Assembly: GCA_017938925.1 (NCBI GenBank)
Contig: JAGBAO010000013.1
Coordinates: 161,037 to 225,036, forward strand
Direction: 5' to 3'
Length of the DNA stretch: 64,000 bases
DNA from: Bacteroidales bacterium
GTDB lineage: Bacteria; Bacteroidota; Bacteroidia; Bacteroidales; UBA932
The notes under the pieces are model-generated. The model saw nothing but the letters and a program-made list of their open reading frames with translations, was not told the DNA's origin and made no database searches. Below are positions 1 through 64,000 of the stretch, in pieces (the stretch's first letter is position 1; the number at the start of each line of letters is the position of its first letter). A program made the translations under genes and the position numbers.

Positions 1-176
1 CTCTCCGGGAGACCGATATTGATCTCACGCGGAGTGGATGCCGACTCTGCATTGAGCAGCATGTTTCTCTCGCTCTTCTTCTGACCGGTTGCAGTCGTAT
101 CTGCCTCCTGGGCATTCAGAGCAGGTCCCGTCAGAAGAAGTGTCAAAGCAAATAATACTGTCAATACTCTTTTCAT
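1..176 (-). CDS. N-terminus of an exported protein, possibly a TonB-dependent receptor (partial)
   Basis: Only the first 58 or so codons are in the window; the gene continues past base 1. Translation begins with an Arg/Lys-led hydrophobic signal peptide (MKRVLTVLFALTLLLTGPAL, then NAQ), followed by a polar linker and the stretch MLLNAESASTPREINIGLPE. From memory, this kind of post-signal sequence occurs in some Bacteroidales TonB-dependent receptors, but that is recollection and not something tested here. The ATG at 174-176 overlaps the stop of the S1/P1 nuclease gene (ATGA overlap), so the two are probably translationally coupled and the protein belongs to the same operon. An outer-membrane transporter would fit a scavenging locus. 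Any other exported protein remains possible. Confidence 0.55.
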   Translation of the reverse strand, partial: MKRVLTVLFALTLLLTGPALNAQEADTTATGQKKSERNMLLNAESASTPREINIGLPE

Positions 177-1045
177 AGTCCTTTGTACTCAGGGTCAAAA
201 ATAAGGTTAAGCGTATGGGCAAGGCGATATGCGCTGATCTGTATCTGGTACATTATGAAATCACCGTGCTCCACATAGAATGAATCGTTGTATTCCTTCC
301 CCGGCTTCCAGCCCCACTCGTAGATTTCCCAGCATCTTGCAGCGCTCTCGTCGATCCAGTCCTTGACGGAGCCGGCAACAATCGCCCTGCGGGAAGCTAC
401 GCTCATCGTATCGATGTGCTCTGCAAAAGGCTTGAGCTTCAGATTGAACTCGGGATGCACCCTCTCGCCTCCACGGTCGAAAAGTCCATGGTAGGAGTCT
501 GTCTTGCCGTTATACTTTCCGTTCTCGAAGCCCCAACGGGAATCAAGGCCGGTCTCCCCTTTCGAGTCGGTCGGCATGTTCTCATAATAGTAGTGGGCCG
601 GGCAGTGGGCGTCGCCCATCAGGTGGGTCAGATACTTGAGATTGATCACAACCGCCGAGTCCGACAACTCCTTATAGTTCTTCAGCTGTTCGATGCAGCC
701 CAGGAGGAACGGCATTCCGTTACCGTTCGGGTCCTTTCTTCCCGACTCCATCATCACCTTGCCGTTCTTATCGACCGAGAACATATGCCAGTAGGTTGTT
801 CCCTGGATGTATTCCGGAGCCTCGCTCCAGTCCATTCCGCCCCAGTCATAGTCACGATAGATGTCCATCCACAACGATATGTCCGCAAGAGGGACATCAA
901 GGTATCTGTCCAGCTGGGCCTTTGTGGTCTCGGTGCAGTTGCGCTGCGCCATATAGCCTATGAGCTTATGCGACCATGCCCAGCCGTAGGATGCCACGGA
1001 GAAGCACAGTGCCGCAAGAATCGATGCTATCAGTTTACGTTTCAT
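173..1045 (-). CDS. S1/P1-type zinc-dependent nuclease, secreted
   Basis: 290 residues, close to the usual size of bacterial S1/P1 nucleases, which cut single-stranded DNA and RNA and can remove 3' phosphates using three zinc ions. A signal peptide covers about residues 1-21. Likely zinc-binding elements are visible in family order: WAWSH just after the signal, WMD near residue 61, YWHMF near 87, LTHLMGDAHCPAH at 139-151, and SYHGLFD near 186. The N-terminal Trp-to-His spacing differs slightly from fungal P1. It is the eighth gene of the operon starting at 16042, nine bases after the DUF5689 gene, and its stop overlaps the next start. With the phosphoesterase upstream it suggests extracellular nucleic acid breakdown. 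Family assignment is fairly secure; the substrate is inferred. Confidence 0.85.
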   Translation of the reverse strand: MKRKLIASILAALCFSVASYGWAWSHKLIGYMAQRNCTETTKAQLDRYLDVPLADISLWMDIYRDYDWGGMDWSEAPEYIQGTTYWHMFSVDKNGKVMMESGRKDPNGNGMPFLLGCIEQLKNYKELSDSAVVINLKYLTHLMGDAHCPAHYYYENMPTDSKGETGLDSRWGFENGKYNGKTDSYHGLFDRGGERVHPEFNLKLKPFAEHIDTMSVASRRAIVAGSVKDWIDESAARCWEIYEWGWKPGKEYNDSFYVEHGDFIMYQIQISAYRLAHTLNLIFDPEYKGL

Positions 1046-1054
1046 AGACTTGGA

Positions 1055-2689
1055 TTATTTCTTGTATTCAATGAAAATCGATCCGAACGAAATGAGGGAC
1101 TTTGCCTCGGACGCACGGGTTATGTCGTAACTTCCGGGAACCTCAGCAGGCTCATGAGGGTGCGATCTGAGCGCGAATCCCATTCTTCCCGCAGGCATGA
1201 GCCTCACCACGACCTTCTCCTTGCCGGCAGCCTCCTCAGGAAGATTGAAGACATGTCCCTGGGAGCCCATTCCGAAGTCATACTGGGTGTTGAAGTTCTT
1301 GTTGTACTTGCCTGTGTTCACCTTCTTGCACCAGCATGGAAGCGGACGGAGCGAGAAGGACTCGTCTGCTGTGCATGCTTCCGGAAGGGTCTTGAATTCG
1401 CCTCCGTCGATGGAGCACTGCACCTGCCATCTTGCAGGGAAGCCCCATGAATTGACCATGTTGACGTCTCCTGCCGTGAGTTCGAAGCACAGCTGCATCG
1501 GCTGTCCGGGCTTGACCTTCGCTGCCGAGAACTCGAGGAAGATGGAATTCACAGACTCTGCATTGCCCATATTGTCCCAGTTGTACCAGTCCCTTGCCAT
1601 GCAGTCGAACATTATTGCTCCATGCCACACGGCACCCTGCCTTGCGGATGTGATGTTGTTCCAGTCGCTGGTCGTATAGGTCCTGGCGCCGCTGTCTGTC
1701 CACAGATATGATTTCGCCCCTGTGTCGCTCATGATCCTGTCTCCGGTCTGAGGCTGCTCGCTCGGACCCGCCTTCTCATAGTCCAGCTGCTTTCCGTTGA
1801 ATCCGTCGAGGATCCATCCGGTGAGCATTGTCCATGCGGAAGACTTCTTCTTCGGATCTATCTTTATGTCACTCTTTTCAAGAGGTCTGATCAGATAGCG
1901 GCCGGTGTTGCTTCCGTACCTTCGCATCTGCTCGTCAGTGATGATTCCGGTGAGCATGCCTGAGCCCTGAGGGACACCGTCTCCGTCCCTTCTCCAGTTG
2001 CAGAGCGTGTTGACTGCCATGCCGATCGCGTTTCCGTGGGCATCCTTCATCATGGCACGGCCACCGTCCATACGGTAGTTGACCTCCTTCTTGTAGTCCT
2101 TGTGATATTTCTCGACATACTGGCCGTAGTTCTCCTTGATGTTGATGATGGCTCCGTCCTTGAAGGCGAACTCCATATCCTTGAGGGTGACCCTGGTGAA
2201 GATGTCGGCATCTGTAAGTTCGCTAATAAGCCTTTCCTTCACCGGAACATCCTGCTCGGAGCCGCTCCTTCTTGAAACCACAGCAAGAGGAGTGAGCCCG
2301 GCCACAGTCACGGAACCGGTCCTGTCATTCACTCTCAGACGTCCCCCGTTCACATCAAGCACGATGACATCGTACATCTGAAGATCGTTATACGACTTCG
2401 AATCAAAGATAAGACGCATGCCCCTGGCCCCGTCAGGTTCCTGGACATAGACAGTCTTCCTTGTCATGGCCATATCCACTTCCCTGAAGTTGAGATTGGG
2501 ATTCAGGGCCACGTTTTCATTGGTGCAGTCACTGATCACGACCACCTCCATGAGAGGCACTCCGGAGAGCTTAGGTCTGAACCCGGGCCTTGCCCTGCCT
2601 GCCAGATCGTCGATCGGTCCGGCGAGGCAGAACTGTCCGAGCAGTGTCAGAATGCACGCTGACAGAATATGCTTCATTGCTGTTTTCAT
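1055..2689 (-). CDS. DUF5689-like exported protein
   Basis: 544 residues with a signal peptide at about 1-23. Residues 45-280 resemble the DUF5689/OB-fold region found in Bacteroidota exported proteins next to SusC/SusD and nucleases: a GVPLMEVVVISD strand, then VYVQEPDGARGMRLIF, then IVLDVNGGRLRV. The C-terminal part (about 285-544) looks like an all-beta jelly-roll, with many Trp and Gly residues and alternating hydrophobics (SIFLEFSAAKVKPGQPMQL), as in carbohydrate- or ligand-binding modules. The ATG overlaps the stop of the upstream BACON/GLUG gene as ATGA, implying coupled translation. It is probably a surface or periplasmic binding protein of this locus, and the OB-like part may bind nucleic acid. 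No catalytic motif was recognised. The DUF assignment is by pattern only. Confidence 0.65.
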   Translation of the reverse strand: MKTAMKHILSACILTLLGQFCLAGPIDDLAGRARPGFRPKLSGVPLMEVVVISDCTNENVALNPNLNFREVDMAMTRKTVYVQEPDGARGMRLIFDSKSYNDLQMYDVIVLDVNGGRLRVNDRTGSVTVAGLTPLAVVSRRSGSEQDVPVKERLISELTDADIFTRVTLKDMEFAFKDGAIINIKENYGQYVEKYHKDYKKEVNYRMDGGRAMMKDAHGNAIGMAVNTLCNWRRDGDGVPQGSGMLTGIITDEQMRRYGSNTGRYLIRPLEKSDIKIDPKKKSSAWTMLTGWILDGFNGKQLDYEKAGPSEQPQTGDRIMSDTGAKSYLWTDSGARTYTTSDWNNITSARQGAVWHGAIMFDCMARDWYNWDNMGNAESVNSIFLEFSAAKVKPGQPMQLCFELTAGDVNMVNSWGFPARWQVQCSIDGGEFKTLPEACTADESFSLRPLPCWCKKVNTGKYNKNFNTQYDFGMGSQGHVFNLPEEAAGKEKVVVRLMPAGRMGFALRSHPHEPAEVPGSYDITRASEAKSLISFGSIFIEYKK

Positions 2690-5600
2690 TTGAAATCTCC
2701 GTACTGGATGTTATCGGTCACCTCGTAGTCTGATCCGGTGCCGAAGCACATATCGGTATAATTTTCAGCAGTCAGGTCTATTCCCTCGAAAGACCCCTTT
2801 ACCCAGATGTTTGTGAGGGTTGTGGAGAGACCATCTGCAGCCTTATCGGTCAGACGGCCCACAAACATTCCTGAATATCCTGCACCGCTTGAGACCACGT
2901 CTGCGGCAACAGAACAGTTGCTTATATTAGTGGTCTTATTAGCCTCAACCTGTCCGATGAATCCACCGATATACTGATTTGCATAGGTATTATTTACAGC
3001 CATGGTACTATGGGTGTCCGATATCGTATTGTCATAGCAGATGCCGACAACTGCACCCAAGGTAGCTTTTCCACCGCTTGCATTGTTTGTGAGAGTTCCG
3101 CTCATTTTACAGTTCTTCACGACAAGGCTCTTGTCAGGCATCTGGCCTACGAGACCTCCCATATAGATGTTCAAGGCTGTTGTGGTCCTGTCGTTGGTCA
3201 CATCACCTGTGTTGTCGCAACCGTCAAGGGTCACAGCTTCGTCAGCATATCCCAGAACTCCTCCGATTGCCATAGGATATGGATCAGCTGCAGAATTGAA
3301 GCTGACTGTAACAGAGTTTTTATTATCACAGTTTGTCAATGTGATTGCCTTGGTAGAAGCATATCCGACGATTCCGCCGACGCAGCCGGCATTGGTCTCG
3401 GATGCATCCTTGACCTCACCGTTGTTGGTGCAGTCTGTAATCGTGCCATTCTCCGCACTACCCACGATACCGCCAAGTCTGAAATGCTTGAAGCTGTTCT
3501 TGTACTGAGCACTTGAGGTGTTGGTTACAGAGCCGTTGTTCACACAACCTTTCAGAGTTCCGTTCACCCGGTAGTACCCGACAATTCCTCCCGTAAATAT
3601 ACTCCACTCCCCGGCACCTGACGAGCCATTCAGGACAGCACCGTTATTTGTACAGCCAGAAACATCGGAAACATATGTGTCATTGTTCTCGAGACCGTTA
3701 AGGAATGCGGCGATTCCACCTACATACATGCGTGACGCACCGGCTCCGGTCTTCTCAACCTTTCCTGAATTTGAACAGTTATCGATAGTAAGTTTACATG
3801 GCTGATATACCTTGTCCACAATATTACCGGCATGACCGCCAAGGATTCCGGCCACACCACTCAGCATGGTTCCATCCTCAGCACCTGCTGCATCGAAAAT
3901 GACATCACCGCTGTTTGTGTTGCCTTCAAGAGTGTTCTCTCCGTTTGTAGAAGCCTCGATTCGTCCTACAACGCCACCGAGGGTAACTCCGTTGCCGGCA
4001 GGCGCATCTCCTGTATTTGTCACCTTTCCTGTGTTCCTGTTGCCGGTCACAGTTGTATTCGCCTTCTGAATCATTCCGACAACGCCACCGAGTGACACGC
4101 GGCTGACAACCTTGGTATTCACCACTTCCCCATGGTTCTCACAACCTGACACGGTGTTGACATCAGCGATTCCGCCTATATTTCCGACAACGCCACCGAG
4201 TGCAGTCCAGTTGCTGACAGCACCGTCATTTGTGACTGGGCCATAATTCTTGAAACCTGCGACATTTATGGGCTTGCTGATGATCGATCCCACGAATCCA
4301 CCGATACGTACAACTCCCGATGCAGAGGATTCGTTGGTCAGAGCACCCTTTGCAGAACCTGCCTCACCATTCACACAGCCGGTGATCGTGCCGCATGCAT
4401 TGTTCATGAATCCTACGATACCACCTATGTTGGTTGCACCGGTAACTGTTGTAGAAGTGCCTGACTTCACGGCACCGAGATTGACGCATGAGTCGAATTT
4501 GACTGTGTTGGCAATGGCAGCGATACCTCCGAGGTTGACATCCACCTTGGTATCATTGACTCCGTCGAACAATACTGTGCCGTGGTTCTCGCAGCCGATC
4601 ATCGTCAGACCTACCTTTGTAGCCGCCAATGCAGTGAGACCACCACAATAGACCGTACCTGCTGCTTTTGCAGAATATGTAAGGTCTCCATAGTTCTTAC
4701 AGCCTGTCATCTGCGAATCCGAATCCGCCAGGAAATAAGCACAGATTCCACCGAGATAGTCTCCCTTGGCACCGCTTGTCGCGTTCTGAGAGATCCTGAC
4801 ATATCCGTAGTTAGTCACATTTGTAATCGTGACTCCACCACGCACCTCACCTGCAAGGCTGGCAGCATATACCACATCACCCACAGGAGCTGTCGATGTG
4901 AACGAACATCCCTCACCGAAAGTAAGGTCCTGGACTGTAGCACCCTGCAGTTTCCTGAAGAATGCAGCATGTCCCTCCTTCTCGACCACGAGGTTGTCGA
5001 TGGTCTTGCCGTTTCCGTGGAAGACACCACTGAACTGATTCGGAGTCCAGTCGTCAGAAGTGATAACACCCTTGCAATCTATGTCGGACTTGAGGAAGAC
5101 GCGGTCATGAGGCCTCCACGATTTGAAATCCTTATTCCATGCCAGAAGTTCTTCTGCAGTAGTGATTTCAATGAGGGAGCCGACTCCTGCATCCATCTGC
5201 ACGATCTTTATCTTCGCACTTACGTTTTCATAGGCAAGAGTGATATATGCTTCCCTGCTGGATTCTGTCAGATTCTCAAGCAAGGTGTAGAAGAGCATTC
5301 CTCCATCAACTCTTGCATTCTTTACGAATTCTTCATCTGACACAGTACACTTCACCTTGCCGGCAATTTCGATAAAGTTCAGAAGTCCTCCCTTGACTAT
5401 CTCAGAACATTCCTTCTCCTCAGGTCCATAGACCACGCTGTCATCCAGGATCAGTCTTCCAGGTTCATTGCTCTGACTAACAAGCAATTCCGCCTTATAC
5501 TCCACCTCGTCAGGGTCGGTAAACCGCAATGAAACAGTTGCCTTTCTCTCTGCTCCGGTGTCATTTGCCGGAACCTTGAAAGAAATGTCATAGACAAATT

Positions 5601-6129
5601 CATCCTCTCCGGAGCCATTACCGATCTGACAGTCCTCAATCCACTTCGAATCGGCCTGCGGAACGAGAGTCTCAATGAATGACGGCGGAAGATTTGATTT
5701 CAGTTTCGCCACCACAGTACCGGCGCAATCAGCAAGGTCGATGCCCTCCTGATTCAGGAATTCCATCATGATCTTGGTTACCGGAGAGACCTGCACGACA
5801 GGAATCACCTTGGTTTCCCCGCCGTCCGAAACGGTCATGTTGAAAGACCTCTTGAGGGCTTCATTCTTGCCGAACTCGATGTTGACCATGGTCACACCGC
5901 GTCCGGAAGTCTTGTCGAAGGTGACCCAGTCAACCTCCTTGTCAAGGGTGATGGTCCAGTCTCCCGAGCAATACACCATGAAGGTATATTTACCTCCCTC
6001 ATGCTTTACATCGATCTTATCATAATCGAGTGCAAGCACTTCATATTCTTCCTCAAATTTATCCTGACATGACGGCATTGCCGCGATGCAGGCGAAAAGG
6101 ATACAGATATATTTATATATATTCTTCAT
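2686..6129 (-). CDS. Surface lipoprotein with BACON-like and GLUG-type repeats
   Basis: 1147 residues. The signal peptide ends in the lipobox MPSC, with the lipidated Cys at 21. Residues about 35-112 form a BACON-like domain (GKYTFMVYCSGDWTITLD, then VDWVTFDKTSGRG), followed by two further Ig-like segments to about 312. From about 320 (TTAEELLAWNKDFKSW) onward there is a long array of GLUG-type units, each with GGIVG followed by a Cys/Asn-rich turn (CTNNGxV), as in elongated surface beta-solenoids. The repeat part closely matches that of the lipoprotein at 12559-15891, although the two N-termini are unrelated. It lies directly after SusD, the usual place of a surface glycan-binding protein, so a ligand-capture or adhesin role is likely. 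The start is six bases after the SusD stop. Confidence 0.8.
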   Translation of the reverse strand: MKNIYKYICILFACIAAMPSCQDKFEEEYEVLALDYDKIDVKHEGGKYTFMVYCSGDWTITLDKEVDWVTFDKTSGRGVTMVNIEFGKNEALKRSFNMTVSDGGETKVIPVVQVSPVTKIMMEFLNQEGIDLADCAGTVVAKLKSNLPPSFIETLVPQADSKWIEDCQIGNGSGEDEFVYDISFKVPANDTGAERKATVSLRFTDPDEVEYKAELLVSQSNEPGRLILDDSVVYGPEEKECSEIVKGGLLNFIEIAGKVKCTVSDEEFVKNARVDGGMLFYTLLENLTESSREAYITLAYENVSAKIKIVQMDAGVGSLIEITTAEELLAWNKDFKSWRPHDRVFLKSDIDCKGVITSDDWTPNQFSGVFHGNGKTIDNLVVEKEGHAAFFRKLQGATVQDLTFGEGCSFTSTAPVGDVVYAASLAGEVRGGVTITNVTNYGYVRISQNATSGAKGDYLGGICAYFLADSDSQMTGCKNYGDLTYSAKAAGTVYCGGLTALAATKVGLTMIGCENHGTVLFDGVNDTKVDVNLGGIAAIANTVKFDSCVNLGAVKSGTSTTVTGATNIGGIVGFMNNACGTITGCVNGEAGSAKGALTNESSASGVVRIGGFVGSIISKPINVAGFKNYGPVTNDGAVSNWTALGGVVGNIGGIADVNTVSGCENHGEVVNTKVVSRVSLGGVVGMIQKANTTVTGNRNTGKVTNTGDAPAGNGVTLGGVVGRIEASTNGENTLEGNTNSGDVIFDAAGAEDGTMLSGVAGILGGHAGNIVDKVYQPCKLTIDNCSNSGKVEKTGAGASRMYVGGIAAFLNGLENNDTYVSDVSGCTNNGAVLNGSSGAGEWSIFTGGIVGYYRVNGTLKGCVNNGSVTNTSSAQYKNSFKHFRLGGIVGSAENGTITDCTNNGEVKDASETNAGCVGGIVGYASTKAITLTNCDNKNSVTVSFNSAADPYPMAIGGVLGYADEAVTLDGCDNTGDVTNDRTTTALNIYMGGLVGQMPDKSLVVKNCKMSGTLTNNASGGKATLGAVVGICYDNTISDTHSTMAVNNTYANQYIGGFIGQVEANKTTNISNCSVAADVVSSGAGYSGMFVGRLTDKAADGLSTTLTNIWVKGSFEGIDLTAENYTDMCFGTGSDYEVTDNIQYGDFK

Positions 6130-6135
6130 AATTCA

Positions 6136-7815
6136 TCAATTAAGGCCGGCATTCTCATACTCCGGGTTGGTCAATGCATATCCTGACAACGCGCACTGCT
6201 TGTCCGGGATAGGATAGAACCTGTGGCAAGGCATAGCATTGTTCTTGATCTGTGAGTTAAACTTCTTGACCTCGTCATACCAGATGCCCCAACGCACCAG
6301 GTCGAACTTTCTCATGAATTCGCCTCCGAGTTCCCTGGCTCTTTCCGCGCGAAGGAAAGTCTTGAAGTCTTCATATCCTGTGAAGTCAGCATAGGCATCC
6401 ACGCCGGCTCTTTCACGTATCATATTCAGGTAGCGCATGCACAGGGCGGGATCATGTTCGAGCTCCGCGTGACACTCCGCCATCATCAGAAGAGCATCTG
6501 CATATCTGAATATACGGTAATTGTTGGAGTCATATGTATTCTCCATATCCGGGCACCAGAATTTCGGACCGGCCCAGCCGATTCCCCAGGTCTTTGTCTC
6601 ACCGAAGGTCTCGCCTGTCTCCAAGTTACCCAGGCCGACAGCATATTCAATTCTTCTGTCAATCTTCTTTCCTCTGATCTCCTTCTTCTTCCATGCCTCA
6701 AGGTCTATCCTGGTGAGGTACCTTTCCCTTCCGTCGCCAGCCTTATAGGTTGCGTCCAGGTCATAGGTCAGCGGAAGCGGATCGAACAGACTCTTTGCAC
6801 CTGTCTCTGAGGTCACCTTTCCATATGCAGGACGGAACAGGGTGTAATAGTCGGTAGCCTTCAACGAATTCCAGTTAGGAAGAGTGGTGCCGTATCCTGT
6901 CAGACGAGCGCCGTCGAAAAGATCCTTTTCCCTGTCATATTTAGGGGTCATGATGGCCGCCACGTTACCATAGTATCTCACACCGTCACGCGAATACTCA
7001 TGCTGCAGCTCGAAAATGCTCTCAGCGGTATTCTTATATCTCCACTGAATCTCATGCAGAGGATAGCGCGCTTCCGAGAAATCTCCGTAAAGTTTCTCAA
7101 GGGAGTCAAGAGGCTCGAGAGCCATCTCCCACTCCTGGTTCCACATCGCGAACTTGGCCATGAGCATGAGTCCGTGAGCATATCCGCTTCTGTTGTCCGG
7201 AGCCTCTCCACCACGCACCTTCAGACCGTTCTTCCCGGTGAAATATGGAATGGCATTGTCACGCAGGTCCTCGTAGAGACACATTCTGATGCTGTCCGCA
7301 GGAGTACGTGGCAGGTAGCGGATGCTGTCCTGCACCTGATAGGAGTCAACCATGCATGTGTAGAACGGCACACCGTCGAACATCGATGTAAGGATGTAAT
7401 AATACATGGCTCTCATCACACGTCCTTCTGCTGCAAGAGGGCCCTTGAGAGAATCCGCGATCGGAGCGTTCTCTATGTTCTCAATGGCCTCATTGCAATA
7501 CATGATGCCCTTGTAACCGTTTTCCCAGACCCTTGCTCCCACCTGCGGCTTTGAAGGCGACACGTCAAGCGATGAGTCTCCTGATGATGAAGACGAACGC
7601 CAAAGGTCGCTGCACGCCTCTGTGGCAATCATGAAGTCCGCCACATAGATATTGTTCAAAGGAGCGTAACATGCGTTCAGCGATGCCTTGCACTGGTCCA
7701 CAGTCTTATAGAAATTATGCTTATTGACAAAGAACGTAGGTTCCTCCTTCAGAGAGCAGGACGCTGCAAGACAAAGAACAGAAGCAAGCAGTATATTCTT
7801 TAATATTCCTTTCAT
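6136..7815 (-). CDS. SusD/RagB-family substrate-binding lipoprotein
   Basis: About 559 residues, a normal SusD length. The signal peptide is MKGILKNILLASVLCLAASC, ending in a lipobox. An in-frame ATG lies five codons upstream at 7830, but that would put acidic MEDRE before the signal. A GGAGG lies just ahead of the chosen ATG, so 7815 is preferred. Family features include the N-terminal Asn-Ala-Cys-Tyr-Ala segment of the first helices (KASLNACYAPLNN), an EGRVMRAMYYY helix, and C-terminal RYADALLMMAECHAE plus LNMIRERAG, typical of RagB/SusD. SusD proteins sit as lids on the SusC transporter and bind the substrate outside the cell. The SusC stop overlaps the upstream ATG by one base. The substrate cannot be read from the sequence. 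Confidence 0.93.
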   Translation of the reverse strand: MKGILKNILLASVLCLAASCSLKEEPTFFVNKHNFYKTVDQCKASLNACYAPLNNIYVADFMIATEACSDLWRSSSSSGDSSLDVSPSKPQVGARVWENGYKGIMYCNEAIENIENAPIADSLKGPLAAEGRVMRAMYYYILTSMFDGVPFYTCMVDSYQVQDSIRYLPRTPADSIRMCLYEDLRDNAIPYFTGKNGLKVRGGEAPDNRSGYAHGLMLMAKFAMWNQEWEMALEPLDSLEKLYGDFSEARYPLHEIQWRYKNTAESIFELQHEYSRDGVRYYGNVAAIMTPKYDREKDLFDGARLTGYGTTLPNWNSLKATDYYTLFRPAYGKVTSETGAKSLFDPLPLTYDLDATYKAGDGRERYLTRIDLEAWKKKEIRGKKIDRRIEYAVGLGNLETGETFGETKTWGIGWAGPKFWCPDMENTYDSNNYRIFRYADALLMMAECHAELEHDPALCMRYLNMIRERAGVDAYADFTGYEDFKTFLRAERARELGGEFMRKFDLVRWGIWYDEVKKFNSQIKNNAMPCHRFYPIPDKQCALSGYALTNPEYENAGLN

Positions 7816-7829
7816 TTCCCTATCCTCCA

Positions 7830-10800
7830 TTAATAACGAAGTTGAACACTGAGAACCACCATTCTCGCCTTAGGATATGCACCCATATCCACACGTCTGA
7901 GAGTCGAGTTGCTGCTGTTGGTGGACACATCCGGATCGAAGCCATTGTACTTTGTCCACAGGGCAAGATTGTCGCCGGTGAGAGTGAATGTCATGTCCTT
8001 GAATGTGTTGCCTCTCTTGAAAGGCAGAGTATAAGCGACGCTTAATGTCTTGAGTCTCAGGTATGAAGCATCATGCACCTGTCGTGAACTTGGCATGAGA
8101 TTGTAGTCCTTGCCCGGTCTTGGATGCCAGCTGTCAGGATTACGCACAGGATGCCATGCATCGAGCATGTAGCGGTACTGATTGGTTACGATACCTCCGC
8201 CCATGAACATCTCCGACCAGTTGTAGATGCTGCCGCCCAGAGAGTAGATGAAGTACATCGTGAACTTGAAGTTCTTCCAGTGGAAGGTGTTGTTCAGTCC
8301 TCCGTAAAGGACAGGGTCTGAATTGCCCAGATAGACAAGGTCCTTCTCCGAAAGCACTCCGTTCTGGTCCTGATCCACATACTTGGGAAGTCCGAGGAGA
8401 GTCTTGACCTTAGCGTCGTCGGTCTTGTCGGCCAGAGTTGAAGACACGTATGTATTCGATTCCTGATAATACTGCTTCAACTGCTCTTCATTCTGCCATG
8501 GACCGGCATACTCGAATCCCCACAGGGAGTTCAGCGGGTAGCCTTTCCTGTATCCGTACATCATATACTTGCTGTTACCCCAGCTTTCGAGGGTAGCCAC
8601 ATAGTTTTCATGTCCGATATCCTCCACCATCTGACGGTTGTGAGAGATGGTGAAAGTGGTGTTCCATGAAAAATCCTTGGTGTCGATATTGCGTGAATCG
8701 ATAGTGAGTTCGACACCGCTGTTTGTCGTTTTTCCGAGGTTTGTGAACCTGCTGTTGAATCCCGTGGTCTGAGGAACCTGCACGCTCAGAAGGAGGTCCT
8801 TTGTATAGGATGTATATGCTTCCGCCGTGAACTTGAGTCTGCCTTCAAGCACCGAAAGGTCAATTCCGAGATTAGCAAGGAAAGTCTTCTCCCAGGTGAG
8901 GTCCGGATTGGCGATACGGTTCAGATAATATGCAGCAGACTGGGTGCCGTCGAAAAGATAGCCTCCTGTCGAGCTGGTGTAGGCCTCGAGGGAATTGTAG
9001 GTCGGGATGGCATCATTACCGGTGAGACCGGCGCTGAGTCTGAGCGAAAGCTCGTCGATATCCTTGACCCTGCGCAGGAAGTTCTCCTGCTTCATGTTCC
9101 ATTTGAACGCACCTGAAGGGAAGAAGCCCCACTTATGGTTGTCCGCAAAGTTGGACGATCCGTCATATCGGCCGGTGAATGTCAGATAGTACTTGCTCTT
9201 ATAGTTGTAGTTGAATCTGGCAAGCAGCGACTCACGGACAACCTTGGTGTTGGCTGATGATGCGGCGTAGTTCTCTTTGGAACTGATACCGTTCATATTG
9301 TTCCACTTAAGGCCATCCACAAGAAGTCCCTTTGCATTGAGCGATATCTGATTGGTGGATTCGTTCGACACAGTAAATCCGAGAAGGGCGTCAAGGTTGT
9401 GTCCTCTGCTGAGTTTCTTCTTATAAGATATGGTATTTTCAGAAGAGAACCTGTATGCGTCACCCTCATAACGATACGCCTCGGCGCCCTCTCCTTCAAC
9501 CTTTGCAGGAAGATAGCTCGGATAGAATCTGTAGTCCTTGCGGCCATAGAGCATATAGGTATTGTGGCTGGTGATCACCATGCCGCTTACAGGCATGATC
9601 TCCACAATGGCTGTGTTGAATGTGGTATGGCGGTCCTGGATATTCTCAGTCATCTCGATGGTCTTCGCCGGGTTGTTGATATACATACCGTTCTCGAAGA
9701 TCGGGTTGTAGTTATCCTCCGGAGAGATGAGCGGAGAAAGGTAGATGGCACCGTTGTAGATATTGGTTCCACCTATTGTAGCCCTGTTCGGCAGCTGTCT
9801 CTGGTATGTATAGGAACCGCGGTACGAAAGCGTCATCCATTTGAATATCTTGTATGCCAGATTCAGACGGGTGGTGACGCGGGACATTCCGCTCCCCTTC
9901 ACCACTCCCTGCTGATCGGTGTATCCGAGGGCTGTGTAGTAGTGAAGCTTGTTTTCCTTTCCGCTCATCGAGAAGTTGTAGTTCTGATACAACGCCACTC
10001 TCGATATCTCGTCAAGCCAGTTCGTACCGACGCCATAGAGTGCCGGATCAAGTTTCTCGTCATAGGCAGGGAGATTTCCATGCGCGAGGTGGCCACCTGC
10101 CGCGTTTATCGATTTCCTGTATCTGATGAACTCTTCTGCATTCATCAGGTCCAGACTCCTTGCAATCTGCGATGCACCGAACTGAGCCTTGAAGGTGATG
10201 TTAGGCTTGGTCGTGAAACCGCCCTTGGTGGTGACCATGATGACACCGTTCGAACCTCTGGATCCGTAGATCGCTGTGGAAGAGGCGTCCTTCAGCACCG
10301 AGATGCTCTCGATGTCTTCCGAGTTGATGTCATTGAGGTCGGTCACTGCACCTGCCACTCCGTCCACGACGATGAGCGGCTCATTCGAGGCTGTGATGGA
10401 ACGTGTTCCGCGGATACGGATGGAAGTCGCTGCACCAGGTTCACCGGTTGTGGACATGATATCCACTCCCGCGATACGTCCCTGGAGGGCCTGGTCTACG
10501 GACAGGCCTGGAGCCTCCTTCACATCAGACATCTTCACACTTCCTACAGAGCCGGTGAGGTCCGCCTTCTTCACCTCTCCATAACCGATCACTACAACCT
10601 CGTTCAGCGAGTTGTTCGGGTCCGGGAGGAGCTGAATCTTGATGTCACTCTTTCCGAGAATATCGACATTCTGCGTCAGATATCCGAGAAAGGATACTGA
10701 AACAGTCTGATCATTGGAGCGGACATTGAGGGAGAAGGCTCCCTTCTCGTCAGTCATCGTTCCGCTCTTGCCGTCCTGAGAGGCAACAACAGATCCGATG

Positions 10801-10922
10801 AGCGGAATGCCCATCTCATCCACCACCTGACCCGTGATCTTTCTGGTCTGGGCAGATACGACACCTGTTGCCAGCACAGATGCCAGCAACAGGGTCATAA
10901 ACCTAAGGAATCGAATTTGCAT
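7830..10922 (-). CDS. SusC/RagA-family TonB-dependent outer-membrane transporter
   Basis: 1030 residues. After a signal peptide (to about residue 24) comes a carboxypeptidase-regulatory-like domain (TGQVVDEMGIPLIGSVV, residues about 29-105). Then follow the SusC-type plug (VVVIGYGEVKKADLTGSVG, LQGRIAGVDI, IRIRGTRSI, EDIESISVLKDASSTAIYGS) and a long beta-barrel ending in an aromatic C-terminal strand (VLSVQLRY). There is no STN signalling domain, so control is not through an ECF/FecR cascade, which fits the LacI-type regulator beside the operon. It imports the ligand captured by the adjacent SusD using TonB energy. It starts 19 bases after the phosphoesterase stop with no separate promoter seen. 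Family assignment is certain; the ligand is unknown. Confidence 0.96.
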   Translation of the reverse strand: MQIRFLRFMTLLLASVLATGVVSAQTRKITGQVVDEMGIPLIGSVVASQDGKSGTMTDEKGAFSLNVRSNDQTVSVSFLGYLTQNVDILGKSDIKIQLLPDPNNSLNEVVVIGYGEVKKADLTGSVGSVKMSDVKEAPGLSVDQALQGRIAGVDIMSTTGEPGAATSIRIRGTRSITASNEPLIVVDGVAGAVTDLNDINSEDIESISVLKDASSTAIYGSRGSNGVIMVTTKGGFTTKPNITFKAQFGASQIARSLDLMNAEEFIRYRKSINAAGGHLAHGNLPAYDEKLDPALYGVGTNWLDEISRVALYQNYNFSMSGKENKLHYYTALGYTDQQGVVKGSGMSRVTTRLNLAYKIFKWMTLSYRGSYTYQRQLPNRATIGGTNIYNGAIYLSPLISPEDNYNPIFENGMYINNPAKTIEMTENIQDRHTTFNTAIVEIMPVSGMVITSHNTYMLYGRKDYRFYPSYLPAKVEGEGAEAYRYEGDAYRFSSENTISYKKKLSRGHNLDALLGFTVSNESTNQISLNAKGLLVDGLKWNNMNGISSKENYAASSANTKVVRESLLARFNYNYKSKYYLTFTGRYDGSSNFADNHKWGFFPSGAFKWNMKQENFLRRVKDIDELSLRLSAGLTGNDAIPTYNSLEAYTSSTGGYLFDGTQSAAYYLNRIANPDLTWEKTFLANLGIDLSVLEGRLKFTAEAYTSYTKDLLLSVQVPQTTGFNSRFTNLGKTTNSGVELTIDSRNIDTKDFSWNTTFTISHNRQMVEDIGHENYVATLESWGNSKYMMYGYRKGYPLNSLWGFEYAGPWQNEEQLKQYYQESNTYVSSTLADKTDDAKVKTLLGLPKYVDQDQNGVLSEKDLVYLGNSDPVLYGGLNNTFHWKNFKFTMYFIYSLGGSIYNWSEMFMGGGIVTNQYRYMLDAWHPVRNPDSWHPRPGKDYNLMPSSRQVHDASYLRLKTLSVAYTLPFKRGNTFKDMTFTLTGDNLALWTKYNGFDPDVSTNSSNSTLRRVDMGAYPKARMVVLSVQLRY

Positions 10923-10941
10923 AGATCAAATCTTAGTTATT

Positions 10942-12516
10942 TTAATTATTTGCGGGGAACGAAGCCCCATAGGCAAAGCCTGAAAAGTCGGTCTGCAGCA
11001 CGTTGCGCTCATATACCAGCGTTCTTGAAGCAGAAGGTCTGTGGGTCGCTACTATCTTCCAGTCGGTTTCGTTCGCAGGGTTTCCGCTTGGAGCGTCTAT
11101 CACCCAGAAGTTGTCACTATTCAACTTATAGGCATCGCTGCCTCCACCCGGACAATCATGGAACAGCCAACTATAACCAAAGGTACACTGGTCAAGCTGT
11201 CCTGAAAGCCTTGTCATAGGATAGGAAACCCCACCTTTCACAAACTCCACAGTCCAGTTGTCTGCATCAGCATTCCAGACTCTGGCTATGAACTTACCTT
11301 TGAGAGCATCACCCCAGTTATAAGAGGCTGTCCAATGCAGAGATGAGCCACCGGCATTACCGGTACGGTAATTGTATGTTGCGTTTCCGTCATACACCCT
11401 GAGCTGATGGTCCATATCCGCTCCGACCGTCTTGTTGACGCTTTCATATAGCTGCTTGCCGTTGAACTTCATAAGTCCGTATCCTGCAGGCGAACCGTCC
11501 ACAGAAAGGTTGGTGTTCCACCACATTCCTCCCATCATCTGGAGGTTATGCTCATATATCCTGCTTCCTCCGGCTGCTGTCACGGTGTGTTCGTGGTTAC
11601 GGAGCCAATGGGCGTGTCCTGAAACGATATGGACTTCATGGAATCTTTTCAATTCATCAAGTACATTCGTGAAATTCGTGTAGCCTTCATATCCCATTAT
11701 CGGAACGTGAACACAAAGGATCAGCACTTTATCTTGAGGATTTTCCACCAGGTCAAGATCTGCCTTCAGCCATTCCATCTGCGGATTGGAGAAAGCAAAG
11801 GTAAGTTTGAGTTTACCGCTTTCAGTTCCTGTGACCTTCATGTTGTTCATCACGACAATATGAGCCTTGCCTATGTTCAGCGAATAGTCTGTCGGTCCGA
11901 AATTATCCACAAATGTCTTCTCTGCCACGTATGTTCTTGCAATATTGTCAGAAAATGATCCTGTGTAGCTGTTGAAATACTGAGCATCAAAATCATGATT
12001 TCCGATACAATGCAGGAACGTATGCCTGCGTCCTCCTACTGTCTTTCCGGCAAGGGCATTCTTGAAAGGCTGCATCATGGACATATTGTCCGTCATCTGG
12101 TCGCCTGCAAGAATCGTGATGCAATCCGAGTAATCGCCTGTACAATAGCTGTCCAGGGTGGATATCATGTCAGGAAGGCTTCTGCCCGAGAACTTGCTCA
12201 GGTCAGAATCGTTCGAGACATGGATGTCAGCAGCAACGGCAAGGGTAAACTTGTCGCTTACCGTGCTGCGAGGGGTCAGCTGAAAATCGTTTACGTGCTT
12301 CTGCGACGTATCGCCGAAATTTCCGTTTTTGTAATAGGCCGGGTGATTGTTACCATCCGTCGGGATTTCATACCCTGCAGGAACGCTGAGATAGACACTT
12401 CTGCTGTTGCTATTGCCCTGCAGAGCGTATCTTCCGCTGTAATCCGTAACAGTGTATGTGTAACCATCAGTCACAGGAACGCCCTGGATAGGCTTGCCGG
12501 TCAGGGCATCAGTCAC
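10942..12516 (-). CDS. Calcineurin-like phosphoesterase lacking its own start and signal peptide
   Basis: The frame encodes an N-terminal all-beta domain (VTDALTGKPIQGVPVTDGYT, VTDYSGRYAL), then a metallophosphoesterase core with the expected metal-site order AADIHVS, LAGDQMTD, IGNHDFD, CVHVPI and VSGHAHW. An all-beta C-terminal region follows, as in Bacteroidota MetallophosN/Metallophos/MetallophosC proteins, which cleave phosphate mono- or diesters. Unusually, it has no ATG and no signal peptide. The frame is open directly after the TGA of the GLUG lipoprotein (12559-12561) and in the same phase. The first possible start is the GTG at 12516; the next in-frame ATG would remove the N-terminal domain. 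Relatives are normally exported lipoproteins. It may be made by stop readthrough, by GTG initiation (then cytoplasmic), or have lost its 5' end by recombination. Confidence 0.75.
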   Translation of the reverse strand: MTDALTGKPIQGVPVTDGYTYTVTDYSGRYALQGNSNSRSVYLSVPAGYEIPTDGNNHPAYYKNGNFGDTSQKHVNDFQLTPRSTVSDKFTLAVAADIHVSNDSDLSKFSGRSLPDMISTLDSYCTGDYSDCITILAGDQMTDNMSMMQPFKNALAGKTVGGRRHTFLHCIGNHDFDAQYFNSYTGSFSDNIARTYVAEKTFVDNFGPTDYSLNIGKAHIVVMNNMKVTGTESGKLKLTFAFSNPQMEWLKADLDLVENPQDKVLILCVHVPIMGYEGYTNFTNVLDELKRFHEVHIVSGHAHWLRNHEHTVTAAGGSRIYEHNLQMMGGMWWNTNLSVDGSPAGYGLMKFNGKQLYESVNKTVGADMDHQLRVYDGNATYNYRTGNAGGSSLHWTASYNWGDALKGKFIARVWNADADNWTVEFVKGGVSYPMTRLSGQLDQCTFGYSWLFHDCPGGGSDAYKLNSDNFWVIDAPSGNPANETDWKIVATHRPSASRTLVYERNVLQTDFSGFAYGASFPANN

Positions 12517-12558
12517 CTGACCGACAAGATTTCCTTTGACTTCCGGGCCTTCTGCACT

Positions 12559-15500
12559 TCATTTGAAGTCGCCGAAGTAGATATTACCAGTTTCCTTGTA
12601 ATCTGATCCGGTACCGTAGCAGTGAGTCGTGTAGTTCTCTGCAGTTAAGGTTGTGCCTTCGAAAGATCCCTTTAGCCAAATGTTTGAAAGGGTTGTGGTG
12701 ATGGTACCGGCCTTGTCAGTCAGACGACCGACGAACATTCCTGAATATCCTGCGCCGTTGGAAATCACGTCTGCGGCAACTGAACAGTTGCTTATGCTAG
12801 TAGTCTTATTTTCCTCAACCTGTCCGATAAATCCGCCTATATACTGATTGGCGTAGGCGTTGTTTATTGACATAGTACTATGGGTGTCTGATATCGTATT
12901 GTCATAACAGATGCCGACAACTGCACCCAATGTAGCCTTTCCTCCGCTCGCTTTGTTGGTAAGAGTTCCGCTCATTGTACAGTTCTTCACTGTAAGGCTC
13001 TTGTTCGGCATCTGGCCTACAAGACCTCCCATGTAGATATTCAAGGCAGCAGTGGTCCTGTTGTTGGTAACATCACCTGAATTATCGCAACCATCGAGGG
13101 TTACATTTTCAGACGAATATCCCAGAATTCCACCCAGATCCATAGGGTATGGAATACTTGCAGAATTGAAGCTTACTGTAACTGACTTCGTATTGTCACA
13201 ATTGGTCAATGTGACTGGCTTTGAGGTAGCACATCCTACAATACCACCCACACAACCGGCATTAGTTTCTGATGCATCCTTCACCTCACCGTTGTTTGTA
13301 CAGTCTGTAATTGTACCGTTATCAGCTGCGCCGACAATTCCTCCAAGTCTGAAATGGATAAAGCTGTCTTTGATCTGGGCACTTGTAGTGTTGGTGACAG
13401 AACCGTTGTTGGTACATCCCTTCAATTCTCCGTTAACATGGTAATATCCCACGATTCCTCCTGTAAATGTAGTCCAGGAGCCTGCACCTGTCGAACCGTT
13501 AAGGACTGCACCGTCATTTGTACAGTTTGTCACATTGGCGACATGCGTATCGCTTTTGGCTGTACCGTTAAGGAAAGCAGCAATACCGCCGACAAACATG
13601 TTGGATGCACCCGCTCCGGTCTTTTCAACCTTTCCTGTGTTTGTACAATTGTCGATAGTGAGTTTGCATGGCTGATATGCACTGCTTGCAATATTACCGG
13701 CATGACCGCCAAGGATTCCGGCAACACCGCTCAACATGTTTTCATCATAAGCACTTGCTGAAGCAAAAAGGACATCACCGCTGTTTGTGTTGTCTTTAAG
13801 AGTGTTTTCTCCGTTTGTAGAAGCCTCGATTCGTCCTACGATACCACCGAGAGTCACACCTATGTTAGCTGGCGCATCTCCTGTGTTAGTGACTGTACCG
13901 GCATTTGTATTTCCTGTAACGTTGGTCTTTGCCTTCTGGATCATTCCGACAATTCCACCAAGAGATACGCGGCTGACAACCTTTGTATTTGTTACCACGC
14001 CATGATTCTCACAGCCTGAAATGGTATTGACATCACTGATTCCGCCTACATATCCTACAACACCACCGAGAGTATTCCAGTTGCTTACAGCACCGTTATT
14101 TGTGACAGGGCCATAGTTCTTGAAACCTGTAACGTTAATCGGCTTGCTGATGACCGAACCGACAAATCCACCCATACGTACAACGCCGGATGCAGGTGAG
14201 TCATTAGTAAGGGCACCCTTTGATGAATCTGTAGAAGAACCATTCACACAGGCTGTGATTGTACCGCAGGCATTGTTCATGACTCCTACGATACCTCCGA
14301 TATTGGTTATACCCTTATTGGTTGCAGTCGCATTAGAGTGAACAGATCCAAGATTGACGCATGAGTCGAAAGTGACTGTATTTGCAATACCAGTGATACC
14401 TCCGAGGTTGATATCCTTTGCTGCTGTGTTATCTCCTGTGAACAGCACAGTACCATGATTCTCGCAACCTGTCATAGTAAGACCTACCTTTGTTGCAGCG
14501 AGAGCAGCAACACCTCCGCAATAGACAGGACCTGCAGTAGTAGCAGAATAAGTCACGGTTCCGTAGTTCTTACAGCCGGTCATCTGAGAATCTGAATCCG
14601 CAAGGAAATATGCACCGATACCTCCTACATAGTCACCAGAGGTTCCGCTTGTTGCACTGACTGTGACAGCACCCTTGTTCACTACATCTGTAATAGTACA
14701 GCCTCCACGGATCTCGCCTGCAAGAGAGGCAGCATAAACGATATTGGACACAGGTGCAGTCGATGTGAATGAGCATCCTTCACCGAAAGTGACATCTTTC
14801 ACAACTGCAGACTGCAATTTCCTGAAGAATGCAGCGTGACCCGCATTCTCGATCACGAGGTTGTCGATGGTCTTGCCGTTACCGTCGAAGACGCCCTTGA
14901 ATTCCTTAGGAGTCCAACTTGAACCGATTGTGCTGCAGTCGATATTATCCTTAAGAGTCACCACATCCCATACGGTCCATTTAGCATCAGCCTTGTTCCA
15001 AGCGAGGAGTTCATCAGCTGTGCTGATCTCGTAAGTGAAGAAAGTTCCGAGATTAGTACCGGCATTTCTCTTGATCTCTGTTGAAGACTGCTTCTGAACG
15101 CTGATAGTCTCTGATCCTGTTCCGGAAACTTCACCATTCTCACCGTAAGTGAAGGTCTTTCGTGAGAAAGTGACCTTGATACCGGAAAGATTGCAAGGAA
15201 GGACTGTCGCATAATATTCACCAGGAGCAAACATACCATAGTTCTCAACAGTATTGAGCGTCACGCTCGTAGCTCCAGTACCTTCTACAAGGGCGATTTC
15301 CGGTTCTTCGTCTCCATTGAGCTTCATGGTGAACTTACCGGCAACGAACTCATTCTCGCCAAGACCTTCAATCTTTACTGCCATGATGTCGTTTCTTGCA
15401 ATGTTGATCTTTACAAGACCGACAGCATTCCTGAACTGAAGTTCCGGAGTCTCGCTATAAGCTACAGACACGAGCGCTCCCTGAGCGACATTCTGTTCTT

Positions 15501-15891
15501 TTTTTACATCAATCTTCTGTAGGCTAGGTACAGTTGCAGTGAAGACACCAGTCTCTCTGTTAACCGAGTGACCATCCGCTGCCGGATAAATCGCATAGAA
15601 AGGAGACTCTACTGCCCCCCCCTCTTCAGTCTGAAATTTATTTTCTGTGCCTTTGACAAAGGTGCACACAAGTGTCTCATCACTTCCAGACACACTGATC
15701 TGATCTCCCTCAACCCAAGCCGGAGTAAGGTCAACAAGAGTGGACTTGGTTATGACCTCATGAGAAGCCTCAAATACCTGACCTGTGATTTCTGCCTCAG
15801 GATCCATAGGCTCAGCCTGTTCCTTTACGCAAGATGATGCAATGGCAGCCGCTGCGACTGCGAGTGCAAAATAAAATACTCTTGTTTTCAT
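12559..15891 (-). CDS. Fimbrillin-like/GLUG-repeat surface lipoprotein with a G8 tract
   Basis: 1110 residues from the ATG at 15891, chosen because it begins a clean lipoprotein signal (MKTRVFYFAL to IASSC, Cys21). Upstream in-frame codons overlap the micro-protein gene. Residues about 45-320 are fimbrillin-like: TKSTLVDLTPAWVEGDQISV, FYAIYPAADG, LQFRNAVGLVKINIA, YYATVLPCNLSGIKVTF. These are the signatures of Bacteroidales fimbrial or adhesin subunits. From about residue 335 the protein matches the GLUG array of 2686-6129 almost throughout. A run of eight G (15615-15622) encodes Gly91-Gly92; a one-base slip would truncate the protein there. It follows the micro-protein by four bases and is followed in frame by the phosphoesterase. 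Likely a surface adhesin or ligand-capture protein. Confidence 0.82.
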   Translation of the reverse strand: MKTRVFYFALAVAAAAIASSCVKEQAEPMDPEAEITGQVFEASHEVITKSTLVDLTPAWVEGDQISVSGSDETLVCTFVKGTENKFQTEEGGAVESPFYAIYPAADGHSVNRETGVFTATVPSLQKIDVKKEQNVAQGALVSVAYSETPELQFRNAVGLVKINIARNDIMAVKIEGLGENEFVAGKFTMKLNGDEEPEIALVEGTGATSVTLNTVENYGMFAPGEYYATVLPCNLSGIKVTFSRKTFTYGENGEVSGTGSETISVQKQSSTEIKRNAGTNLGTFFTYEISTADELLAWNKADAKWTVWDVVTLKDNIDCSTIGSSWTPKEFKGVFDGNGKTIDNLVIENAGHAAFFRKLQSAVVKDVTFGEGCSFTSTAPVSNIVYAASLAGEIRGGCTITDVVNKGAVTVSATSGTSGDYVGGIGAYFLADSDSQMTGCKNYGTVTYSATTAGPVYCGGVAALAATKVGLTMTGCENHGTVLFTGDNTAAKDINLGGITGIANTVTFDSCVNLGSVHSNATATNKGITNIGGIVGVMNNACGTITACVNGSSTDSSKGALTNDSPASGVVRMGGFVGSVISKPINVTGFKNYGPVTNNGAVSNWNTLGGVVGYVGGISDVNTISGCENHGVVTNTKVVSRVSLGGIVGMIQKAKTNVTGNTNAGTVTNTGDAPANIGVTLGGIVGRIEASTNGENTLKDNTNSGDVLFASASAYDENMLSGVAGILGGHAGNIASSAYQPCKLTIDNCTNTGKVEKTGAGASNMFVGGIAAFLNGTAKSDTHVANVTNCTNDGAVLNGSTGAGSWTTFTGGIVGYYHVNGELKGCTNNGSVTNTTSAQIKDSFIHFRLGGIVGAADNGTITDCTNNGEVKDASETNAGCVGGIVGCATSKPVTLTNCDNTKSVTVSFNSASIPYPMDLGGILGYSSENVTLDGCDNSGDVTNNRTTAALNIYMGGLVGQMPNKSLTVKNCTMSGTLTNKASGGKATLGAVVGICYDNTISDTHSTMSINNAYANQYIGGFIGQVEENKTTSISNCSVAADVISNGAGYSGMFVGRLTDKAGTITTTLSNIWLKGSFEGTTLTAENYTTHCYGTGSDYKETGNIYFGDFK
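15615..15622 (-). repeat. G8 homopolymer in the fimbrillin/GLUG gene
   Basis: Eight consecutive C on the plus strand (eight G in the coding strand) lie near codon 91 of the lipoprotein gene. The coding-strand context AGGGGGGGGCAGTAGAG is identical to that of the tract in the SusC gene at 40401-40408. The reading frame is open at this length. Candidate slipped-strand phase-variation site. Confidence 0.6.
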
Positions 15892-15895
15892 ACGG

Positions 15896-16042
15896 CTACC
15901 AGTTAAAATCGTTAAGAGATTTGAATGTTTCATTAGATTCGTTCGTGGAGTAGAATCCATCCACGCTCGAACACAAAAATCCCTCTGTGTACACTTTAAG
16001 CAACACACAAACTGGGGATTGGTAGTTTGATTCTTTTGTCAT
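15896..16042 (-). CDS. 48-residue micro-protein, NYxxP/GxLCxS/FNW family (member 1)
   Basis: A short open frame of 48 codons plus stop that begins the operon, about 55 bases after the predicted transcription start. The peptide begins MTKESNYQSPVCVLL, carries EGFLCSS near residues 20-26, and ends NDFNW before a TAG. Two other short frames in this window (25951-26085 and 57814-57948) share NYxxP, GxLCxS and the terminal FNW. All three end 2-4 bases before the first possible start of a fimbrillin-like lipoprotein. It has no clear signal peptide or transmembrane segment. The function is unknown; it could be a leader or coupling peptide, a structural partner of the fimbrillin, or a precursor peptide. 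The three-way match in protein motif and gene position is what supports it as a real gene. Confidence 0.7.
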   Translation of the reverse strand: MTKESNYQSPVCVLLKVYTEGFLCSSVDGFYSTNESNETFKSLNDFNW

Positions 16043-16084
16043 ATTTTTGATTATTAGTTAGGTAAAATACTTTAAATTCACATT

Positions 16085-16100
16085 ACTTAAACGGTTAAGT
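16085..16100. promoter_or_regulatory. LacI-type operator palindrome
   Basis: ACTTAAACGGTTAAGT is palindromic at 14 of 16 positions with a central CG, the usual form of a LacI/GalR-family operator. It overlaps or immediately follows the expected start of the minus-strand operon transcript (about 16098) and lies beside the divergent LacI-type gene. Binding here would be expected to repress the operon. Inferred from sequence only. Confidence 0.5.
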
Positions 16101-16104
16101 TGCG

Positions 16105-16135
16105 CAAAGTTACGACTTTTTTCAGATATTAACAA
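16105..16135 (-). promoter_or_regulatory. Bacteroides-type promoter of the 16042-1 operon
   Basis: On the minus strand a -33 TTG (16133-16135) is separated by 20 bases from a -7 TAACTTTG (16105-16112), matching the Bacteroidota housekeeping promoter pattern. Transcription should begin near 16098, giving a leader of about 55 bases before the micro-protein ATG. Confidence 0.65.
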
Positions 16136-16189
16136 TAGACAGCCGGATATTTGAGCAGTCAGAATTTTACAATTGTCGGATTTGTTTTA

Positions 16190-16197
16190 TATCTTTG
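16190..16197 (+). promoter_or_regulatory. -7 element of the LacI-type regulator gene
   Basis: TATCTTTG fits the TAnnTTTG consensus and lies 57 bases before the ATG at 16255. No convincing -33 element at the usual distance was seen, so the call is tentative. Confidence 0.4.
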
Positions 16198-16254
16198 CAG
16201 TCGTATTACAGGAAATCATCCACGACAATCCTATATAAATATCAATTTCACAAG

Positions 16255-17259
16255 ATGGGTGTATCATTGAAAGACATAGCTGCAAAACTCGGCATTTCCA
16301 AAACAACCGTATCCTGGGTCCTTTCGGGCCAAGGAGACAAGCGAAACATCAGCACCGAGACCCAAGAAAGGGTCAGAGCATGCGCTAAAGAGTTGAACTA
16401 CAGTCTGAACGGGCTTGCACGCAGTCTGAACCTCGGCTACACAAAGACCATCGGACTTATTCTGCCTTCCATCTCGGACTCGTTCTACGCGAACATTGCA
16501 AACAGGGTCGGACTCGTTGCCAATGCTTCCGGCTACTCCCTCATGATTGCTTCCTCAAAATATAATGCAGACAAAGAGGAGGAGCTGATCCGTCTCTTTG
16601 TCGAGAAGCAGGTGGACGGGATCATTCTGGCACCGATGAAGCTCACACAGGATAGTCAGGAATACATTCAATTCGACAAAGTACCCCTGGTGTTCATAGA
16701 CAGGAATTACGAGGATCTTGAGACCAGTTATGTGATAATAGACAATAAGGACACTAGCCGGATCCTTGTAGACAATATGATAAGACTTGACGGATGCCGC
16801 CGTGTGGCATTGGTGACATGCGACCCGCATATGCTGACGATGGACGGCAGGCGCTGCGGATATGAAACCGCATTGCTGGAAAACGGCATAGACATCGACC
16901 CATCATTATGCTTGAGCGTCCATATTGCATCCTATAAGGACGAATTGCCTGAAGCTTTAGAAAAATTCCTCTCATCCAATGATGATGTAGACGGATTCTT
17001 CTTCACTACGCACATACTTCTTGAAGAAACGATCAAATTCTTCTGCACCAAAGGAATAGACATCGGCAGGTACAAGATGGCGTCCATGAGAACCAACCCT
17101 TTCCTGGAGTTCATGGTACCATACCTGAGAGTAGCTCACTTTCCGGAGAACGAGATGGGAAAGAAGGCTGTGGAAATCCTGCTGAACCATATCGAGTCCC
17201 GGCAAAAGGGAGAACCATGGAGAAATCAGGAAGTGACACTGAATTGCAGTTTCCAATAA
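16255..17259 (+). CDS. LacI/GalR-family transcriptional regulator
   Basis: 334 residues from the ATG at 16255; the longer in-frame start at 16195 lies inside the predicted -7 region and is rejected. The N-terminus is a standard LacI helix-turn-helix and hinge (VSLKDIAAKLGISKTTVSWV, then LNYSLNGLARSL). A periplasmic-binding-protein-like sensor domain follows (TIGLILPSISDSFYANIA, DGIILAP, RRVALVT, DGFFFTT). Such proteins bind a palindromic operator and are released or activated by a small ligand, usually a sugar or nucleoside. It is divergent from the long minus-strand operon with an operator-like palindrome between them, and is followed 20 bases later by the GH3 gene. It probably controls both units. 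The effector is unknown. Confidence 0.93.
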   Translation: MGVSLKDIAAKLGISKTTVSWVLSGQGDKRNISTETQERVRACAKELNYSLNGLARSLNLGYTKTIGLILPSISDSFYANIANRVGLVANASGYSLMIASSKYNADKEEELIRLFVEKQVDGIILAPMKLTQDSQEYIQFDKVPLVFIDRNYEDLETSYVIIDNKDTSRILVDNMIRLDGCRRVALVTCDPHMLTMDGRRCGYETALLENGIDIDPSLCLSVHIASYKDELPEALEKFLSSNDDVDGFFFTTHILLEETIKFFCTKGIDIGRYKMASMRTNPFLEFMVPYLRVAHFPENEMGKKAVEILLNHIESRQKGEPWRNQEVTLNCSFQ

Positions 17260-17279
17260 AAACATCAAAAACACCTAAC

Positions 17280-19544
17280 ATGCTGAAGCCACTGCTTTTT
17301 ACAATCCTGCTCGCAACCAGCGCGACACAGGTCAAGGAGAACCTCAGACTCAATGAAGACAATATCCCAGAAATCGTAAAGGAACTGACAGTCGAAGAAA
17401 AATGCGAACTGATTGTCGGAGGCCGCGCCGAGATGTTCAAGCCGAAGGCATATAAAAAGGTAAAGGCTCCGGGAGCAGCCGGTGTGATCAATGAGATTCC
17501 ACGTCTGGGCGTGCCGGCTGTCGTGCTGGCTGACGGCCCTGCAGGAGTGCGCATCAGACCTCACCGTCCGGGAGACGACAGGACATTCTATTGCACAGGC
17601 TTCCCTATCGGCTCGCTGATTTCGTCCACATGGAATACGGAGACAGTGGAAGAAGCCGGAAGGACAATGGGAAGCGAGGCCAAGGAATACGGAGTCGATG
17701 TGCTGCTAACCCCGGGAATCAACATCCACCGCAACCCTTTGTGCGGAAGGAACTTCGAATACTATTCGGAAGACCCGCTCCTTAGCGGCAAGATAGCCGC
17801 AGCCATGATAAACGGCATCCAGAGCAACGGTGTGGGCACCTCCCTCAAGCATTATGCGGCAAACAACCAGGAGACCAACCGCCTTGTGAACAACTCCATC
17901 GTGTCTGAGAGGGCTCTCAGGGAAATCTACCTGAAAGGATTTGAGATCGCCGTCAAGGAATCGCAGCCCTGGACCATAATGTCTTCCTATAATTATATTA
18001 ATGGTGAGCATGCCTCCCAGAGCTACAGGCTCCTGACCGAAATCCTCCGTGATGAATGGGGATTCGAAGGCGTCGTGGTTTCGGACTGGGGTGCGGGATA
18101 TGACGAAGCTGCACAGGTCAGATCGGGCAACGACCTTCTCCAGCCTGGATATGACTACAACTACCACAACCTCCTCAAGGCAGTTCAGGACGGATCGCTC
18201 AGTATGGAGGATCTGGACAGGGCCGTGGCAAGGATCCTCAGACTGTCCCTCAAGACCAACAGATATAAAGGATACAAGTACAGCGAAGCACCTGACCTTG
18301 CTGCAAACGCCCAGGCAAGCAGGAAGATCGCGGAAGAAGGGATAATCCTGCTCAAGAACAGGAAAGAGGCGCTGCCGGTTGCAACCGATGACAGGATTGC
18401 CCTTTTCGGAGTGACTTCATACGACTTCATCGCTGGCGGAACAGGCTCAGGAGACGTGCACAGGCCGTATGTTGTGGATCTCAAGCAGGGACTTGCCAAT
18501 GCCGGCTTCACACTTGACGCCGACGTGGACGCCTTTTATAAGGAATATATGGCTGACGAGAAGATGAGGTGTGACCGCATCAACGGAGACAACGGATGGC
18601 AGATCGACAGGGAGCGTGCGATAGAAGTGACTCCAGTCGAGCTTATTGAAAAGGCCGCTGACTACTCTGACTGCGCGATCATCACCTTCGGCCGCGTGTT
18701 CGGTGAGGGCAAGGACAGGAACTACCATTACAACTATCTCCTGTCGGAGGATGAGCAGCGACTGCTGGAAACAGTTTCGAAGGCCTTCCATAAGCGCGGA
18801 AAGAAGGTCAGCGTGATCCTCAACATCGGAGGTCTGGTGGAGATGCACTCCTGGAGGAATCTGGCTGACGCGATTCTCCTTTGCTGGCTTCCGGGACAGG
18901 AGGGAGGAAACGCCGTTGCATCTGTCCTCTCGGGAGAGGTGAACCCAAGCGGTCACCTTCCGTCCACCATATCCAAGGACTATCGGGATGAGCCGTCAGC
19001 CGGCAACTTTCCTATCCTCTATGCAGACAAGCCTTTCAACTATTCGTTCTACAGACAGCTGGACGGCCGTGTACGCAATCTGATCAAGAACATCGACTAC
19101 ACCCTCTATGAGGAAGGGATATATGTAGGATACCGCTATTTCAACACCTTCAAAAAGAGAGCAATCGCCTATCCTTTCGGTCATGGTCTGAGCTACACCG
19201 ACTTCAAGTTCGGAAAGATGCAGGTGGAAGAGGCTGAGAACGGCTGGAATGTGAAGGTCCGGGTGACCAACACTGGAAAGGTCGCAGGAAAGGATGTGGT
19301 TCAGATCTATGTCAAGGCTCCGCGCAAGGGTCTGGACAAGCCGGAGAGGGAATTAAAAGGATTCGCCAAGACACCTGTGCTGGCGCCTGGCGAATCATGC
19401 GAAGTCGAAATATTCATTTCCAAGGAAAGTCTGGCGTCATATGACGAATCTGCCGGTTCATGGGTGACCGCCAAAGGCAGGTACACATTCATTGCAGCCA
19501 GGAACTCCCTCGACAATTCCAGAAGGAAGCGCGTGCGGATTTAG
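17280..19544 (+). CDS. Glycoside hydrolase family 3 (beta-glucosidase-like), exported
   Basis: About 754 residues from the ATG at 17280, which starts a short signal-like segment (MLKPLLFTILLATSATQ). An ATG at 17217 inside the LacI gene is less likely. The GH3 barrel is clear: LADGPAGVR, LLTPGINIHRNPLCGRNFEY, KHYAANNQETNR with Lys190-His191, and the nucleophile region VVVSDWGAG with Asp269. The second alpha/beta domain and a C-terminal fibronectin-III-like domain (HGLSYTDF, VTNTGKVAGKDVVQIYVKAP, LAPGESCEVEI) complete the usual three-domain form. It should remove beta-linked glucosyl, xylosyl or similar units in the periplasm. It follows the LacI-type gene in one transcript and overlaps the convergent DeoR gene by four bases at the stops. 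Confidence 0.94.
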   Translation: MLKPLLFTILLATSATQVKENLRLNEDNIPEIVKELTVEEKCELIVGGRAEMFKPKAYKKVKAPGAAGVINEIPRLGVPAVVLADGPAGVRIRPHRPGDDRTFYCTGFPIGSLISSTWNTETVEEAGRTMGSEAKEYGVDVLLTPGINIHRNPLCGRNFEYYSEDPLLSGKIAAAMINGIQSNGVGTSLKHYAANNQETNRLVNNSIVSERALREIYLKGFEIAVKESQPWTIMSSYNYINGEHASQSYRLLTEILRDEWGFEGVVVSDWGAGYDEAAQVRSGNDLLQPGYDYNYHNLLKAVQDGSLSMEDLDRAVARILRLSLKTNRYKGYKYSEAPDLAANAQASRKIAEEGIILLKNRKEALPVATDDRIALFGVTSYDFIAGGTGSGDVHRPYVVDLKQGLANAGFTLDADVDAFYKEYMADEKMRCDRINGDNGWQIDRERAIEVTPVELIEKAADYSDCAIITFGRVFGEGKDRNYHYNYLLSEDEQRLLETVSKAFHKRGKKVSVILNIGGLVEMHSWRNLADAILLCWLPGQEGGNAVASVLSGEVNPSGHLPSTISKDYRDEPSAGNFPILYADKPFNYSFYRQLDGRVRNLIKNIDYTLYEEGIYVGYRYFNTFKKRAIAYPFGHGLSYTDFKFGKMQVEEAENGWNVKVRVTNTGKVAGKDVVQIYVKAPRKGLDKPERELKGFAKTPVLAPGESCEVEIFISKESLASYDESAGSWVTAKGRYTFIAARNSLDNSRRKRVRI

Positions 19545-20305
19545 GCGATTATGACCTCTACGCCCAGGGCTTCGATCTTCCTTTTGACGGAAGCGCTGAT
19601 TCCGGAATCTGTGATGAGGGTGTCCACATCCTCTATTCCACAGATCCTGCCGAATCCGCATTTTCCTATCTTGGACGAATCAGCCAGCAGGATTCTCTGT
19701 TGAGCAACATTCATCATGGATTCCGTCAGATGTGCCTCCTCGACAAAGGCACTTGTCACTCCATCCTCGATGCTGAATCCGTCACAACTGAAGAACAGCT
19801 TCGAACACCTGACATTATGGAGTCCCTGGATGGCGTACTCGTCACGTGTGGACATTGACTCAGGCACGATACGTCCGCCCAATATCCTCAGGTCCACCTC
19901 CATCTTCTCACTCAGGATCACACCAAGTCTTATGGAAGGAGTCACAACCTTCATCGGACCTTTGGATCTGATCTGTCTTACAAAAGCTTCGATTGTCGAT
20001 CCGGAAGTCACTCCCATCGAATCGTTGTCACTAAGAAGGGCAGCAGCGGCAGCTGCAATCCTGGCTTTTTCCTCGGGATTGATGGCACTTCTGTCAGTCA
20101 GGGACAACTCTATCACCTTGTCGTGCACCAGAGAGGCACCTCCGTGGTTTCTGCGGAGGATGTTCTCCTCCTCCATTATCTTCAAGTCCCTCCTGATTGT
20201 CGCTCCAGTAACCTCGAGCTGTTCAGCAAGATCCTGAACGGTGACGAATCCGTTCCTATATAACTGTTCCTTTATATACAGATGCCTTTCCGATATGCTT
20301 TTCAT
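19541..20305 (-). CDS. DeoR/GlpR-family transcriptional regulator
   Basis: 254 residues from the ATG at 20305. An upstream in-frame ATG at 20326 overlaps the predicted -7 element and is rejected. The N-terminus is the DeoR winged helix (FVTVQDLAEQLEVTGATIRR, then RRNHGGA). The rest is the phosphosugar-sensing DeoRC domain (SGSTIEAFVRQI, GGRIVPESMSTRDEYAI, DGFSIEDGVTSAFVEEA, LLADSSKIGKCGF, TLITDSG). Such regulators usually repress sugar-use genes and respond to a phosphorylated sugar. Very similar regulators lie at 44957-45724 and 45781-46546. Its gene is convergent with GH3 and sits just past the end of the 42255-20393 locus, so it may serve either unit. The regulon is unknown. Confidence 0.92.
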   Translation of the reverse strand: MKSISERHLYIKEQLYRNGFVTVQDLAEQLEVTGATIRRDLKIMEEENILRRNHGGASLVHDKVIELSLTDRSAINPEEKARIAAAAAALLSDNDSMGVTSGSTIEAFVRQIRSKGPMKVVTPSIRLGVILSEKMEVDLRILGGRIVPESMSTRDEYAIQGLHNVRCSKLFFSCDGFSIEDGVTSAFVEEAHLTESMMNVAQQRILLADSSKIGKCGFGRICGIEDVDTLITDSGISASVKRKIEALGVEVIIA

Positions 20306-20323
20306 ATAGCTTTCAAATTTGCG

Positions 20324-20331
20324 CAAAAGTA
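20324..20331 (-). promoter_or_regulatory. -7 element of the DeoR-type gene at 19541-20305
   Basis: TACTTTTG on the minus strand fits TAnnTTTG. The upstream sequence TTCCGGACATTTTTTTA closely matches that before the ECF sigma gene (42278-42298). The leader would be only about 12 bases, fixing the start at 20305. Confidence 0.45.
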
Positions 20332-20392
20332 TAAAAAAATGTCCGGAAGTAAAAACTCGCGAACATTTTCAGGATTAGGTGGATTCTCAAAA

Positions 20393-23161
20393 CTATTTTG
20401 CAGTAATCCAGCTGCCGACAGCCTTATATATTTCAGAAGCCATGAAATCCATGCCGGCAGCATCAGGATGCGAGCCTCCACACTTGCTCAAAGGCGGGCC
20501 AGTCGTCTGCCATCCGCTGATTGCCGGAAAGTCAACCACACGGCAATCATAATGATCCGCAATGTCGAGAATTGACTGCTGGATGGCATGATGATCTTGA
20601 GAACCTGCATGGTCACCTATGATGCAGACAATCTTCACAGACGGATACTGGAGCTGCATCATCCTTATCAGTTTGACATAAGCCGATACGAAAGTGCTGT
20701 TATCCAGTTCCTTTGCCTGTGCAAGTGTCGCGCAGGCATCTGCGTCCTCATATACGGATGCCATGGCTTCGTCCGATGGTTTGTCCTTGCTCAACATTGA
20801 CTGAGTGCCAAGAAGGTATTCATTCCTTGGAGTCTGCCAGCAGTCGTTTGTTCCGCCATGAATGAAGATCACATCAGGCCTTCCCATTCCCCCGCACTCG
20901 ATGTAGCGTGCGCAGAAATCCTTTCCGTAATAGTAATTTCCTGAATCCTCAGCCGAATTCTTCACCACGGTGGTTCCAGCATAGGAAAGGTTCATATCGA
21001 GTCGTGCAGACGGCAGATAATGATAGATGAGTCTGTGCCACCAGGTCTTGTCAACCGAGTTCACATCATAGCCTTCCTGATCCTTCGGATAATGGCATCC
21101 GTATCCGTTCGGAACCCATCCGGCAAATGTGGATATCGAATCCCCGATTATAGACACGCGCAGTTTCTTTCCCGGCTTATGGTCCGGATCCGACGGAATT
21201 CCTTCTATCACAGGATATCCGTCAGTACCGGTCACCCATGCCTTTGCTCCTGAAGGGAGATTGTCGTTGAGAAGATCCAGCAGGGTTCCGTCGGTCATTT
21301 CCTTATATGACATTTCCCGGCATTCCGTCTTGATCTCCGAGCCACCCGCAGGTCCGAACTTAATGTCTGCAGGAGCATAACAGCCGGTCAGAGAGGCCGC
21401 CTTTGTGCTGCGTCCGAAGAAACTGCCATAGTATCCGTTCGACAATGCCGTCACCGGACCGGAGTTATAAAGTATGTCAGATGTCGCCATGCACACAGCA
21501 CAGTTCGTGAAGGTATGAGGCGAATCTATATATCCGACAAAGCCTGCTATTCCTCCACCTGCCGCCAGAATTCCTGATACGGTCTCCGCATAGGAAAGGC
21601 AGTTGACAAAAGACGCCTTTCCTGCACCTTTGGCATAACCGCAGATCCCTCCGGCAAGCTGCCACATGGCAGTTCCTCCGGCAGAACCAGTTGCATACAC
21701 CTGACAGCCGTATGCCGCACAGTTCGAAACCGTAAGCACATCAGAAGCTCCGTTATCCACAAGGCCTATGATTCCACCGGTATTGTTCAAGCCACGTACA
21801 ACTCCATAGGCGGCACAATTATCTATCAGCACCTCTGCTCCGCCCGAGGAAGCGTATACCATTCCGACGATTCCACCGGCATCAGGCTTTGCCTGATTGA
21901 CCTCACCGGCAGTTGTAAACACGCAATCCTGGATCCGGCCTCTGCTGATGCGTCCGACTATTCCGCCGGCACTGTTTCCGGTCGCTGTGATTCTTCCGCG
22001 ACACACACAGCCTTCGATTTCTGCACCGCCGCGGCAGAACCCGACTATTCCACCGGCAATCCATCCCGTTGCCACATTACCCGAAAACTCACAGTCAGAG
22101 ACTTGGATGCTTCCCGTCTCGGATGACGAAGCCACACCTATGATTCCGCCTGAGCGATGAGTGGTCGCATAGACAGAACCCTCGAACTTACATCCTTTGA
22201 CAACCCCCTCATAGGCATGTCCTATAACGCCTCCTGTAAGAGAATTGTCCTTGAGGTCGCCGCTTGAAGGAGCGCCTGTATTCTTGATTTCTGCAGCCTT
22301 GACGATGCAGTTCTCGATTGTCGAGCAGCGGATATCACCGACAACTGCACCTGTGTAGTATGAGGAAGAGTTGATCACCATGCCATCTATCACGACATTC
22401 CGGATGACAGCGCCTTCTCCTGCAAATCCGAACAGACCGGCAGGCATTCCGGCCACACTCTGGCTCACCTTCAGGTTGGAAATCTTGAAGCCACCGCCAT
22501 CATAGACACCGGCGAACCTCAGTTCCGAGATCAGTCCTATCGGGGTGTAGTCAGCCGCATCCGACATGTCGATATCGGCAGTCTGCCTGTAATACTTAGT
22601 TGAATAGACGGCTGCGGAATCTGCTCTGGCCATATAGTCAGACAATGTGAAAAGATCCTTGTCCGTCGAGATGAGGTACGGATTATCTTCAGTACCCGCA
22701 CCACCGGAGAACAGCATGAAGGCAGCCTGTTCCACTGTGATCTTCCTTGATTCGCCTGTCGAATAGGTTATCGTGAACACGGCAGTCCTCGATTCTAAAG
22801 TCGTATTCTTCCTGACCAGGACATGCAGAGTCTCTGAAGGAGTGGAACATTTATCACCGAGCACGATCCAGCCGGCTCCTGTTTCCACCTCATACTCAAT
22901 ACTGCTGTCTATGCTGATGCAGAACGAGCCTCCTTCATGCGGGAAGGTGACCTTGTCCACACTCGCATCGAGAAAGATGACCGTATCTCTGATCTGAACG
23001 GTATCCTGGACATGGACAGTATCCTGGACATGGACGGTGTCCCTGATCAATTCCTGCTGCGGCTCTTGATCCGGCTCCTTTATATCCACCTTCTCACAGG
23101 CTGCAATGAAAGCCATTGCAGCCATTAGAGAAAGTATAATGCTTTTTAAATTGTATCTCAC
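20393..23161 (-). CDS. Lipoprotein with BACON, GLUG repeats and SGNH-hydrolase domain
   Basis: 922 residues with a lipobox (AFIAAC, Cys22). A linker near 35-60 repeats DTVHVQ-like units. A BACON-like domain follows (about 62-148, VEQAAF at its end), then GLUG-type repeats (about 155-620; NPYLISTDKDLFTLSDYMAR, GGIIG and GGIVG units). The C-terminal SGNH/GDSL domain (about 665-920) has IGDSIS as block I, an Asn/Gly turn (NLSYAGTT), GGTNDCW as block III, and GGSHPDAAGM as block V. The block V Asp is Gly here while the His is kept, so activity may rely on a Ser-His pair or be weakened. Such domains remove acetyl or other esters from glycans. It is the last gene of the locus, eight bases after the fimbrillin/beta-helix gene. 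Confidence 0.82.
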   Translation of the reverse strand: MRYNLKSIILSLMAAMAFIAACEKVDIKEPDQEPQQELIRDTVHVQDTVHVQDTVQIRDTVIFLDASVDKVTFPHEGGSFCISIDSSIEYEVETGAGWIVLGDKCSTPSETLHVLVRKNTTLESRTAVFTITYSTGESRKITVEQAAFMLFSGGAGTEDNPYLISTDKDLFTLSDYMARADSAAVYSTKYYRQTADIDMSDAADYTPIGLISELRFAGVYDGGGFKISNLKVSQSVAGMPAGLFGFAGEGAVIRNVVIDGMVINSSSYYTGAVVGDIRCSTIENCIVKAAEIKNTGAPSSGDLKDNSLTGGVIGHAYEGVVKGCKFEGSVYATTHRSGGIIGVASSSETGSIQVSDCEFSGNVATGWIAGGIVGFCRGGAEIEGCVCRGRITATGNSAGGIVGRISRGRIQDCVFTTAGEVNQAKPDAGGIVGMVYASSGGAEVLIDNCAAYGVVRGLNNTGGIIGLVDNGASDVLTVSNCAAYGCQVYATGSAGGTAMWQLAGGICGYAKGAGKASFVNCLSYAETVSGILAAGGGIAGFVGYIDSPHTFTNCAVCMATSDILYNSGPVTALSNGYYGSFFGRSTKAASLTGCYAPADIKFGPAGGSEIKTECREMSYKEMTDGTLLDLLNDNLPSGAKAWVTGTDGYPVIEGIPSDPDHKPGKKLRVSIIGDSISTFAGWVPNGYGCHYPKDQEGYDVNSVDKTWWHRLIYHYLPSARLDMNLSYAGTTVVKNSAEDSGNYYYGKDFCARYIECGGMGRPDVIFIHGGTNDCWQTPRNEYLLGTQSMLSKDKPSDEAMASVYEDADACATLAQAKELDNSTFVSAYVKLIRMMQLQYPSVKIVCIIGDHAGSQDHHAIQQSILDIADHYDCRVVDFPAISGWQTTGPPLSKCGGSHPDAAGMDFMASEIYKAVGSWITAK
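22982..23045 (-). repeat. Short tandem repeat encoding DTVHVQ-type units
   Basis: About three to four imperfect 18-base units encode RDTVHVQDTVHVQDTVQIRD in the linker between lipobox and BACON domain. It is probably a flexible stalk whose length can vary by recombination. Confidence 0.6.
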
Positions 23162-23169
23162 CTTGATTG

Positions 23170-25932
23170 TTATTTAACCAACGCTCCCTGACGATTGTTG
23201 GCAGATGTGCGCTTCATGCCGCGGGCATCGGTATCAGCTGCGCCGATGGAAGTCAGCCAGTTGTAGAACATTGTACCGAACACGTGGCCACTCTTTCTTG
23301 CTGTTGTCTGTGACTTGATGGCTGTTGCAACCTCATCGACAGTAGGTTTCTTGGTCACTGTCGCGCCCTCAGGAATGCTGTAGTCATAGAGATAGTTCGG
23401 TTTCTCTGATGTTCCGTAGTTGGTTTCAGTGAAGTTGAAGTCTGACCAGGTCTTGGTGATGACACTGTCGTCAGTTGCATTATCTGTATAGCAATAATTA
23501 TGACCTCTATTGTCTATTTCCTGATAAAGGTTATAAAATCCTTTGATAGCAAAGGTAAGTCCAGACTCTACCCAATTTACGAATATCGGGCTTATTGATC
23601 CTCCGAAAGATGTGGTTTTCTTACTGCAGACGATGCTGTTTACCAAGACACTACCATCAAGATTTCCATAACCATTTTTATTATATTGATACTGCAGTTC
23701 CGGTACTTTATCTCCTTCTCCAAGAAGTGTACAGTTTGCAACTATTGATTTACCTTGTAAAAAAACGTCTCCTTGACCAGTCAATGTAGCATTATATACA
23801 CCACCTGAAACCGTACAATTGTTCATTCCTAACATTCCGTCATAGTTTTTAAAGCCCGAAACCAATGCTATTGTAGAGCCGGTTCCCTGCGTTCCATTAA
23901 GAATATTGTCCTTAAAAGTACAAGCATTCAGGAATACCGGGAGAGTGCCAGGAACCCACAGGGCAGCACCTCGGCCCGATGAGGTATTCCCCTCAAAGAG
24001 ACACTTGTCAAACGATACAAATTCGCCGTTGTATGAATCCGCATGCGATGTCGGCCAGCTGCTGCTGACAGCAACCGCACCACCTGCATTGCCCAAGAAT
24101 TTACAATCTGAGAAATCAACGGGAACCTTTGCGTTACCATCACCGTTATTTGAAGTGGACGTGCCTATAATTGCTACTGCACAATGATTAAGTCCGTCAC
24201 GCGTATCCGGTGTGACATTATTCTGAAATGTTGTACCAGTGATGGTTACCTTCTTGCCATGACTGAGCATAAGTGCGGCTCCACCACCTGCCGAAGAGTT
24301 GGCATCGTCTGAAGAAGTTCCGCCAAAGACGGAATTCTTTATAGTCAGAGTATTGTTCCTCTGATCGTTGTTGAAGAATATGGCTCCACCGCTCCTTGCA
24401 GTGGTCTTATTACTTACAAAGGTACATCCGTCGAAGGTTGCGCTTGAATTTGCGATAAATATGGCACCTCCAAACTTCGAACTCTCATTACCGTCAAAAA
24501 CACATGAATTGAAGGTGGCCTTTGTACCATGCTGAGTAATGGCGACAGCGCCACCTGTATATACGGTACTCTTGTTGTTATTGAACTCACAATTATTGAA
24601 TGTCACCACACTTAAATTATCCAGATCAATAGCACCACCGATATCTTTGATTCCATTGACTTCCGTACTACCATAAGTCTCATTTTTAGCATCCTTGAAG
24701 ATCACATTATTTATGGTAGCGTTAACGTTCAACCACAAAGCCATGATCGGGTGGGTTCCGCCACCTGTGAAAGCAGCCTTTGCTGCATCGCTCTTATTTC
24801 CATCTGCATCATAACCTCCATCTATCGTGAACGTTGTCTTGGAAAGCAGGTATGTAGCCTGGAATGTCAAGGCCTCGTTTGTTCCTGCATTCATAGTTCC
24901 CGGCAGTTCGTAATCACCCTGAGCCATACGGATCTCCTGTCCGTCAAGACGCCATGCAGCTGCTCTGCGCTGATATGTATCATCACTCTTAGGAAGCGGA
25001 GTGGACATCAGGTCGGAAATAAGCGATACGCCCGCAGCATCATCCCATGAGGTACCCTTTCCTGTAGCTCCGGCCTTAATGTAGTATGCATCACCGACGC
25101 TCGTATCCACAACTCCCAAAGGTCTGATGTGGGCAGCCTCAACCACAAGGTCATTGTCGGTAGCCTTTGGAGTGAGAGCCTTTTCTGCTGTCTTGAGCTT
25201 GAGTCCCACACTCTCCATGGTTACGCCCGGAACGATAGCGATGTAGTTCTCTCCAGCCTGGATATCCTTCACTACAATCTCAGACTTGGTGTCAGTTGCT
25301 TCTCCCACCGTCATTTTTCCTTCCTCATCAAAGGTAAGAGGGCATGTTCCTGCAATGCCTGCAGACCTGAAGAAATCCTTGAACACGGCTGTCTGGATTC
25401 CCTTAGGGTTTCCTTCCGAAACAGTGAATGAGACCAGACCGGCCACATGCTGGAAATGCAGGCTTGCAGCACCTGCTGTGGTAGTAGCGGCAAGGATATC
25501 CGCATTCTTGAATACAGCGGACTGCTCAGCCGGAATCGTCACTTTGAAAGTTCCTTCCTCGAGGCTTGCAGAAGCTGTAGATGGATACACCGCATAAATC
25601 TTGGCGTCCTCTGTCAGAGGCTCCTCCAAAGGAATAGTGAATGAGGCAGTCGTGCCCTCGCCAGAAATGACGGCAGGCAGTGATTCTGCACTTCCTCCAT
25701 CAAAATAGACCTTGATTCTGTCACCTTCTGTCCAAGTGATCTCAGTGCCCTCACGCTGGGTCTTGGTCTCGCCAGAGAATGCTACAAGTGTGATGGAATC
25801 CGTATAGACCGGACATTCCGCATCAGGAGTCTGCTGAGTTCCGTCCATCATTTCATTTTCAACTGCAATCTCCTCCATACAAGACACAAGAGAGACTGCT
25901 GCAATGAGGCTAAAAAGTCTAGTGTGTTTCAT
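23170..25932 (-). CDS. Fimbrillin-like lipoprotein with Pmp-like beta-helix
   Basis: About 920 residues from the ATG at 25932 (MKHTRLFSLIAAVSLVSC, lipobox). An in-frame ATG at 25947 would add acidic MEDKK; a GGAGG precedes the chosen start. Residues about 35-265 are fimbrillin-like (VAFSGETKTQREGTEITWTE, IYAVYPSTASA, LHFQHVAGLVSFTV, NYIAIVPGV). From about 280 on there is a right-handed beta-helix with recurring GGAI and FxxN motifs (FNNCEFNNNKS, GGAVAITQ, FDGCTFVSNKT, GGAIFF), as in polymorphic outer-membrane-protein repeats. It follows the second FNW micro-protein by three bases when counted to 25947. The gene is tightly linked to GH2 upstream and SGNH downstream. A surface-exposed adhesin or substrate-binding role is likely; no catalytic residues were found. 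Confidence 0.78.
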   Translation of the reverse strand: MKHTRLFSLIAAVSLVSCMEEIAVENEMMDGTQQTPDAECPVYTDSITLVAFSGETKTQREGTEITWTEGDRIKVYFDGGSAESLPAVISGEGTTASFTIPLEEPLTEDAKIYAVYPSTASASLEEGTFKVTIPAEQSAVFKNADILAATTTAGAASLHFQHVAGLVSFTVSEGNPKGIQTAVFKDFFRSAGIAGTCPLTFDEEGKMTVGEATDTKSEIVVKDIQAGENYIAIVPGVTMESVGLKLKTAEKALTPKATDNDLVVEAAHIRPLGVVDTSVGDAYYIKAGATGKGTSWDDAAGVSLISDLMSTPLPKSDDTYQRRAAAWRLDGQEIRMAQGDYELPGTMNAGTNEALTFQATYLLSKTTFTIDGGYDADGNKSDAAKAAFTGGGTHPIMALWLNVNATINNVIFKDAKNETYGSTEVNGIKDIGGAIDLDNLSVVTFNNCEFNNNKSTVYTGGAVAITQHGTKATFNSCVFDGNESSKFGGAIFIANSSATFDGCTFVSNKTTARSGGAIFFNNDQRNNTLTIKNSVFGGTSSDDANSSAGGGAALMLSHGKKVTITGTTFQNNVTPDTRDGLNHCAVAIIGTSTSNNGDGNAKVPVDFSDCKFLGNAGGAVAVSSSWPTSHADSYNGEFVSFDKCLFEGNTSSGRGAALWVPGTLPVFLNACTFKDNILNGTQGTGSTIALVSGFKNYDGMLGMNNCTVSGGVYNATLTGQGDVFLQGKSIVANCTLLGEGDKVPELQYQYNKNGYGNLDGSVLVNSIVCSKKTTSFGGSISPIFVNWVESGLTFAIKGFYNLYQEIDNRGHNYCYTDNATDDSVITKTWSDFNFTETNYGTSEKPNYLYDYSIPEGATVTKKPTVDEVATAIKSQTTARKSGHVFGTMFYNWLTSIGAADTDARGMKRTSANNRQGALVK

Positions 25933-25950
25933 TTTCTTGTCCTCCATAGA

Positions 25951-26085
25951 TTACCAGTTAAACTCATCGTCAATAGTGACATCCTGAACAATGGAGCCTT
26001 TGCCGTCGATGCCTGACATGCATAAAGGCCCTTCAAGGTTGAATTCCATGATATCAACCTGAGGTTTCAAATAATTTTGTTTCAT
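25951..26085 (-). CDS. 44-residue micro-protein, NYxxP/GxLCxS/FNW family (member 2)
   Basis: The frame starts MKQNYLKPQVDIMEF, has EGPLCMS near residues 18-24, and ends DDEFNW before TAA. An in-frame ATG at 26103 would add six residues (MKQPLI). It lies between the phosphoesterase/GH2 gene (28 bases upstream) and the fimbrillin-like lipoprotein, whose first possible ATG follows the stop by three bases. The 3' end reads TTTAACTGGTAA, nearly the same as at the other two members (TTTTAACTGGTAG). The shared ending at DNA and protein level, together with the conserved downstream partner, supports a real coding function. No signal peptide or known domain was seen. Confidence 0.7.
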   Translation of the reverse strand: MKQNYLKPQVDIMEFNLEGPLCMSGIDGKGSIVQDVTIDDEFNW

Positions 26086-26113
26086 AATCAGTGGTTGTTT
26101 CATTTAGTTATAC

Positions 26114-32244
<6,131 letters not shown>

Positions 32245-32245
32245 A

Positions 32246-33115
32246 CTAATATTCAATGTTCAATATTGCCACAACCGGCATATGGTCAGATGCCCTCGCT
32301 GTATTCAGCACATAGTAGCCTTTCTCGACAAAGGAGTCGCGAGGATAGAAGGTTATGTAGTCCAGAAGCTGCTTCTTGTAATGAGGGAACATGTTGGACG
32401 GGTAGGTATATTGAGTCTCGGACTTATAGGCAAAAGTCGTGTACTGGCTCATTATGTCTATGGTCCGGCTGCCAGGCCCGTCATTGAAGTCGCCTCCAAA
32501 CACGAAAGGAGCATCCAGCGACTCCACTATCGGTCGAATGGCATTAGCCTGATGGACTCGGCTGGCATCGTTCGCCACATGGTCCAGATGGCTGGTTCCC
32601 ACCCATAAAGGCTTTCCATCCATATCGACCTTGATGAAGACCACAGCTCTGTCCTGACCTCCCACTGCCGGGTCCGGGCCCATCTTGACCTTTATCGAAT
32701 CTGTAAATTCATATTTGGAAAGGACAGCGTCTCCGAATCCGCCACCTCTCTTGCTTTCGTCCGGGATATCTGCAACATCCTTTCCTCTGTCCCAGGCCAC
32801 CTGATAGCAGTATTTCATGCCGGTCTTCTCAGCCAGGACCTTGGCCTGATGGATGCTGCGGCCGGACCTCGGCGTGCATGAGTCCACCTCCTGGATCATC
32901 ACGAAATCCGGAGCCTCTGCATTGATGACTGCAGCAAGAGAATCGAGATCCGCCTTGCCTGATGCGCCGAATATGTTATAGGTCATCACCTTGATGCTGT
33001 TCCCTGCCGGAGGGATGACGAACTTGGATTCGTCCCTGAAGGGAGCCAGCGGGTCTTCATTTTTACAAGACAGCAGTGACAACACACTTATGATTATCAA
33101 TAACGATCGTTTCAT
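32246..33115 (-). CDS. Endonuclease/exonuclease/phosphatase-family lipoprotein
   Basis: 289 residues with lipobox LLSC (Cys17). The EEP fold motifs are present in order: MTYNIFG (Asn47), MIQEVDS (Glu76), TSHLDHVAND, GGDFNDGPGS, and SDHMPVV (Asp277-His278). The family cleaves phosphodiesters or phosphate monoesters with a divalent metal, on nucleic acids, phospholipids or inositol phosphates. As a lipoprotein inside a SusC/SusD locus it works outside the cytoplasm. With the phosphoesterase/GH2 fusion in the same operon it suggests a phosphorylated substrate. It starts five bases after the DUF1735/discoidin gene. Family is secure; exact substrate is open. Confidence 0.88.
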   Translation of the reverse strand: MKRSLLIIISVLSLLSCKNEDPLAPFRDESKFVIPPAGNSIKVMTYNIFGASGKADLDSLAAVINAEAPDFVMIQEVDSCTPRSGRSIHQAKVLAEKTGMKYCYQVAWDRGKDVADIPDESKRGGGFGDAVLSKYEFTDSIKVKMGPDPAVGGQDRAVVFIKVDMDGKPLWVGTSHLDHVANDASRVHQANAIRPIVESLDAPFVFGGDFNDGPGSRTIDIMSQYTTFAYKSETQYTYPSNMFPHYKKQLLDYITFYPRDSFVEKGYYVLNTARASDHMPVVAILNIEY

Positions 33116-33120
33116 TTTGT

Positions 33121-35460
33121 TTAGAATACATTTATTTCACTTATCTGACACTGGTAGAATTCCTCTGCTCCACCTTCCCTATAACATTTTGTTATATAGA
33201 CCTTGATGAACTTGCCCCTGTATGTCTTGTCAAAGAACACCCTGTTCTCGATGTTGTCCATCGTCACATACGGGAAGGTAAACACTCCTGCGGATTCCCA
33301 GGTCTTATCTTCTGTTTCATCGCTGCTGAAGAATATCTCGCATTCCTTGATCACACCGTCACGGATTCTTTTGACCTTCTTGTTCTCATCGAGGTTGACG
33401 CGCGCGGAGAATGCCATGCCGCTGACTGTCCTGACCTCGTTCATGGTGATGATCAGTTCATGAGGAGGGCCCGGTTTGGCGTCTTTCCATTGAGTGCCCC
33501 AATGTGTAGTTATATCTCCGTCAAAGAGACGTGCTTCCCAGCCCTGCTCATTAGGCTCAGTCCTGTCACTTGCAGCTGTCCATCCGGTCCTGTCAAAATC
33601 TGCAGCATACACCAAGAGAATCTGAGTCTTCACTTCCGGCTGATCTCCGAAGAAAGAACTTTGAGCGGATGCCGTCAGCGGCAGCATGAACTCTCCGAAA
33701 TGCATCTTGGACGGTTTCAGAGTGAGTGTTACCTCCTCTGACTCTCTTGCTCCAGCCGGAATGGTCACGGTCAGTCTGTCTGCAGAGTATGCTTCCGCAT
33801 CAAGCATTATGTATGAGGTACCGTTGGCAGAGTTATACTCCTGGACATAATCGGGATCAATCGTAAATGTGACAGTCTCATCCTTGGCTGCAGGGAGGTC
33901 AGATACAGCCTTGACCTTGACCTCTCTGTCATACACATCGGCGGCAGACCTGATGTTTATCCTCTCCTCCGGAGAAACCGACACTGTCATGACAGCTTTC
34001 CTTTCCGGATCCTCGCCCTGTCGGCCATAGAGGTCCAGTTCGCTGATACCGCACTGGTAGAAGCCTGTGGTTCCGTTAGCATAATAACAGCTTGTGACAG
34101 TGATCCTGACATAACGGCCATAGAAGGCACGGTCAAAGAACAGCTCCGTCTGAATTTTCTGAAGCGAGATGGCAGGCACCTCGAACTCTCCTGCTGAAGT
34201 CCACGCCGACTTGTCATAACTTAACGACACCTCGCATCTATGAATCATACCGTCGCGTACCTTTGTCACATTTCCGTCGGCATCGACATCGGAACGGGCC
34301 GTGAAGGCCAGTCCATGGACTTCGTAGTTCGTTCCAAGATCAAGGGTAAGCACATGAGGCGGGCCAGGCTTGCTGTCCTTCCACCTTGTACACCAGAAAG
34401 TGCCGGGGAGCCCGTCAAAGAGGTGTTCGACAGCGCCCTGCGAAGGCTCTGTATTAGGACATTCCAGCGTCCAGTTCTCTCTTCCCGCACAAGGTTCATA
34501 CTCAAGCCTGAGCTTCAGCACCACCATATCGTTATGTTCGTTTATACCGTAGTCCCCGCCACTTGTTTCTGATATCCTAAGAGGCAGAAGGAAAGGACCT
34601 CCCACAAGGCTCTCGGAATTGAGCGAAACGGAAAGGGCATCTGACACCATGCTTCCGGCAGGGATTGTGACTGTCATTCCCTCGTCAAAACCGTATGCTT
34701 CAGTCGGGAGGAGTCTGAATGAAGACTGATTCTCCTCATTATAGGTTTCAAGGTATTCTTCATCCACCTTGAAAGTGACCTCGACAGCTTCTGCCGGAGC
34801 CTCGGGTCCTCCGATGATTGCGGTAATATCTACAGTCGTCTCAAGGGGATCATCAAATGATGTCGTTATCTCTCCCACTATGGCAGATGTGGCATACACG
34901 AGAGGATAGTTCTCCGGATAATCTTTTGAGTTCTTAAGTATCCTGGCATTAACCATGATATAAAGAAGACTCTTGTCTTCATTGACAGGATAGTCACCAC
35001 CCTCGACAGAAACGAGCTTTACAGGAAGAAGATATCTTCCTTCCTGGAGATTTGCCGAATGGATTGCAACGACCGCTGGAGCTGACGAGCAAGTCTTGCC
35101 GGCAGGAATGGTCACGACACTGTCCTTGAACTCATAGGAGTCTTCCGGAAGCAGTCCGTATTCCGTGTTGTTTCTCGAATTATAGACATCAAGACTGTCC
35201 TTCTCCAGCCTGAATGTCACAGCGAGGTCTGACTCAGTCTTGACAAGTCCTCCGATGTTGGCATGGATGCTGATGAACTCTTCCTGAGCCTCATCTATTG
35301 CCAGGTCATAGGTCATGGTACCATTGACGGCAAGAGGCATGTAAACCATGGAGTACTGTTCCGGATCATCCACTCCGAAAGCATCTTCCAACGGCTTGCA
35401 GCAGCACATTATGATTGCAGTGAACAAGCACACTGCGGATATTTCAAATAATTTCTTCAT
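33121..35460 (-). CDS. Surface glycan-binding lipoprotein: DUF1735 and discoidin domains
   Basis: 779 residues; the signal ends in MCCCK with several possible lipidated Cys. The order is two DUF1735-like domains (about 40-165 and 180-320; both carry the TIPAG motif), a discoidin/F5-8C domain (about 325-480; WTLECPNTEPSQGAVEHLFD, WKDSKPGPPHVLTLDLG, RYVRITVTSCYYANG), a third DUF1735-like domain (about 490-610), and a second discoidin domain (about 615-779; LFDGDITTHWGTQW, GKFIKVYITKCYREG). The two discoidin domains are close copies. This is the typical layout of the surface glycan-binding protein encoded after SusD, which holds ligand at the cell surface. It begins four bases after SusD. No enzymatic motif is present. 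Confidence 0.88.
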   Translation of the reverse strand: MKKLFEISAVCLFTAIIMCCCKPLEDAFGVDDPEQYSMVYMPLAVNGTMTYDLAIDEAQEEFISIHANIGGLVKTESDLAVTFRLEKDSLDVYNSRNNTEYGLLPEDSYEFKDSVVTIPAGKTCSSAPAVVAIHSANLQEGRYLLPVKLVSVEGGDYPVNEDKSLLYIMVNARILKNSKDYPENYPLVYATSAIVGEITTSFDDPLETTVDITAIIGGPEAPAEAVEVTFKVDEEYLETYNEENQSSFRLLPTEAYGFDEGMTVTIPAGSMVSDALSVSLNSESLVGGPFLLPLRISETSGGDYGINEHNDMVVLKLRLEYEPCAGRENWTLECPNTEPSQGAVEHLFDGLPGTFWCTRWKDSKPGPPHVLTLDLGTNYEVHGLAFTARSDVDADGNVTKVRDGMIHRCEVSLSYDKSAWTSAGEFEVPAISLQKIQTELFFDRAFYGRYVRITVTSCYYANGTTGFYQCGISELDLYGRQGEDPERKAVMTVSVSPEERINIRSAADVYDREVKVKAVSDLPAAKDETVTFTIDPDYVQEYNSANGTSYIMLDAEAYSADRLTVTIPAGARESEEVTLTLKPSKMHFGEFMLPLTASAQSSFFGDQPEVKTQILLVYAADFDRTGWTAASDRTEPNEQGWEARLFDGDITTHWGTQWKDAKPGPPHELIITMNEVRTVSGMAFSARVNLDENKKVKRIRDGVIKECEIFFSSDETEDKTWESAGVFTFPYVTMDNIENRVFFDKTYRGKFIKVYITKCYREGGAEEFYQCQISEINVF

Positions 35461-35464
35461 ATTA

Positions 35465-37279
35465 TTACCAGCCTGGATTCTGAATGATGTTTCTGTCTCT
35501 GTTTATCTCTTTCTGAGGTATAGGCCACAGATAGTAGGCATCCCTGAACACGCGTGTCTCGAATACAGTCCTTTTGTAGAACTCCGGATCGTCATGCTTT
35601 GTACCACCGTCCACATTCATTCCCTCGAACGGTCCGCCGTTGAGATATCCCTTGAGCCACCTTCTCGTATCGAAATACCTTATCTGCTCGAAGCAGAGCT
35701 CAACTCTTCTCTCATGGTGGATCTTCTCCCTCATCTGATCCTGGTCAAGTCCGCTTTCCACTCCCGGAAGTCCGGCCCTTTCACGGACCATGTTGAGATA
35801 TTTCAGGATGTCAGGATTGCCCGGTTCGTATTCATTCAGGGCCTCGACATAGTTGAGAAGAATCTCGGCATATCTGATGGTCAGGTGTGGCAGCTTGACA
35901 GACTTGCCCTGAAGATGATTGTATCCCGGGGACACATGCTTGATCCTGACATAACCCGTTCTCGGATAGTCCCAGCTTCCCTTCTTTCCGTCAGAACCGT
36001 TGTAGTACAGTTCCCACCTGTATTTGTCTGCCTGATTGTTATAAAGGCAATATGCTCCGTTGAACGCGACATTCACATAGAATCTCGGTTCGCGGCCATA
36101 ATACATCATGCTGCATCCCTTTGGAGCATACACCCAGCCTGAAACCGCATCCTTATGATCTTCTTCGATAAAGCCCTCTTCGGTATATCCCGAACCGCTT
36201 TCATGGATATCCATACCGTTGGCCATCTGGAATTCATCGACGAGCGACTGGGTCACACCGGCACTTTCATATCCGCCGAACTTCCTCGGAGAGCCATGCC
36301 TCTGATTGTTGGTATAGTCATGGGTAGTCTGATACATGATGGCCTCGCAGTTCCATGAATCAAGGAAGACATCCCTGCAGGACAAATACGGGTCCAGTTC
36401 GCCTTTCGCGTTGTACACCTTATAGAGGTCAAAGACCTTGAGGTCGATTATCTCCTTAGCCGCGTCGGCAGCGAGTTTCCATCTTTCCTTGTCGTACTCG
36501 CTGAACAAAGGGGTGCCGTCGTTGTTCCTCACCGAGGCATATGCCGGATTGCCGTTGAACTGAGGGCTCGCCGCAAGCAGAAGCGTACGGGACTTTATTG
36601 CCATGCAGGCAGCCGCTGTCGCCCTTCCGTAATTGTTGGATGTATAACCCTTGTTGAAGTTGACCGGAAGGTCCTGCGCCGCAAGATCCATCTCGCTGCA
36701 TATATAGTCCACACACTCGGCATAGGTGTTTCTAGGAAGCTGCATCAGAGGGTCGTCCGCGTCAAGGTCTCCGCTGATGAGTTCATCGGTAGGCAGCACG
36801 ATCGGTCCGTACTGGCGAAGGAGAAAATAGCAGAAATATGCTCGAAGGAATCTCGCTTCCGCCGTATACTGGGCAATGAGGTCCTGACGACCGTTGGCGA
36901 TCATCTCCTGGTTGTTTCCGATATTCTGGATGAAATATGTCGCCAGTCTGATGCCGACATAACGCCCGTCCCAGTAATCATAGAACTGGGATGATGCACT
37001 CCAGTTACCAAGGTTGATCTTATATGTATTATACGTATCCCTGTCATAGCTTATGTCAAGGTCATCAGAACATGCATCGAAAGGTATTCCATACGATACC
37101 GTAGATTCATCTATCATCTTGGAATATACGGTAGCAAGGAAATCCTCGGAATATTTCTGCTTCTGGAAGACCTGCTCAAGCGAAAGCCTGTCTTCCGGCA
37201 CCTGGTCGAAGAAGCCGCTGCATCCGCTTATGCAGATGGCTGATATAAGCAACAGAAGTATTTCTATATTTCTTTTCAT
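35465..37279 (-). CDS. SusD/RagB-family substrate-binding lipoprotein
   Basis: 604 residues. The signal peptide ends in ICISGCSG (lipobox Cys20) followed by FFDQVPEDRLS, the usual start of mature SusD. Family signatures are AEARFLRAYFCYFLLRQYGP, TYAECVDYICSEMDLAA, ATAAACMAIKSRTLLLAASP, RYAEILLNYVEALNEY, LNMVRERAGLPGV, HHERRVELCFE, and a C-terminal LWPIPQKEINRD. It partners the SusC encoded eight bases upstream to bind and deliver ligand. It belongs to the ECF/FecR-controlled locus. Nothing appears truncated. The ligand cannot be predicted from the sequence. Confidence 0.95.
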   Translation of the reverse strand: MKRNIEILLLLISAICISGCSGFFDQVPEDRLSLEQVFQKQKYSEDFLATVYSKMIDESTVSYGIPFDACSDDLDISYDRDTYNTYKINLGNWSASSQFYDYWDGRYVGIRLATYFIQNIGNNQEMIANGRQDLIAQYTAEARFLRAYFCYFLLRQYGPIVLPTDELISGDLDADDPLMQLPRNTYAECVDYICSEMDLAAQDLPVNFNKGYTSNNYGRATAAACMAIKSRTLLLAASPQFNGNPAYASVRNNDGTPLFSEYDKERWKLAADAAKEIIDLKVFDLYKVYNAKGELDPYLSCRDVFLDSWNCEAIMYQTTHDYTNNQRHGSPRKFGGYESAGVTQSLVDEFQMANGMDIHESGSGYTEEGFIEEDHKDAVSGWVYAPKGCSMMYYGREPRFYVNVAFNGAYCLYNNQADKYRWELYYNGSDGKKGSWDYPRTGYVRIKHVSPGYNHLQGKSVKLPHLTIRYAEILLNYVEALNEYEPGNPDILKYLNMVRERAGLPGVESGLDQDQMREKIHHERRVELCFEQIRYFDTRRWLKGYLNGGPFEGMNVDGGTKHDDPEFYKRTVFETRVFRDAYYLWPIPQKEINRDRNIIQNPGW

Positions 37280-37287
37280 GGATTCTA

Positions 37288-40200
37288 TCAGAAATTAAAG
37301 TTAAGACCTATGCTGTACGAAGATATGTTCGGATATGTGTCTCCACGTCCGTCTCCAAGCTCGACATCCCAGATATCGAAAGATGACAGAGTGAATACGT
37401 TCACTCCCTGAAGGAAGACCGTGAAGGAGTCCATCTTGATCTTGTCGCACACTCTTGCAGGAAGCGTGTAGCTCAGCTGGAGGTTCTTCAGACGAAGATA
37501 ATCCGCACTCTTGAGCCACCATGTGCTGGCTTCGTAGTTCATGTTTGTGGATCCAGGTGTAAGACGTGGATAGAAGACATCCTGCCTTGGATTGTCCTCC
37601 GTCCACCTGTCATCGATGTTGCTCAACAGGTTTCCACGACTCATTCCATACTGGAAAGGAGTCACACCTTCACCTATGACGAGCATATCCACGTGTGCTG
37701 CACCCTGGAACATCGCTGAAAGGGCTATTCCCTTCCACGAGAGATTGAATCCGAATCCGTACATTATTTCCGGAGTCGCTCCCCATCCGATAGGAGCCTT
37801 GTCATAAGAATCTATGATACCGTCGGAGTTAAGGTCCTTGTACTTGATGTCACCGGCACGGGTGTCTCCGGCCTGATATGCAGAGGCAGCCACTTCCTCA
37901 TCACTTTCGAAGAGCTTCTCGGCGATATAGCCGTAGCGCTGTCCCACTCTCTGGCCTCTGAGATCGAGCCAAGGATAGGCGTAGTCTATGTCATTCTCCA
38001 CAACGGTATTGTGGTTGTATGAGAAGTTGCCCATCAGACTCATGTAGAAGTTCTTTCCGAACTGTTTCTTGTAATCAAGGGAGAATTCAAAACCCTTGTT
38101 ATCCACAGCTCCAAGGTTTCCGAGAGGAGTCTTGGAGATACCGGTGTAGCCTGGCACTCCGCCTCTTGTGAGGAAGATACCTGTCCTTTCCTCCGAGAAC
38201 ATGTCGAACTGGAAATTGAGCGCCTTGTCAAGGAACATAAGGTCGAGACCGATATTGCTCTTGACTGCCGTCTCCCACGATACATCCACTGCAATGTCAC
38301 CGATTTCCTTCTGGCTGTACGACTGATCCATATTTTCACCGAAAGTATATACAGTACCGCCTGTGGTGACGGTTGACAGATATGCGAAGCGTCGACCTGT
38401 GATTTTGGCATTGCCGACCTTACCCCATGTAGCTCTCAGCTTGAAGTGGTTTATTACATCCTTGGCAGGCTCAAACCACTTTTCGTTGGACATCACCCAT
38501 CCCAGACCTACGGACGGGAAGAATCCGAAACGATGACCTGGTGCAAAGTTTTCAGAACCGTTATATCCGAAATTAAGCTCGGCAAAATATCTTTCATCAT
38601 AAGCGTAGGTAAATCTTCCGGCCAGTCCTCTGAATCGGTATGGAAGCGCTGATTCAAGGGTCGAGGCCATCGTGTTGACCTCGTCGCTCTGATTATACAG
38701 CAACAGACCGGTCACATCATGCTGTCCGAAGGAACGGGCATAATTGAGTGCCGCCTCAAGATAGATGGTCCTGTCACCCTGATGGTTCGTCTTATATGAA
38801 AGAGCCTCAGATCCCTGATTCGTCTGCTGATAAAGCAGATTGCCCTGTTCGTCACGTCCTGTAGCCTGCCAGGTGACAGGAATACGCGAGAAGGTCGAAC
38901 TTGTGTAGTTGTATGCGTCAAACGAGAACATTCCTGTCAGGGAAAGTCCCTCCGTTATGAACGGAAGCTGCTGTGTCACACGAAGATTCGAGAAGATCTG
39001 ACTTCTCCACTGGTTCGCATATCCCTGCTCGTTAAGGACTGCATAGGGGTTTGTGACGGAAGCCGAAGGCAGGTCACCTATCTTTCCGCCCGGATATATC
39101 GGCGCCACATAGTTAGGAGTTGCATAGAATGCCGATCCGAATATCACACTCTGGGACACTGCCGGATAATTGGCATTCGCAAGATATCCCTGCACACCGA
39201 ACTTGATTTCCGTGATCGCTGTCGGCTTGAGGTTGATGTTTGCCGTCACACTGTATCTGTCATAGAAAGTGTTGGCATTATAGTCATGGTTGGTCTTATC
39301 CACATTGTAAAGACCCTCCTCGCTGTAATAGCTCAGACCGATGTAGTAGCTTGCCTTCTCCGAACCACCCGAGATGTTTCCGTTGGCTGTCCTGACATGA
39401 CCGAAATCCTTGAAGAGAACATCCATCCAGTCCACATTAGGATAAAGGAACGGATCGGCTCCGGTGCGGGTCATCCTGATGTCATATGCCGAGTATCTCG
39501 GATTCTCGCCTCTGGTCATCAGCGCCTCGTTTGCCACCTCCATATACTTCGGTGCATCCACGAAGTCTGGAGTCTTGACAAATCTGGTCATACCCTCAGA
39601 ATATCTGAAATTGAATTTCGGCTTACCGATCTTTCCGGACTTGGTCGTGATGATGATGACACCGTTGGCACCTCGCACACCATATACTGCTGTCGCAGAG
39701 GCATCCTTGAGGATACTGAAACTCTCGATATCCTCCGGATCGACCTGGGATATGCTTCTCGGCACACCATCGACCAGGGTCAGAGGAGCACTCATGCTGG
39801 CCGTGAGGGTGGAGATTCCTCGGATGTATATGTTCGCATCGTCATATCCCGGCTGGCCGCTTCGCTGGATGGACACCACTCCCGCCACTCTTCCGGCCAG
39901 GGAGTTGGTCACGTTTGCCACAGGGACCTTGATATCTGTCGTAGTGATGCTCTGCTGCGCACCTATCACGCTGATCTTCTTCTGAGTACCGAAACCGACG
40001 ACCATAGCCTCCTCCAGGACTTCCTGGTTCATAGCCAAGGTCACATTGATCTCACTTTGTCCGTTCACCGGGACCTCGACATCGTCATATCCCATGTATG
40101 TGAACTGGAGGACATCGTCCGAATCAGCCTCGATGACATACAGTCCATCCAGGTCAGTCGAGTTACCCACCATCGGATTGCTCTTCAGACGGACGACAAC

Positions 40201-40617
40201 ACCGATAAGGGGCTGCTTGTCTGCAGCATCACTCACGACACCTGTAATTCTTACCTTTGTGGCGAGGCTTACGGCTTTCTGCGGGGTGGTCTCATTGGAG
40301 GACTTCGACTTTTCGGCCAGGAAGAGGTCCACCTTGTTTGCATTGACAAGGAACTTCACTCCTGTCCCGGAAAAAGCCTTTTCCAATATATCCTCTACTG
40401 CCCCCCCCTGCACATTCACATGCACTTGTTCGAGACGGGTGTTTCCCACATTCTGAGAATATGAGAACATCAGCCCTGTCTGTTTGGCCAGTTCATCTGC
40501 TACCGTCTTGACAGTAGCATTCTTCATGTCAATACGGACATCATAGTCTGCACTGGCAGCCGGGATGAAAGCCAGATAACAGAGAACGGCCATAAAGACG
40601 GAATAAAATCTTTTCAT
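37288..40617 (-). CDS. SusC-family TonB-dependent transducer with STN domain and G8 tract
   Basis: 1109 residues. After a signal peptide (about 1-23) comes an STN domain (about 24-105), the part that contacts a FecR-type anti-sigma factor. A carboxypeptidase-regulatory-like domain follows (VRITGVVSDAADKQPLIGVV), then the plug (MVVGFGTQKKISVIGAQQS, LAGRVAGVVSIQRSGQPGYD, EDIESFSILKDASATAVYG) and the barrel, ending SIGLNFNF. The neighbouring FecR and ECF sigma genes make this a classic trans-envelope signalling receptor: ligand binding should activate sigma and locus expression. A run of eight G at codons 70-73 inside the STN domain (NVQGGAVED) is open at its present length; a slip of one base would abolish the protein near residue 73. 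Confidence 0.96.
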   Translation of the reverse strand: MKRFYSVFMAVLCYLAFIPAASADYDVRIDMKNATVKTVADELAKQTGLMFSYSQNVGNTRLEQVHVNVQGGAVEDILEKAFSGTGVKFLVNANKVDLFLAEKSKSSNETTPQKAVSLATKVRITGVVSDAADKQPLIGVVVRLKSNPMVGNSTDLDGLYVIEADSDDVLQFTYMGYDDVEVPVNGQSEINVTLAMNQEVLEEAMVVGFGTQKKISVIGAQQSITTTDIKVPVANVTNSLAGRVAGVVSIQRSGQPGYDDANIYIRGISTLTASMSAPLTLVDGVPRSISQVDPEDIESFSILKDASATAVYGVRGANGVIIITTKSGKIGKPKFNFRYSEGMTRFVKTPDFVDAPKYMEVANEALMTRGENPRYSAYDIRMTRTGADPFLYPNVDWMDVLFKDFGHVRTANGNISGGSEKASYYIGLSYYSEEGLYNVDKTNHDYNANTFYDRYSVTANINLKPTAITEIKFGVQGYLANANYPAVSQSVIFGSAFYATPNYVAPIYPGGKIGDLPSASVTNPYAVLNEQGYANQWRSQIFSNLRVTQQLPFITEGLSLTGMFSFDAYNYTSSTFSRIPVTWQATGRDEQGNLLYQQTNQGSEALSYKTNHQGDRTIYLEAALNYARSFGQHDVTGLLLYNQSDEVNTMASTLESALPYRFRGLAGRFTYAYDERYFAELNFGYNGSENFAPGHRFGFFPSVGLGWVMSNEKWFEPAKDVINHFKLRATWGKVGNAKITGRRFAYLSTVTTGGTVYTFGENMDQSYSQKEIGDIAVDVSWETAVKSNIGLDLMFLDKALNFQFDMFSEERTGIFLTRGGVPGYTGISKTPLGNLGAVDNKGFEFSLDYKKQFGKNFYMSLMGNFSYNHNTVVENDIDYAYPWLDLRGQRVGQRYGYIAEKLFESDEEVAASAYQAGDTRAGDIKYKDLNSDGIIDSYDKAPIGWGATPEIMYGFGFNLSWKGIALSAMFQGAAHVDMLVIGEGVTPFQYGMSRGNLLSNIDDRWTEDNPRQDVFYPRLTPGSTNMNYEASTWWLKSADYLRLKNLQLSYTLPARVCDKIKMDSFTVFLQGVNVFTLSSFDIWDVELGDGRGDTYPNISSYSIGLNFNF
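40401..40408 (-). repeat. G8 homopolymer in the STN region of SusC
   Basis: Eight C on the plus strand (eight G in coding sense) within codons for Gln-Gly-Gly-Ala. The coding context AGGGGGGGGCAGTAGAG is the same 17 bases as at 15615-15622 in an unrelated gene. The frame is intact at eight. Candidate on/off contingency tract. Confidence 0.6.
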
Positions 40618-40654
40618 TATACCTGTTTATATATGGTTAGTTAGACATCAGCAT

Positions 40655-41611
40655 TTATCGTACATGAGAGACGCTGCATCCGGAGATCATCTGAAGACGT
40701 TCAAGCACTTCATCACATCCATCTCCCTTATTGAATCCGAAGGTCACGATAGGACAGACTCCATCGGGGATGCTCACGGAGATCCTTACTCCGTACACTC
40801 TTTCGAGCACATCCGTGATTTCAGCAAGAGGAGCATCCGGAATGGTCACGGTGCCATAACGATCAAGAAGATATTCCCAGGCTCTCAGCTCATTTATCCT
40901 GATGTTTTCCTTGTCCTCGTATATCACCTGCTGTCCAGGATGGACAAAAAGGACATCATTGCCGCTGAAATCCTGAAGTACGATCGAGCCGCGCGCCAAT
41001 GTCGTCTCCACACCGTTTCCTTGCGTCTGTGTATTCACATTGAATATCGTTCCGAGAACCTTGACATTCATGGTTTCTGTCCTGACAACAAACGGATGGT
41101 ACATATCATGACGCACGTCAAAGCAGGCCTCTCCTTTCAGAGTGACCGTTCTTTCCGATTCGAAGGTTTCGGGATCATACGATAGAGTTGAGCCGGACTT
41201 GACCCACACTCCGGAACCGTCCGGAAGAATTATATGAGAATCCTCCATTATATTACGGCTAAGCATCTCCGTCTGAGCGACCTCGGAATCATTGAGGTAC
41301 CAAAGGCCGCCAAATGCAAAGAGGAATACGACTGCAGCTGCAGATGAGATCCAGGCAACGATCCTGCGCCGTCTTGACGCTTTCCCGATTCTTGCCTTTA
41401 CAATAGAATAATTTATAATCTTGACACCCTCGTACCTTACTACAAGTCCCGCCGTATACGTCTTTTCCACTTCATCGAATACTTTCACATATTCGGAAGA
41501 AGAATTGTACAGACGGGCAAACTCGAGAGCCTCCTGCTCAGAAAGGTTACCGGTCAGGTATCCTATGGACAACTCCTTGAAATGTTCTATCATAGGCGTA
41601 TCATTATGCAT
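40655..41611 (-). CDS. FecR-family anti-sigma factor
   Basis: 318 residues. An N-terminal cytoplasmic part (about 1-80, with an LSIGYLTGNLSEQEALEF helix typical of Bacteroidota FecR) is followed by one transmembrane helix (about 84-107) and a periplasmic FecR domain (HIILPDGSGVWVKSGSTLSY, ERTVTLKGEACFDV, PFVVRTETMNVKVLGTIFNV). A C-terminal secretin-like segment follows (GTVTIPDAPLAEITDVLERV). FecR proteins hold the partner ECF sigma factor until the STN domain of the SusC-type receptor signals ligand. It lies between the ECF sigma gene (59 bases) and SusC (37 bases), exactly as expected. An alternative start at 41593 (MIEHF) is possible. Confidence 0.94.
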   Translation of the reverse strand: MHNDTPMIEHFKELSIGYLTGNLSEQEALEFARLYNSSSEYVKVFDEVEKTYTAGLVVRYEGVKIINYSIVKARIGKASRRRRIVAWISSAAAVVFLFAFGGLWYLNDSEVAQTEMLSRNIMEDSHIILPDGSGVWVKSGSTLSYDPETFESERTVTLKGEACFDVRHDMYHPFVVRTETMNVKVLGTIFNVNTQTQGNGVETTLARGSIVLQDFSGNDVLFVHPGQQVIYEDKENIRINELRAWEYLLDRYGTVTIPDAPLAEITDVLERVYGVRISVSIPDGVCPIVTFGFNKGDGCDEVLERLQMISGCSVSHVR

Positions 41612-41670
41612 ATTTCAGGTCAATACGCAATTATATACACCTCTAATGACAAAAGCGTTTAAGAGAAATG

Positions 41671-42255
41671 CTAAAAAATCCAGAAAATCAGGAAAAGGAC
41701 AACGGGAGAAATCTCTTCCCTGAGTTTTGAGAATGCTATCTTCAACTGGACCCTGACAGTACTTGCAGACAGGCCGAGATGCTCAGCGATTTCAGATGAA
41801 TTGTAACCGAGATAGAAATACATCTCAAATATTATGCGACAACGCTCCGGAAGGGTCTGGACTGACTTCTTCACGAGATTCACAGCAGATATCACCTCAT
41901 TGACATCCATGGCATCCATGCTGTATATCCTTTCCATGCGGATTTCCATCAGACTCTTGTAGGAATCCAGCATCAGCTGTTTGGACTTTGTGTATCTTAT
42001 CCAGTTCAGACAGCCGTTCTTGAGGGCGGTCATCAGATACGGATGCACGGGAAAGAGCAGCTTATGTCTGTTGTTCCACAAACTGACAAACAAGTCGTTG
42101 ACAATATCCTTGGCCTCTTCCGTATTCTGGATCAGGGACGCAGCTCTTGCCGCCATATACGGGAAATACGCGGCATACAACCTTGCAAAGGCCTCCTCGT
42201 CTCCTTTTCGGATCCGATCGACCAGCTGGGCGTCTATGTCGGTAACTGAATGCAT
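41671..42255 (-). CDS. ECF-type sigma-70 factor (Bacteroidota expansion family)
   Basis: 194 residues. Region 2 covers about 10-80 (LVDRIRKGDEEAFARLY, EDAKDIVNDLFVSLW-like segment EEAKDIVNDLFVSLW, LMTALKNGCLNWIRYTKSKQ). Region 4 covers about 125-180 (LPERCRIIFEMYFYLGYNSS, EIAEHLGLSASTVRVQL). It directs RNA polymerase to the locus once released by FecR. Sigma, FecR, SusC and SusD are in one orientation with short gaps. The likely -7 element TACTTTTG lies 22 bases upstream, with a possible second promoter further up at 42437-42466. The transcript of that second promoter would include a seven-base C tract. Confidence 0.95.
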   Translation of the reverse strand: MHSVTDIDAQLVDRIRKGDEEAFARLYAAYFPYMAARAASLIQNTEEAKDIVNDLFVSLWNNRHKLLFPVHPYLMTALKNGCLNWIRYTKSKQLMLDSYKSLMEIRMERIYSMDAMDVNEVISAVNLVKKSVQTLPERCRIIFEMYFYLGYNSSEIAEHLGLSASTVRVQLKIAFSKLREEISPVVLFLIFWIF

Positions 42256-42272
42256 CCTCTAAAATTGTGTTG

Positions 42273-42298
42273 CCGGACAAAAGTATAAAAAAGTCCGG
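42273..42298 (-). promoter_or_regulatory. Promoter of the ECF sigma gene with CCGGAC inverted repeat
   Basis: TACTTTTG (42278-42285, minus strand) fits the -7 consensus 22 bases before the ATG. It lies between CCGGAC (42273-42278) and GTCCGG (42293-42298), which form an inverted repeat. The DeoR-type promoter at 20324-20350 has the same TTCCGGAC, T-run and TACTTTTG arrangement, suggesting shared control. No clear -33. Confidence 0.45.
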
Positions 42299-42408
42299 AA
42301 AAAACATCTGCCTGTCGGTTAAGTGAACTGGATTCCAAAGTCGACACGAACAGACTCCTGTCGAATCCAGAGGGCGACTCCGGAAATAATACTTACCGGC
42401 CTTTACCA

Positions 42409-42415
42409 GGGGGGG
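42409..42415 (+). repeat. G7 homopolymer in the 42256-42571 intergenic region
   Basis: Seven G on the plus strand (context CCAGGGGGGGTATGA) lie between the divergent sigma and G1P dehydrogenase genes. The tract falls about 15-21 bases into the transcript expected from the minus-strand promoter at 42437-42466. The rest of this 316-base gap holds only promoter-like elements. It may be a length-variable regulatory tract. Confidence 0.4.
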
Positions 42416-42436
42416 TATGATCTGAACTCCAATCCA

Positions 42437-42466
42437 CAAAGTTACAATCTTTGCGCAAATAGACAA
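42437..42466 (-). promoter_or_regulatory. Second possible promoter toward the sigma/FecR/SusC genes
   Basis: On the minus strand a TTG (42464-42466) is 19 bases from TAACTTTG (42437-42444), a good match to the Bacteroidota promoter. It would give a leader of about 175 bases ahead of the ECF sigma gene. Confidence 0.5.
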
Positions 42467-42545
42467 GTCTTTTGCCGAAAACTCTTCCATAACGAAAATA
42501 AAGCTTTCTTTCCGCCGTCGGATTTTTTGTTTTCAAAAATATTAA

Positions 42546-42553
42546 TACCTTTG
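42546..42553 (+). promoter_or_regulatory. -7 element of the G1P dehydrogenase operon
   Basis: TACCTTTG fits TAnnTTTG and sits 18 bases before the ATG at 42572. A TTTG upstream is only 16 bases away, so the -33 is weak. Confidence 0.45.
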
Positions 42554-42571
42554 CACAATATTCGGAAAACC

Positions 42572-43909
42572 ATGAACAAAATCAAAGCAGCCCTCCAGAG
42601 AGCAAGGGATACAAAAGCCCTTATTATAGGGAAAGGTGTAGTGACACGCACGGCAGAAATGTTCTGCAGCCTGTTTCCTGGCCAGAAGGCCATCATCATT
42701 GCTGACGAGAACACTTGGGAAGTCGCAGGCAAAGATGTCCGGAAATCACTTGACGACCATGGGGTAGAATCTTGCGATCCTTTCGTTTTCAAAAGCAAGG
42801 ATTTCTACGCCGAGTGGCAGCATATCGAGACACTTGAGAATCACCTCCGTAACATTGACGCTATCGCCATTGCAGTCGGCTCGGGTGTAATCAATGATAC
42901 GGTGAAGCTGGTGTCACACATGCTTGGAAGAAGATATATGTGCGTGGGCACCGCAGCATCCATGGACGGATTTACAGCCTATGGCGCATCCATAACAAAG
43001 GACGGCAACAAGCAGACCTTCGACTGCCCGGCTCCTCTGGGTTTCGTGCTGGACTCGGAGATTGCCGCTGCGGCTCCGAAGGAGCTTGCTGCGTCCGGAT
43101 ATGCAGACCTCATCGCAAAGATTCCTGCAGGTGCCGACTGGATGCTGGCGGATGTCGTTGGTAGTGAAAAGATTGATACTTTTGCATGGGATCTGGTGCA
43201 GAACGGACTTAAGGAGTCCCTGGCGGATCCGGCAGCTGTTTTTGCGGGAGATGTGGACAAGACCCAGGCCCTTGCCGACGGCCTTCTTATGAGCGGATTC
43301 GCTATGCAGGCCATACAGTCAAGCCGTCCTGCTTCCGGTACCGAGCACCAGTATTCTCATTGCTGGGACATGGAGGACCTGTGCTTCGAAGGAAAGCATG
43401 TGTCACATGGATTCAAGGTGGGAATAGGCACGCTTGTTTCAACGGCAGAACTTGAATTCCTTCTTGAAAAGGGGCTTGAAGACATAGACGTGGACGCATG
43501 CGTCGCAGCATGGAAGAGCTGGGATGAGGTGGAAGCCGAAATCCGCACCCTGATGGCAGGAAAACCGGGACATATAGCCAGAGCCCTGGTCGAGACAAAG
43601 GGCAAGTACGTCAGCAAAGAGGAACTTCGCAGCCAGCTCGAGACTCTGAAGGCCGCTTGGCCGGAGCTCAGCGTCAGGATCCGCGAACAGATAATACCGT
43701 TCGGACAGGTGCGCGAGAACCTTCGCCTTGTAGGCGCCCCGTATGAGCCTGAGATGATAGGCGTGACACGCGAGCGTTTCCGTCAGACAGTCTCATACAT
43801 CCCGTTCATGAGGAGCCGGTTCACAAACATCGACGTGATCTACCGCCTCGGCTGGATGGATGAGTTCATCGACAGGATGTTCGGTAAAGGAGGCGTCTGG
43901 GAGGTATGA
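42572..43909 (+). CDS. sn-glycerol-1-phosphate dehydrogenase family (AraM-like)
   Basis: 445 residues from the ATG at 42572; the frame is open further upstream, but that part overlaps the promoter. The fold is that of the iron/zinc-dependent alcohol dehydrogenase-like group: GKGVVTRTAEMF, AIIIADENTWEVAGK, IAVGSGVINDTVKL, VGTAASMDGFTAYGASITKD, SGYADLIAKIPAGADWMLAD, SGTEHQYSHCWDM, and SHGFKVGIGTLVSTAEL, which supply NAD and metal contacts. These enzymes interconvert dihydroxyacetone phosphate and sn-glycerol-1-phosphate. Bacterial AraM-type members are often found with sugar-use genes. Length is normal for the C-terminally extended form. The stop overlaps the next ATG, and a DeoR-type regulator completes the operon. 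Confidence 0.88.
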   Translation: MNKIKAALQRARDTKALIIGKGVVTRTAEMFCSLFPGQKAIIIADENTWEVAGKDVRKSLDDHGVESCDPFVFKSKDFYAEWQHIETLENHLRNIDAIAIAVGSGVINDTVKLVSHMLGRRYMCVGTAASMDGFTAYGASITKDGNKQTFDCPAPLGFVLDSEIAAAAPKELAASGYADLIAKIPAGADWMLADVVGSEKIDTFAWDLVQNGLKESLADPAAVFAGDVDKTQALADGLLMSGFAMQAIQSSRPASGTEHQYSHCWDMEDLCFEGKHVSHGFKVGIGTLVSTAELEFLLEKGLEDIDVDACVAAWKSWDEVEAEIRTLMAGKPGHIARALVETKGKYVSKEELRSQLETLKAAWPELSVRIREQIIPFGQVRENLRLVGAPYEPEMIGVTRERFRQTVSYIPFMRSRFTNIDVIYRLGWMDEFIDRMFGKGGVWEV

Positions 43910-44952
43910 GACGGCTGGTCACGATTCTGTGCGCTGTCCTGGCACTCGGCAGCTGCACATGCAGATACCCGGACGTCATACATGTAAATGGCGGCAAGTT
44001 CCATGTGCAGGGAATCGCTTTGGACAAGGATGAGGAATCCATGTATTTCTCATTCACAAGTGCCTTTTACAAAACTGACCTCAAGGGAAATATCACCGGT
44101 TCCGTCACCGGCATCAACGGACATCTCGGCGCCCTTACGTTCAATCCGGAGACAAGAAAGGCCTATGCTTCACTCGAAATGAAGGACGACGAGATAGGAA
44201 GGAATATAGCAGACGGTCTGGGAGCCGCACGACACGAAGATTCCATGAGCCGCTTCTACATAGCCGAGATAGCGGTGGATTCGGTGGACGGATTTGACGT
44301 TCCTTTTGAAAAGGCCATGACGCTGCACCCGGTGACTGAGGCCGCAAGGGATTATCTTGCAGAAGTAGAAGTGGACGGAAGTGCGCTCAAACATCGCTAC
44401 GGATGCTCCGGTGTGGACGGAATCACACTTGGGCCGGAATTCGGATCGGCTTCAGAAGAGGCTTCTCACCTTTATCTTGCCTACGGCATATACAGCGACA
44501 CACTCCGGCGCGACAACGACTACAACATACTCCTGTGCTACAGCCTGGAAGATCTGTCCACACCGCAGCACAAATATTTCATTTACACCGGCAACACCAG
44601 ATACGGCGTGCAGAACCTTGCATACGACCCATACACAGAACGCATGTACATGGCCGTGTATAAAGGCAAAAAATCCCAGTTTGAGAACTACCGCCTTTTT
44701 GCTGTAGATATGAGGCAGAACCCATACATCGGCAGACTGAAAGGTGTGCCATATCAGGAGGATGAGGTGGAGCAGGTTGACGTCTGCGGAGGCTGGCACT
44801 TCAAATGGGGAAGCACAGGATTATGCCCGCTTGGAGACGGAAGATATTACATAAGTGAAAACTCAAAGACAGACGAAGGACATGTATGCGACGCAGTCAT
44901 GTATATGAGTTCCGATGATCCCGAATCACCGTTTGTCCGTATTTCAGAATGA
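43906..44952 (+). CDS. Lipoprotein with beta-propeller-like repeats
   Basis: 348 residues; the signal peptide MRRLVTILCAVLALGSC ends in a lipobox (Cys17). The rest is all-beta with spaced short strands and aspartate turns (VQGIALDKDEESMYFSFTSA, LTFNPETRKAYASLE, DGITLGPEF, VQNLAYDPYTERMYMAVY, STGLCPLGDGRYYISE), as in NHL- or YncE-like propellers. No catalytic pattern was recognised. The ATG overlaps the stop of the G1P dehydrogenase gene and the DeoR gene starts four bases after its stop, so the three are co-expressed. A role linked to a phosphosugar or glycerol pathway is possible but not shown by the sequence. Confidence 0.7.
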   Translation: MRRLVTILCAVLALGSCTCRYPDVIHVNGGKFHVQGIALDKDEESMYFSFTSAFYKTDLKGNITGSVTGINGHLGALTFNPETRKAYASLEMKDDEIGRNIADGLGAARHEDSMSRFYIAEIAVDSVDGFDVPFEKAMTLHPVTEAARDYLAEVEVDGSALKHRYGCSGVDGITLGPEFGSASEEASHLYLAYGIYSDTLRRDNDYNILLCYSLEDLSTPQHKYFIYTGNTRYGVQNLAYDPYTERMYMAVYKGKKSQFENYRLFAVDMRQNPYIGRLKGVPYQEDEVEQVDVCGGWHFKWGSTGLCPLGDGRYYISENSKTDEGHVCDAVMYMSSDDPESPFVRISE

Positions 44953-44956
44953 CAGC

Positions 44957-45724
44957 ATGACACCTAACACCAAACGCAGGAAATACATTTCCGACCTCGT
45001 TGCAAGACACGGATATGCCCGTGTCACAGACCTTGCAGAAAACCTCGGAGTGACCACAGTCACTATCCGCACAGACCTCAAATATCTTGAAGACAAGGGA
45101 GTTCTGATCCGTTCCCACGGAGGGGCAATCACATCGACAAGCACTGTCCGCGATCTCAAGGAAGACATCAAGAAGAAAGCGAATGCCGTTCCCAAGAAAC
45201 TCATCGGAAAGGAAGCTGCCAGACTTATCAGCGAAAACGATTCCATAATAATCGCATCAGGCTCGACAATGGTCGCATTCGCAGAAGAGATCGTCCCGCG
45301 TGAGAACCTGAATGTCGTGACTCCGTCCATACGTATCGCATCACGATTCATCGACATGCCGAATGTCACCATTCTCCAGCTTGGAGGAATAATATACGGC
45401 AATTCATTATCGACACGGGGTGCATATGCAGAGGCAGGCCTTGAGACCCTGCACTGCTCAAAGGTCTTCTTCGGGGTGGAAGGTTTCGACATCAAAAGCG
45501 GACTGACCTGCGCAACGCTTGAGGAAGCCAACCTCACCAGAAAGATGATGAAATCCGCCACGCAAAGCATCGTGCTGGCAGACTCGACCAAGTTCTGCCG
45601 ACGAGGATTCGGCAAGATATGTAATCTTGAAGATATCGATATTCTGATAACGGACAGCGGACTGCCTGCCGAAGCGCGCAACGCGATAGAAGCCATCGGC
45701 ATCACCGTCATTCTGGCACACTAA
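44957..45724 (+). CDS. DeoR/GlpR-family transcriptional regulator
   Basis: 255 residues from the ATG at 44957, four bases after the preceding stop. An earlier in-frame ATG at 44915 lies inside the upstream gene. Winged helix: RVTDLAENLGVTTVTIRTDL, RSHGGA. Sensor: ASGSTMVAFAEEIV, LQLGGIIYGNSLSTRGAYAE, VEGFDIKSGLTCATLEEANL, VLADSTKFCRRGFGKICNL, LITDSGL. It is probably the repressor of its own operon and would sense a phosphorylated sugar or glycerol-type ligand. It is clearly related to the regulators at 19541-20305 and 45781-46546. The gene ends directly at a strong terminator. Confidence 0.93.
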   Translation: MTPNTKRRKYISDLVARHGYARVTDLAENLGVTTVTIRTDLKYLEDKGVLIRSHGGAITSTSTVRDLKEDIKKKANAVPKKLIGKEAARLISENDSIIIASGSTMVAFAEEIVPRENLNVVTPSIRIASRFIDMPNVTILQLGGIIYGNSLSTRGAYAEAGLETLHCSKVFFGVEGFDIKSGLTCATLEEANLTRKMMKSATQSIVLADSTKFCRRGFGKICNLEDIDILITDSGLPAEARNAIEAIGITVILAH

Positions 45725-45765
45725 AAAAAGGACTCGCTGAAAGAGAATATCAGCGAGTCCTTTTT
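45725..45765. terminator. Bidirectional intrinsic terminator
   Basis: Perfect 16-base arms (45725-45740 and 45750-45765) around a nine-base loop: an A-run followed by GGACTCGCTGA, then the complement followed by a T-run. It serves the plus-strand DeoR operon and the convergent DeoR gene at 45781-46546. Confidence 0.92.
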
Positions 45766-45780
45766 GAATTCATATGGATG

Positions 45781-46546
45781 TCATGCTATTATAAGCTTCA
45801 CGCCAAGCATGTTGATCTGTTCGATGGTTTTGCGGGATATACCGCTGTCTGTCACAAGGACATCGATGTCTGCAAGCTCGCAGGTCTTCCCGAAACCGAT
45901 CTTCCCGATCTTGGACGAGTCGGCCAGAAGTATTTTCTGTGATGCCGACTTCATCATGGCGATATTGAGTTGAGACTCATTGATATCTGCTGACGTTACC
46001 CCCCCCCTGAAAATCGAGCCCGTCGCAGCCGAAGAACAGTTTGTTGCAACGGATGTGACGCAGCTCTTCAATAGCCGTGTTGTCACGGACCGACATGGAA
46101 TCCTTGACCACCTTCCCACCGAGGATGAATGCATTGAAACCGTTTTTCTCAGCCAGCGCCGCAGCAACCTGAATGGATGCCGTCACCACATTGTGGCTGC
46201 CAATGGCATCAAGATTCCTCACAAACGCATCTATCGTACTGCCGGACGTGATCAGGAAAGAGTCATTTTCCTCTATCAGACCTGCAGCAGCCTTGGCGAT
46301 CTTTCCCTTTTCAAAAGAATGAAGACGGGATTTCTCACTCACCGGGAGGTCCATAGCCTTGCCCTTGACAGGGACGGCATGTCCGTAACCCCGCTGAAGA
46401 GCGCGTTGACTTTCCAGAATGCGAAGGTCACGCCTGATGGTGGCTCCGGTGACGCCGAACTTGTCTGCGAGCTCCTGAACGCGGATAATACCCTTATGTT
46501 CCAGCTGATCCTTGATGTACTGATGCCTGAAATTTATATCATTCAT
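45781..46546 (-). pseudogene. DeoR/GlpR-family regulator, out of frame at a G9 tract (phase-off or pseudogene)
   Basis: From the ATG at 46546 the protein has an intact DeoR winged helix (IIRVQELADKFGVTGATIRR) and sensor domain (TSGSTIDAFVRNL, LGGKVVKDSMSVRDNTAIEE, FFGCDGLDFQ). It then shifts at nine G (45999-46007) and stops after NVSRYQ. The next frame continues as GVTSADINESQLNIAMM, LLADSSKIGKIGFGKTCEL and LVTDSGIS to 45781, exactly what the family expects. With eight G the frame would read LDFQGGVTSADI without a break; the 766-base length is one more than a multiple of three. This could be slipped-strand phase variation, a recent mutation or a sequencing error. It is divergent from SusC at 46759 and probably controls that locus. 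Confidence 0.85.
45999..46007 (-). repeat. G9 homopolymer that breaks the DeoR reading frame
   Basis: Nine C on the plus strand (nine G in coding sense) in the context CAGGGGGGGGGTAACG. Eight would restore the frame. It is the longest G/C run in the window. Confidence 0.85.
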
Positions 46547-46569
46547 TTTCCAAATGTTTAAAACAATCG

Positions 46570-46577
46570 CAAAAATA
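46570..46577 (-). promoter_or_regulatory. -7 element of the DeoR gene at 45781-46546
   Basis: TATTTTTG on the minus strand matches the consensus 23 bases before the ATG. Next to it is the 14-base perfect palindrome GAAAAATATTTTTC (46578-46591), a possible autoregulatory site. Confidence 0.5.
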
Positions 46578-46659
46578 GAAAAATATTTTTCATTACGAAA
46601 AAATCTCTGAATCCGAGATGGATATACAGGGGCAAAAAATATCAGCCAGAGTGAATTGT

Positions 46660-46677
46660 TGAAAATAATTGTTTTCA
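46660..46677. promoter_or_regulatory. Inverted repeat upstream of SusC, possible DeoR operator
   Basis: TGAAAATAATTGTTTTCA is symmetric at 16 of 18 positions. It lies between the divergent DeoR gene and the SusC promoter, 23 bases before the -33 element. It is a candidate binding site, inferred from position and symmetry only. Confidence 0.35.
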
Positions 46678-46700
46678 TTCTTAAAAAACATGAAAACTTG

Positions 46701-46733
46701 TTTGTATGCTCATTCTGCATATGCCTAACTTTC
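46701..46733 (+). promoter_or_regulatory. Promoter of the 46759-60571 SusC/SusD locus
   Basis: TTTG (46701-46704) lies 21 bases before TAACTTTC (46726-46733), one mismatch from the -7 consensus. Transcription would begin near 46741, leaving a leader of less than 20 bases before the SusC ATG. Confidence 0.5.
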
Positions 46734-46758
46734 GGAAACAAAACCACTAATTCACGCT

Positions 46759-49700
46759 ATGAAACCACGAGTAATTACAAACCTGCTTGCAGTCGCACTG
46801 GTAATGTGCCTGACATCCGTCGCTGCATTCTCCCAGACAGCCAGGCAGGTGAAAGTGAACGTGTCCGATTCTGTCGGCCCGCTTGCAGGGGCCGGAGTTG
46901 TTGTCCAGGGCACCACGAAAGGCACTGTGACAGATGCGGACGGAACAGCCACTCTGAGTGTGTCACAAGGCAGTTTCCTGGAAATTTCCATGATAGGATA
47001 TGCCACACAGACAGTACAGGTGGAAGGACAATCGTCAATATCGGTAGTCCTTACAGAAGATTCCGTACTACTGGATGAAGTCGTATTCATCGGATATGGA
47101 ACCGCAAAGAAAAGTGACCTCACGGGTTCCGTTGTAAGTGCCGACATCGAGACTTTCAGACACGCCCCGAACACAAGCATAATGGAGTCCCTCCACGGTA
47201 CAGTGCCCGGATTGAACATCGGTCAGGTGAACTCAGCCGGAGCCGAACCTTCCATAGAGGTGCGTGGCCAGGTGACGATAAACGGAAGCACCGATCCCCT
47301 GGTGATTCTGGACGGCATTATCTATTCCGGACGCATAAGCGACATCAACCCTTCGGACATAGAGTCCATAGAAGTGCTCAAGGATGCGAGCAGCAAGGCG
47401 GTTTATGGAGCACAGGCGGCCAACGGAGTAATCATGATAACATCGAAGTCAGGAAAGCGGGAAGCCCGTCCGACCATAACGTACAGCGGAAAATTCGCAT
47501 TCAGTGAGCCTACAATCAAGACTCGCCTGCTGAACCGCGAGGAATGGCTCGCCCGTCTGCGCGACATAGAGTACGAAAGTGCGTACACACGTGAGTCAGG
47601 CTACACAGAAATCAATCCGGACTGGGACTTTACCAATTCCCAGCTTACTCCTAAATCCATCCAGGGAATCACCAACAACCTGGAATACGACTGGTGGGAT
47701 GCCTGCACAAACCTCGGTCATAACTATACGCACAGCGTCACAGTGTCCGGCGGTTCAAAGAGAGCCGCATACTACCTTTCGGGTAGCCATTCCGATGTCA
47801 AAGGTGTGACGATGAACGACATCTACCGAAGGACCACCCTCAGGATACACATGGACGTGAACGTGACCGACTGGCTCAAGATCGGAACCAACACCTTCCT
47901 TGCCTTTCTGGATTATTCCGGCGAATCCCCCAACATCGGCAACATTCTCCTGATGAACCCGGTTGTAAGCCCGTTCGTCAGTCCCGAAGATGAGAACTGG
48001 GATCTGGAGGCGAACCCTACCGGAATCAAGACCCTGAACCCCTTCATTCAGAGCAGATCCAAGGATATGGAGAAAAAGCATCAGATCAACACCAATGTTT
48101 ATGGAATAATCGACGTTCCATGGGTGTCAGGCCTGAGGTATCAGTTGAATTACAGCTATAGGCTCAGCGCAAGCAACAGCGGCAACTTTAACATCTTCAA
48201 GGATAATCTTCAGGGCCATGGAGAAAAATCATACGGTAATGACTACTACTGGCTGCTTGACAACATTCTGAGTTACAACAGGAGTTTCAACCGCCACAAT
48301 CTCAGCCTTACTTTTGTCTATGGTCTGAACAAGCGCAAGCACGACACGGCCTCAGCCACAGGAACCGGATACGACACAGATGTGCTCGGTTATAACTCCT
48401 TGGAACTTGGCACATTGCAGGTCATTTCATCTTCCGGTTATGAAGAATCCAGCCTCTACCAGATGGGAAGGATAAGTTATAATTATGCAGGAAGATACCT
48501 CTTCAACGCCACACTCAGAAGGGACGGATTCAGCGGTTTTGCAGAAAACCACAAGTTCGGACTGTTCCCGTCCGTGGGTATCGGCTGGGCAGTGTCGGAA
48601 GAAGATTTCATGAAAAAGTGCGGCTGGATGGACCAGCTCAAGCTACGTGTGAGCTACGGACGCACCGGAAACCAGACAAGCAGATATTCCTCACTCGCAA
48701 AGATGAGCAATGCAAACTACATCTTCGGCGACGGAGCTTCCACCTCTGTAGGATATTCTCTTTCCACAATGGGAAATCCGAACCTGAAATGGGAGACCAC
48801 TGATGAACTGAACACCGGTATTGACTTCGGTTTCCTTAATGGAAGACTCAGCGGAAGTGTTGATTACTACAACTCCATAACAAAAGACCTCCTATGGGAC
48901 ATGACGATTCCAAGCGTCAGCGGATTCACTGTCGTATCCACCAATATTGGAAAGATACGCAACCAGGGAGTCGAAATCACCCTGCACGGTGTCCCTGTCA
49001 GAACCCAGGATTTTGAATGGAACCTCACCACCGTCTTCTCATCCAACAAGAACAGGATTGTGTCCCTGCTGGGAGAGGACAACGACGGTGATGGAAAGGA
49101 AGATGACCTGGTGGCAAGCGGACTGTTCATCGGAGAGCCGATTGGAGCCGTCTACGGATATCAGGTGGACGGAATGTGGCAGCTCGACGACATCATTCCG
49201 GTGGGCTGGTATCCTGGAACCTACAAACTGCACGATTTCGGCAACGGAGAATTCTACGAGATCACTCCCGCCGAAGACCGTGTCATCCTGGGATACACGG
49301 AACCTGCCTGGAGAATGGGTATAACAAACAGGCTCAAATATAAGAACTTCAGCCTTTCATTCATGTTCAACATCGTGAACGGAGGCAAGAACGGCTATCT
49401 TGGAGCCAACGGAGGACGAGACTACACCACGGTAAGCAACGCTGTGGCGCAGAACGAGTTCACGTTCACGGATTTCTGGTCTCCACGCAATCCTGATGGC
49501 AAATTCGCCCGCACATGGGTGACGCCTACAGTGGCAGGAACACTCTACCAGCAGCGCAACTTCGTCCGTCTGCAGGACCTCTCCCTCAGCTACACGCTTG
49601 GAGAGAAGCTTGCAAAGAAGATCGGCGCAAAGAATCTCGCCCTGTCGATATCAGGGAAGAACCTTCTGACCTTCACAGATTGGGTCGGATGGGATCCGGA

Positions 49701-49776
49701 ACTGGGTGTGGGAGCCGGACATTCATCAAGACCGGTCATAAGAAGCTATTCATTCGGCATAGACCTGACATTCTAA
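46759..49776 (+). CDS. SusC/RagA-family TonB-dependent outer-membrane transporter
   Basis: 1005 residues. Signal peptide about 1-26; carboxypeptidase-regulatory-like domain about 28-100 (VNVSDSVGPLAGAGVVVQGT, GTVTDADG); then the SusC plug (FIGYGTAKKSDLTGSV, LHGTVPGLNIGQVNSAGAEP, SDIESIEVLKDASSKAVYGA) and a barrel ending YSFGIDLTF. There is no STN domain, so regulation should be by the adjacent DeoR-type protein instead of an ECF/FecR pair. It imports oligosaccharides delivered by the SusD encoded 13 bases downstream. First gene of a plus-strand locus with GH105, a lyase-like propeller and esterase-like genes. Family certain; the ligand, perhaps an acidic oligosaccharide, is inferred from neighbours. 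Confidence 0.96.
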   Translation: MKPRVITNLLAVALVMCLTSVAAFSQTARQVKVNVSDSVGPLAGAGVVVQGTTKGTVTDADGTATLSVSQGSFLEISMIGYATQTVQVEGQSSISVVLTEDSVLLDEVVFIGYGTAKKSDLTGSVVSADIETFRHAPNTSIMESLHGTVPGLNIGQVNSAGAEPSIEVRGQVTINGSTDPLVILDGIIYSGRISDINPSDIESIEVLKDASSKAVYGAQAANGVIMITSKSGKREARPTITYSGKFAFSEPTIKTRLLNREEWLARLRDIEYESAYTRESGYTEINPDWDFTNSQLTPKSIQGITNNLEYDWWDACTNLGHNYTHSVTVSGGSKRAAYYLSGSHSDVKGVTMNDIYRRTTLRIHMDVNVTDWLKIGTNTFLAFLDYSGESPNIGNILLMNPVVSPFVSPEDENWDLEANPTGIKTLNPFIQSRSKDMEKKHQINTNVYGIIDVPWVSGLRYQLNYSYRLSASNSGNFNIFKDNLQGHGEKSYGNDYYWLLDNILSYNRSFNRHNLSLTFVYGLNKRKHDTASATGTGYDTDVLGYNSLELGTLQVISSSGYEESSLYQMGRISYNYAGRYLFNATLRRDGFSGFAENHKFGLFPSVGIGWAVSEEDFMKKCGWMDQLKLRVSYGRTGNQTSRYSSLAKMSNANYIFGDGASTSVGYSLSTMGNPNLKWETTDELNTGIDFGFLNGRLSGSVDYYNSITKDLLWDMTIPSVSGFTVVSTNIGKIRNQGVEITLHGVPVRTQDFEWNLTTVFSSNKNRIVSLLGEDNDGDGKEDDLVASGLFIGEPIGAVYGYQVDGMWQLDDIIPVGWYPGTYKLHDFGNGEFYEITPAEDRVILGYTEPAWRMGITNRLKYKNFSLSFMFNIVNGGKNGYLGANGGRDYTTVSNAVAQNEFTFTDFWSPRNPDGKFARTWVTPTVAGTLYQQRNFVRLQDLSLSYTLGEKLAKKIGAKNLALSISGKNLLTFTDWVGWDPELGVGAGHSSRPVIRSYSFGIDLTF

Positions 49777-49789
49777 GGACACAGATATC

Positions 49790-51463
49790 ATGAAAAAAAT
49801 ATTGACAATCATTGGCCATTGTGCCTTGTTTCTCTGCTGCCTGAGCTGCGAGAAGGAATTCCTGAATGAAACTCCTCTGGACTTCCTCAGCCCGGCAAAC
49901 ACATATAGAACATACACAGACTTCCAGGCCGCTCTGGCAGGCATGTACAGCCAGGTCAGAGGCTATGAAATGAGCTCTAAAGGAGGAATAAGGACTTTTC
50001 TGGCAACCGACATTGCCTACAACGCACGTCAGGACGGTGACCGCTGGGGAAACCTTGCCACCGTTTACATTTCTTCAAGCGAGCAGGTGCAGGATTTCTG
50101 GGAGAATCCCTACAAGACGATCAAGAATGCCAACGCTGTTCTTGCGCGTCTCGAGCAGTCGGAGCTGACATCAGAGCAGAAGGCTGTCGTGGAAGCTGAA
50201 GCACGTTTCTTCCGTGCTTACTGCTACCGCAATCTCGTGTATTATTTCGGAGGTGTGCCTCTGGTAAAAGAGGAAATAACCTCTCCGAAGAGGGATTTCA
50301 CCCGTGCGACGCGCGAAGAGGTGCTTGCATTCATGCGGGAGGATCTTGCATTCGCTGCTGAAAATCTGCCTGGCATAGCCGAGGTGGAGGACGGCAAGGT
50401 GTCCGACCTTGTCGCCAAGCACTACCTTGCCGAGACATGCATCTCCCTCGGCGATTACAAGTCCGCCATTCAGTATGCAGGGGATGTGATCAACGACAAT
50501 AACACGGCACTGATGACCAAACGCTTCGGCAGCCGCGTATCGGCAGTGCCGGACGGAGACGTATTCTTCGATCTTTTCCAGCGTGGCAACCAGAACCGAA
50601 GCAGCGCAAAGAACAAGGAAGCACTCTGGGTGATTCAGATGGAGGAGGACATAAGGGGCGGATACACGGTCACCACGGACTACAGCTACCCTCTGGAGCG
50701 TTTCCACGTACCTACGGTACACACTCTTACCGACCCGGACGGCAAGCCTGGCATGTTGGGGCCAAGGTCAGACTTCAATGTTGGAGGACGAGGCGTATCA
50801 TATATGCGTGCCACCGAATGGATGATCAATCAGAGCTGGGGCAGCGACTTTGACAAGGATATCCGCAACTCCGCGGTGAATATAATCCGTGAGGTCATTT
50901 ACGACAATCCGGCTTCCGCCTGGTACGGGCAATCCGCCATAGCTCCTGAGTCCATGAGCAAGAACTACAAGGCCCAGAACTACAGATGGTATCCGTGGCT
51001 CAGCAAGGTAACCTGCCCTGGAGACCACCCGGAAGGACTGTACACCGACATGGAAAAAGGTCTTCTCACCAATGCTGCAGGAGGCACCTACGCAGATCAG
51101 TATCTGCTGCGCCTTGCGGAAACCTATCTTCTGAGGGCAGAAGCCTTCCTGCTTGACAACCAGCCGGACAAAGCCGCAGAAGACATAAATGTGGTGAGAC
51201 GTCGTGCAAAAGCCAGCGATGTGGCCCCTGCAGATGTAACTCTGGACTATATTCTGGACGAGCGTGCCCGCGAACTATGTTTCGAAGAGCGAAGAAGAAT
51301 AACGCTGAACCGCACAGGAACCTTTGTGGAACGCACACGCAGACTCAACGAGTGGCAGGGCTGGCAGGTGGAAGACCACATGAGCCTCTTCCCTATCCCA
51401 TACTCATTCATCGAGGCCAATACAGGAGCGGTCATCGAGCAGAATCCCGGTTATTCGAACTAA
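49790..51463 (+). CDS. SusD/RagB-family substrate-binding lipoprotein
   Basis: 557 residues. The signal peptide ends in LCCLSCEKEF (lipobox Cys20), followed by LNETPLDFLSPANTYRTYTD, a typical mature SusD start. Helical repeats and family signatures: VVEAEARFFRAYCYRNLVYYFGG (the central part), RLAETYLLRAEAFLLDNQPD, INVVRRRAKA, LDYILDERARELCFEERRR, and the C-terminal LFPIPYSFIEANTGAVIEQN. It would cap the SusC encoded just upstream. A fimbrillin-like lipoprotein gene follows 12 bases later in the position of a surface glycan-binding protein. Nothing unusual was seen in the reading frame. Confidence 0.95.
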   Translation: MKKILTIIGHCALFLCCLSCEKEFLNETPLDFLSPANTYRTYTDFQAALAGMYSQVRGYEMSSKGGIRTFLATDIAYNARQDGDRWGNLATVYISSSEQVQDFWENPYKTIKNANAVLARLEQSELTSEQKAVVEAEARFFRAYCYRNLVYYFGGVPLVKEEITSPKRDFTRATREEVLAFMREDLAFAAENLPGIAEVEDGKVSDLVAKHYLAETCISLGDYKSAIQYAGDVINDNNTALMTKRFGSRVSAVPDGDVFFDLFQRGNQNRSSAKNKEALWVIQMEEDIRGGYTVTTDYSYPLERFHVPTVHTLTDPDGKPGMLGPRSDFNVGGRGVSYMRATEWMINQSWGSDFDKDIRNSAVNIIREVIYDNPASAWYGQSAIAPESMSKNYKAQNYRWYPWLSKVTCPGDHPEGLYTDMEKGLLTNAAGGTYADQYLLRLAETYLLRAEAFLLDNQPDKAAEDINVVRRRAKASDVAPADVTLDYILDERARELCFEERRRITLNRTGTFVERTRRLNEWQGWQVEDHMSLFPIPYSFIEANTGAVIEQNPGYSN

Positions 51464-51475
51464 AATTTTCTTGAT

Positions 51476-52897
51476 ATGAAAAAGTTCCCGTTTATCATAC
51501 TTTTTTCTCTCTGCACCCTTGCGTGCAACTATGACACACTGCCAGAGATTCCGAAACCGATACACTATGAAAAGAACCCGGAAGCCGAGCCGGAACCTGA
51601 AGCAGGAGGCAATATACCGATCGTATTTTCAGGCTCATTCGGTGACGCCATCACCACGAGAGCAGGCATATCCGACGGTAAAATCACGTGGAATGCCGGT
51701 GACCGTATCCAGGTCCTCTGGAATGATGGTTTCAACTATGCCACAGCATCCACAGAAGGAACAAGCGCGGAATTCTCCACTGAAGTTAACGAATCCGACA
51801 CCTACTGGGCTGTCTATCCTTCATCTTTAGAAGCATCTGTGGGATCGGAAGGGCTCTCCATAATCGTTCCTGATCAGCAGCAGGGCGAATTCGACAAGGT
51901 GAACATCGCAGTAGCGACAACTCCATCCGGAAACAATTCTCTTGTATTTCACAATCTCTGCGGCCTCGGTTCTTTCACTTTAGACCGAAACGACATAGCC
52001 AGGATTGTATTCAAGGGACTTTCAGGTGAGAGTCTTGCCGGCAATGCAGTGCTTGCCATCAGCGACACAGGCATTCCGAGTGTGGCTTCGCTCTCATCCG
52101 CAGTGGACTCAATCACGGTTGTTCCCGCCACTGAGAGCAGTTTTGCTGCAGGAACATACTATTTCGCTGCTGTTCCGGGTGCACTGGAAGCCGGCGTACG
52201 TTTCACACTCACGACAAGCAGCGGCAACACCATAATAGGCAAAGCCTTTCCTGCTCCCGACCAGCTGAACCGTTCGGAGATACGTTCTTTCGGCACCTTG
52301 GGCAACATATCCGCTGCGGATGTCCTGCAGCTGCGTTTCATTTTCGGACCGGATGCGGGCGCGAAAGCGATCTATGATCCTGAAAACAAATGGCCGGATG
52401 TCTCAGTGGGCGCAGACCTTGCTGATGGAGTGAATTATACATACACCATCGATGGGGTGGACTACAGCTTCTATGTGAAGGATATTGCAGAAACCGGTAG
52501 TTTCTCATGGAACACAAACAATAAAGACGGATATGCAGACCGTATCTGCATTCCATCTGCCACAGTTTACTTCGGCCTCCCTGCAATCGAAGGTCTCAAA
52601 CTGACCGGAGTCGTGGTGGGACAGTCCAGAAGAGGTTCAAAGGACAATGCAGAAGACAAGATCACAACTGTGGGCATCACTGACTGTATTCCGGAAGGGG
52701 CAAAAGCGGAGAAGAGCTATGTATCCGGAGGAGAACTTCAGGAGTGGCCTGGCTGGGCAGGAAAGAAAGACAAGAAAGTGGTTGACCATGAATTCCATCT
52801 CTCCGGCACACAAGCCAACACCACTTATTATCTCAACAGCGACAACTCGGCCATAGGACTATACTTTTCACGTCTGGTCCTCACATACGAAAAATAA
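51476..52897 (+). CDS. Fimbrillin-like surface lipoprotein
   Basis: 473 residues with a lipobox at TLAC (Cys17) and a Pro/Glu-rich linker (about 22-45). Residues about 50-275 are fimbrillin-like (ITTRAGISDGKITWNAGDRI, YWAVYPSSLEASV, LVFHNLCGLGSFTL, GTYYFAAVPGALEAGVRFTL). A second beta domain (about 285-473) begins LQLRFIFGPDAGAKAIYD and contains ATVYFGLPAIEGLKLTGVVV and LYFSRLVLTYEK. The same two-domain unit recurs in the protein at 55443-57806, and a related form occurs at 57951-59330. Its place right after SusD suggests a surface ligand-binding role. No micro-protein gene precedes this copy. Confidence 0.75.
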   Translation: MKKFPFIILFSLCTLACNYDTLPEIPKPIHYEKNPEAEPEPEAGGNIPIVFSGSFGDAITTRAGISDGKITWNAGDRIQVLWNDGFNYATASTEGTSAEFSTEVNESDTYWAVYPSSLEASVGSEGLSIIVPDQQQGEFDKVNIAVATTPSGNNSLVFHNLCGLGSFTLDRNDIARIVFKGLSGESLAGNAVLAISDTGIPSVASLSSAVDSITVVPATESSFAAGTYYFAAVPGALEAGVRFTLTTSSGNTIIGKAFPAPDQLNRSEIRSFGTLGNISAADVLQLRFIFGPDAGAKAIYDPENKWPDVSVGADLADGVNYTYTIDGVDYSFYVKDIAETGSFSWNTNNKDGYADRICIPSATVYFGLPAIEGLKLTGVVVGQSRRGSKDNAEDKITTVGITDCIPEGAKAEKSYVSGGELQEWPGWAGKKDKKVVDHEFHLSGTQANTTYYLNSDNSAIGLYFSRLVLTYEK

Positions 52898-52932
52898 TAT
52901 TGACAAATAATCATTCACACATCAACACTTGT

Positions 52933-54108
52933 ATGAAAAAACACCGATTAAACAAACTGATTCCAGCAGGAATTCTCGCTCTCTCAATCTTTGCAGCGTC
53001 TGGGTGTACACAAAAGTCTTACTTTGACTCGCTGCCACAGGGGTGCGACCCAATTGAGGTCGGCCGAGGCATAACTCAACTCTTCATAGACAAGGATAAG
53101 CCTGAAAGAACAACCAAAAAAGGCATGACCTATGTAAAATATACCGTCACGAGCGAATGGGCAAACTGCCTTGAATTTGCACGTGGCATTGGCGACAAAA
53201 AGATGGAAGATGCTCTGATTGCAATGTGGGAGCCTTTCAATGACGGTGGTGAGAAAGAGACCTTTCGCTCACACAAGTGGCATGTAGATTATTCTGTCTT
53301 TGGAGCAGTTCCATTGCAGGTTTACTGCCTCAACTCGGATCCACGCGCCTATAAGATAGGTATGGACTATGCTGACAATCAGTGGAGTATGCCATCTGAG
53401 AATCCAGCAGAGCACTCCCTCACCAAGGTTCCATATGAAAAGCAGCTTGAATGGTTCTCACAAGGTTATTCTCCACAGACCCGTCTCTGGATTGACGATA
53501 TGTACATGATCACATTCCTGCAGTTGCAGGCATATAAAGCAACTGGCGACCTCAAATATGTAGAACGTACTGCCAAGGAACTTGCTCTCTACCTTACTAA
53601 CCTTCAGCAAGAGAATGGACTGTTCCTCCATACACAGGACGCCCCTTACTACTGGGGACGCGGAAACGGATGGATGGCCGCAGGAATGCCAATGCTGCTC
53701 AAAGTTCTTCCAAAAGACAACGAGCACTATGCAATTATCGAAAGTTCATACCTGAAGATGATGTCTACCCTATTGAACCTTCAAAGAGAAGACGGTCTCT
53801 GGGGACAGTTGCTCGACGAGCCAGAGTCTTATGGAGAGACATCATGCACCGCCATGTTTACCTATGCATTCATTGAAGGATATGCTGCCGGGGTTCTCAA
53901 TGAGAAATACGCAAAGGCTGCCAGAAAAGCATGGATTGCCCTCTGTGGAAAACTGGAAAATTTTGAACTCACAGATGTCTGCATCGGCACCAACGGTAAT
54001 CCCGACAAGGAGTTCTATATGAACAGGGCTCGCAAGACCGGTAACGAACATGGACAGTGCGCTATGATGTGGGTGGCAAATGCACTCGTGAATAATCCAA
54101 ACCTTTAA
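52933..54108 (+). CDS. GH105-family unsaturated uronyl hydrolase, lipoprotein
   Basis: 391 residues from the ATG at 52933, which begins a lipoprotein signal (IFAASGC, Cys25). The in-frame ATG at 52900 gives a polar extension. The (alpha/alpha)6 barrel signatures of GH88/GH105 are present: HVDYSVFG (Asp119), TRLWIDDMYMI with Asp188-Asp189 at the expected catalytic site, APYYWGRGNGWMAAG, and SCTAMFTYAF. These enzymes release the unsaturated uronic acid left at oligosaccharide ends by polysaccharide lyases, as on rhamnogalacturonan or ulvan fragments. It lies upstream of a BNR-4-type propeller gene, a possible lyase partner. By eye its base composition is a little more AT-rich than its neighbours, possibly from a separate origin. 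Confidence 0.9.
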   Translation: MKKHRLNKLIPAGILALSIFAASGCTQKSYFDSLPQGCDPIEVGRGITQLFIDKDKPERTTKKGMTYVKYTVTSEWANCLEFARGIGDKKMEDALIAMWEPFNDGGEKETFRSHKWHVDYSVFGAVPLQVYCLNSDPRAYKIGMDYADNQWSMPSENPAEHSLTKVPYEKQLEWFSQGYSPQTRLWIDDMYMITFLQLQAYKATGDLKYVERTAKELALYLTNLQQENGLFLHTQDAPYYWGRGNGWMAAGMPMLLKVLPKDNEHYAIIESSYLKMMSTLLNLQREDGLWGQLLDEPESYGETSCTAMFTYAFIEGYAAGVLNEKYAKAARKAWIALCGKLENFELTDVCIGTNGNPDKEFYMNRARKTGNEHGQCAMMWVANALVNNPNL

Positions 54109-54110
54109 AA

Positions 54111-55430
54111 ATGAACCTGATGAAAAGAATATACTTAATATCAGCACTTATTGCACTGCTCTCTTGCAATATCTATGCAGATGCCCAGGTCCGCCGTCTG
54201 CCGACTGTCAAGGAAGTCGACTGCAACTATTTCCGCGAAGTGGCCAGCGTGGATGATATGGCCTGGACATGGTGGTTCGGCCCGCAGGTGTGGTCGTGCG
54301 ACGATTATAAGTCTAAACTCTGGTGGGGCTATACATCGGCAAGAGGCTACACCGGCATTGCAGAGTATGATGCAACTGACGGAAACTTCCGCAAGGTCCA
54401 TCTTAAGAAGTGTACATGGAATGACGACCACAACAACAGCGTGGTGGTCATGCTTCCAGACCGCAGGGTCGCTTGCATATACACATATGGCCATGACAAG
54501 AGCAATGAGGTCTATGTAAGAATTTCCACCGGATATGAGTCCATCGATGAATTCGGTGATGCCATTCCTATCGAGTTCGCCGGAACAACCACTTACATCC
54601 AGTACTTCTTCATGAACGGGAAGCACTACATCTTCACAAGAACCAAGCAGGACACCTACAAATGGGCCTGGACAAGTTCTGAGGACATGGTGAACTGGAC
54701 AGAGCCTGTAGAATTCATCACGGCAACCAACAAAAGATATTACATCAAGCTTCAGAGAGTTACGGATGTGGACGGAGTCATCCGTATAGTTGCCTATGGC
54801 CACCCTACCCAAAGCAAGGACTGTAGGGTCAGGATGGGCTTCATAGACTTCAACGACGGCAACGTCTATAACAAGGACGGCAAGACTGTGGTCACACGCC
54901 TGGGGGACTGCTTCGACTACACGGAGCTCGATGTGCTGATTCCAAATGAAGAAGGAAAAGTCCTGCGCCTGTTCGACGTGGCAGCCTGTCCGAAAGACGA
55001 GTGTGCCGTTGCTGTGGCGTCATTCACAAAGGATATAAAGACTGACTCCCGTTACCTGATCTACAAGAACGGAGAGATCCAGGACATCACGGCAGGAGGA
55101 CTGCCTTTCTGGAACTACTCGGTCTATCTGGGAGGCGTCAGCTTCATAGACAAGGACAGAGTGGCACTGTGCAGGAACGACGGACTTGAAGACTACGGAA
55201 CTGACTATGTGGAGCTCTGGAAATTCAAGGGAGGAAAATGGAAAAAGGAGAAGTGTCTCCACAAGGAAAAGGTCGGAGAGGACATCATCAGAAACCTTCG
55301 TCCTATCGTGGACTATAAAGGACGCTATCTGCTGTGGCAGCGCGGCTGCTATGACCATAGAAAGAAAGGACATACTTTCACACTTGAAGCCAAGATCTAC
55401 GATCTGGAGAAAGAGAAACTTATAAGGTAA
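54111..55430 (+). CDS. BNR-4-type seven-bladed propeller, possible polysaccharide lyase
   Basis: 439 residues; the signal peptide spans about residues 1-26 (start at 54111, or 54120 for MKRIYLIS). The mature protein is a beta-propeller with WWFGPQVWSCDDYKSKLWWG, then TWNDDHNNSVVVMLPDRRVA and YTYGHDKSNEVYVRIS. The DDHNN element (105-109) and the later His128 correspond to a motif seen in BNR_4-type proteins, including PL24/PL25-like ulvan lyases as recalled from family knowledge. In those lyases His, Tyr and Arg side chains act on uronate. It begins two bases after the GH105 gene, the usual partner of a lyase. It could instead be a non-catalytic or sialidase-like propeller, so the enzymatic role is an inference. 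Confidence 0.65.
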   Translation: MNLMKRIYLISALIALLSCNIYADAQVRRLPTVKEVDCNYFREVASVDDMAWTWWFGPQVWSCDDYKSKLWWGYTSARGYTGIAEYDATDGNFRKVHLKKCTWNDDHNNSVVVMLPDRRVACIYTYGHDKSNEVYVRISTGYESIDEFGDAIPIEFAGTTTYIQYFFMNGKHYIFTRTKQDTYKWAWTSSEDMVNWTEPVEFITATNKRYYIKLQRVTDVDGVIRIVAYGHPTQSKDCRVRMGFIDFNDGNVYNKDGKTVVTRLGDCFDYTELDVLIPNEEGKVLRLFDVAACPKDECAVAVASFTKDIKTDSRYLIYKNGEIQDITAGGLPFWNYSVYLGGVSFIDKDRVALCRNDGLEDYGTDYVELWKFKGGKWKKEKCLHKEKVGEDIIRNLRPIVDYKGRYLLWQRGCYDHRKKGHTFTLEAKIYDLEKEKLIR

Positions 55431-55442
55431 ACAATAATTGCT

Positions 55443-57806
55443 ATGAAAAAACACTTGAAACTGCTTGCTGCGATCATGATCGCGGCAGCTTGTGCAGAAG
55501 TAGAGCCTGTTCCGGAGCCGGAACCTGAACAGAATCAGGAACAGAATCAGGAACAGGTGACGCCACCCGAAGAAGATGATGAGGATGCGACTCCGGTGGA
55601 GCCGTCTGATTTCAGGGCTGTCCTGGCAGAGCAGGCAACAGGTATCGAGACCACACTTTCCTGGAAAGCGGGAGATGCCATCACATTTTTCTGGAACGGC
55701 GAGTCTTCTACCGTATCCATTGATGAAGCGACAGATACGGTTAGGTTTGAGCAGAAGGTGACTGCCGGAACTTACTATGCCGTATATCCTGCTTCAGCAG
55801 CAAAGGAACAGTATGGGGATGCCGTGATGGTGGACATTCCTACGGTTCAGAGCGGAACGTTGGAAAATGCCTTTATCTGGTTTGCTGAAACTGATTCCTT
55901 GAACAGGGTGTTCGAACTGCGGCACCTGGGCTCACTGGGAAGCATAACCTTGGGAAGGAGCGACATCCGTAAGATCACGATTTCCGGCAACAAGGATGAA
56001 GGAATTGCAGGAACAGTATATGCTTCGATCGGTGAGGACGGCAAGCCATCCTGCGCAGAGGCAGATGCCACTGAGATCATCCTTGAACCTGCAGGCGGAG
56101 AGACTTTCAGCCCTGGCACTTATTACTTCATAGCCACACCGGGCTCCCTTTCCGACGGTCTGTCCTTTACCTTGGAGACCAGCGGAGGCAACATGATGTT
56201 CGGCAGCGCGTATCCTGACGAAGCCAAGCTGGAGCGAGGTACCCTCATGTCCTTCGGAACCATTGATGACATCTCATCAGCAGACGCACTGAGGCTTCGT
56301 TTCATTTTCGGACCGGAAGCTGGTGCGAAGGCTAAGTATGACAAGCACGATTGGCCTGATACAGACTGGCCAACAGACCTGCATGAAGGCAAATATTACG
56401 ATTACACTATAGATGAGCAGGTCTATAGCTTTTATGTCAAAGATCTTGTCCAATCGACATCCAAGAATTTTAAATGGAACACTAATGATGATGCCGGTTA
56501 TGCTGACCGTATCGCTATTCCATCTGCAACTGTTTACTTCGGTCTTCCGGCCATTGACGGTCTTCGACTGAGCAATGTCGTGGTCGGTCAGTCCAGAAGA
56601 GGTGCAACAGACAATGCTGAAAACAAGATCACCAAAGTAGGTATCACAGACTGTATCCCAGCTGAGGCCGGAGCGACAAAGAGCTATGTATCAGGCGGTG
56701 AACTTCAGGACTGGCCCGGATGGTCCGGATCGAAAGACAAGAAAGTGGTTGACCACGAATTCAAACTCTCCGGGACGCAGGCGAATACCGTATATTATCT
56801 CAACAGCGACAATGCTTCGATCGGTCTTTACTTCTCCCGCCTCGTCCTTACATACGAGAAGCCGGAGTGCTCCTACAAGGGATTTCCCGAGAACTGGCCG
56901 CTGGAAAGTGAAATAACAGGTGGAGAAACAGGGGGAGAAGCAGGGGGAGGTTCAACCACCAATGTCGACGCCAATGCAGACATCCGCATACTTTTCATCG
57001 GCAACAGTTTCACCCGCGATGCTGTATTCCATCTTCCGGGAATGATCAAGGCAGCAGGTACAGACAAGAAGATACTGCTTGTCCACATGTATTACGGAGG
57101 CCGCACTGCACAGAATTATTTCAAGAACTGGAACAAAAACCGCGACTTCACCTGCTATGTGACGCTTCCTGGTGCGGACAGCTGGATTACCGACAAGACT
57201 GCCGGCACATTCACCCTCGCAGAGATGGCCGCACGTGCCGACTGGGATTTGGTTGTGGTGCAGGAGCACACCGGAAACCAGTACTCCTGGTATTGGACGG
57301 AAGATGAGAAGACCGCTCTCCAGGGGATAATCGACTATGTCAAGACTGCGAAGTCAGGCAATACACCAAAGGTGCACTACGTGATGTCTCAGGCTTATCA
57401 GAATCTTGAAAAGGCAGGTAGTAACCAGAACTTCAGCAACGAGGCAGAAATGTACACGGTGATTACGACCCAGGCCCGCAAGGTTATGGAAGAGACAAGT
57501 TTCGACGGAATCATCTCCACCGGCACAATGCTCCAGAACCTGCGTACATCCTCGCTCAACGACGACCTGCACCTGACACGTGACGGATTCCACATGAATC
57601 TCGGAATTTCACGCTATGGAGCAGCCTGCACTGTGTTTGAATCCATAATCAGTCCGCTGACAGGCAAGAACCTGGACGGGAATACCTACCGCTACGCAGC
57701 AGAGGACGACATTACCATTCCGGTGACTGATGAAAACGCCCCGATCGCACTGGAGGCTGCTCGTGCAGCAATAGAAAAACCATACGAAATCACAACTCTT
57801 AATTAA
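55443..57806 (+). CDS. Fimbrillin-like lipoprotein fused to an SGNH hydrolase (DUF4886-like)
   Basis: 787 residues with a lipobox (IAAAC, Cys17) and an acidic Gln/Glu/Pro linker built from a tandem QNQE unit. Residues about 55-290 are fimbrillin-like (YYAVYPASAAKEQYG, LRHLGSLGSITLGRSDIRKI) and about 290-480 repeat the second domain of the protein at 51476-52897. After a Gly/Glu linker, residues about 515-770 form an SGNH hydrolase: RILFIGNSFTRDA (Ser in GNSFT), VVVQEHTG, and LHLTRDGFHMN with Asp and His of the catalytic triad. Such domains deacetylate glycans. The fusion would place esterase activity on a surface stalk. It starts 12 bases after the propeller gene. Confidence 0.8.
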   Translation: MKKHLKLLAAIMIAAACAEVEPVPEPEPEQNQEQNQEQVTPPEEDDEDATPVEPSDFRAVLAEQATGIETTLSWKAGDAITFFWNGESSTVSIDEATDTVRFEQKVTAGTYYAVYPASAAKEQYGDAVMVDIPTVQSGTLENAFIWFAETDSLNRVFELRHLGSLGSITLGRSDIRKITISGNKDEGIAGTVYASIGEDGKPSCAEADATEIILEPAGGETFSPGTYYFIATPGSLSDGLSFTLETSGGNMMFGSAYPDEAKLERGTLMSFGTIDDISSADALRLRFIFGPEAGAKAKYDKHDWPDTDWPTDLHEGKYYDYTIDEQVYSFYVKDLVQSTSKNFKWNTNDDAGYADRIAIPSATVYFGLPAIDGLRLSNVVVGQSRRGATDNAENKITKVGITDCIPAEAGATKSYVSGGELQDWPGWSGSKDKKVVDHEFKLSGTQANTVYYLNSDNASIGLYFSRLVLTYEKPECSYKGFPENWPLESEITGGETGGEAGGGSTTNVDANADIRILFIGNSFTRDAVFHLPGMIKAAGTDKKILLVHMYYGGRTAQNYFKNWNKNRDFTCYVTLPGADSWITDKTAGTFTLAEMAARADWDLVVVQEHTGNQYSWYWTEDEKTALQGIIDYVKTAKSGNTPKVHYVMSQAYQNLEKAGSNQNFSNEAEMYTVITTQARKVMEETSFDGIISTGTMLQNLRTSSLNDDLHLTRDGFHMNLGISRYGAACTVFESIISPLTGKNLDGNTYRYAAEDDITIPVTDENAPIALEAARAAIEKPYEITTLN

Positions 57807-57813
57807 TAACAAT

Positions 57814-57948
57814 ATGAAAAAAACAACCAACTATGTCAGTCCGGAAGTGCAACTTCTGCAGATGACGGGAATGGGCATTTTGTGTGCCTCCCAACTGTTC
57901 GACTCCGAGCAGAATGAATCAATAATTGAAAACACTTTTAACTGGTAG
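57814..57948 (+). CDS. 44-residue micro-protein, NYxxP/GxLCxS/FNW family (member 3)
   Basis: The frame starts MKKTTNYVSPEVQLLQ, has GMGILCAS near residues 19-26, and ends ENTFNW before TAG. It starts seven bases after the SGNH-fusion gene and its stop is two bases before the ATG of the fimbrillin-like lipoprotein at 57951. The last bases, CTTTTAACTGGTAGCC, nearly repeat those of member 1. Between LCAS and FNW the sequence is variable and acidic (DSEQNES). No signal peptide, transmembrane segment or known domain was found; the function is unknown. Confidence 0.72.
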   Translation: MKKTTNYVSPEVQLLQMTGMGILCASQLFDSEQNESIIENTFNW

Positions 57949-57950
57949 CC

Positions 57951-59330
57951 ATGAAAAAGATAGTCTATATTTTATCAGTGGCTCTTGCAGCCGCTGCCTG
58001 CTCAAAGCCTGAAAGCCCGGTAACCAATCCTGAACCTCAGGAGCCAGTTACAGGCAAAGTTGAATTCACCGCTGTTTTCGGCGAAGCTCCTGTAGTGAAG
58101 TCGGAACTCTCCGGTGAAAGTGTGCTCTGGAAAGCCGGAGACGAAATTTCTATTCTCTGGGACGGTGGAAATACGACCGCACAGGCAGATGCAGCCGGAG
58201 CACAGGCAAACTTCTCTGCAAGTGTCGATGATGCTTCAGAGTATTTTGCAGTCTATCCTTCAAAGGCAAGCGTTTCACTGAGCAAAGGTGCGCTTACAGT
58301 GGGAATTCCTGCAGAACAGAACGGTGCGTTTGAAGACGTGAACATTGCGATTGCAAAGACCACAGAACGATCTCTGGTCTTCAAGAACCTCTGTGCTCTG
58401 GGTAAGATCACCCTCAGCAGAAACGATATCGCAAAGATTGAGTTCAAGGGTGGCGAGGGTCAGAGCCTTGCAGGCGATGTCACTTTGAGCATTAACGGCG
58501 AGGGCGTACCTTCTGTCATATCCACAGCTTCTGCTGCCGAGTCAATCGTGCTGACCCCTGCCTCTGGAGATGCCTTTGCAGCCGGCAGCTACTATTTCGC
58601 AGCAATCCCAGGCACGCTTAATAAGGTGGAATTCACGCTCACAACTGTCAGTGGCAATACCATTCTTGGTAAGGCTTCAGCTAACCCGGCTGAGCTTCTC
58701 CGCTCAAAAGCTCTTAATTTCGGGACTTTGGATGCTGAGGGTGCTGCTACCACTATGACTTTGACTTTTGATTTTCAGGGGGATGCTCTTGAGGGATGGC
58801 CTACGGCAGCCCAAGCAGCCAATACACTTGAAAGTAAGACTGTAACGTATCCTCTTGATGGAACTGACTACGAATTCAAATTGCATTTTCCACAGACCAG
58901 CGATACTAAACCACGCGGTGTCTATTGGGGTTACAGTGATAGCTATGGTAACCGATTGCTACTCAACGGAAAATTTAAATATGCTGGAATTCCTGCAATT
59001 TCAGGATACAAACTCGTAAAAGTTATTCTTTGGCAGAAACGCCAGGGTAATGATGATAAGGAGGACGTCCCTGCCGTAGCTATCTCTGCGGAAGCTCCGG
59101 CTACAAACCCTTCATCAACCGCATCCATGAATCTTGTAAGTGGTGGCGACCGACTAACCTGGAAGGCTGGCCTGGGGAAAAATGAGATTGGTGGTCCATA
59201 TACATATAACTTGAGTGGTACTGAGGAGGGAACGAATTACTATATTGTCATTTACAATGTAAGTAAGACACCGAGCTATGTTGCCGGAATAGCAAAAATG
59301 GAAGTAACTTACGAAAAGGTCTCTGAATAA
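57951..59330 (+). CDS. Fimbrillin-like lipoprotein
   Basis: 459 residues with a lipobox (AAAAC, Cys17) and a short Pro/Glu linker. Residues about 35-260 are fimbrillin-like: VEFTAVFGEAPVVKSELSGE, YFAVYPSKASVSL, LVFKNLCALGKITLSRNDIA, SYYFAAIPGTLNKVEFTLTT. The C-terminal domain (about 265-459) is beta-rich, starts MTLTFDFQGDALEGWPTAAQ, and ends VAGIAKMEVTYEK. It is related to, but more diverged than, the ones at 51476 and 55443. It follows the third FNW micro-protein by two bases, and its stop overlaps the next ATG by one base. Probably a surface structural or binding protein. Confidence 0.75.
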   Translation: MKKIVYILSVALAAAACSKPESPVTNPEPQEPVTGKVEFTAVFGEAPVVKSELSGESVLWKAGDEISILWDGGNTTAQADAAGAQANFSASVDDASEYFAVYPSKASVSLSKGALTVGIPAEQNGAFEDVNIAIAKTTERSLVFKNLCALGKITLSRNDIAKIEFKGGEGQSLAGDVTLSINGEGVPSVISTASAAESIVLTPASGDAFAAGSYYFAAIPGTLNKVEFTLTTVSGNTILGKASANPAELLRSKALNFGTLDAEGAATTMTLTFDFQGDALEGWPTAAQAANTLESKTVTYPLDGTDYEFKLHFPQTSDTKPRGVYWGYSDSYGNRLLLNGKFKYAGIPAISGYKLVKVILWQKRQGNDDKEDVPAVAISAEAPATNPSSTASMNLVSGGDRLTWKAGLGKNEIGGPYTYNLSGTEEGTNYYIVIYNVSKTPSYVAGIAKMEVTYEKVSE

Positions 59331-60571
59331 TGAAGGGGATGCTCAAATCAATATTACCTGCTGCCGGCTGCCTGCTGGCGGCAGGTATAGTTTCTGTTGC
59401 GATTCTTTCCGCATGCAGCAAAGACGGCGGAGCTGACACGCAAAGCATAACGATAACGGAAGGAGGACAAAGTTCATGGGCCATTGCCTATGACAAGCTG
59501 GAAGGCAATGCGGGTGAGTTTCTGGAGGCATTTGCCTCATATACCGGCTGCACTCCCCTGAGCTATCTTGAAGGTTCACAGCAGAACGCCAAGGAAATCC
59601 TCGTGGGAAAGACTTCAAGACAGGAGACGAAGGAGGTGCTCAACGGCATAGCACATGGCTTCAAGATTGCCTTTCATGGGGACAAGCTTGTGATAGCCGG
59701 CACTGACGACACCTGGACTGCAATCGCGCTTTACGAGTTCGAAAGGAAGGTTCTAAAATCAGCTGAATATCTGGACGGAGGAAACTTGAAAATACCTGCT
59801 GATTACTCTCTGAGTGAAAGCCATGATGATCCTCAGACCATAGCACGACTGTTGAACCATGGCCATACGGAATTCGCTTTTACCACTGAGAAAGTGATGA
59901 CCTGCGCTGGTGAAGGAGCTGTCAAAGTGGCTCAGGGAGCTGCAAGTGACGGCACCCACGTGTACTTCGTGCTTCGTAACTCAGGCGACACCGAGGCGAT
60001 GGTCTTCAAATATGACATGGACGGACAGCAGGTTGCAAAGTCAGAGGTGTTCAACGGAGGACACTGCAATGACATGACCTTGAATACCAAAACTTCCACT
60101 TTGTACGTAGCACACGGCTCTGCTGCCCCTAAGGTGCTGACTCCTCTTGCTGCGGACAACCTCTCAATCGGCACTGACGTGAGCATATCTGTGGGTACTG
60201 GTGCAATCAGCTACAATGCCTCACGCAACTGCTACGCCATAAGCCAGGGAGGAAACAACCTGGTTCTCTGCGATGCTGATTTCAAGAAAGTTCAGAGTTA
60301 CAGCCGCACTGACGACACCGGATACACAGCTCAGGGCATGGGCACTGACGACTATTTCGTCTATTTCCCGATGAGTTCGAAATCCAACACGGACAATATA
60401 CTTGTGGTCTATGACTGGTACGGGACATATGTCGCAACCCTCAAGGTGGATCTTCCCCTTGAATCTGAAAGCATGTTCTATGCAGGAGGAAACTACTACG
60501 TGAACTTCCACTCCGGTGGAGCGAACCTGTACAGGATCACACCAGTCCTTGCCTACACTTATGATTCATAA
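59330..60571 (+). CDS. Lipoprotein with glycosidase-type N-domain and propeller-like C-domain
   Basis: 413 residues. The signal peptide ends in AILSAC (Cys29). Residues about 38-170 resemble the alpha/beta accessory domain found at the N-terminus of some glycosidases (YLEGSQQNAKEILVGKTSRQ, GFKIAFHGDKLVIAGTDDTW, IALYEFERKVL). Residues about 185-410 look like a small propeller (DGTHVYFVLRNSG, CNDMTLNTKTSTLYVAHGSA, FVYFPMSSKSNTDNILVVYD). No catalytic pattern was recognised. The ATG overlaps the upstream TAA (TAATG), so it is translationally coupled and probably the last gene of the locus. A binding or accessory role is likely; the function is not known. Confidence 0.6.
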   Translation: MKGMLKSILPAAGCLLAAGIVSVAILSACSKDGGADTQSITITEGGQSSWAIAYDKLEGNAGEFLEAFASYTGCTPLSYLEGSQQNAKEILVGKTSRQETKEVLNGIAHGFKIAFHGDKLVIAGTDDTWTAIALYEFERKVLKSAEYLDGGNLKIPADYSLSESHDDPQTIARLLNHGHTEFAFTTEKVMTCAGEGAVKVAQGAASDGTHVYFVLRNSGDTEAMVFKYDMDGQQVAKSEVFNGGHCNDMTLNTKTSTLYVAHGSAAPKVLTPLAADNLSIGTDVSISVGTGAISYNASRNCYAISQGGNNLVLCDADFKKVQSYSRTDDTGYTAQGMGTDDYFVYFPMSSKSNTDNILVVYDWYGTYVATLKVDLPLESESMFYAGGNYYVNFHSGGANLYRITPVLAYTYDS

Positions 60572-60628
60572 TCCGCGGAATGCATATCGATCGAAGTAAC
60601 CGGTTGGCGACATCAAACTCTATCTCCT

Positions 60629-60742
60629 CGGGTGCTACATGAATCCCGCTGTTTCATGTAGCACCCGTCTTCCCAATGGTGCTCAAACCCCGAAAATTCA
60701 TGCGGGTGCTACACGAACTCTGCATTCTCATGTAGCACCCGC
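60629..60742. repeat. Two related hairpins built from a GGGTGCTACATGA unit
   Basis: Arms at 60629-60642/60654-60667 (perfect 14 bases) and at 60702-60716/60728-60742 (15 bases, one mismatch) use the same unit four times in alternating orientation. Neither is followed by a T-run. Together with the 60783-60830 hairpin they fill the 395-base gap after 60571. This resembles a REP-like or miniature mobile element. Confidence 0.65.
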
Positions 60743-60782
60743 AATCCATATGGCAGCCAAACAAAAAGCGGAAAACAGCCAT

Positions 60783-60830
60783 TGACATGAACCCCGAAAG
60801 TTAGACAAAAAACTTTCGGGGTTCATGTCA
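60783..60830. repeat. Perfect 20-base inverted repeat
   Basis: TGACATGAACCCCGAAAGTT (60783-60802), an eight-base loop, then the exact complement (60811-60830). There is no T-tract on either side, so it is not a standard terminator, though it could stop transcription from 60571 or form part of the neighbouring repeat element. Confidence 0.75.
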
Positions 60831-60915
60831 AAGTCCGCGATAATCGTCGCAGAAAAACTGTCTGTCGGTCCCATCAACAGGACTCCACGAACTGATTTCC
60901 GGCAACTGACCATAT

Positions 60916-60945
60916 AAAAAAAGAGGTCCGGAAATTCCGGACCTC
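60916..60945 (-). terminator. rpsA: Intrinsic terminator of rpsA
   Basis: On the minus strand, 11-base GC-rich arms (GAGGTCCGGAA and its complement, 60923-60945) around a one-base centre are followed by a run of seven T, 22 bases after the rpsA stop. Confidence 0.9.
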
Positions 60946-60966
60946 AGATTATTTATGTGAAAACAA

Positions 60967-62802
60967 TTACTTGTTCTCGAGCTGGCTCTTAAGTGCTGCG
61001 AGTGCGTCGAGGTCACCAAGAGTGGTCTTCTCTACGCTTGAGTTGATCTTCTTCACAGCCTTCTTGGTGCTTTCAACCTCAGCTGCTGCCTTCTGAGCTC
61101 TTTCCTCAACTGCTGCTGCGTAAGTCTTAGCATGTGAAAGGGTCACCTTCTTAGCGTTTCTCTTGAGCTCAGTCACCTTGAATGCGAGAGTCTCACCTGA
61201 AACCGGCATTGTGCCGTCTTCCTTAGCAAGCTCACGGTTGAAGCAGAATGCGTCAACGTCGCCCTCAAGTTCTACAACTGCGCCCTTCTCGTTTACAGAA
61301 GCAATCTTAGCCTCAACTACAGTACCTACTGCATACTTAGCCTCGATCTCATCCCATGGGTTAGGGAGGAGCTGCTTGTGTCCGAGTGACAGCTTGTGGT
61401 TCTCCTCGTCGAAGTCAAGGATTACAACCTCGATAGCATCACCTGCTGCAACGAGCTCTGACGGATGCTTGATCTTGTTCCAAGAGAGGTCGCTGATGTG
61501 AACGAGTCCCTCGATTCCTTCCTCAAGCTCAGCGAATACGCCGAAGTTTGTGATATTGCGTACAGTTGCTGTGTGCTTTGAACCTACTGCATACTTCTCG
61601 CGGATGTTCTCCCAAGGGTTTGCAACGAGCTGCTTCAGACCAAGTGACATCTTCTTCTCCTCGCGGTCGAGAGTGAGGATCTGTGCCTCAACCTCGTCAC
61701 CTGCCTTAAGGAAGTCAGATGCGATGCGGAGTCTTGGAGACCATGACATCTCTGAAACGTGGATAAGACCCTCTACACCTGGCTCAACCTCTACGAATGC
61801 ACCGTAGTCAGCGATGAGGACAACCTTACCCTTAACCTTGTCACCAACCTTGAGGTTTGCATCGAGTGCATCCCAAGGATGAACTGTGAGCTGCTTGAGA
61901 CCGAGAGCGATTCTCTTCTTAGACTCATCGAAGTCGAGGATAACGACGTTGATCTTCTGGTCAAGAGCAACGACTTCCTCCGGATGGTTGATACGTCCCC
62001 ATGAGAGGTCAGTGATGTGGATGAGACCGTCAACACCGCCGAGGTCAACGAATACACCGTAACCTGTGATGTTCTTGACAGTACCCTCGAGCACCTGACC
62101 CTTCTCGAGCTTGCCGATGATCTCGCTCTTCTGCTGCTCGAGCTCTGCCTCGATGAGAGCCTTGTGGGACACTACTACGTTGCGGAACTCCTGGTTGATC
62201 TTCACGATCTTGAAGTCCATAGTTGTGTCAACATACTGATCGTAGTCGCGGATAGGCTTGATGTCGATCTGTGAACCTGGGAGGAATGCCTCGATTCCGA
62301 ATACGTCCACGATCATACCGCCCTTTGTGCGAGTCTTCACGTAACCCTTTACGATCTCGTTTGCATTGAATGCAGCATTTACCATATCCCAAGAACGGAG
62401 CTGGCGTGCCTTCTTGTGTGAAAGGATAAGCTGTCCTTTCCTGTCCTCTGTGTTCTCAACGAACACCTCAACCTTGTCACCTACTGCGAGGTCCTGGTTG
62501 TAACGGAACTCAGGAGCCATGATGACACCTTCGCTCTTGTAGCCGATGTTCACGATAACCTCTCTCTTGCTGATGGCTGTAACAACGCCCTCAACAACTT
62601 CACCCTCAACTACCTTAGAGAGTGTCTGGTTGTACTGCTCAGCGATTTCCTCTACTGATGCACCGTAAACGTCGTCGTTCTCAAACGCATCCCAGTCGAA
62701 GTTCTCTGGAGCGACTGAAGCGTTAAGAACGCTCTTCTTGGTTTCTTCTACTGCTGGAGCTACCTCTGGAGTAACCTCAGCAACTGTCTTGTTTTCTTCC
62801 AT
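60967..62802 (-). CDS. rpsA: 30S ribosomal protein S1
   Basis: 611 residues from the ATG at 62802 (MEENKTVAEV); seven upstream in-frame codons (MFFQNLI) are less likely. Six S1 RNA-binding repeats of about 75-85 residues follow in order: GEVVEGVVTAISKREVIVNI, NEIVKGYVKTRTKGGMIVDV, GQVLEGTVKNITGYGVFVDL, GDKVKGKVVLIADYGAFVEV, GSKHTATVRNITNFGVFAEL and GTVVEAKIASVNEKGAVVEL. The last is the most diverged. The acidic N-terminus and Lys-rich, charged tail are usual for Bacteroidota S1. It recruits and unfolds mRNA on the small subunit. It is a single-gene unit with its own promoter and terminator, marking the end of the accessory region. Confidence 0.97.
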   Translation of the reverse strand: MEENKTVAEVTPEVAPAVEETKKSVLNASVAPENFDWDAFENDDVYGASVEEIAEQYNQTLSKVVEGEVVEGVVTAISKREVIVNIGYKSEGVIMAPEFRYNQDLAVGDKVEVFVENTEDRKGQLILSHKKARQLRSWDMVNAAFNANEIVKGYVKTRTKGGMIVDVFGIEAFLPGSQIDIKPIRDYDQYVDTTMDFKIVKINQEFRNVVVSHKALIEAELEQQKSEIIGKLEKGQVLEGTVKNITGYGVFVDLGGVDGLIHITDLSWGRINHPEEVVALDQKINVVILDFDESKKRIALGLKQLTVHPWDALDANLKVGDKVKGKVVLIADYGAFVEVEPGVEGLIHVSEMSWSPRLRIASDFLKAGDEVEAQILTLDREEKKMSLGLKQLVANPWENIREKYAVGSKHTATVRNITNFGVFAELEEGIEGLVHISDLSWNKIKHPSELVAAGDAIEVVILDFDEENHKLSLGHKQLLPNPWDEIEAKYAVGTVVEAKIASVNEKGAVVELEGDVDAFCFNRELAKEDGTMPVSGETLAFKVTELKRNAKKVTLSHAKTYAAAVEERAQKAAAEVESTKKAVKKINSSVEKTTLGDLDALAALKSQLENK

Positions 62803-62905
62803 GATTAAATTTTGAAAAAACAAACTAGTGGGTTAAACATTATTTATTGTGCTTTGCCTGAGCCGCTTACATATAAAGAAAGCGCGCCTTCGGTCTAAAA
62901 GCGCG

Positions 62906-62936
62906 CAAAAATATGGATAATTTTCGGAATCTCAAA
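62906..62936 (-). promoter_or_regulatory. rpsA: Promoter of rpsA
   Basis: TTTG (62933-62936) lies 19 bases from TATTTTTG (62906-62913) on the minus strand, an excellent match. Transcription should start near 62899. A GCGCGC inverted repeat (62882-62887 and 62901-62906) overlaps the start region and may be a control element. Confidence 0.65.
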
Positions 62937-62975
62937 GAGTTTCGTCAGAAATTCCTTCCTTTTTGAAAGCCTCTG

Positions 62976-64000
62976 TCATTCAGATGCCGCAGTGACGGTC
63001 CATCTGCCGTCCGTTCCCTGCGAAGCCAAATATCCTTCTGCAAGATAGTCTGTCGGATCTTCCAGGTAGACTCCTCCGCTGACCTTGATCGTCGCGAGGG
63101 ACTTTTCATAGTCTCCATAACTGTAAAATCCCCATGCTCCGTTGAAGGTTCCTCCGCTGATGTTCAGGGCCTCGATGTTCGTCTTGTTCGATCCTCCGGT
63201 CAGGGCTATGTCGCCGTTGAAGGTGCCGCCGCTTACATCTATAAGGACGTTCTTCATGTCGTTGCCGTAGCTGTACGAATAGACTGCCTGATTATATGTC
63301 TGGTCGTTGCTGGTCAGGGTGCCGCCGGTGACCGTGAGTTTCATGATCGGAGCCACTGCCGCATTGTTGGAAGCCAGCTGTATCCAGACTGCACGATAGC
63401 CGGTTATGGTACCTCCGTTGACTGTCACGTCGATCTCCCCTGCACCACCGTTGAACATCCGGACCGCGATGTCTCCTCCTGACTGGGTCAGCACGCTTCC
63501 TTCGTTCACAATCAGTTTCGCACCGGCATAATTATCAATTACATACGATGCTCCTCCCTTCTTGGTCTTATTTTCGAGAACAGCGTTTTCCACTGTCAGC
63601 GTGCCCTCGTTCCTGATGGTGTTGTTCGCATAGCCAGGATAGTCAGGCAGGCCGTCCTCTCCCCACTGGGTGTCAGGGGTGGTCGCGGCAAAGGAAAGGG
63701 TGCCGTTCCTGATGGTCAGATCCGCTCCGGCCTTCACTGAAAGGAGGTAGGATGCAGCCGCCGAGGTGGCGACGTCGGATATTGTCTTTCCATTCAGATC
63801 GAGGACGGCTGTCTTGCCAGCCGCAAGTACGAGAGGTGCGTCCAGATCAACATCTTCTACAATTGTAATAATCTGATTGTCAGCTGCATCAAGCGCTGCC
63901 TGAAGAGTCTTGTAGGTGGTTCCTCCTATCACCGCCACATATTCCACTCCCATGCTTCCTCTTTTCGGAGTCGCACGGCTTACCGTCTGATTCGTCCAGG
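62976..64000 (-). CDS. C-terminal part of a beta-solenoid surface protein (partial)
   Basis: The frame is open to the window edge (WTNQTVSRATPKRGSMGVEY and onward), so the ATG at 63953 is probably internal and the N-terminus lies outside. The visible 341 residues start with a domain seen in many gut bacterial surface proteins (VAVIGGTTYKTLQAALDAAD, ITIVEDVDLDAPLVLAAGKT, VLDLNGKTIS). Beta-helix rungs follow, each with Gly-Gly-Thr-Phe or Gly-Gly-Thr-Ile turns (TVNGGTITGYRAVWIQ, VTGGTLTSND, VSGGTFNGDI, ISGGTFNGAW). It ends DGRWTVTAASE with no sorting domain. It lies 174 bases upstream of the rpsA start, in the same direction. Probably an adhesin-like protein; function unknown. Confidence 0.7.
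   Translation of the reverse strand, partial: WTNQTVSRATPKRGSMGVEYVAVIGGTTYKTLQAALDAADNQIITIVEDVDLDAPLVLAAGKTAVLDLNGKTISDVATSAAASYLLSVKAGADLTIRNGTLSFAATTPDTQWGEDGLPDYPGYANNTIRNEGTLTVENAVLENKTKKGGASYVIDNYAGAKLIVNEGSVLTQSGGDIAVRMFNGGAGEIDVTVNGGTITGYRAVWIQLASNNAAVAPIMKLTVTGGTLTSNDQTYNQAVYSYSYGNDMKNVLIDVSGGTFNGDIALTGGSNKTNIEALNISGGTFNGAWGFYSYGDYEKSLATIKVSGGVYLEDPTDYLAEGYLASQGTDGRWTVTAASE

Follow-up and report, generated by a model that had tools for sequence, protein, structure and literature searches.

Small genes paired with fimbrillin-like lipoprotein genes in Bacteroidales: candidate precursors of an LPP-like peptide pathway

Three short frames in the window (the whole 64,000-nt stretch of DNA analysed here) are genes of a large, unnamed family of gut and rumen Bacteroidales whose members mostly precede, at short distance, a gene for an adhesin-like surface lipoprotein, and the pairing of these micro-genes with genes for fimbrillin-like lipoproteins lies far above background. 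The encoded peptides are probably RiPP-type precursors of a pathway like that of linear polyphosphorylated peptides (LPPs), that is, short peptides that would be secreted and post-translationally modified. The features of the window are listed in Table 1.

Table 1. Micro-genes of the window, their partner genes and a promoter-like element
Feature	Position	Strand	Description
Micro-gene 1	15896..16042	-	48 aa; first of its gene string
Micro-gene 2	25951..26085	-	44 aa; 50 aa if read from the in-frame ATG at 26103
Micro-gene 3	57814..57948	+	44 aa
Lipoprotein gene, partner of micro-gene 1	12559..15891	-	1110 aa if started at the ATG at 15891; contains GLUG motifs; Pfam gives no fimbrillin-like match
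Lipoprotein gene, partner of micro-gene 2	23170..25947	-	925 aa; Mfa_like_1 (fimbrillin-like) above cut-off
Lipoprotein gene, partner of micro-gene 3	57951..59330	+	459 aa; aligns with the other partners over an N-terminal region
Promoter-like box TAACTTTG (TAnnTTTG)	16105..16112	-	Ends 62 nt upstream of the ATG of micro-gene 1; TTG about 20 nt further up

The coordinates and lengths that the first-pass annotation gave for the three frames are correct, and N-Y-x-x-P, G-x-L-C-x-S and a C-terminal F-N-W are present in all of them. The DNA conservation described at the stops is seen in TTTAACTGGTA, which spans the stop codon of each frame, and the lipoprotein ATGs at 15891, 25947 and 57951 follow after 4, 3 and 2 nt, within the claimed gap of 2-4 nt. 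As also described, micro-genes 2 and 3 are internal to their gene strings and micro-gene 1 leads its own. The box upstream of micro-gene 1 is presumably a -7 box of the Bacteroidales type. Micro-gene 2 starts 28 nt past a 1440-aa ORF ending at 26114, with the additional ATG six codons upstream, and a SusD gene lies on the same strand and side. Micro-gene 3 starts 7 nt past a 787-aa ORF ending at 57806, and its gene string includes TonB-receptor (SusC-type), SusD, GH88 and DUF4886 genes. Chance frames had been called unlikely, and a strict motif search agrees, since it finds just these three frames in the window and no match in 40 versions of the window generated by a first-order Markov model. 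The description of the partners as fimbrillin-like holds in part: micro-gene 2's partner passes the Pfam cut-off (33.7 versus 27 bits), whereas the other two have no such match, and their kinship with it is read from the N-terminal alignment of the partners.

The genome that holds the window (2.67 Mb, 92% complete; hereafter the own genome) contains about 30 copies of the family. A profile of the three window peptides finds 29 places in it (E<=10), and a profile of 25 own-genome members finds 33 (E<=1), the 25 seeds counting among the 33 by construction. With the own genome included throughout, positive genomes number 10 of 21 in a sample of relatives (profile A2, E<=0.01; congeners 9/12, other families 0/8), 18 of 59 in a family sample (profile A3, E<=0.001; 7/25 genera), and 7 of 198 (profile A4, E<=0.001) and 19 of 392 (profile A7, E<=3e-4) in samples of the order; these samples and that of the phylum overlap. 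The phylum sample has one positive genome in 296, the own genome (profile A4, E<=1e-4), which is weak evidence of absence elsewhere because the threshold is strict and the profile biased toward the family. Seven further loci lie in MAGs whose titles read Bacteroidales bacterium or uncultured Bacteroidales bacterium; goat, water deer and yak gut are the source of some. None of the 25 members scores above a curated cut-off of Pfam or NCBIfam; the best matches below cut-off (Pfam E 0.021 and 0.12, NCBIfam E 0.14) concern one member each.

Close micro-gene pairs are under purifying selection: dN/dS in nine pairs, some sharing a member, is 0.26, 0.09, 0.42, 0.25, 0.21, 0.26, 0.31 and 0.62, with one value undefined (zero synonymous changes). 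A profile search of relatives, an inspection of genomic context and the pattern of synonymous changes, which the first-pass annotation had proposed as checks, all came out in its favour. Its account of genes, of a family and of lipoprotein pairing far above background stands, but it had missed the roughly 30 genome copies and some distant relatives that no lipoprotein gene follows. Two of the 33 own-genome matches encode an identical micro-protein, on two contigs (C5:288803-288925 and C13:28306-28428), followed in both by a 749-aa frame with the same start; this repeat is either a recent duplication or assembly redundancy.

The core of the family consists of YxxP and a Ser 19 residues past the Tyr, followed by a variable tail that is acidic and aromatic. 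This spacing is fixed: among 121 distinct peptides, which were picked for Y..P so that Tyr and Pro are fixed by that choice, the residue at Tyr+19 is Ser in 109, encoded by AGY in 76 and by TCN in 33, and the residue at Tyr+17 is Cys in 83 and Ala in 21. Between YxxP and the Ser lies the motif EG[VI][LI]CxS. AlphaFold2 predicts no stable fold for a window peptide (pLDDT 64, pTM 0.17). The FNW ending, which had been taken as a mark of the family, does not survive comparison with the C-termini of the own-genome matches, as 4 of 33 end in FNW and one in FNWN. A reading of LCxS as a lipobox was rejected by eye, the preceding hydrophobic stretch being absent, and a ribosome-arrest leader is disfavoured because the motif lies at very different distances from the stop. 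One locus (L142, G023:C1:923942-936586) has three micro-genes in 6 kb with a near-identical long tail ending in PKPDKNKLIG and with lipoproteins 113-144 nt downstream.

A micro-gene was scored as paired when a lipoprotein with a signal peptide starts within -45 to +60 nt of its stop. This is the case for 30 of the 33 own-genome matches, at distances of -20 to +23 nt; the misses are C2:40862 (lipoprotein at 193 nt) and C15:9038 and the weak C2:6568, for which none was found. The count is 24 of 27 within the genus (two of the three misses at contig ends) and 21 of 25 within the family, where 25 loci were taken from 50 non-own matches and the remaining four have a lipoprotein 113 to 391 nt away. 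Among A7 matches in other families of the order it is 16 of 24; here 24 of 30 loci were used, two own and two G061 rows being left out and two G042 rows (2/2 paired) counted apart. Genome G474, whose seven loci come from the A4 order search (the other non-own loci of that search recur in the A7 search), gives 1 of 7. The named MAG loci give 6 of 6, and in 7 of 7 a lipoprotein follows at a distance of 15 to 32 nt. L182 was left out of the counts, being identical to L066 in peptide and lipoprotein start. The control, drawn from the remaining ATG ORFs of 35-70 aa at these loci, gives 29 of 1715.

The 24 order sites include eight with no lipoprotein start in the scored range, among them L206, which lies in a 369-aa frame and is probably a spurious match. 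The six G474 sites without a following lipoprotein sit after genes with T9SS-like ends. Distant relatives in this position, directly 3' of genes whose C-termini resemble T9SS tails and with no lipoprotein immediately after, are L174 and L176-L180 (G474), L169 and L175 (G383) and L199 (G765); C-termini in G474 often finish in W-x-D/E-rich stretches.

The partners resemble the Mfa_like_1 lipoproteins (PF13149) in the one window member that passes the cut-off and in a common N-terminal region with K-x..W..GD, but many of them reach a considerable length (up to 1110 aa), and of the 13 own-genome PF13149 matches no more than 5 fall in a gene that starts beside a micro-gene. The best-scoring Mfa_like_1 genes of the own genome (C34, C18, C5:164621; L084-L086, L088-L090), that of C2 excepted, have no micro-gene match nearby; therefore the pairing is a feature of a divergent group within the fimbrillin-like proteins. 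The structure model of a partner lipoprotein is poor (mean pLDDT 48.7) and a Foldseek search with it against the PDB gave no match at E<=0.001; the hits at ranks 3 and 4, FimA1 prepilin 6jzk (E 9.6e-3, prob 0.82) and BDI_3519 4jg5 (E 1.4e-2, prob 0.92), hint at a likeness to these proteins.

The one-to-one pairing might also be expected if each micro-protein were a chaperone or cytoplasmic partner of its own lipoprotein, bound to the precursor ahead of export and linked indirectly to the RRE, a role that the first-pass annotation had offered as well. In the own genome, lipoprotein similarity correlates with the similarity of the tails (r=0.21, p=0.0015) but not with that of the leaders (r=-0.05, p=0.70). 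The co-variation is weak, however: it holds under stricter thinning (p=0.006) but weakens without one close pair (p=0.05) and fails by rank (p=0.14), and in the mixed set the leaders, too, correlate with the lipoproteins. Since a chaperone would also leave the cassette linkage described below unexplained, and the peptide model has no fold, this role is not borne out and we consider it improbable, if slightly less so than the two alternatives that follow.

Another of the roles offered was that of a leader for translational coupling, in which ribosomes would re-start on the lipoprotein gene after the micro-frame, thereby setting its expression, while the peptide itself has no job. Leader genes are reported to raise downstream translation (PMC4833913), and the gaps in the 30 own-genome pairs are short enough. 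A pure coupling leader leaves the conserved residues unexplained, as they persist across divergent paralogues, the Ser in both codon classes; purifying selection in close pairs, distant relatives with no following lipoprotein and pairs 113 to 391 nt apart likewise make it unlikely. Of the three roles, the third, precursor of a processed peptide, has the strongest support, from the RRE-type leader motif, the layout of leader and variable tail, and linkage to LPP-like cassettes.

In lasso peptides and LPPs, the leader motif that RREs bind is YxxP (PMC12710340, PMC10368454 and PMC13381572). LPPs are RiPPs of Bacillota, to which Popov et al. 2026 call them restricted (PMC13381572). As described there, each cluster has 1-3 precursors with the consensus YxxPxVLxHQxIxFETxxS, in which the phosphorylated Ser lies 18 residues after the Tyr; the kinase phosphorylates core Ser3, the peptidase cleaves with help from the RRE, and the gene set comprises SpI, a discrete RRE, an HprK-like kinase, an NTP-transferase and an MsbA-like exporter. 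Compared with that description, the micro-proteins are likewise short, with a conserved N-terminus that contains YxxP, a conserved Ser near its end and a variable C-terminus. In some genomes they occur beside a similar set of SpI-like, RRE, HprK-like, NTP-transferase and exporter genes, complete or in part, the kinase and peptidase being named here from matches below cut-off, and like some LPP clusters two loci (G029 and G078, by eye) are near polysaccharide loci. Unlike LPPs so described, they belong to Bacteroidales, where a single genome has about 30 copies, dispersed and each adjoining a lipoprotein gene. The full consensus is not matched either: common features are YxxP, a hydrophobic residue near P+2 in many, and Ser at 19 rather than 18, with EG[VI][LI]CxS in between, and the own genome has no kinase match. 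Lasso peptides (PMC10368454 and PMC12710340) also combine a YxxP leader, bound by a B1/PqqD-like RRE, with a discrete PqqD-like gene, but their Thr(-2)/Gly1 with an Asp/Glu ring partner is no common pattern in the micro-protein alignments (by eye), and inspection of the gene neighbourhoods drew attention to neither a macrolactam cyclase nor a B2 peptidase gene. Judged by titles and abstract openings, no published account of the micro-gene/lipoprotein pairing was found; the main text of PMC13381572 has no mention of 'bacteroid', and 'fimbri', 'S24' and 'YxxP' are all absent from that of PMC10352776, a paper on RiPP mining in Bacteroidales, with lasso and PqqD mentioned in its references and glossary only.

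Further support for the precursor reading comes from gene co-occurrence. In the 59-genome family sample a PqqD-like discrete RRE gene is present in 15 of 18 micro-positive genomes versus 12 of the 41 that have no A3 match (p=1.7e-4), and an HprK-like kinase gene in 14 of 18 versus 8 of 41 (p=6e-5). The count by genus, the only one that takes kinship into account, gives PqqD in 7/7 micro-positive versus 8/18 negative genera (p=0.02). When G042 and G043 are counted as positive, because later searches found micro-gene variants there, HprK is found in 16/20 versus 6/39, a regrouping chosen after seeing the data. Three genomes with micro-gene matches (G046, G053 and G071, the last 99% complete) have neither PqqD nor HprK.

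Physical linkage is partial. HprK and a micro-gene lie within 5 kb in 4 of the 14 genomes having both, versus 0.2 expected under uniform placement (P=3e-5), and in the other 10 the nearest micro-gene found lies farther away. In six genomes, genes for the kinase, an SpI-like peptidase and the RRE adjoin a micro-gene/lipoprotein pair, with an exporter in five and an NTP-transferase in three. G031, G069 and G034 have HprK, SpI, PqqD and ABC beside the pair; G029 adds the NTP-transferase, its lipoprotein being 391 nt from the micro-gene; G043 has PqqD, NTP-transferase, ABC, HprK, SpI, micro-gene and lipoprotein on one strand. G689, of another family, has HprK, SpI, PqqD, NTP-transferase, micro-gene and lipoprotein on one strand and no exporter within the 10 kb examined. 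In one set of 20 loci, most of the cassette is present in two, G689 and the already known G043, and the other 18 have no cassette, one of them having an ABC match alone. In another set of 20 loci the SpI-like gene adjoins HprK in 18, and the ten cassette loci L222-L231 have an exporter-like gene in seven and an NTP-transferase in three.

The PqqD, NTP-transferase and ABC domains score above Pfam cut-offs. The kinase is named from sub-cut-off matches and a GxSGTGKST motif, and the peptidase from sub-cut-off matches (TIGR02228, PF00717) and motifs; by eye, its Ser, His and Asp in GYSM/GASM, LHR/IHR and MGDGN are the residue types of the LppS triad (unaligned). In two loci (L226:4292-6478 of G072 and L231:7725-9902 of G054) the HprK-like domain is part of a single 725-728-aa frame, the further N-terminal part of which is presumably IspG-like.

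The own genome has a discrete PqqD gene (88 aa, on C21) alone between glycosidase-like genes, with no SpI-like peptidase, NTP-transferase or MsbA-like exporter beside it at that locus, and no HprK match in the 92% complete assembly. It also encodes, on C5 (L220:6908-8558), a radical SAM/SPASM protein whose N-terminus includes a PqqD-like stretch, and 52 nt later a 41-aa frame that could be that enzyme's own Cys-containing precursor; this enzyme was set aside as the micro-gene maturase because it has this candidate precursor, devoid of YxxP, next to it. Double-glycine export by a C39 peptidase was rejected, such a peptidase being found in 8 of 14 control genomes and not in the own genome.

The presence of PqqD without an HprK match in the own genome, and the varying content of the cassette, would fit a RiPP-type precursor handled by a stand-alone RRE and other enzymes instead of an LPP-like kinase and peptidase. 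However, all 22 HprK-positive genomes of the family sample also have PqqD, the association of HprK with the micro-gene is about as close as that of PqqD, and the own genome's other RRE-bearing enzyme has its own candidate precursor adjoining, so that this version, too, has little probability.

For the LPP-like precursor reading we infer the following sequence of events. The N-terminal half of the peptide would serve as the leader, its YxxP held by the discrete PqqD-like RRE, while the near-invariant Ser at Tyr+19 would be phosphorylated by the HprK-like kinase. The SpI-like serine peptidase would cut close to this Ser, and the variable acidic tail would leave the cell through the MsbA-like exporter. 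The lipoprotein encoded next, presumably on a shared mRNA, may be the surface partner of the released tail, as receptor, anchor or recipient; the pairing and the weak tail correlation suggest this, and we hold it with less confidence than the precursor reading.

Should these predictions hold, an unnamed but abundant small-gene family of Bacteroidales gains a biochemical role that can be tested, and the micro-genes become candidate substrates for RRE/kinase/peptidase cassettes that have no adjoining precursor. LPP-type peptides would then reach from Bacillota to a major gut and rumen order. The discoverers of LPPs call their biological role unknown (Discussion of PMC13381572), and the one-to-one pairing with surface lipoproteins suggests where the function of this RiPP class might be sought. 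More speculatively, one trans-acting LPP-like machine may modify and export dozens of dispersed precursors in a genome-wide system of peptide display or signalling, each with its own fimbrillin-like lipoprotein that binds or carries it. If so, each variable tail would act as an address tag or a message for its matching surface protein, and some of these surface proteins would belong to glycan-use loci, as in this window.
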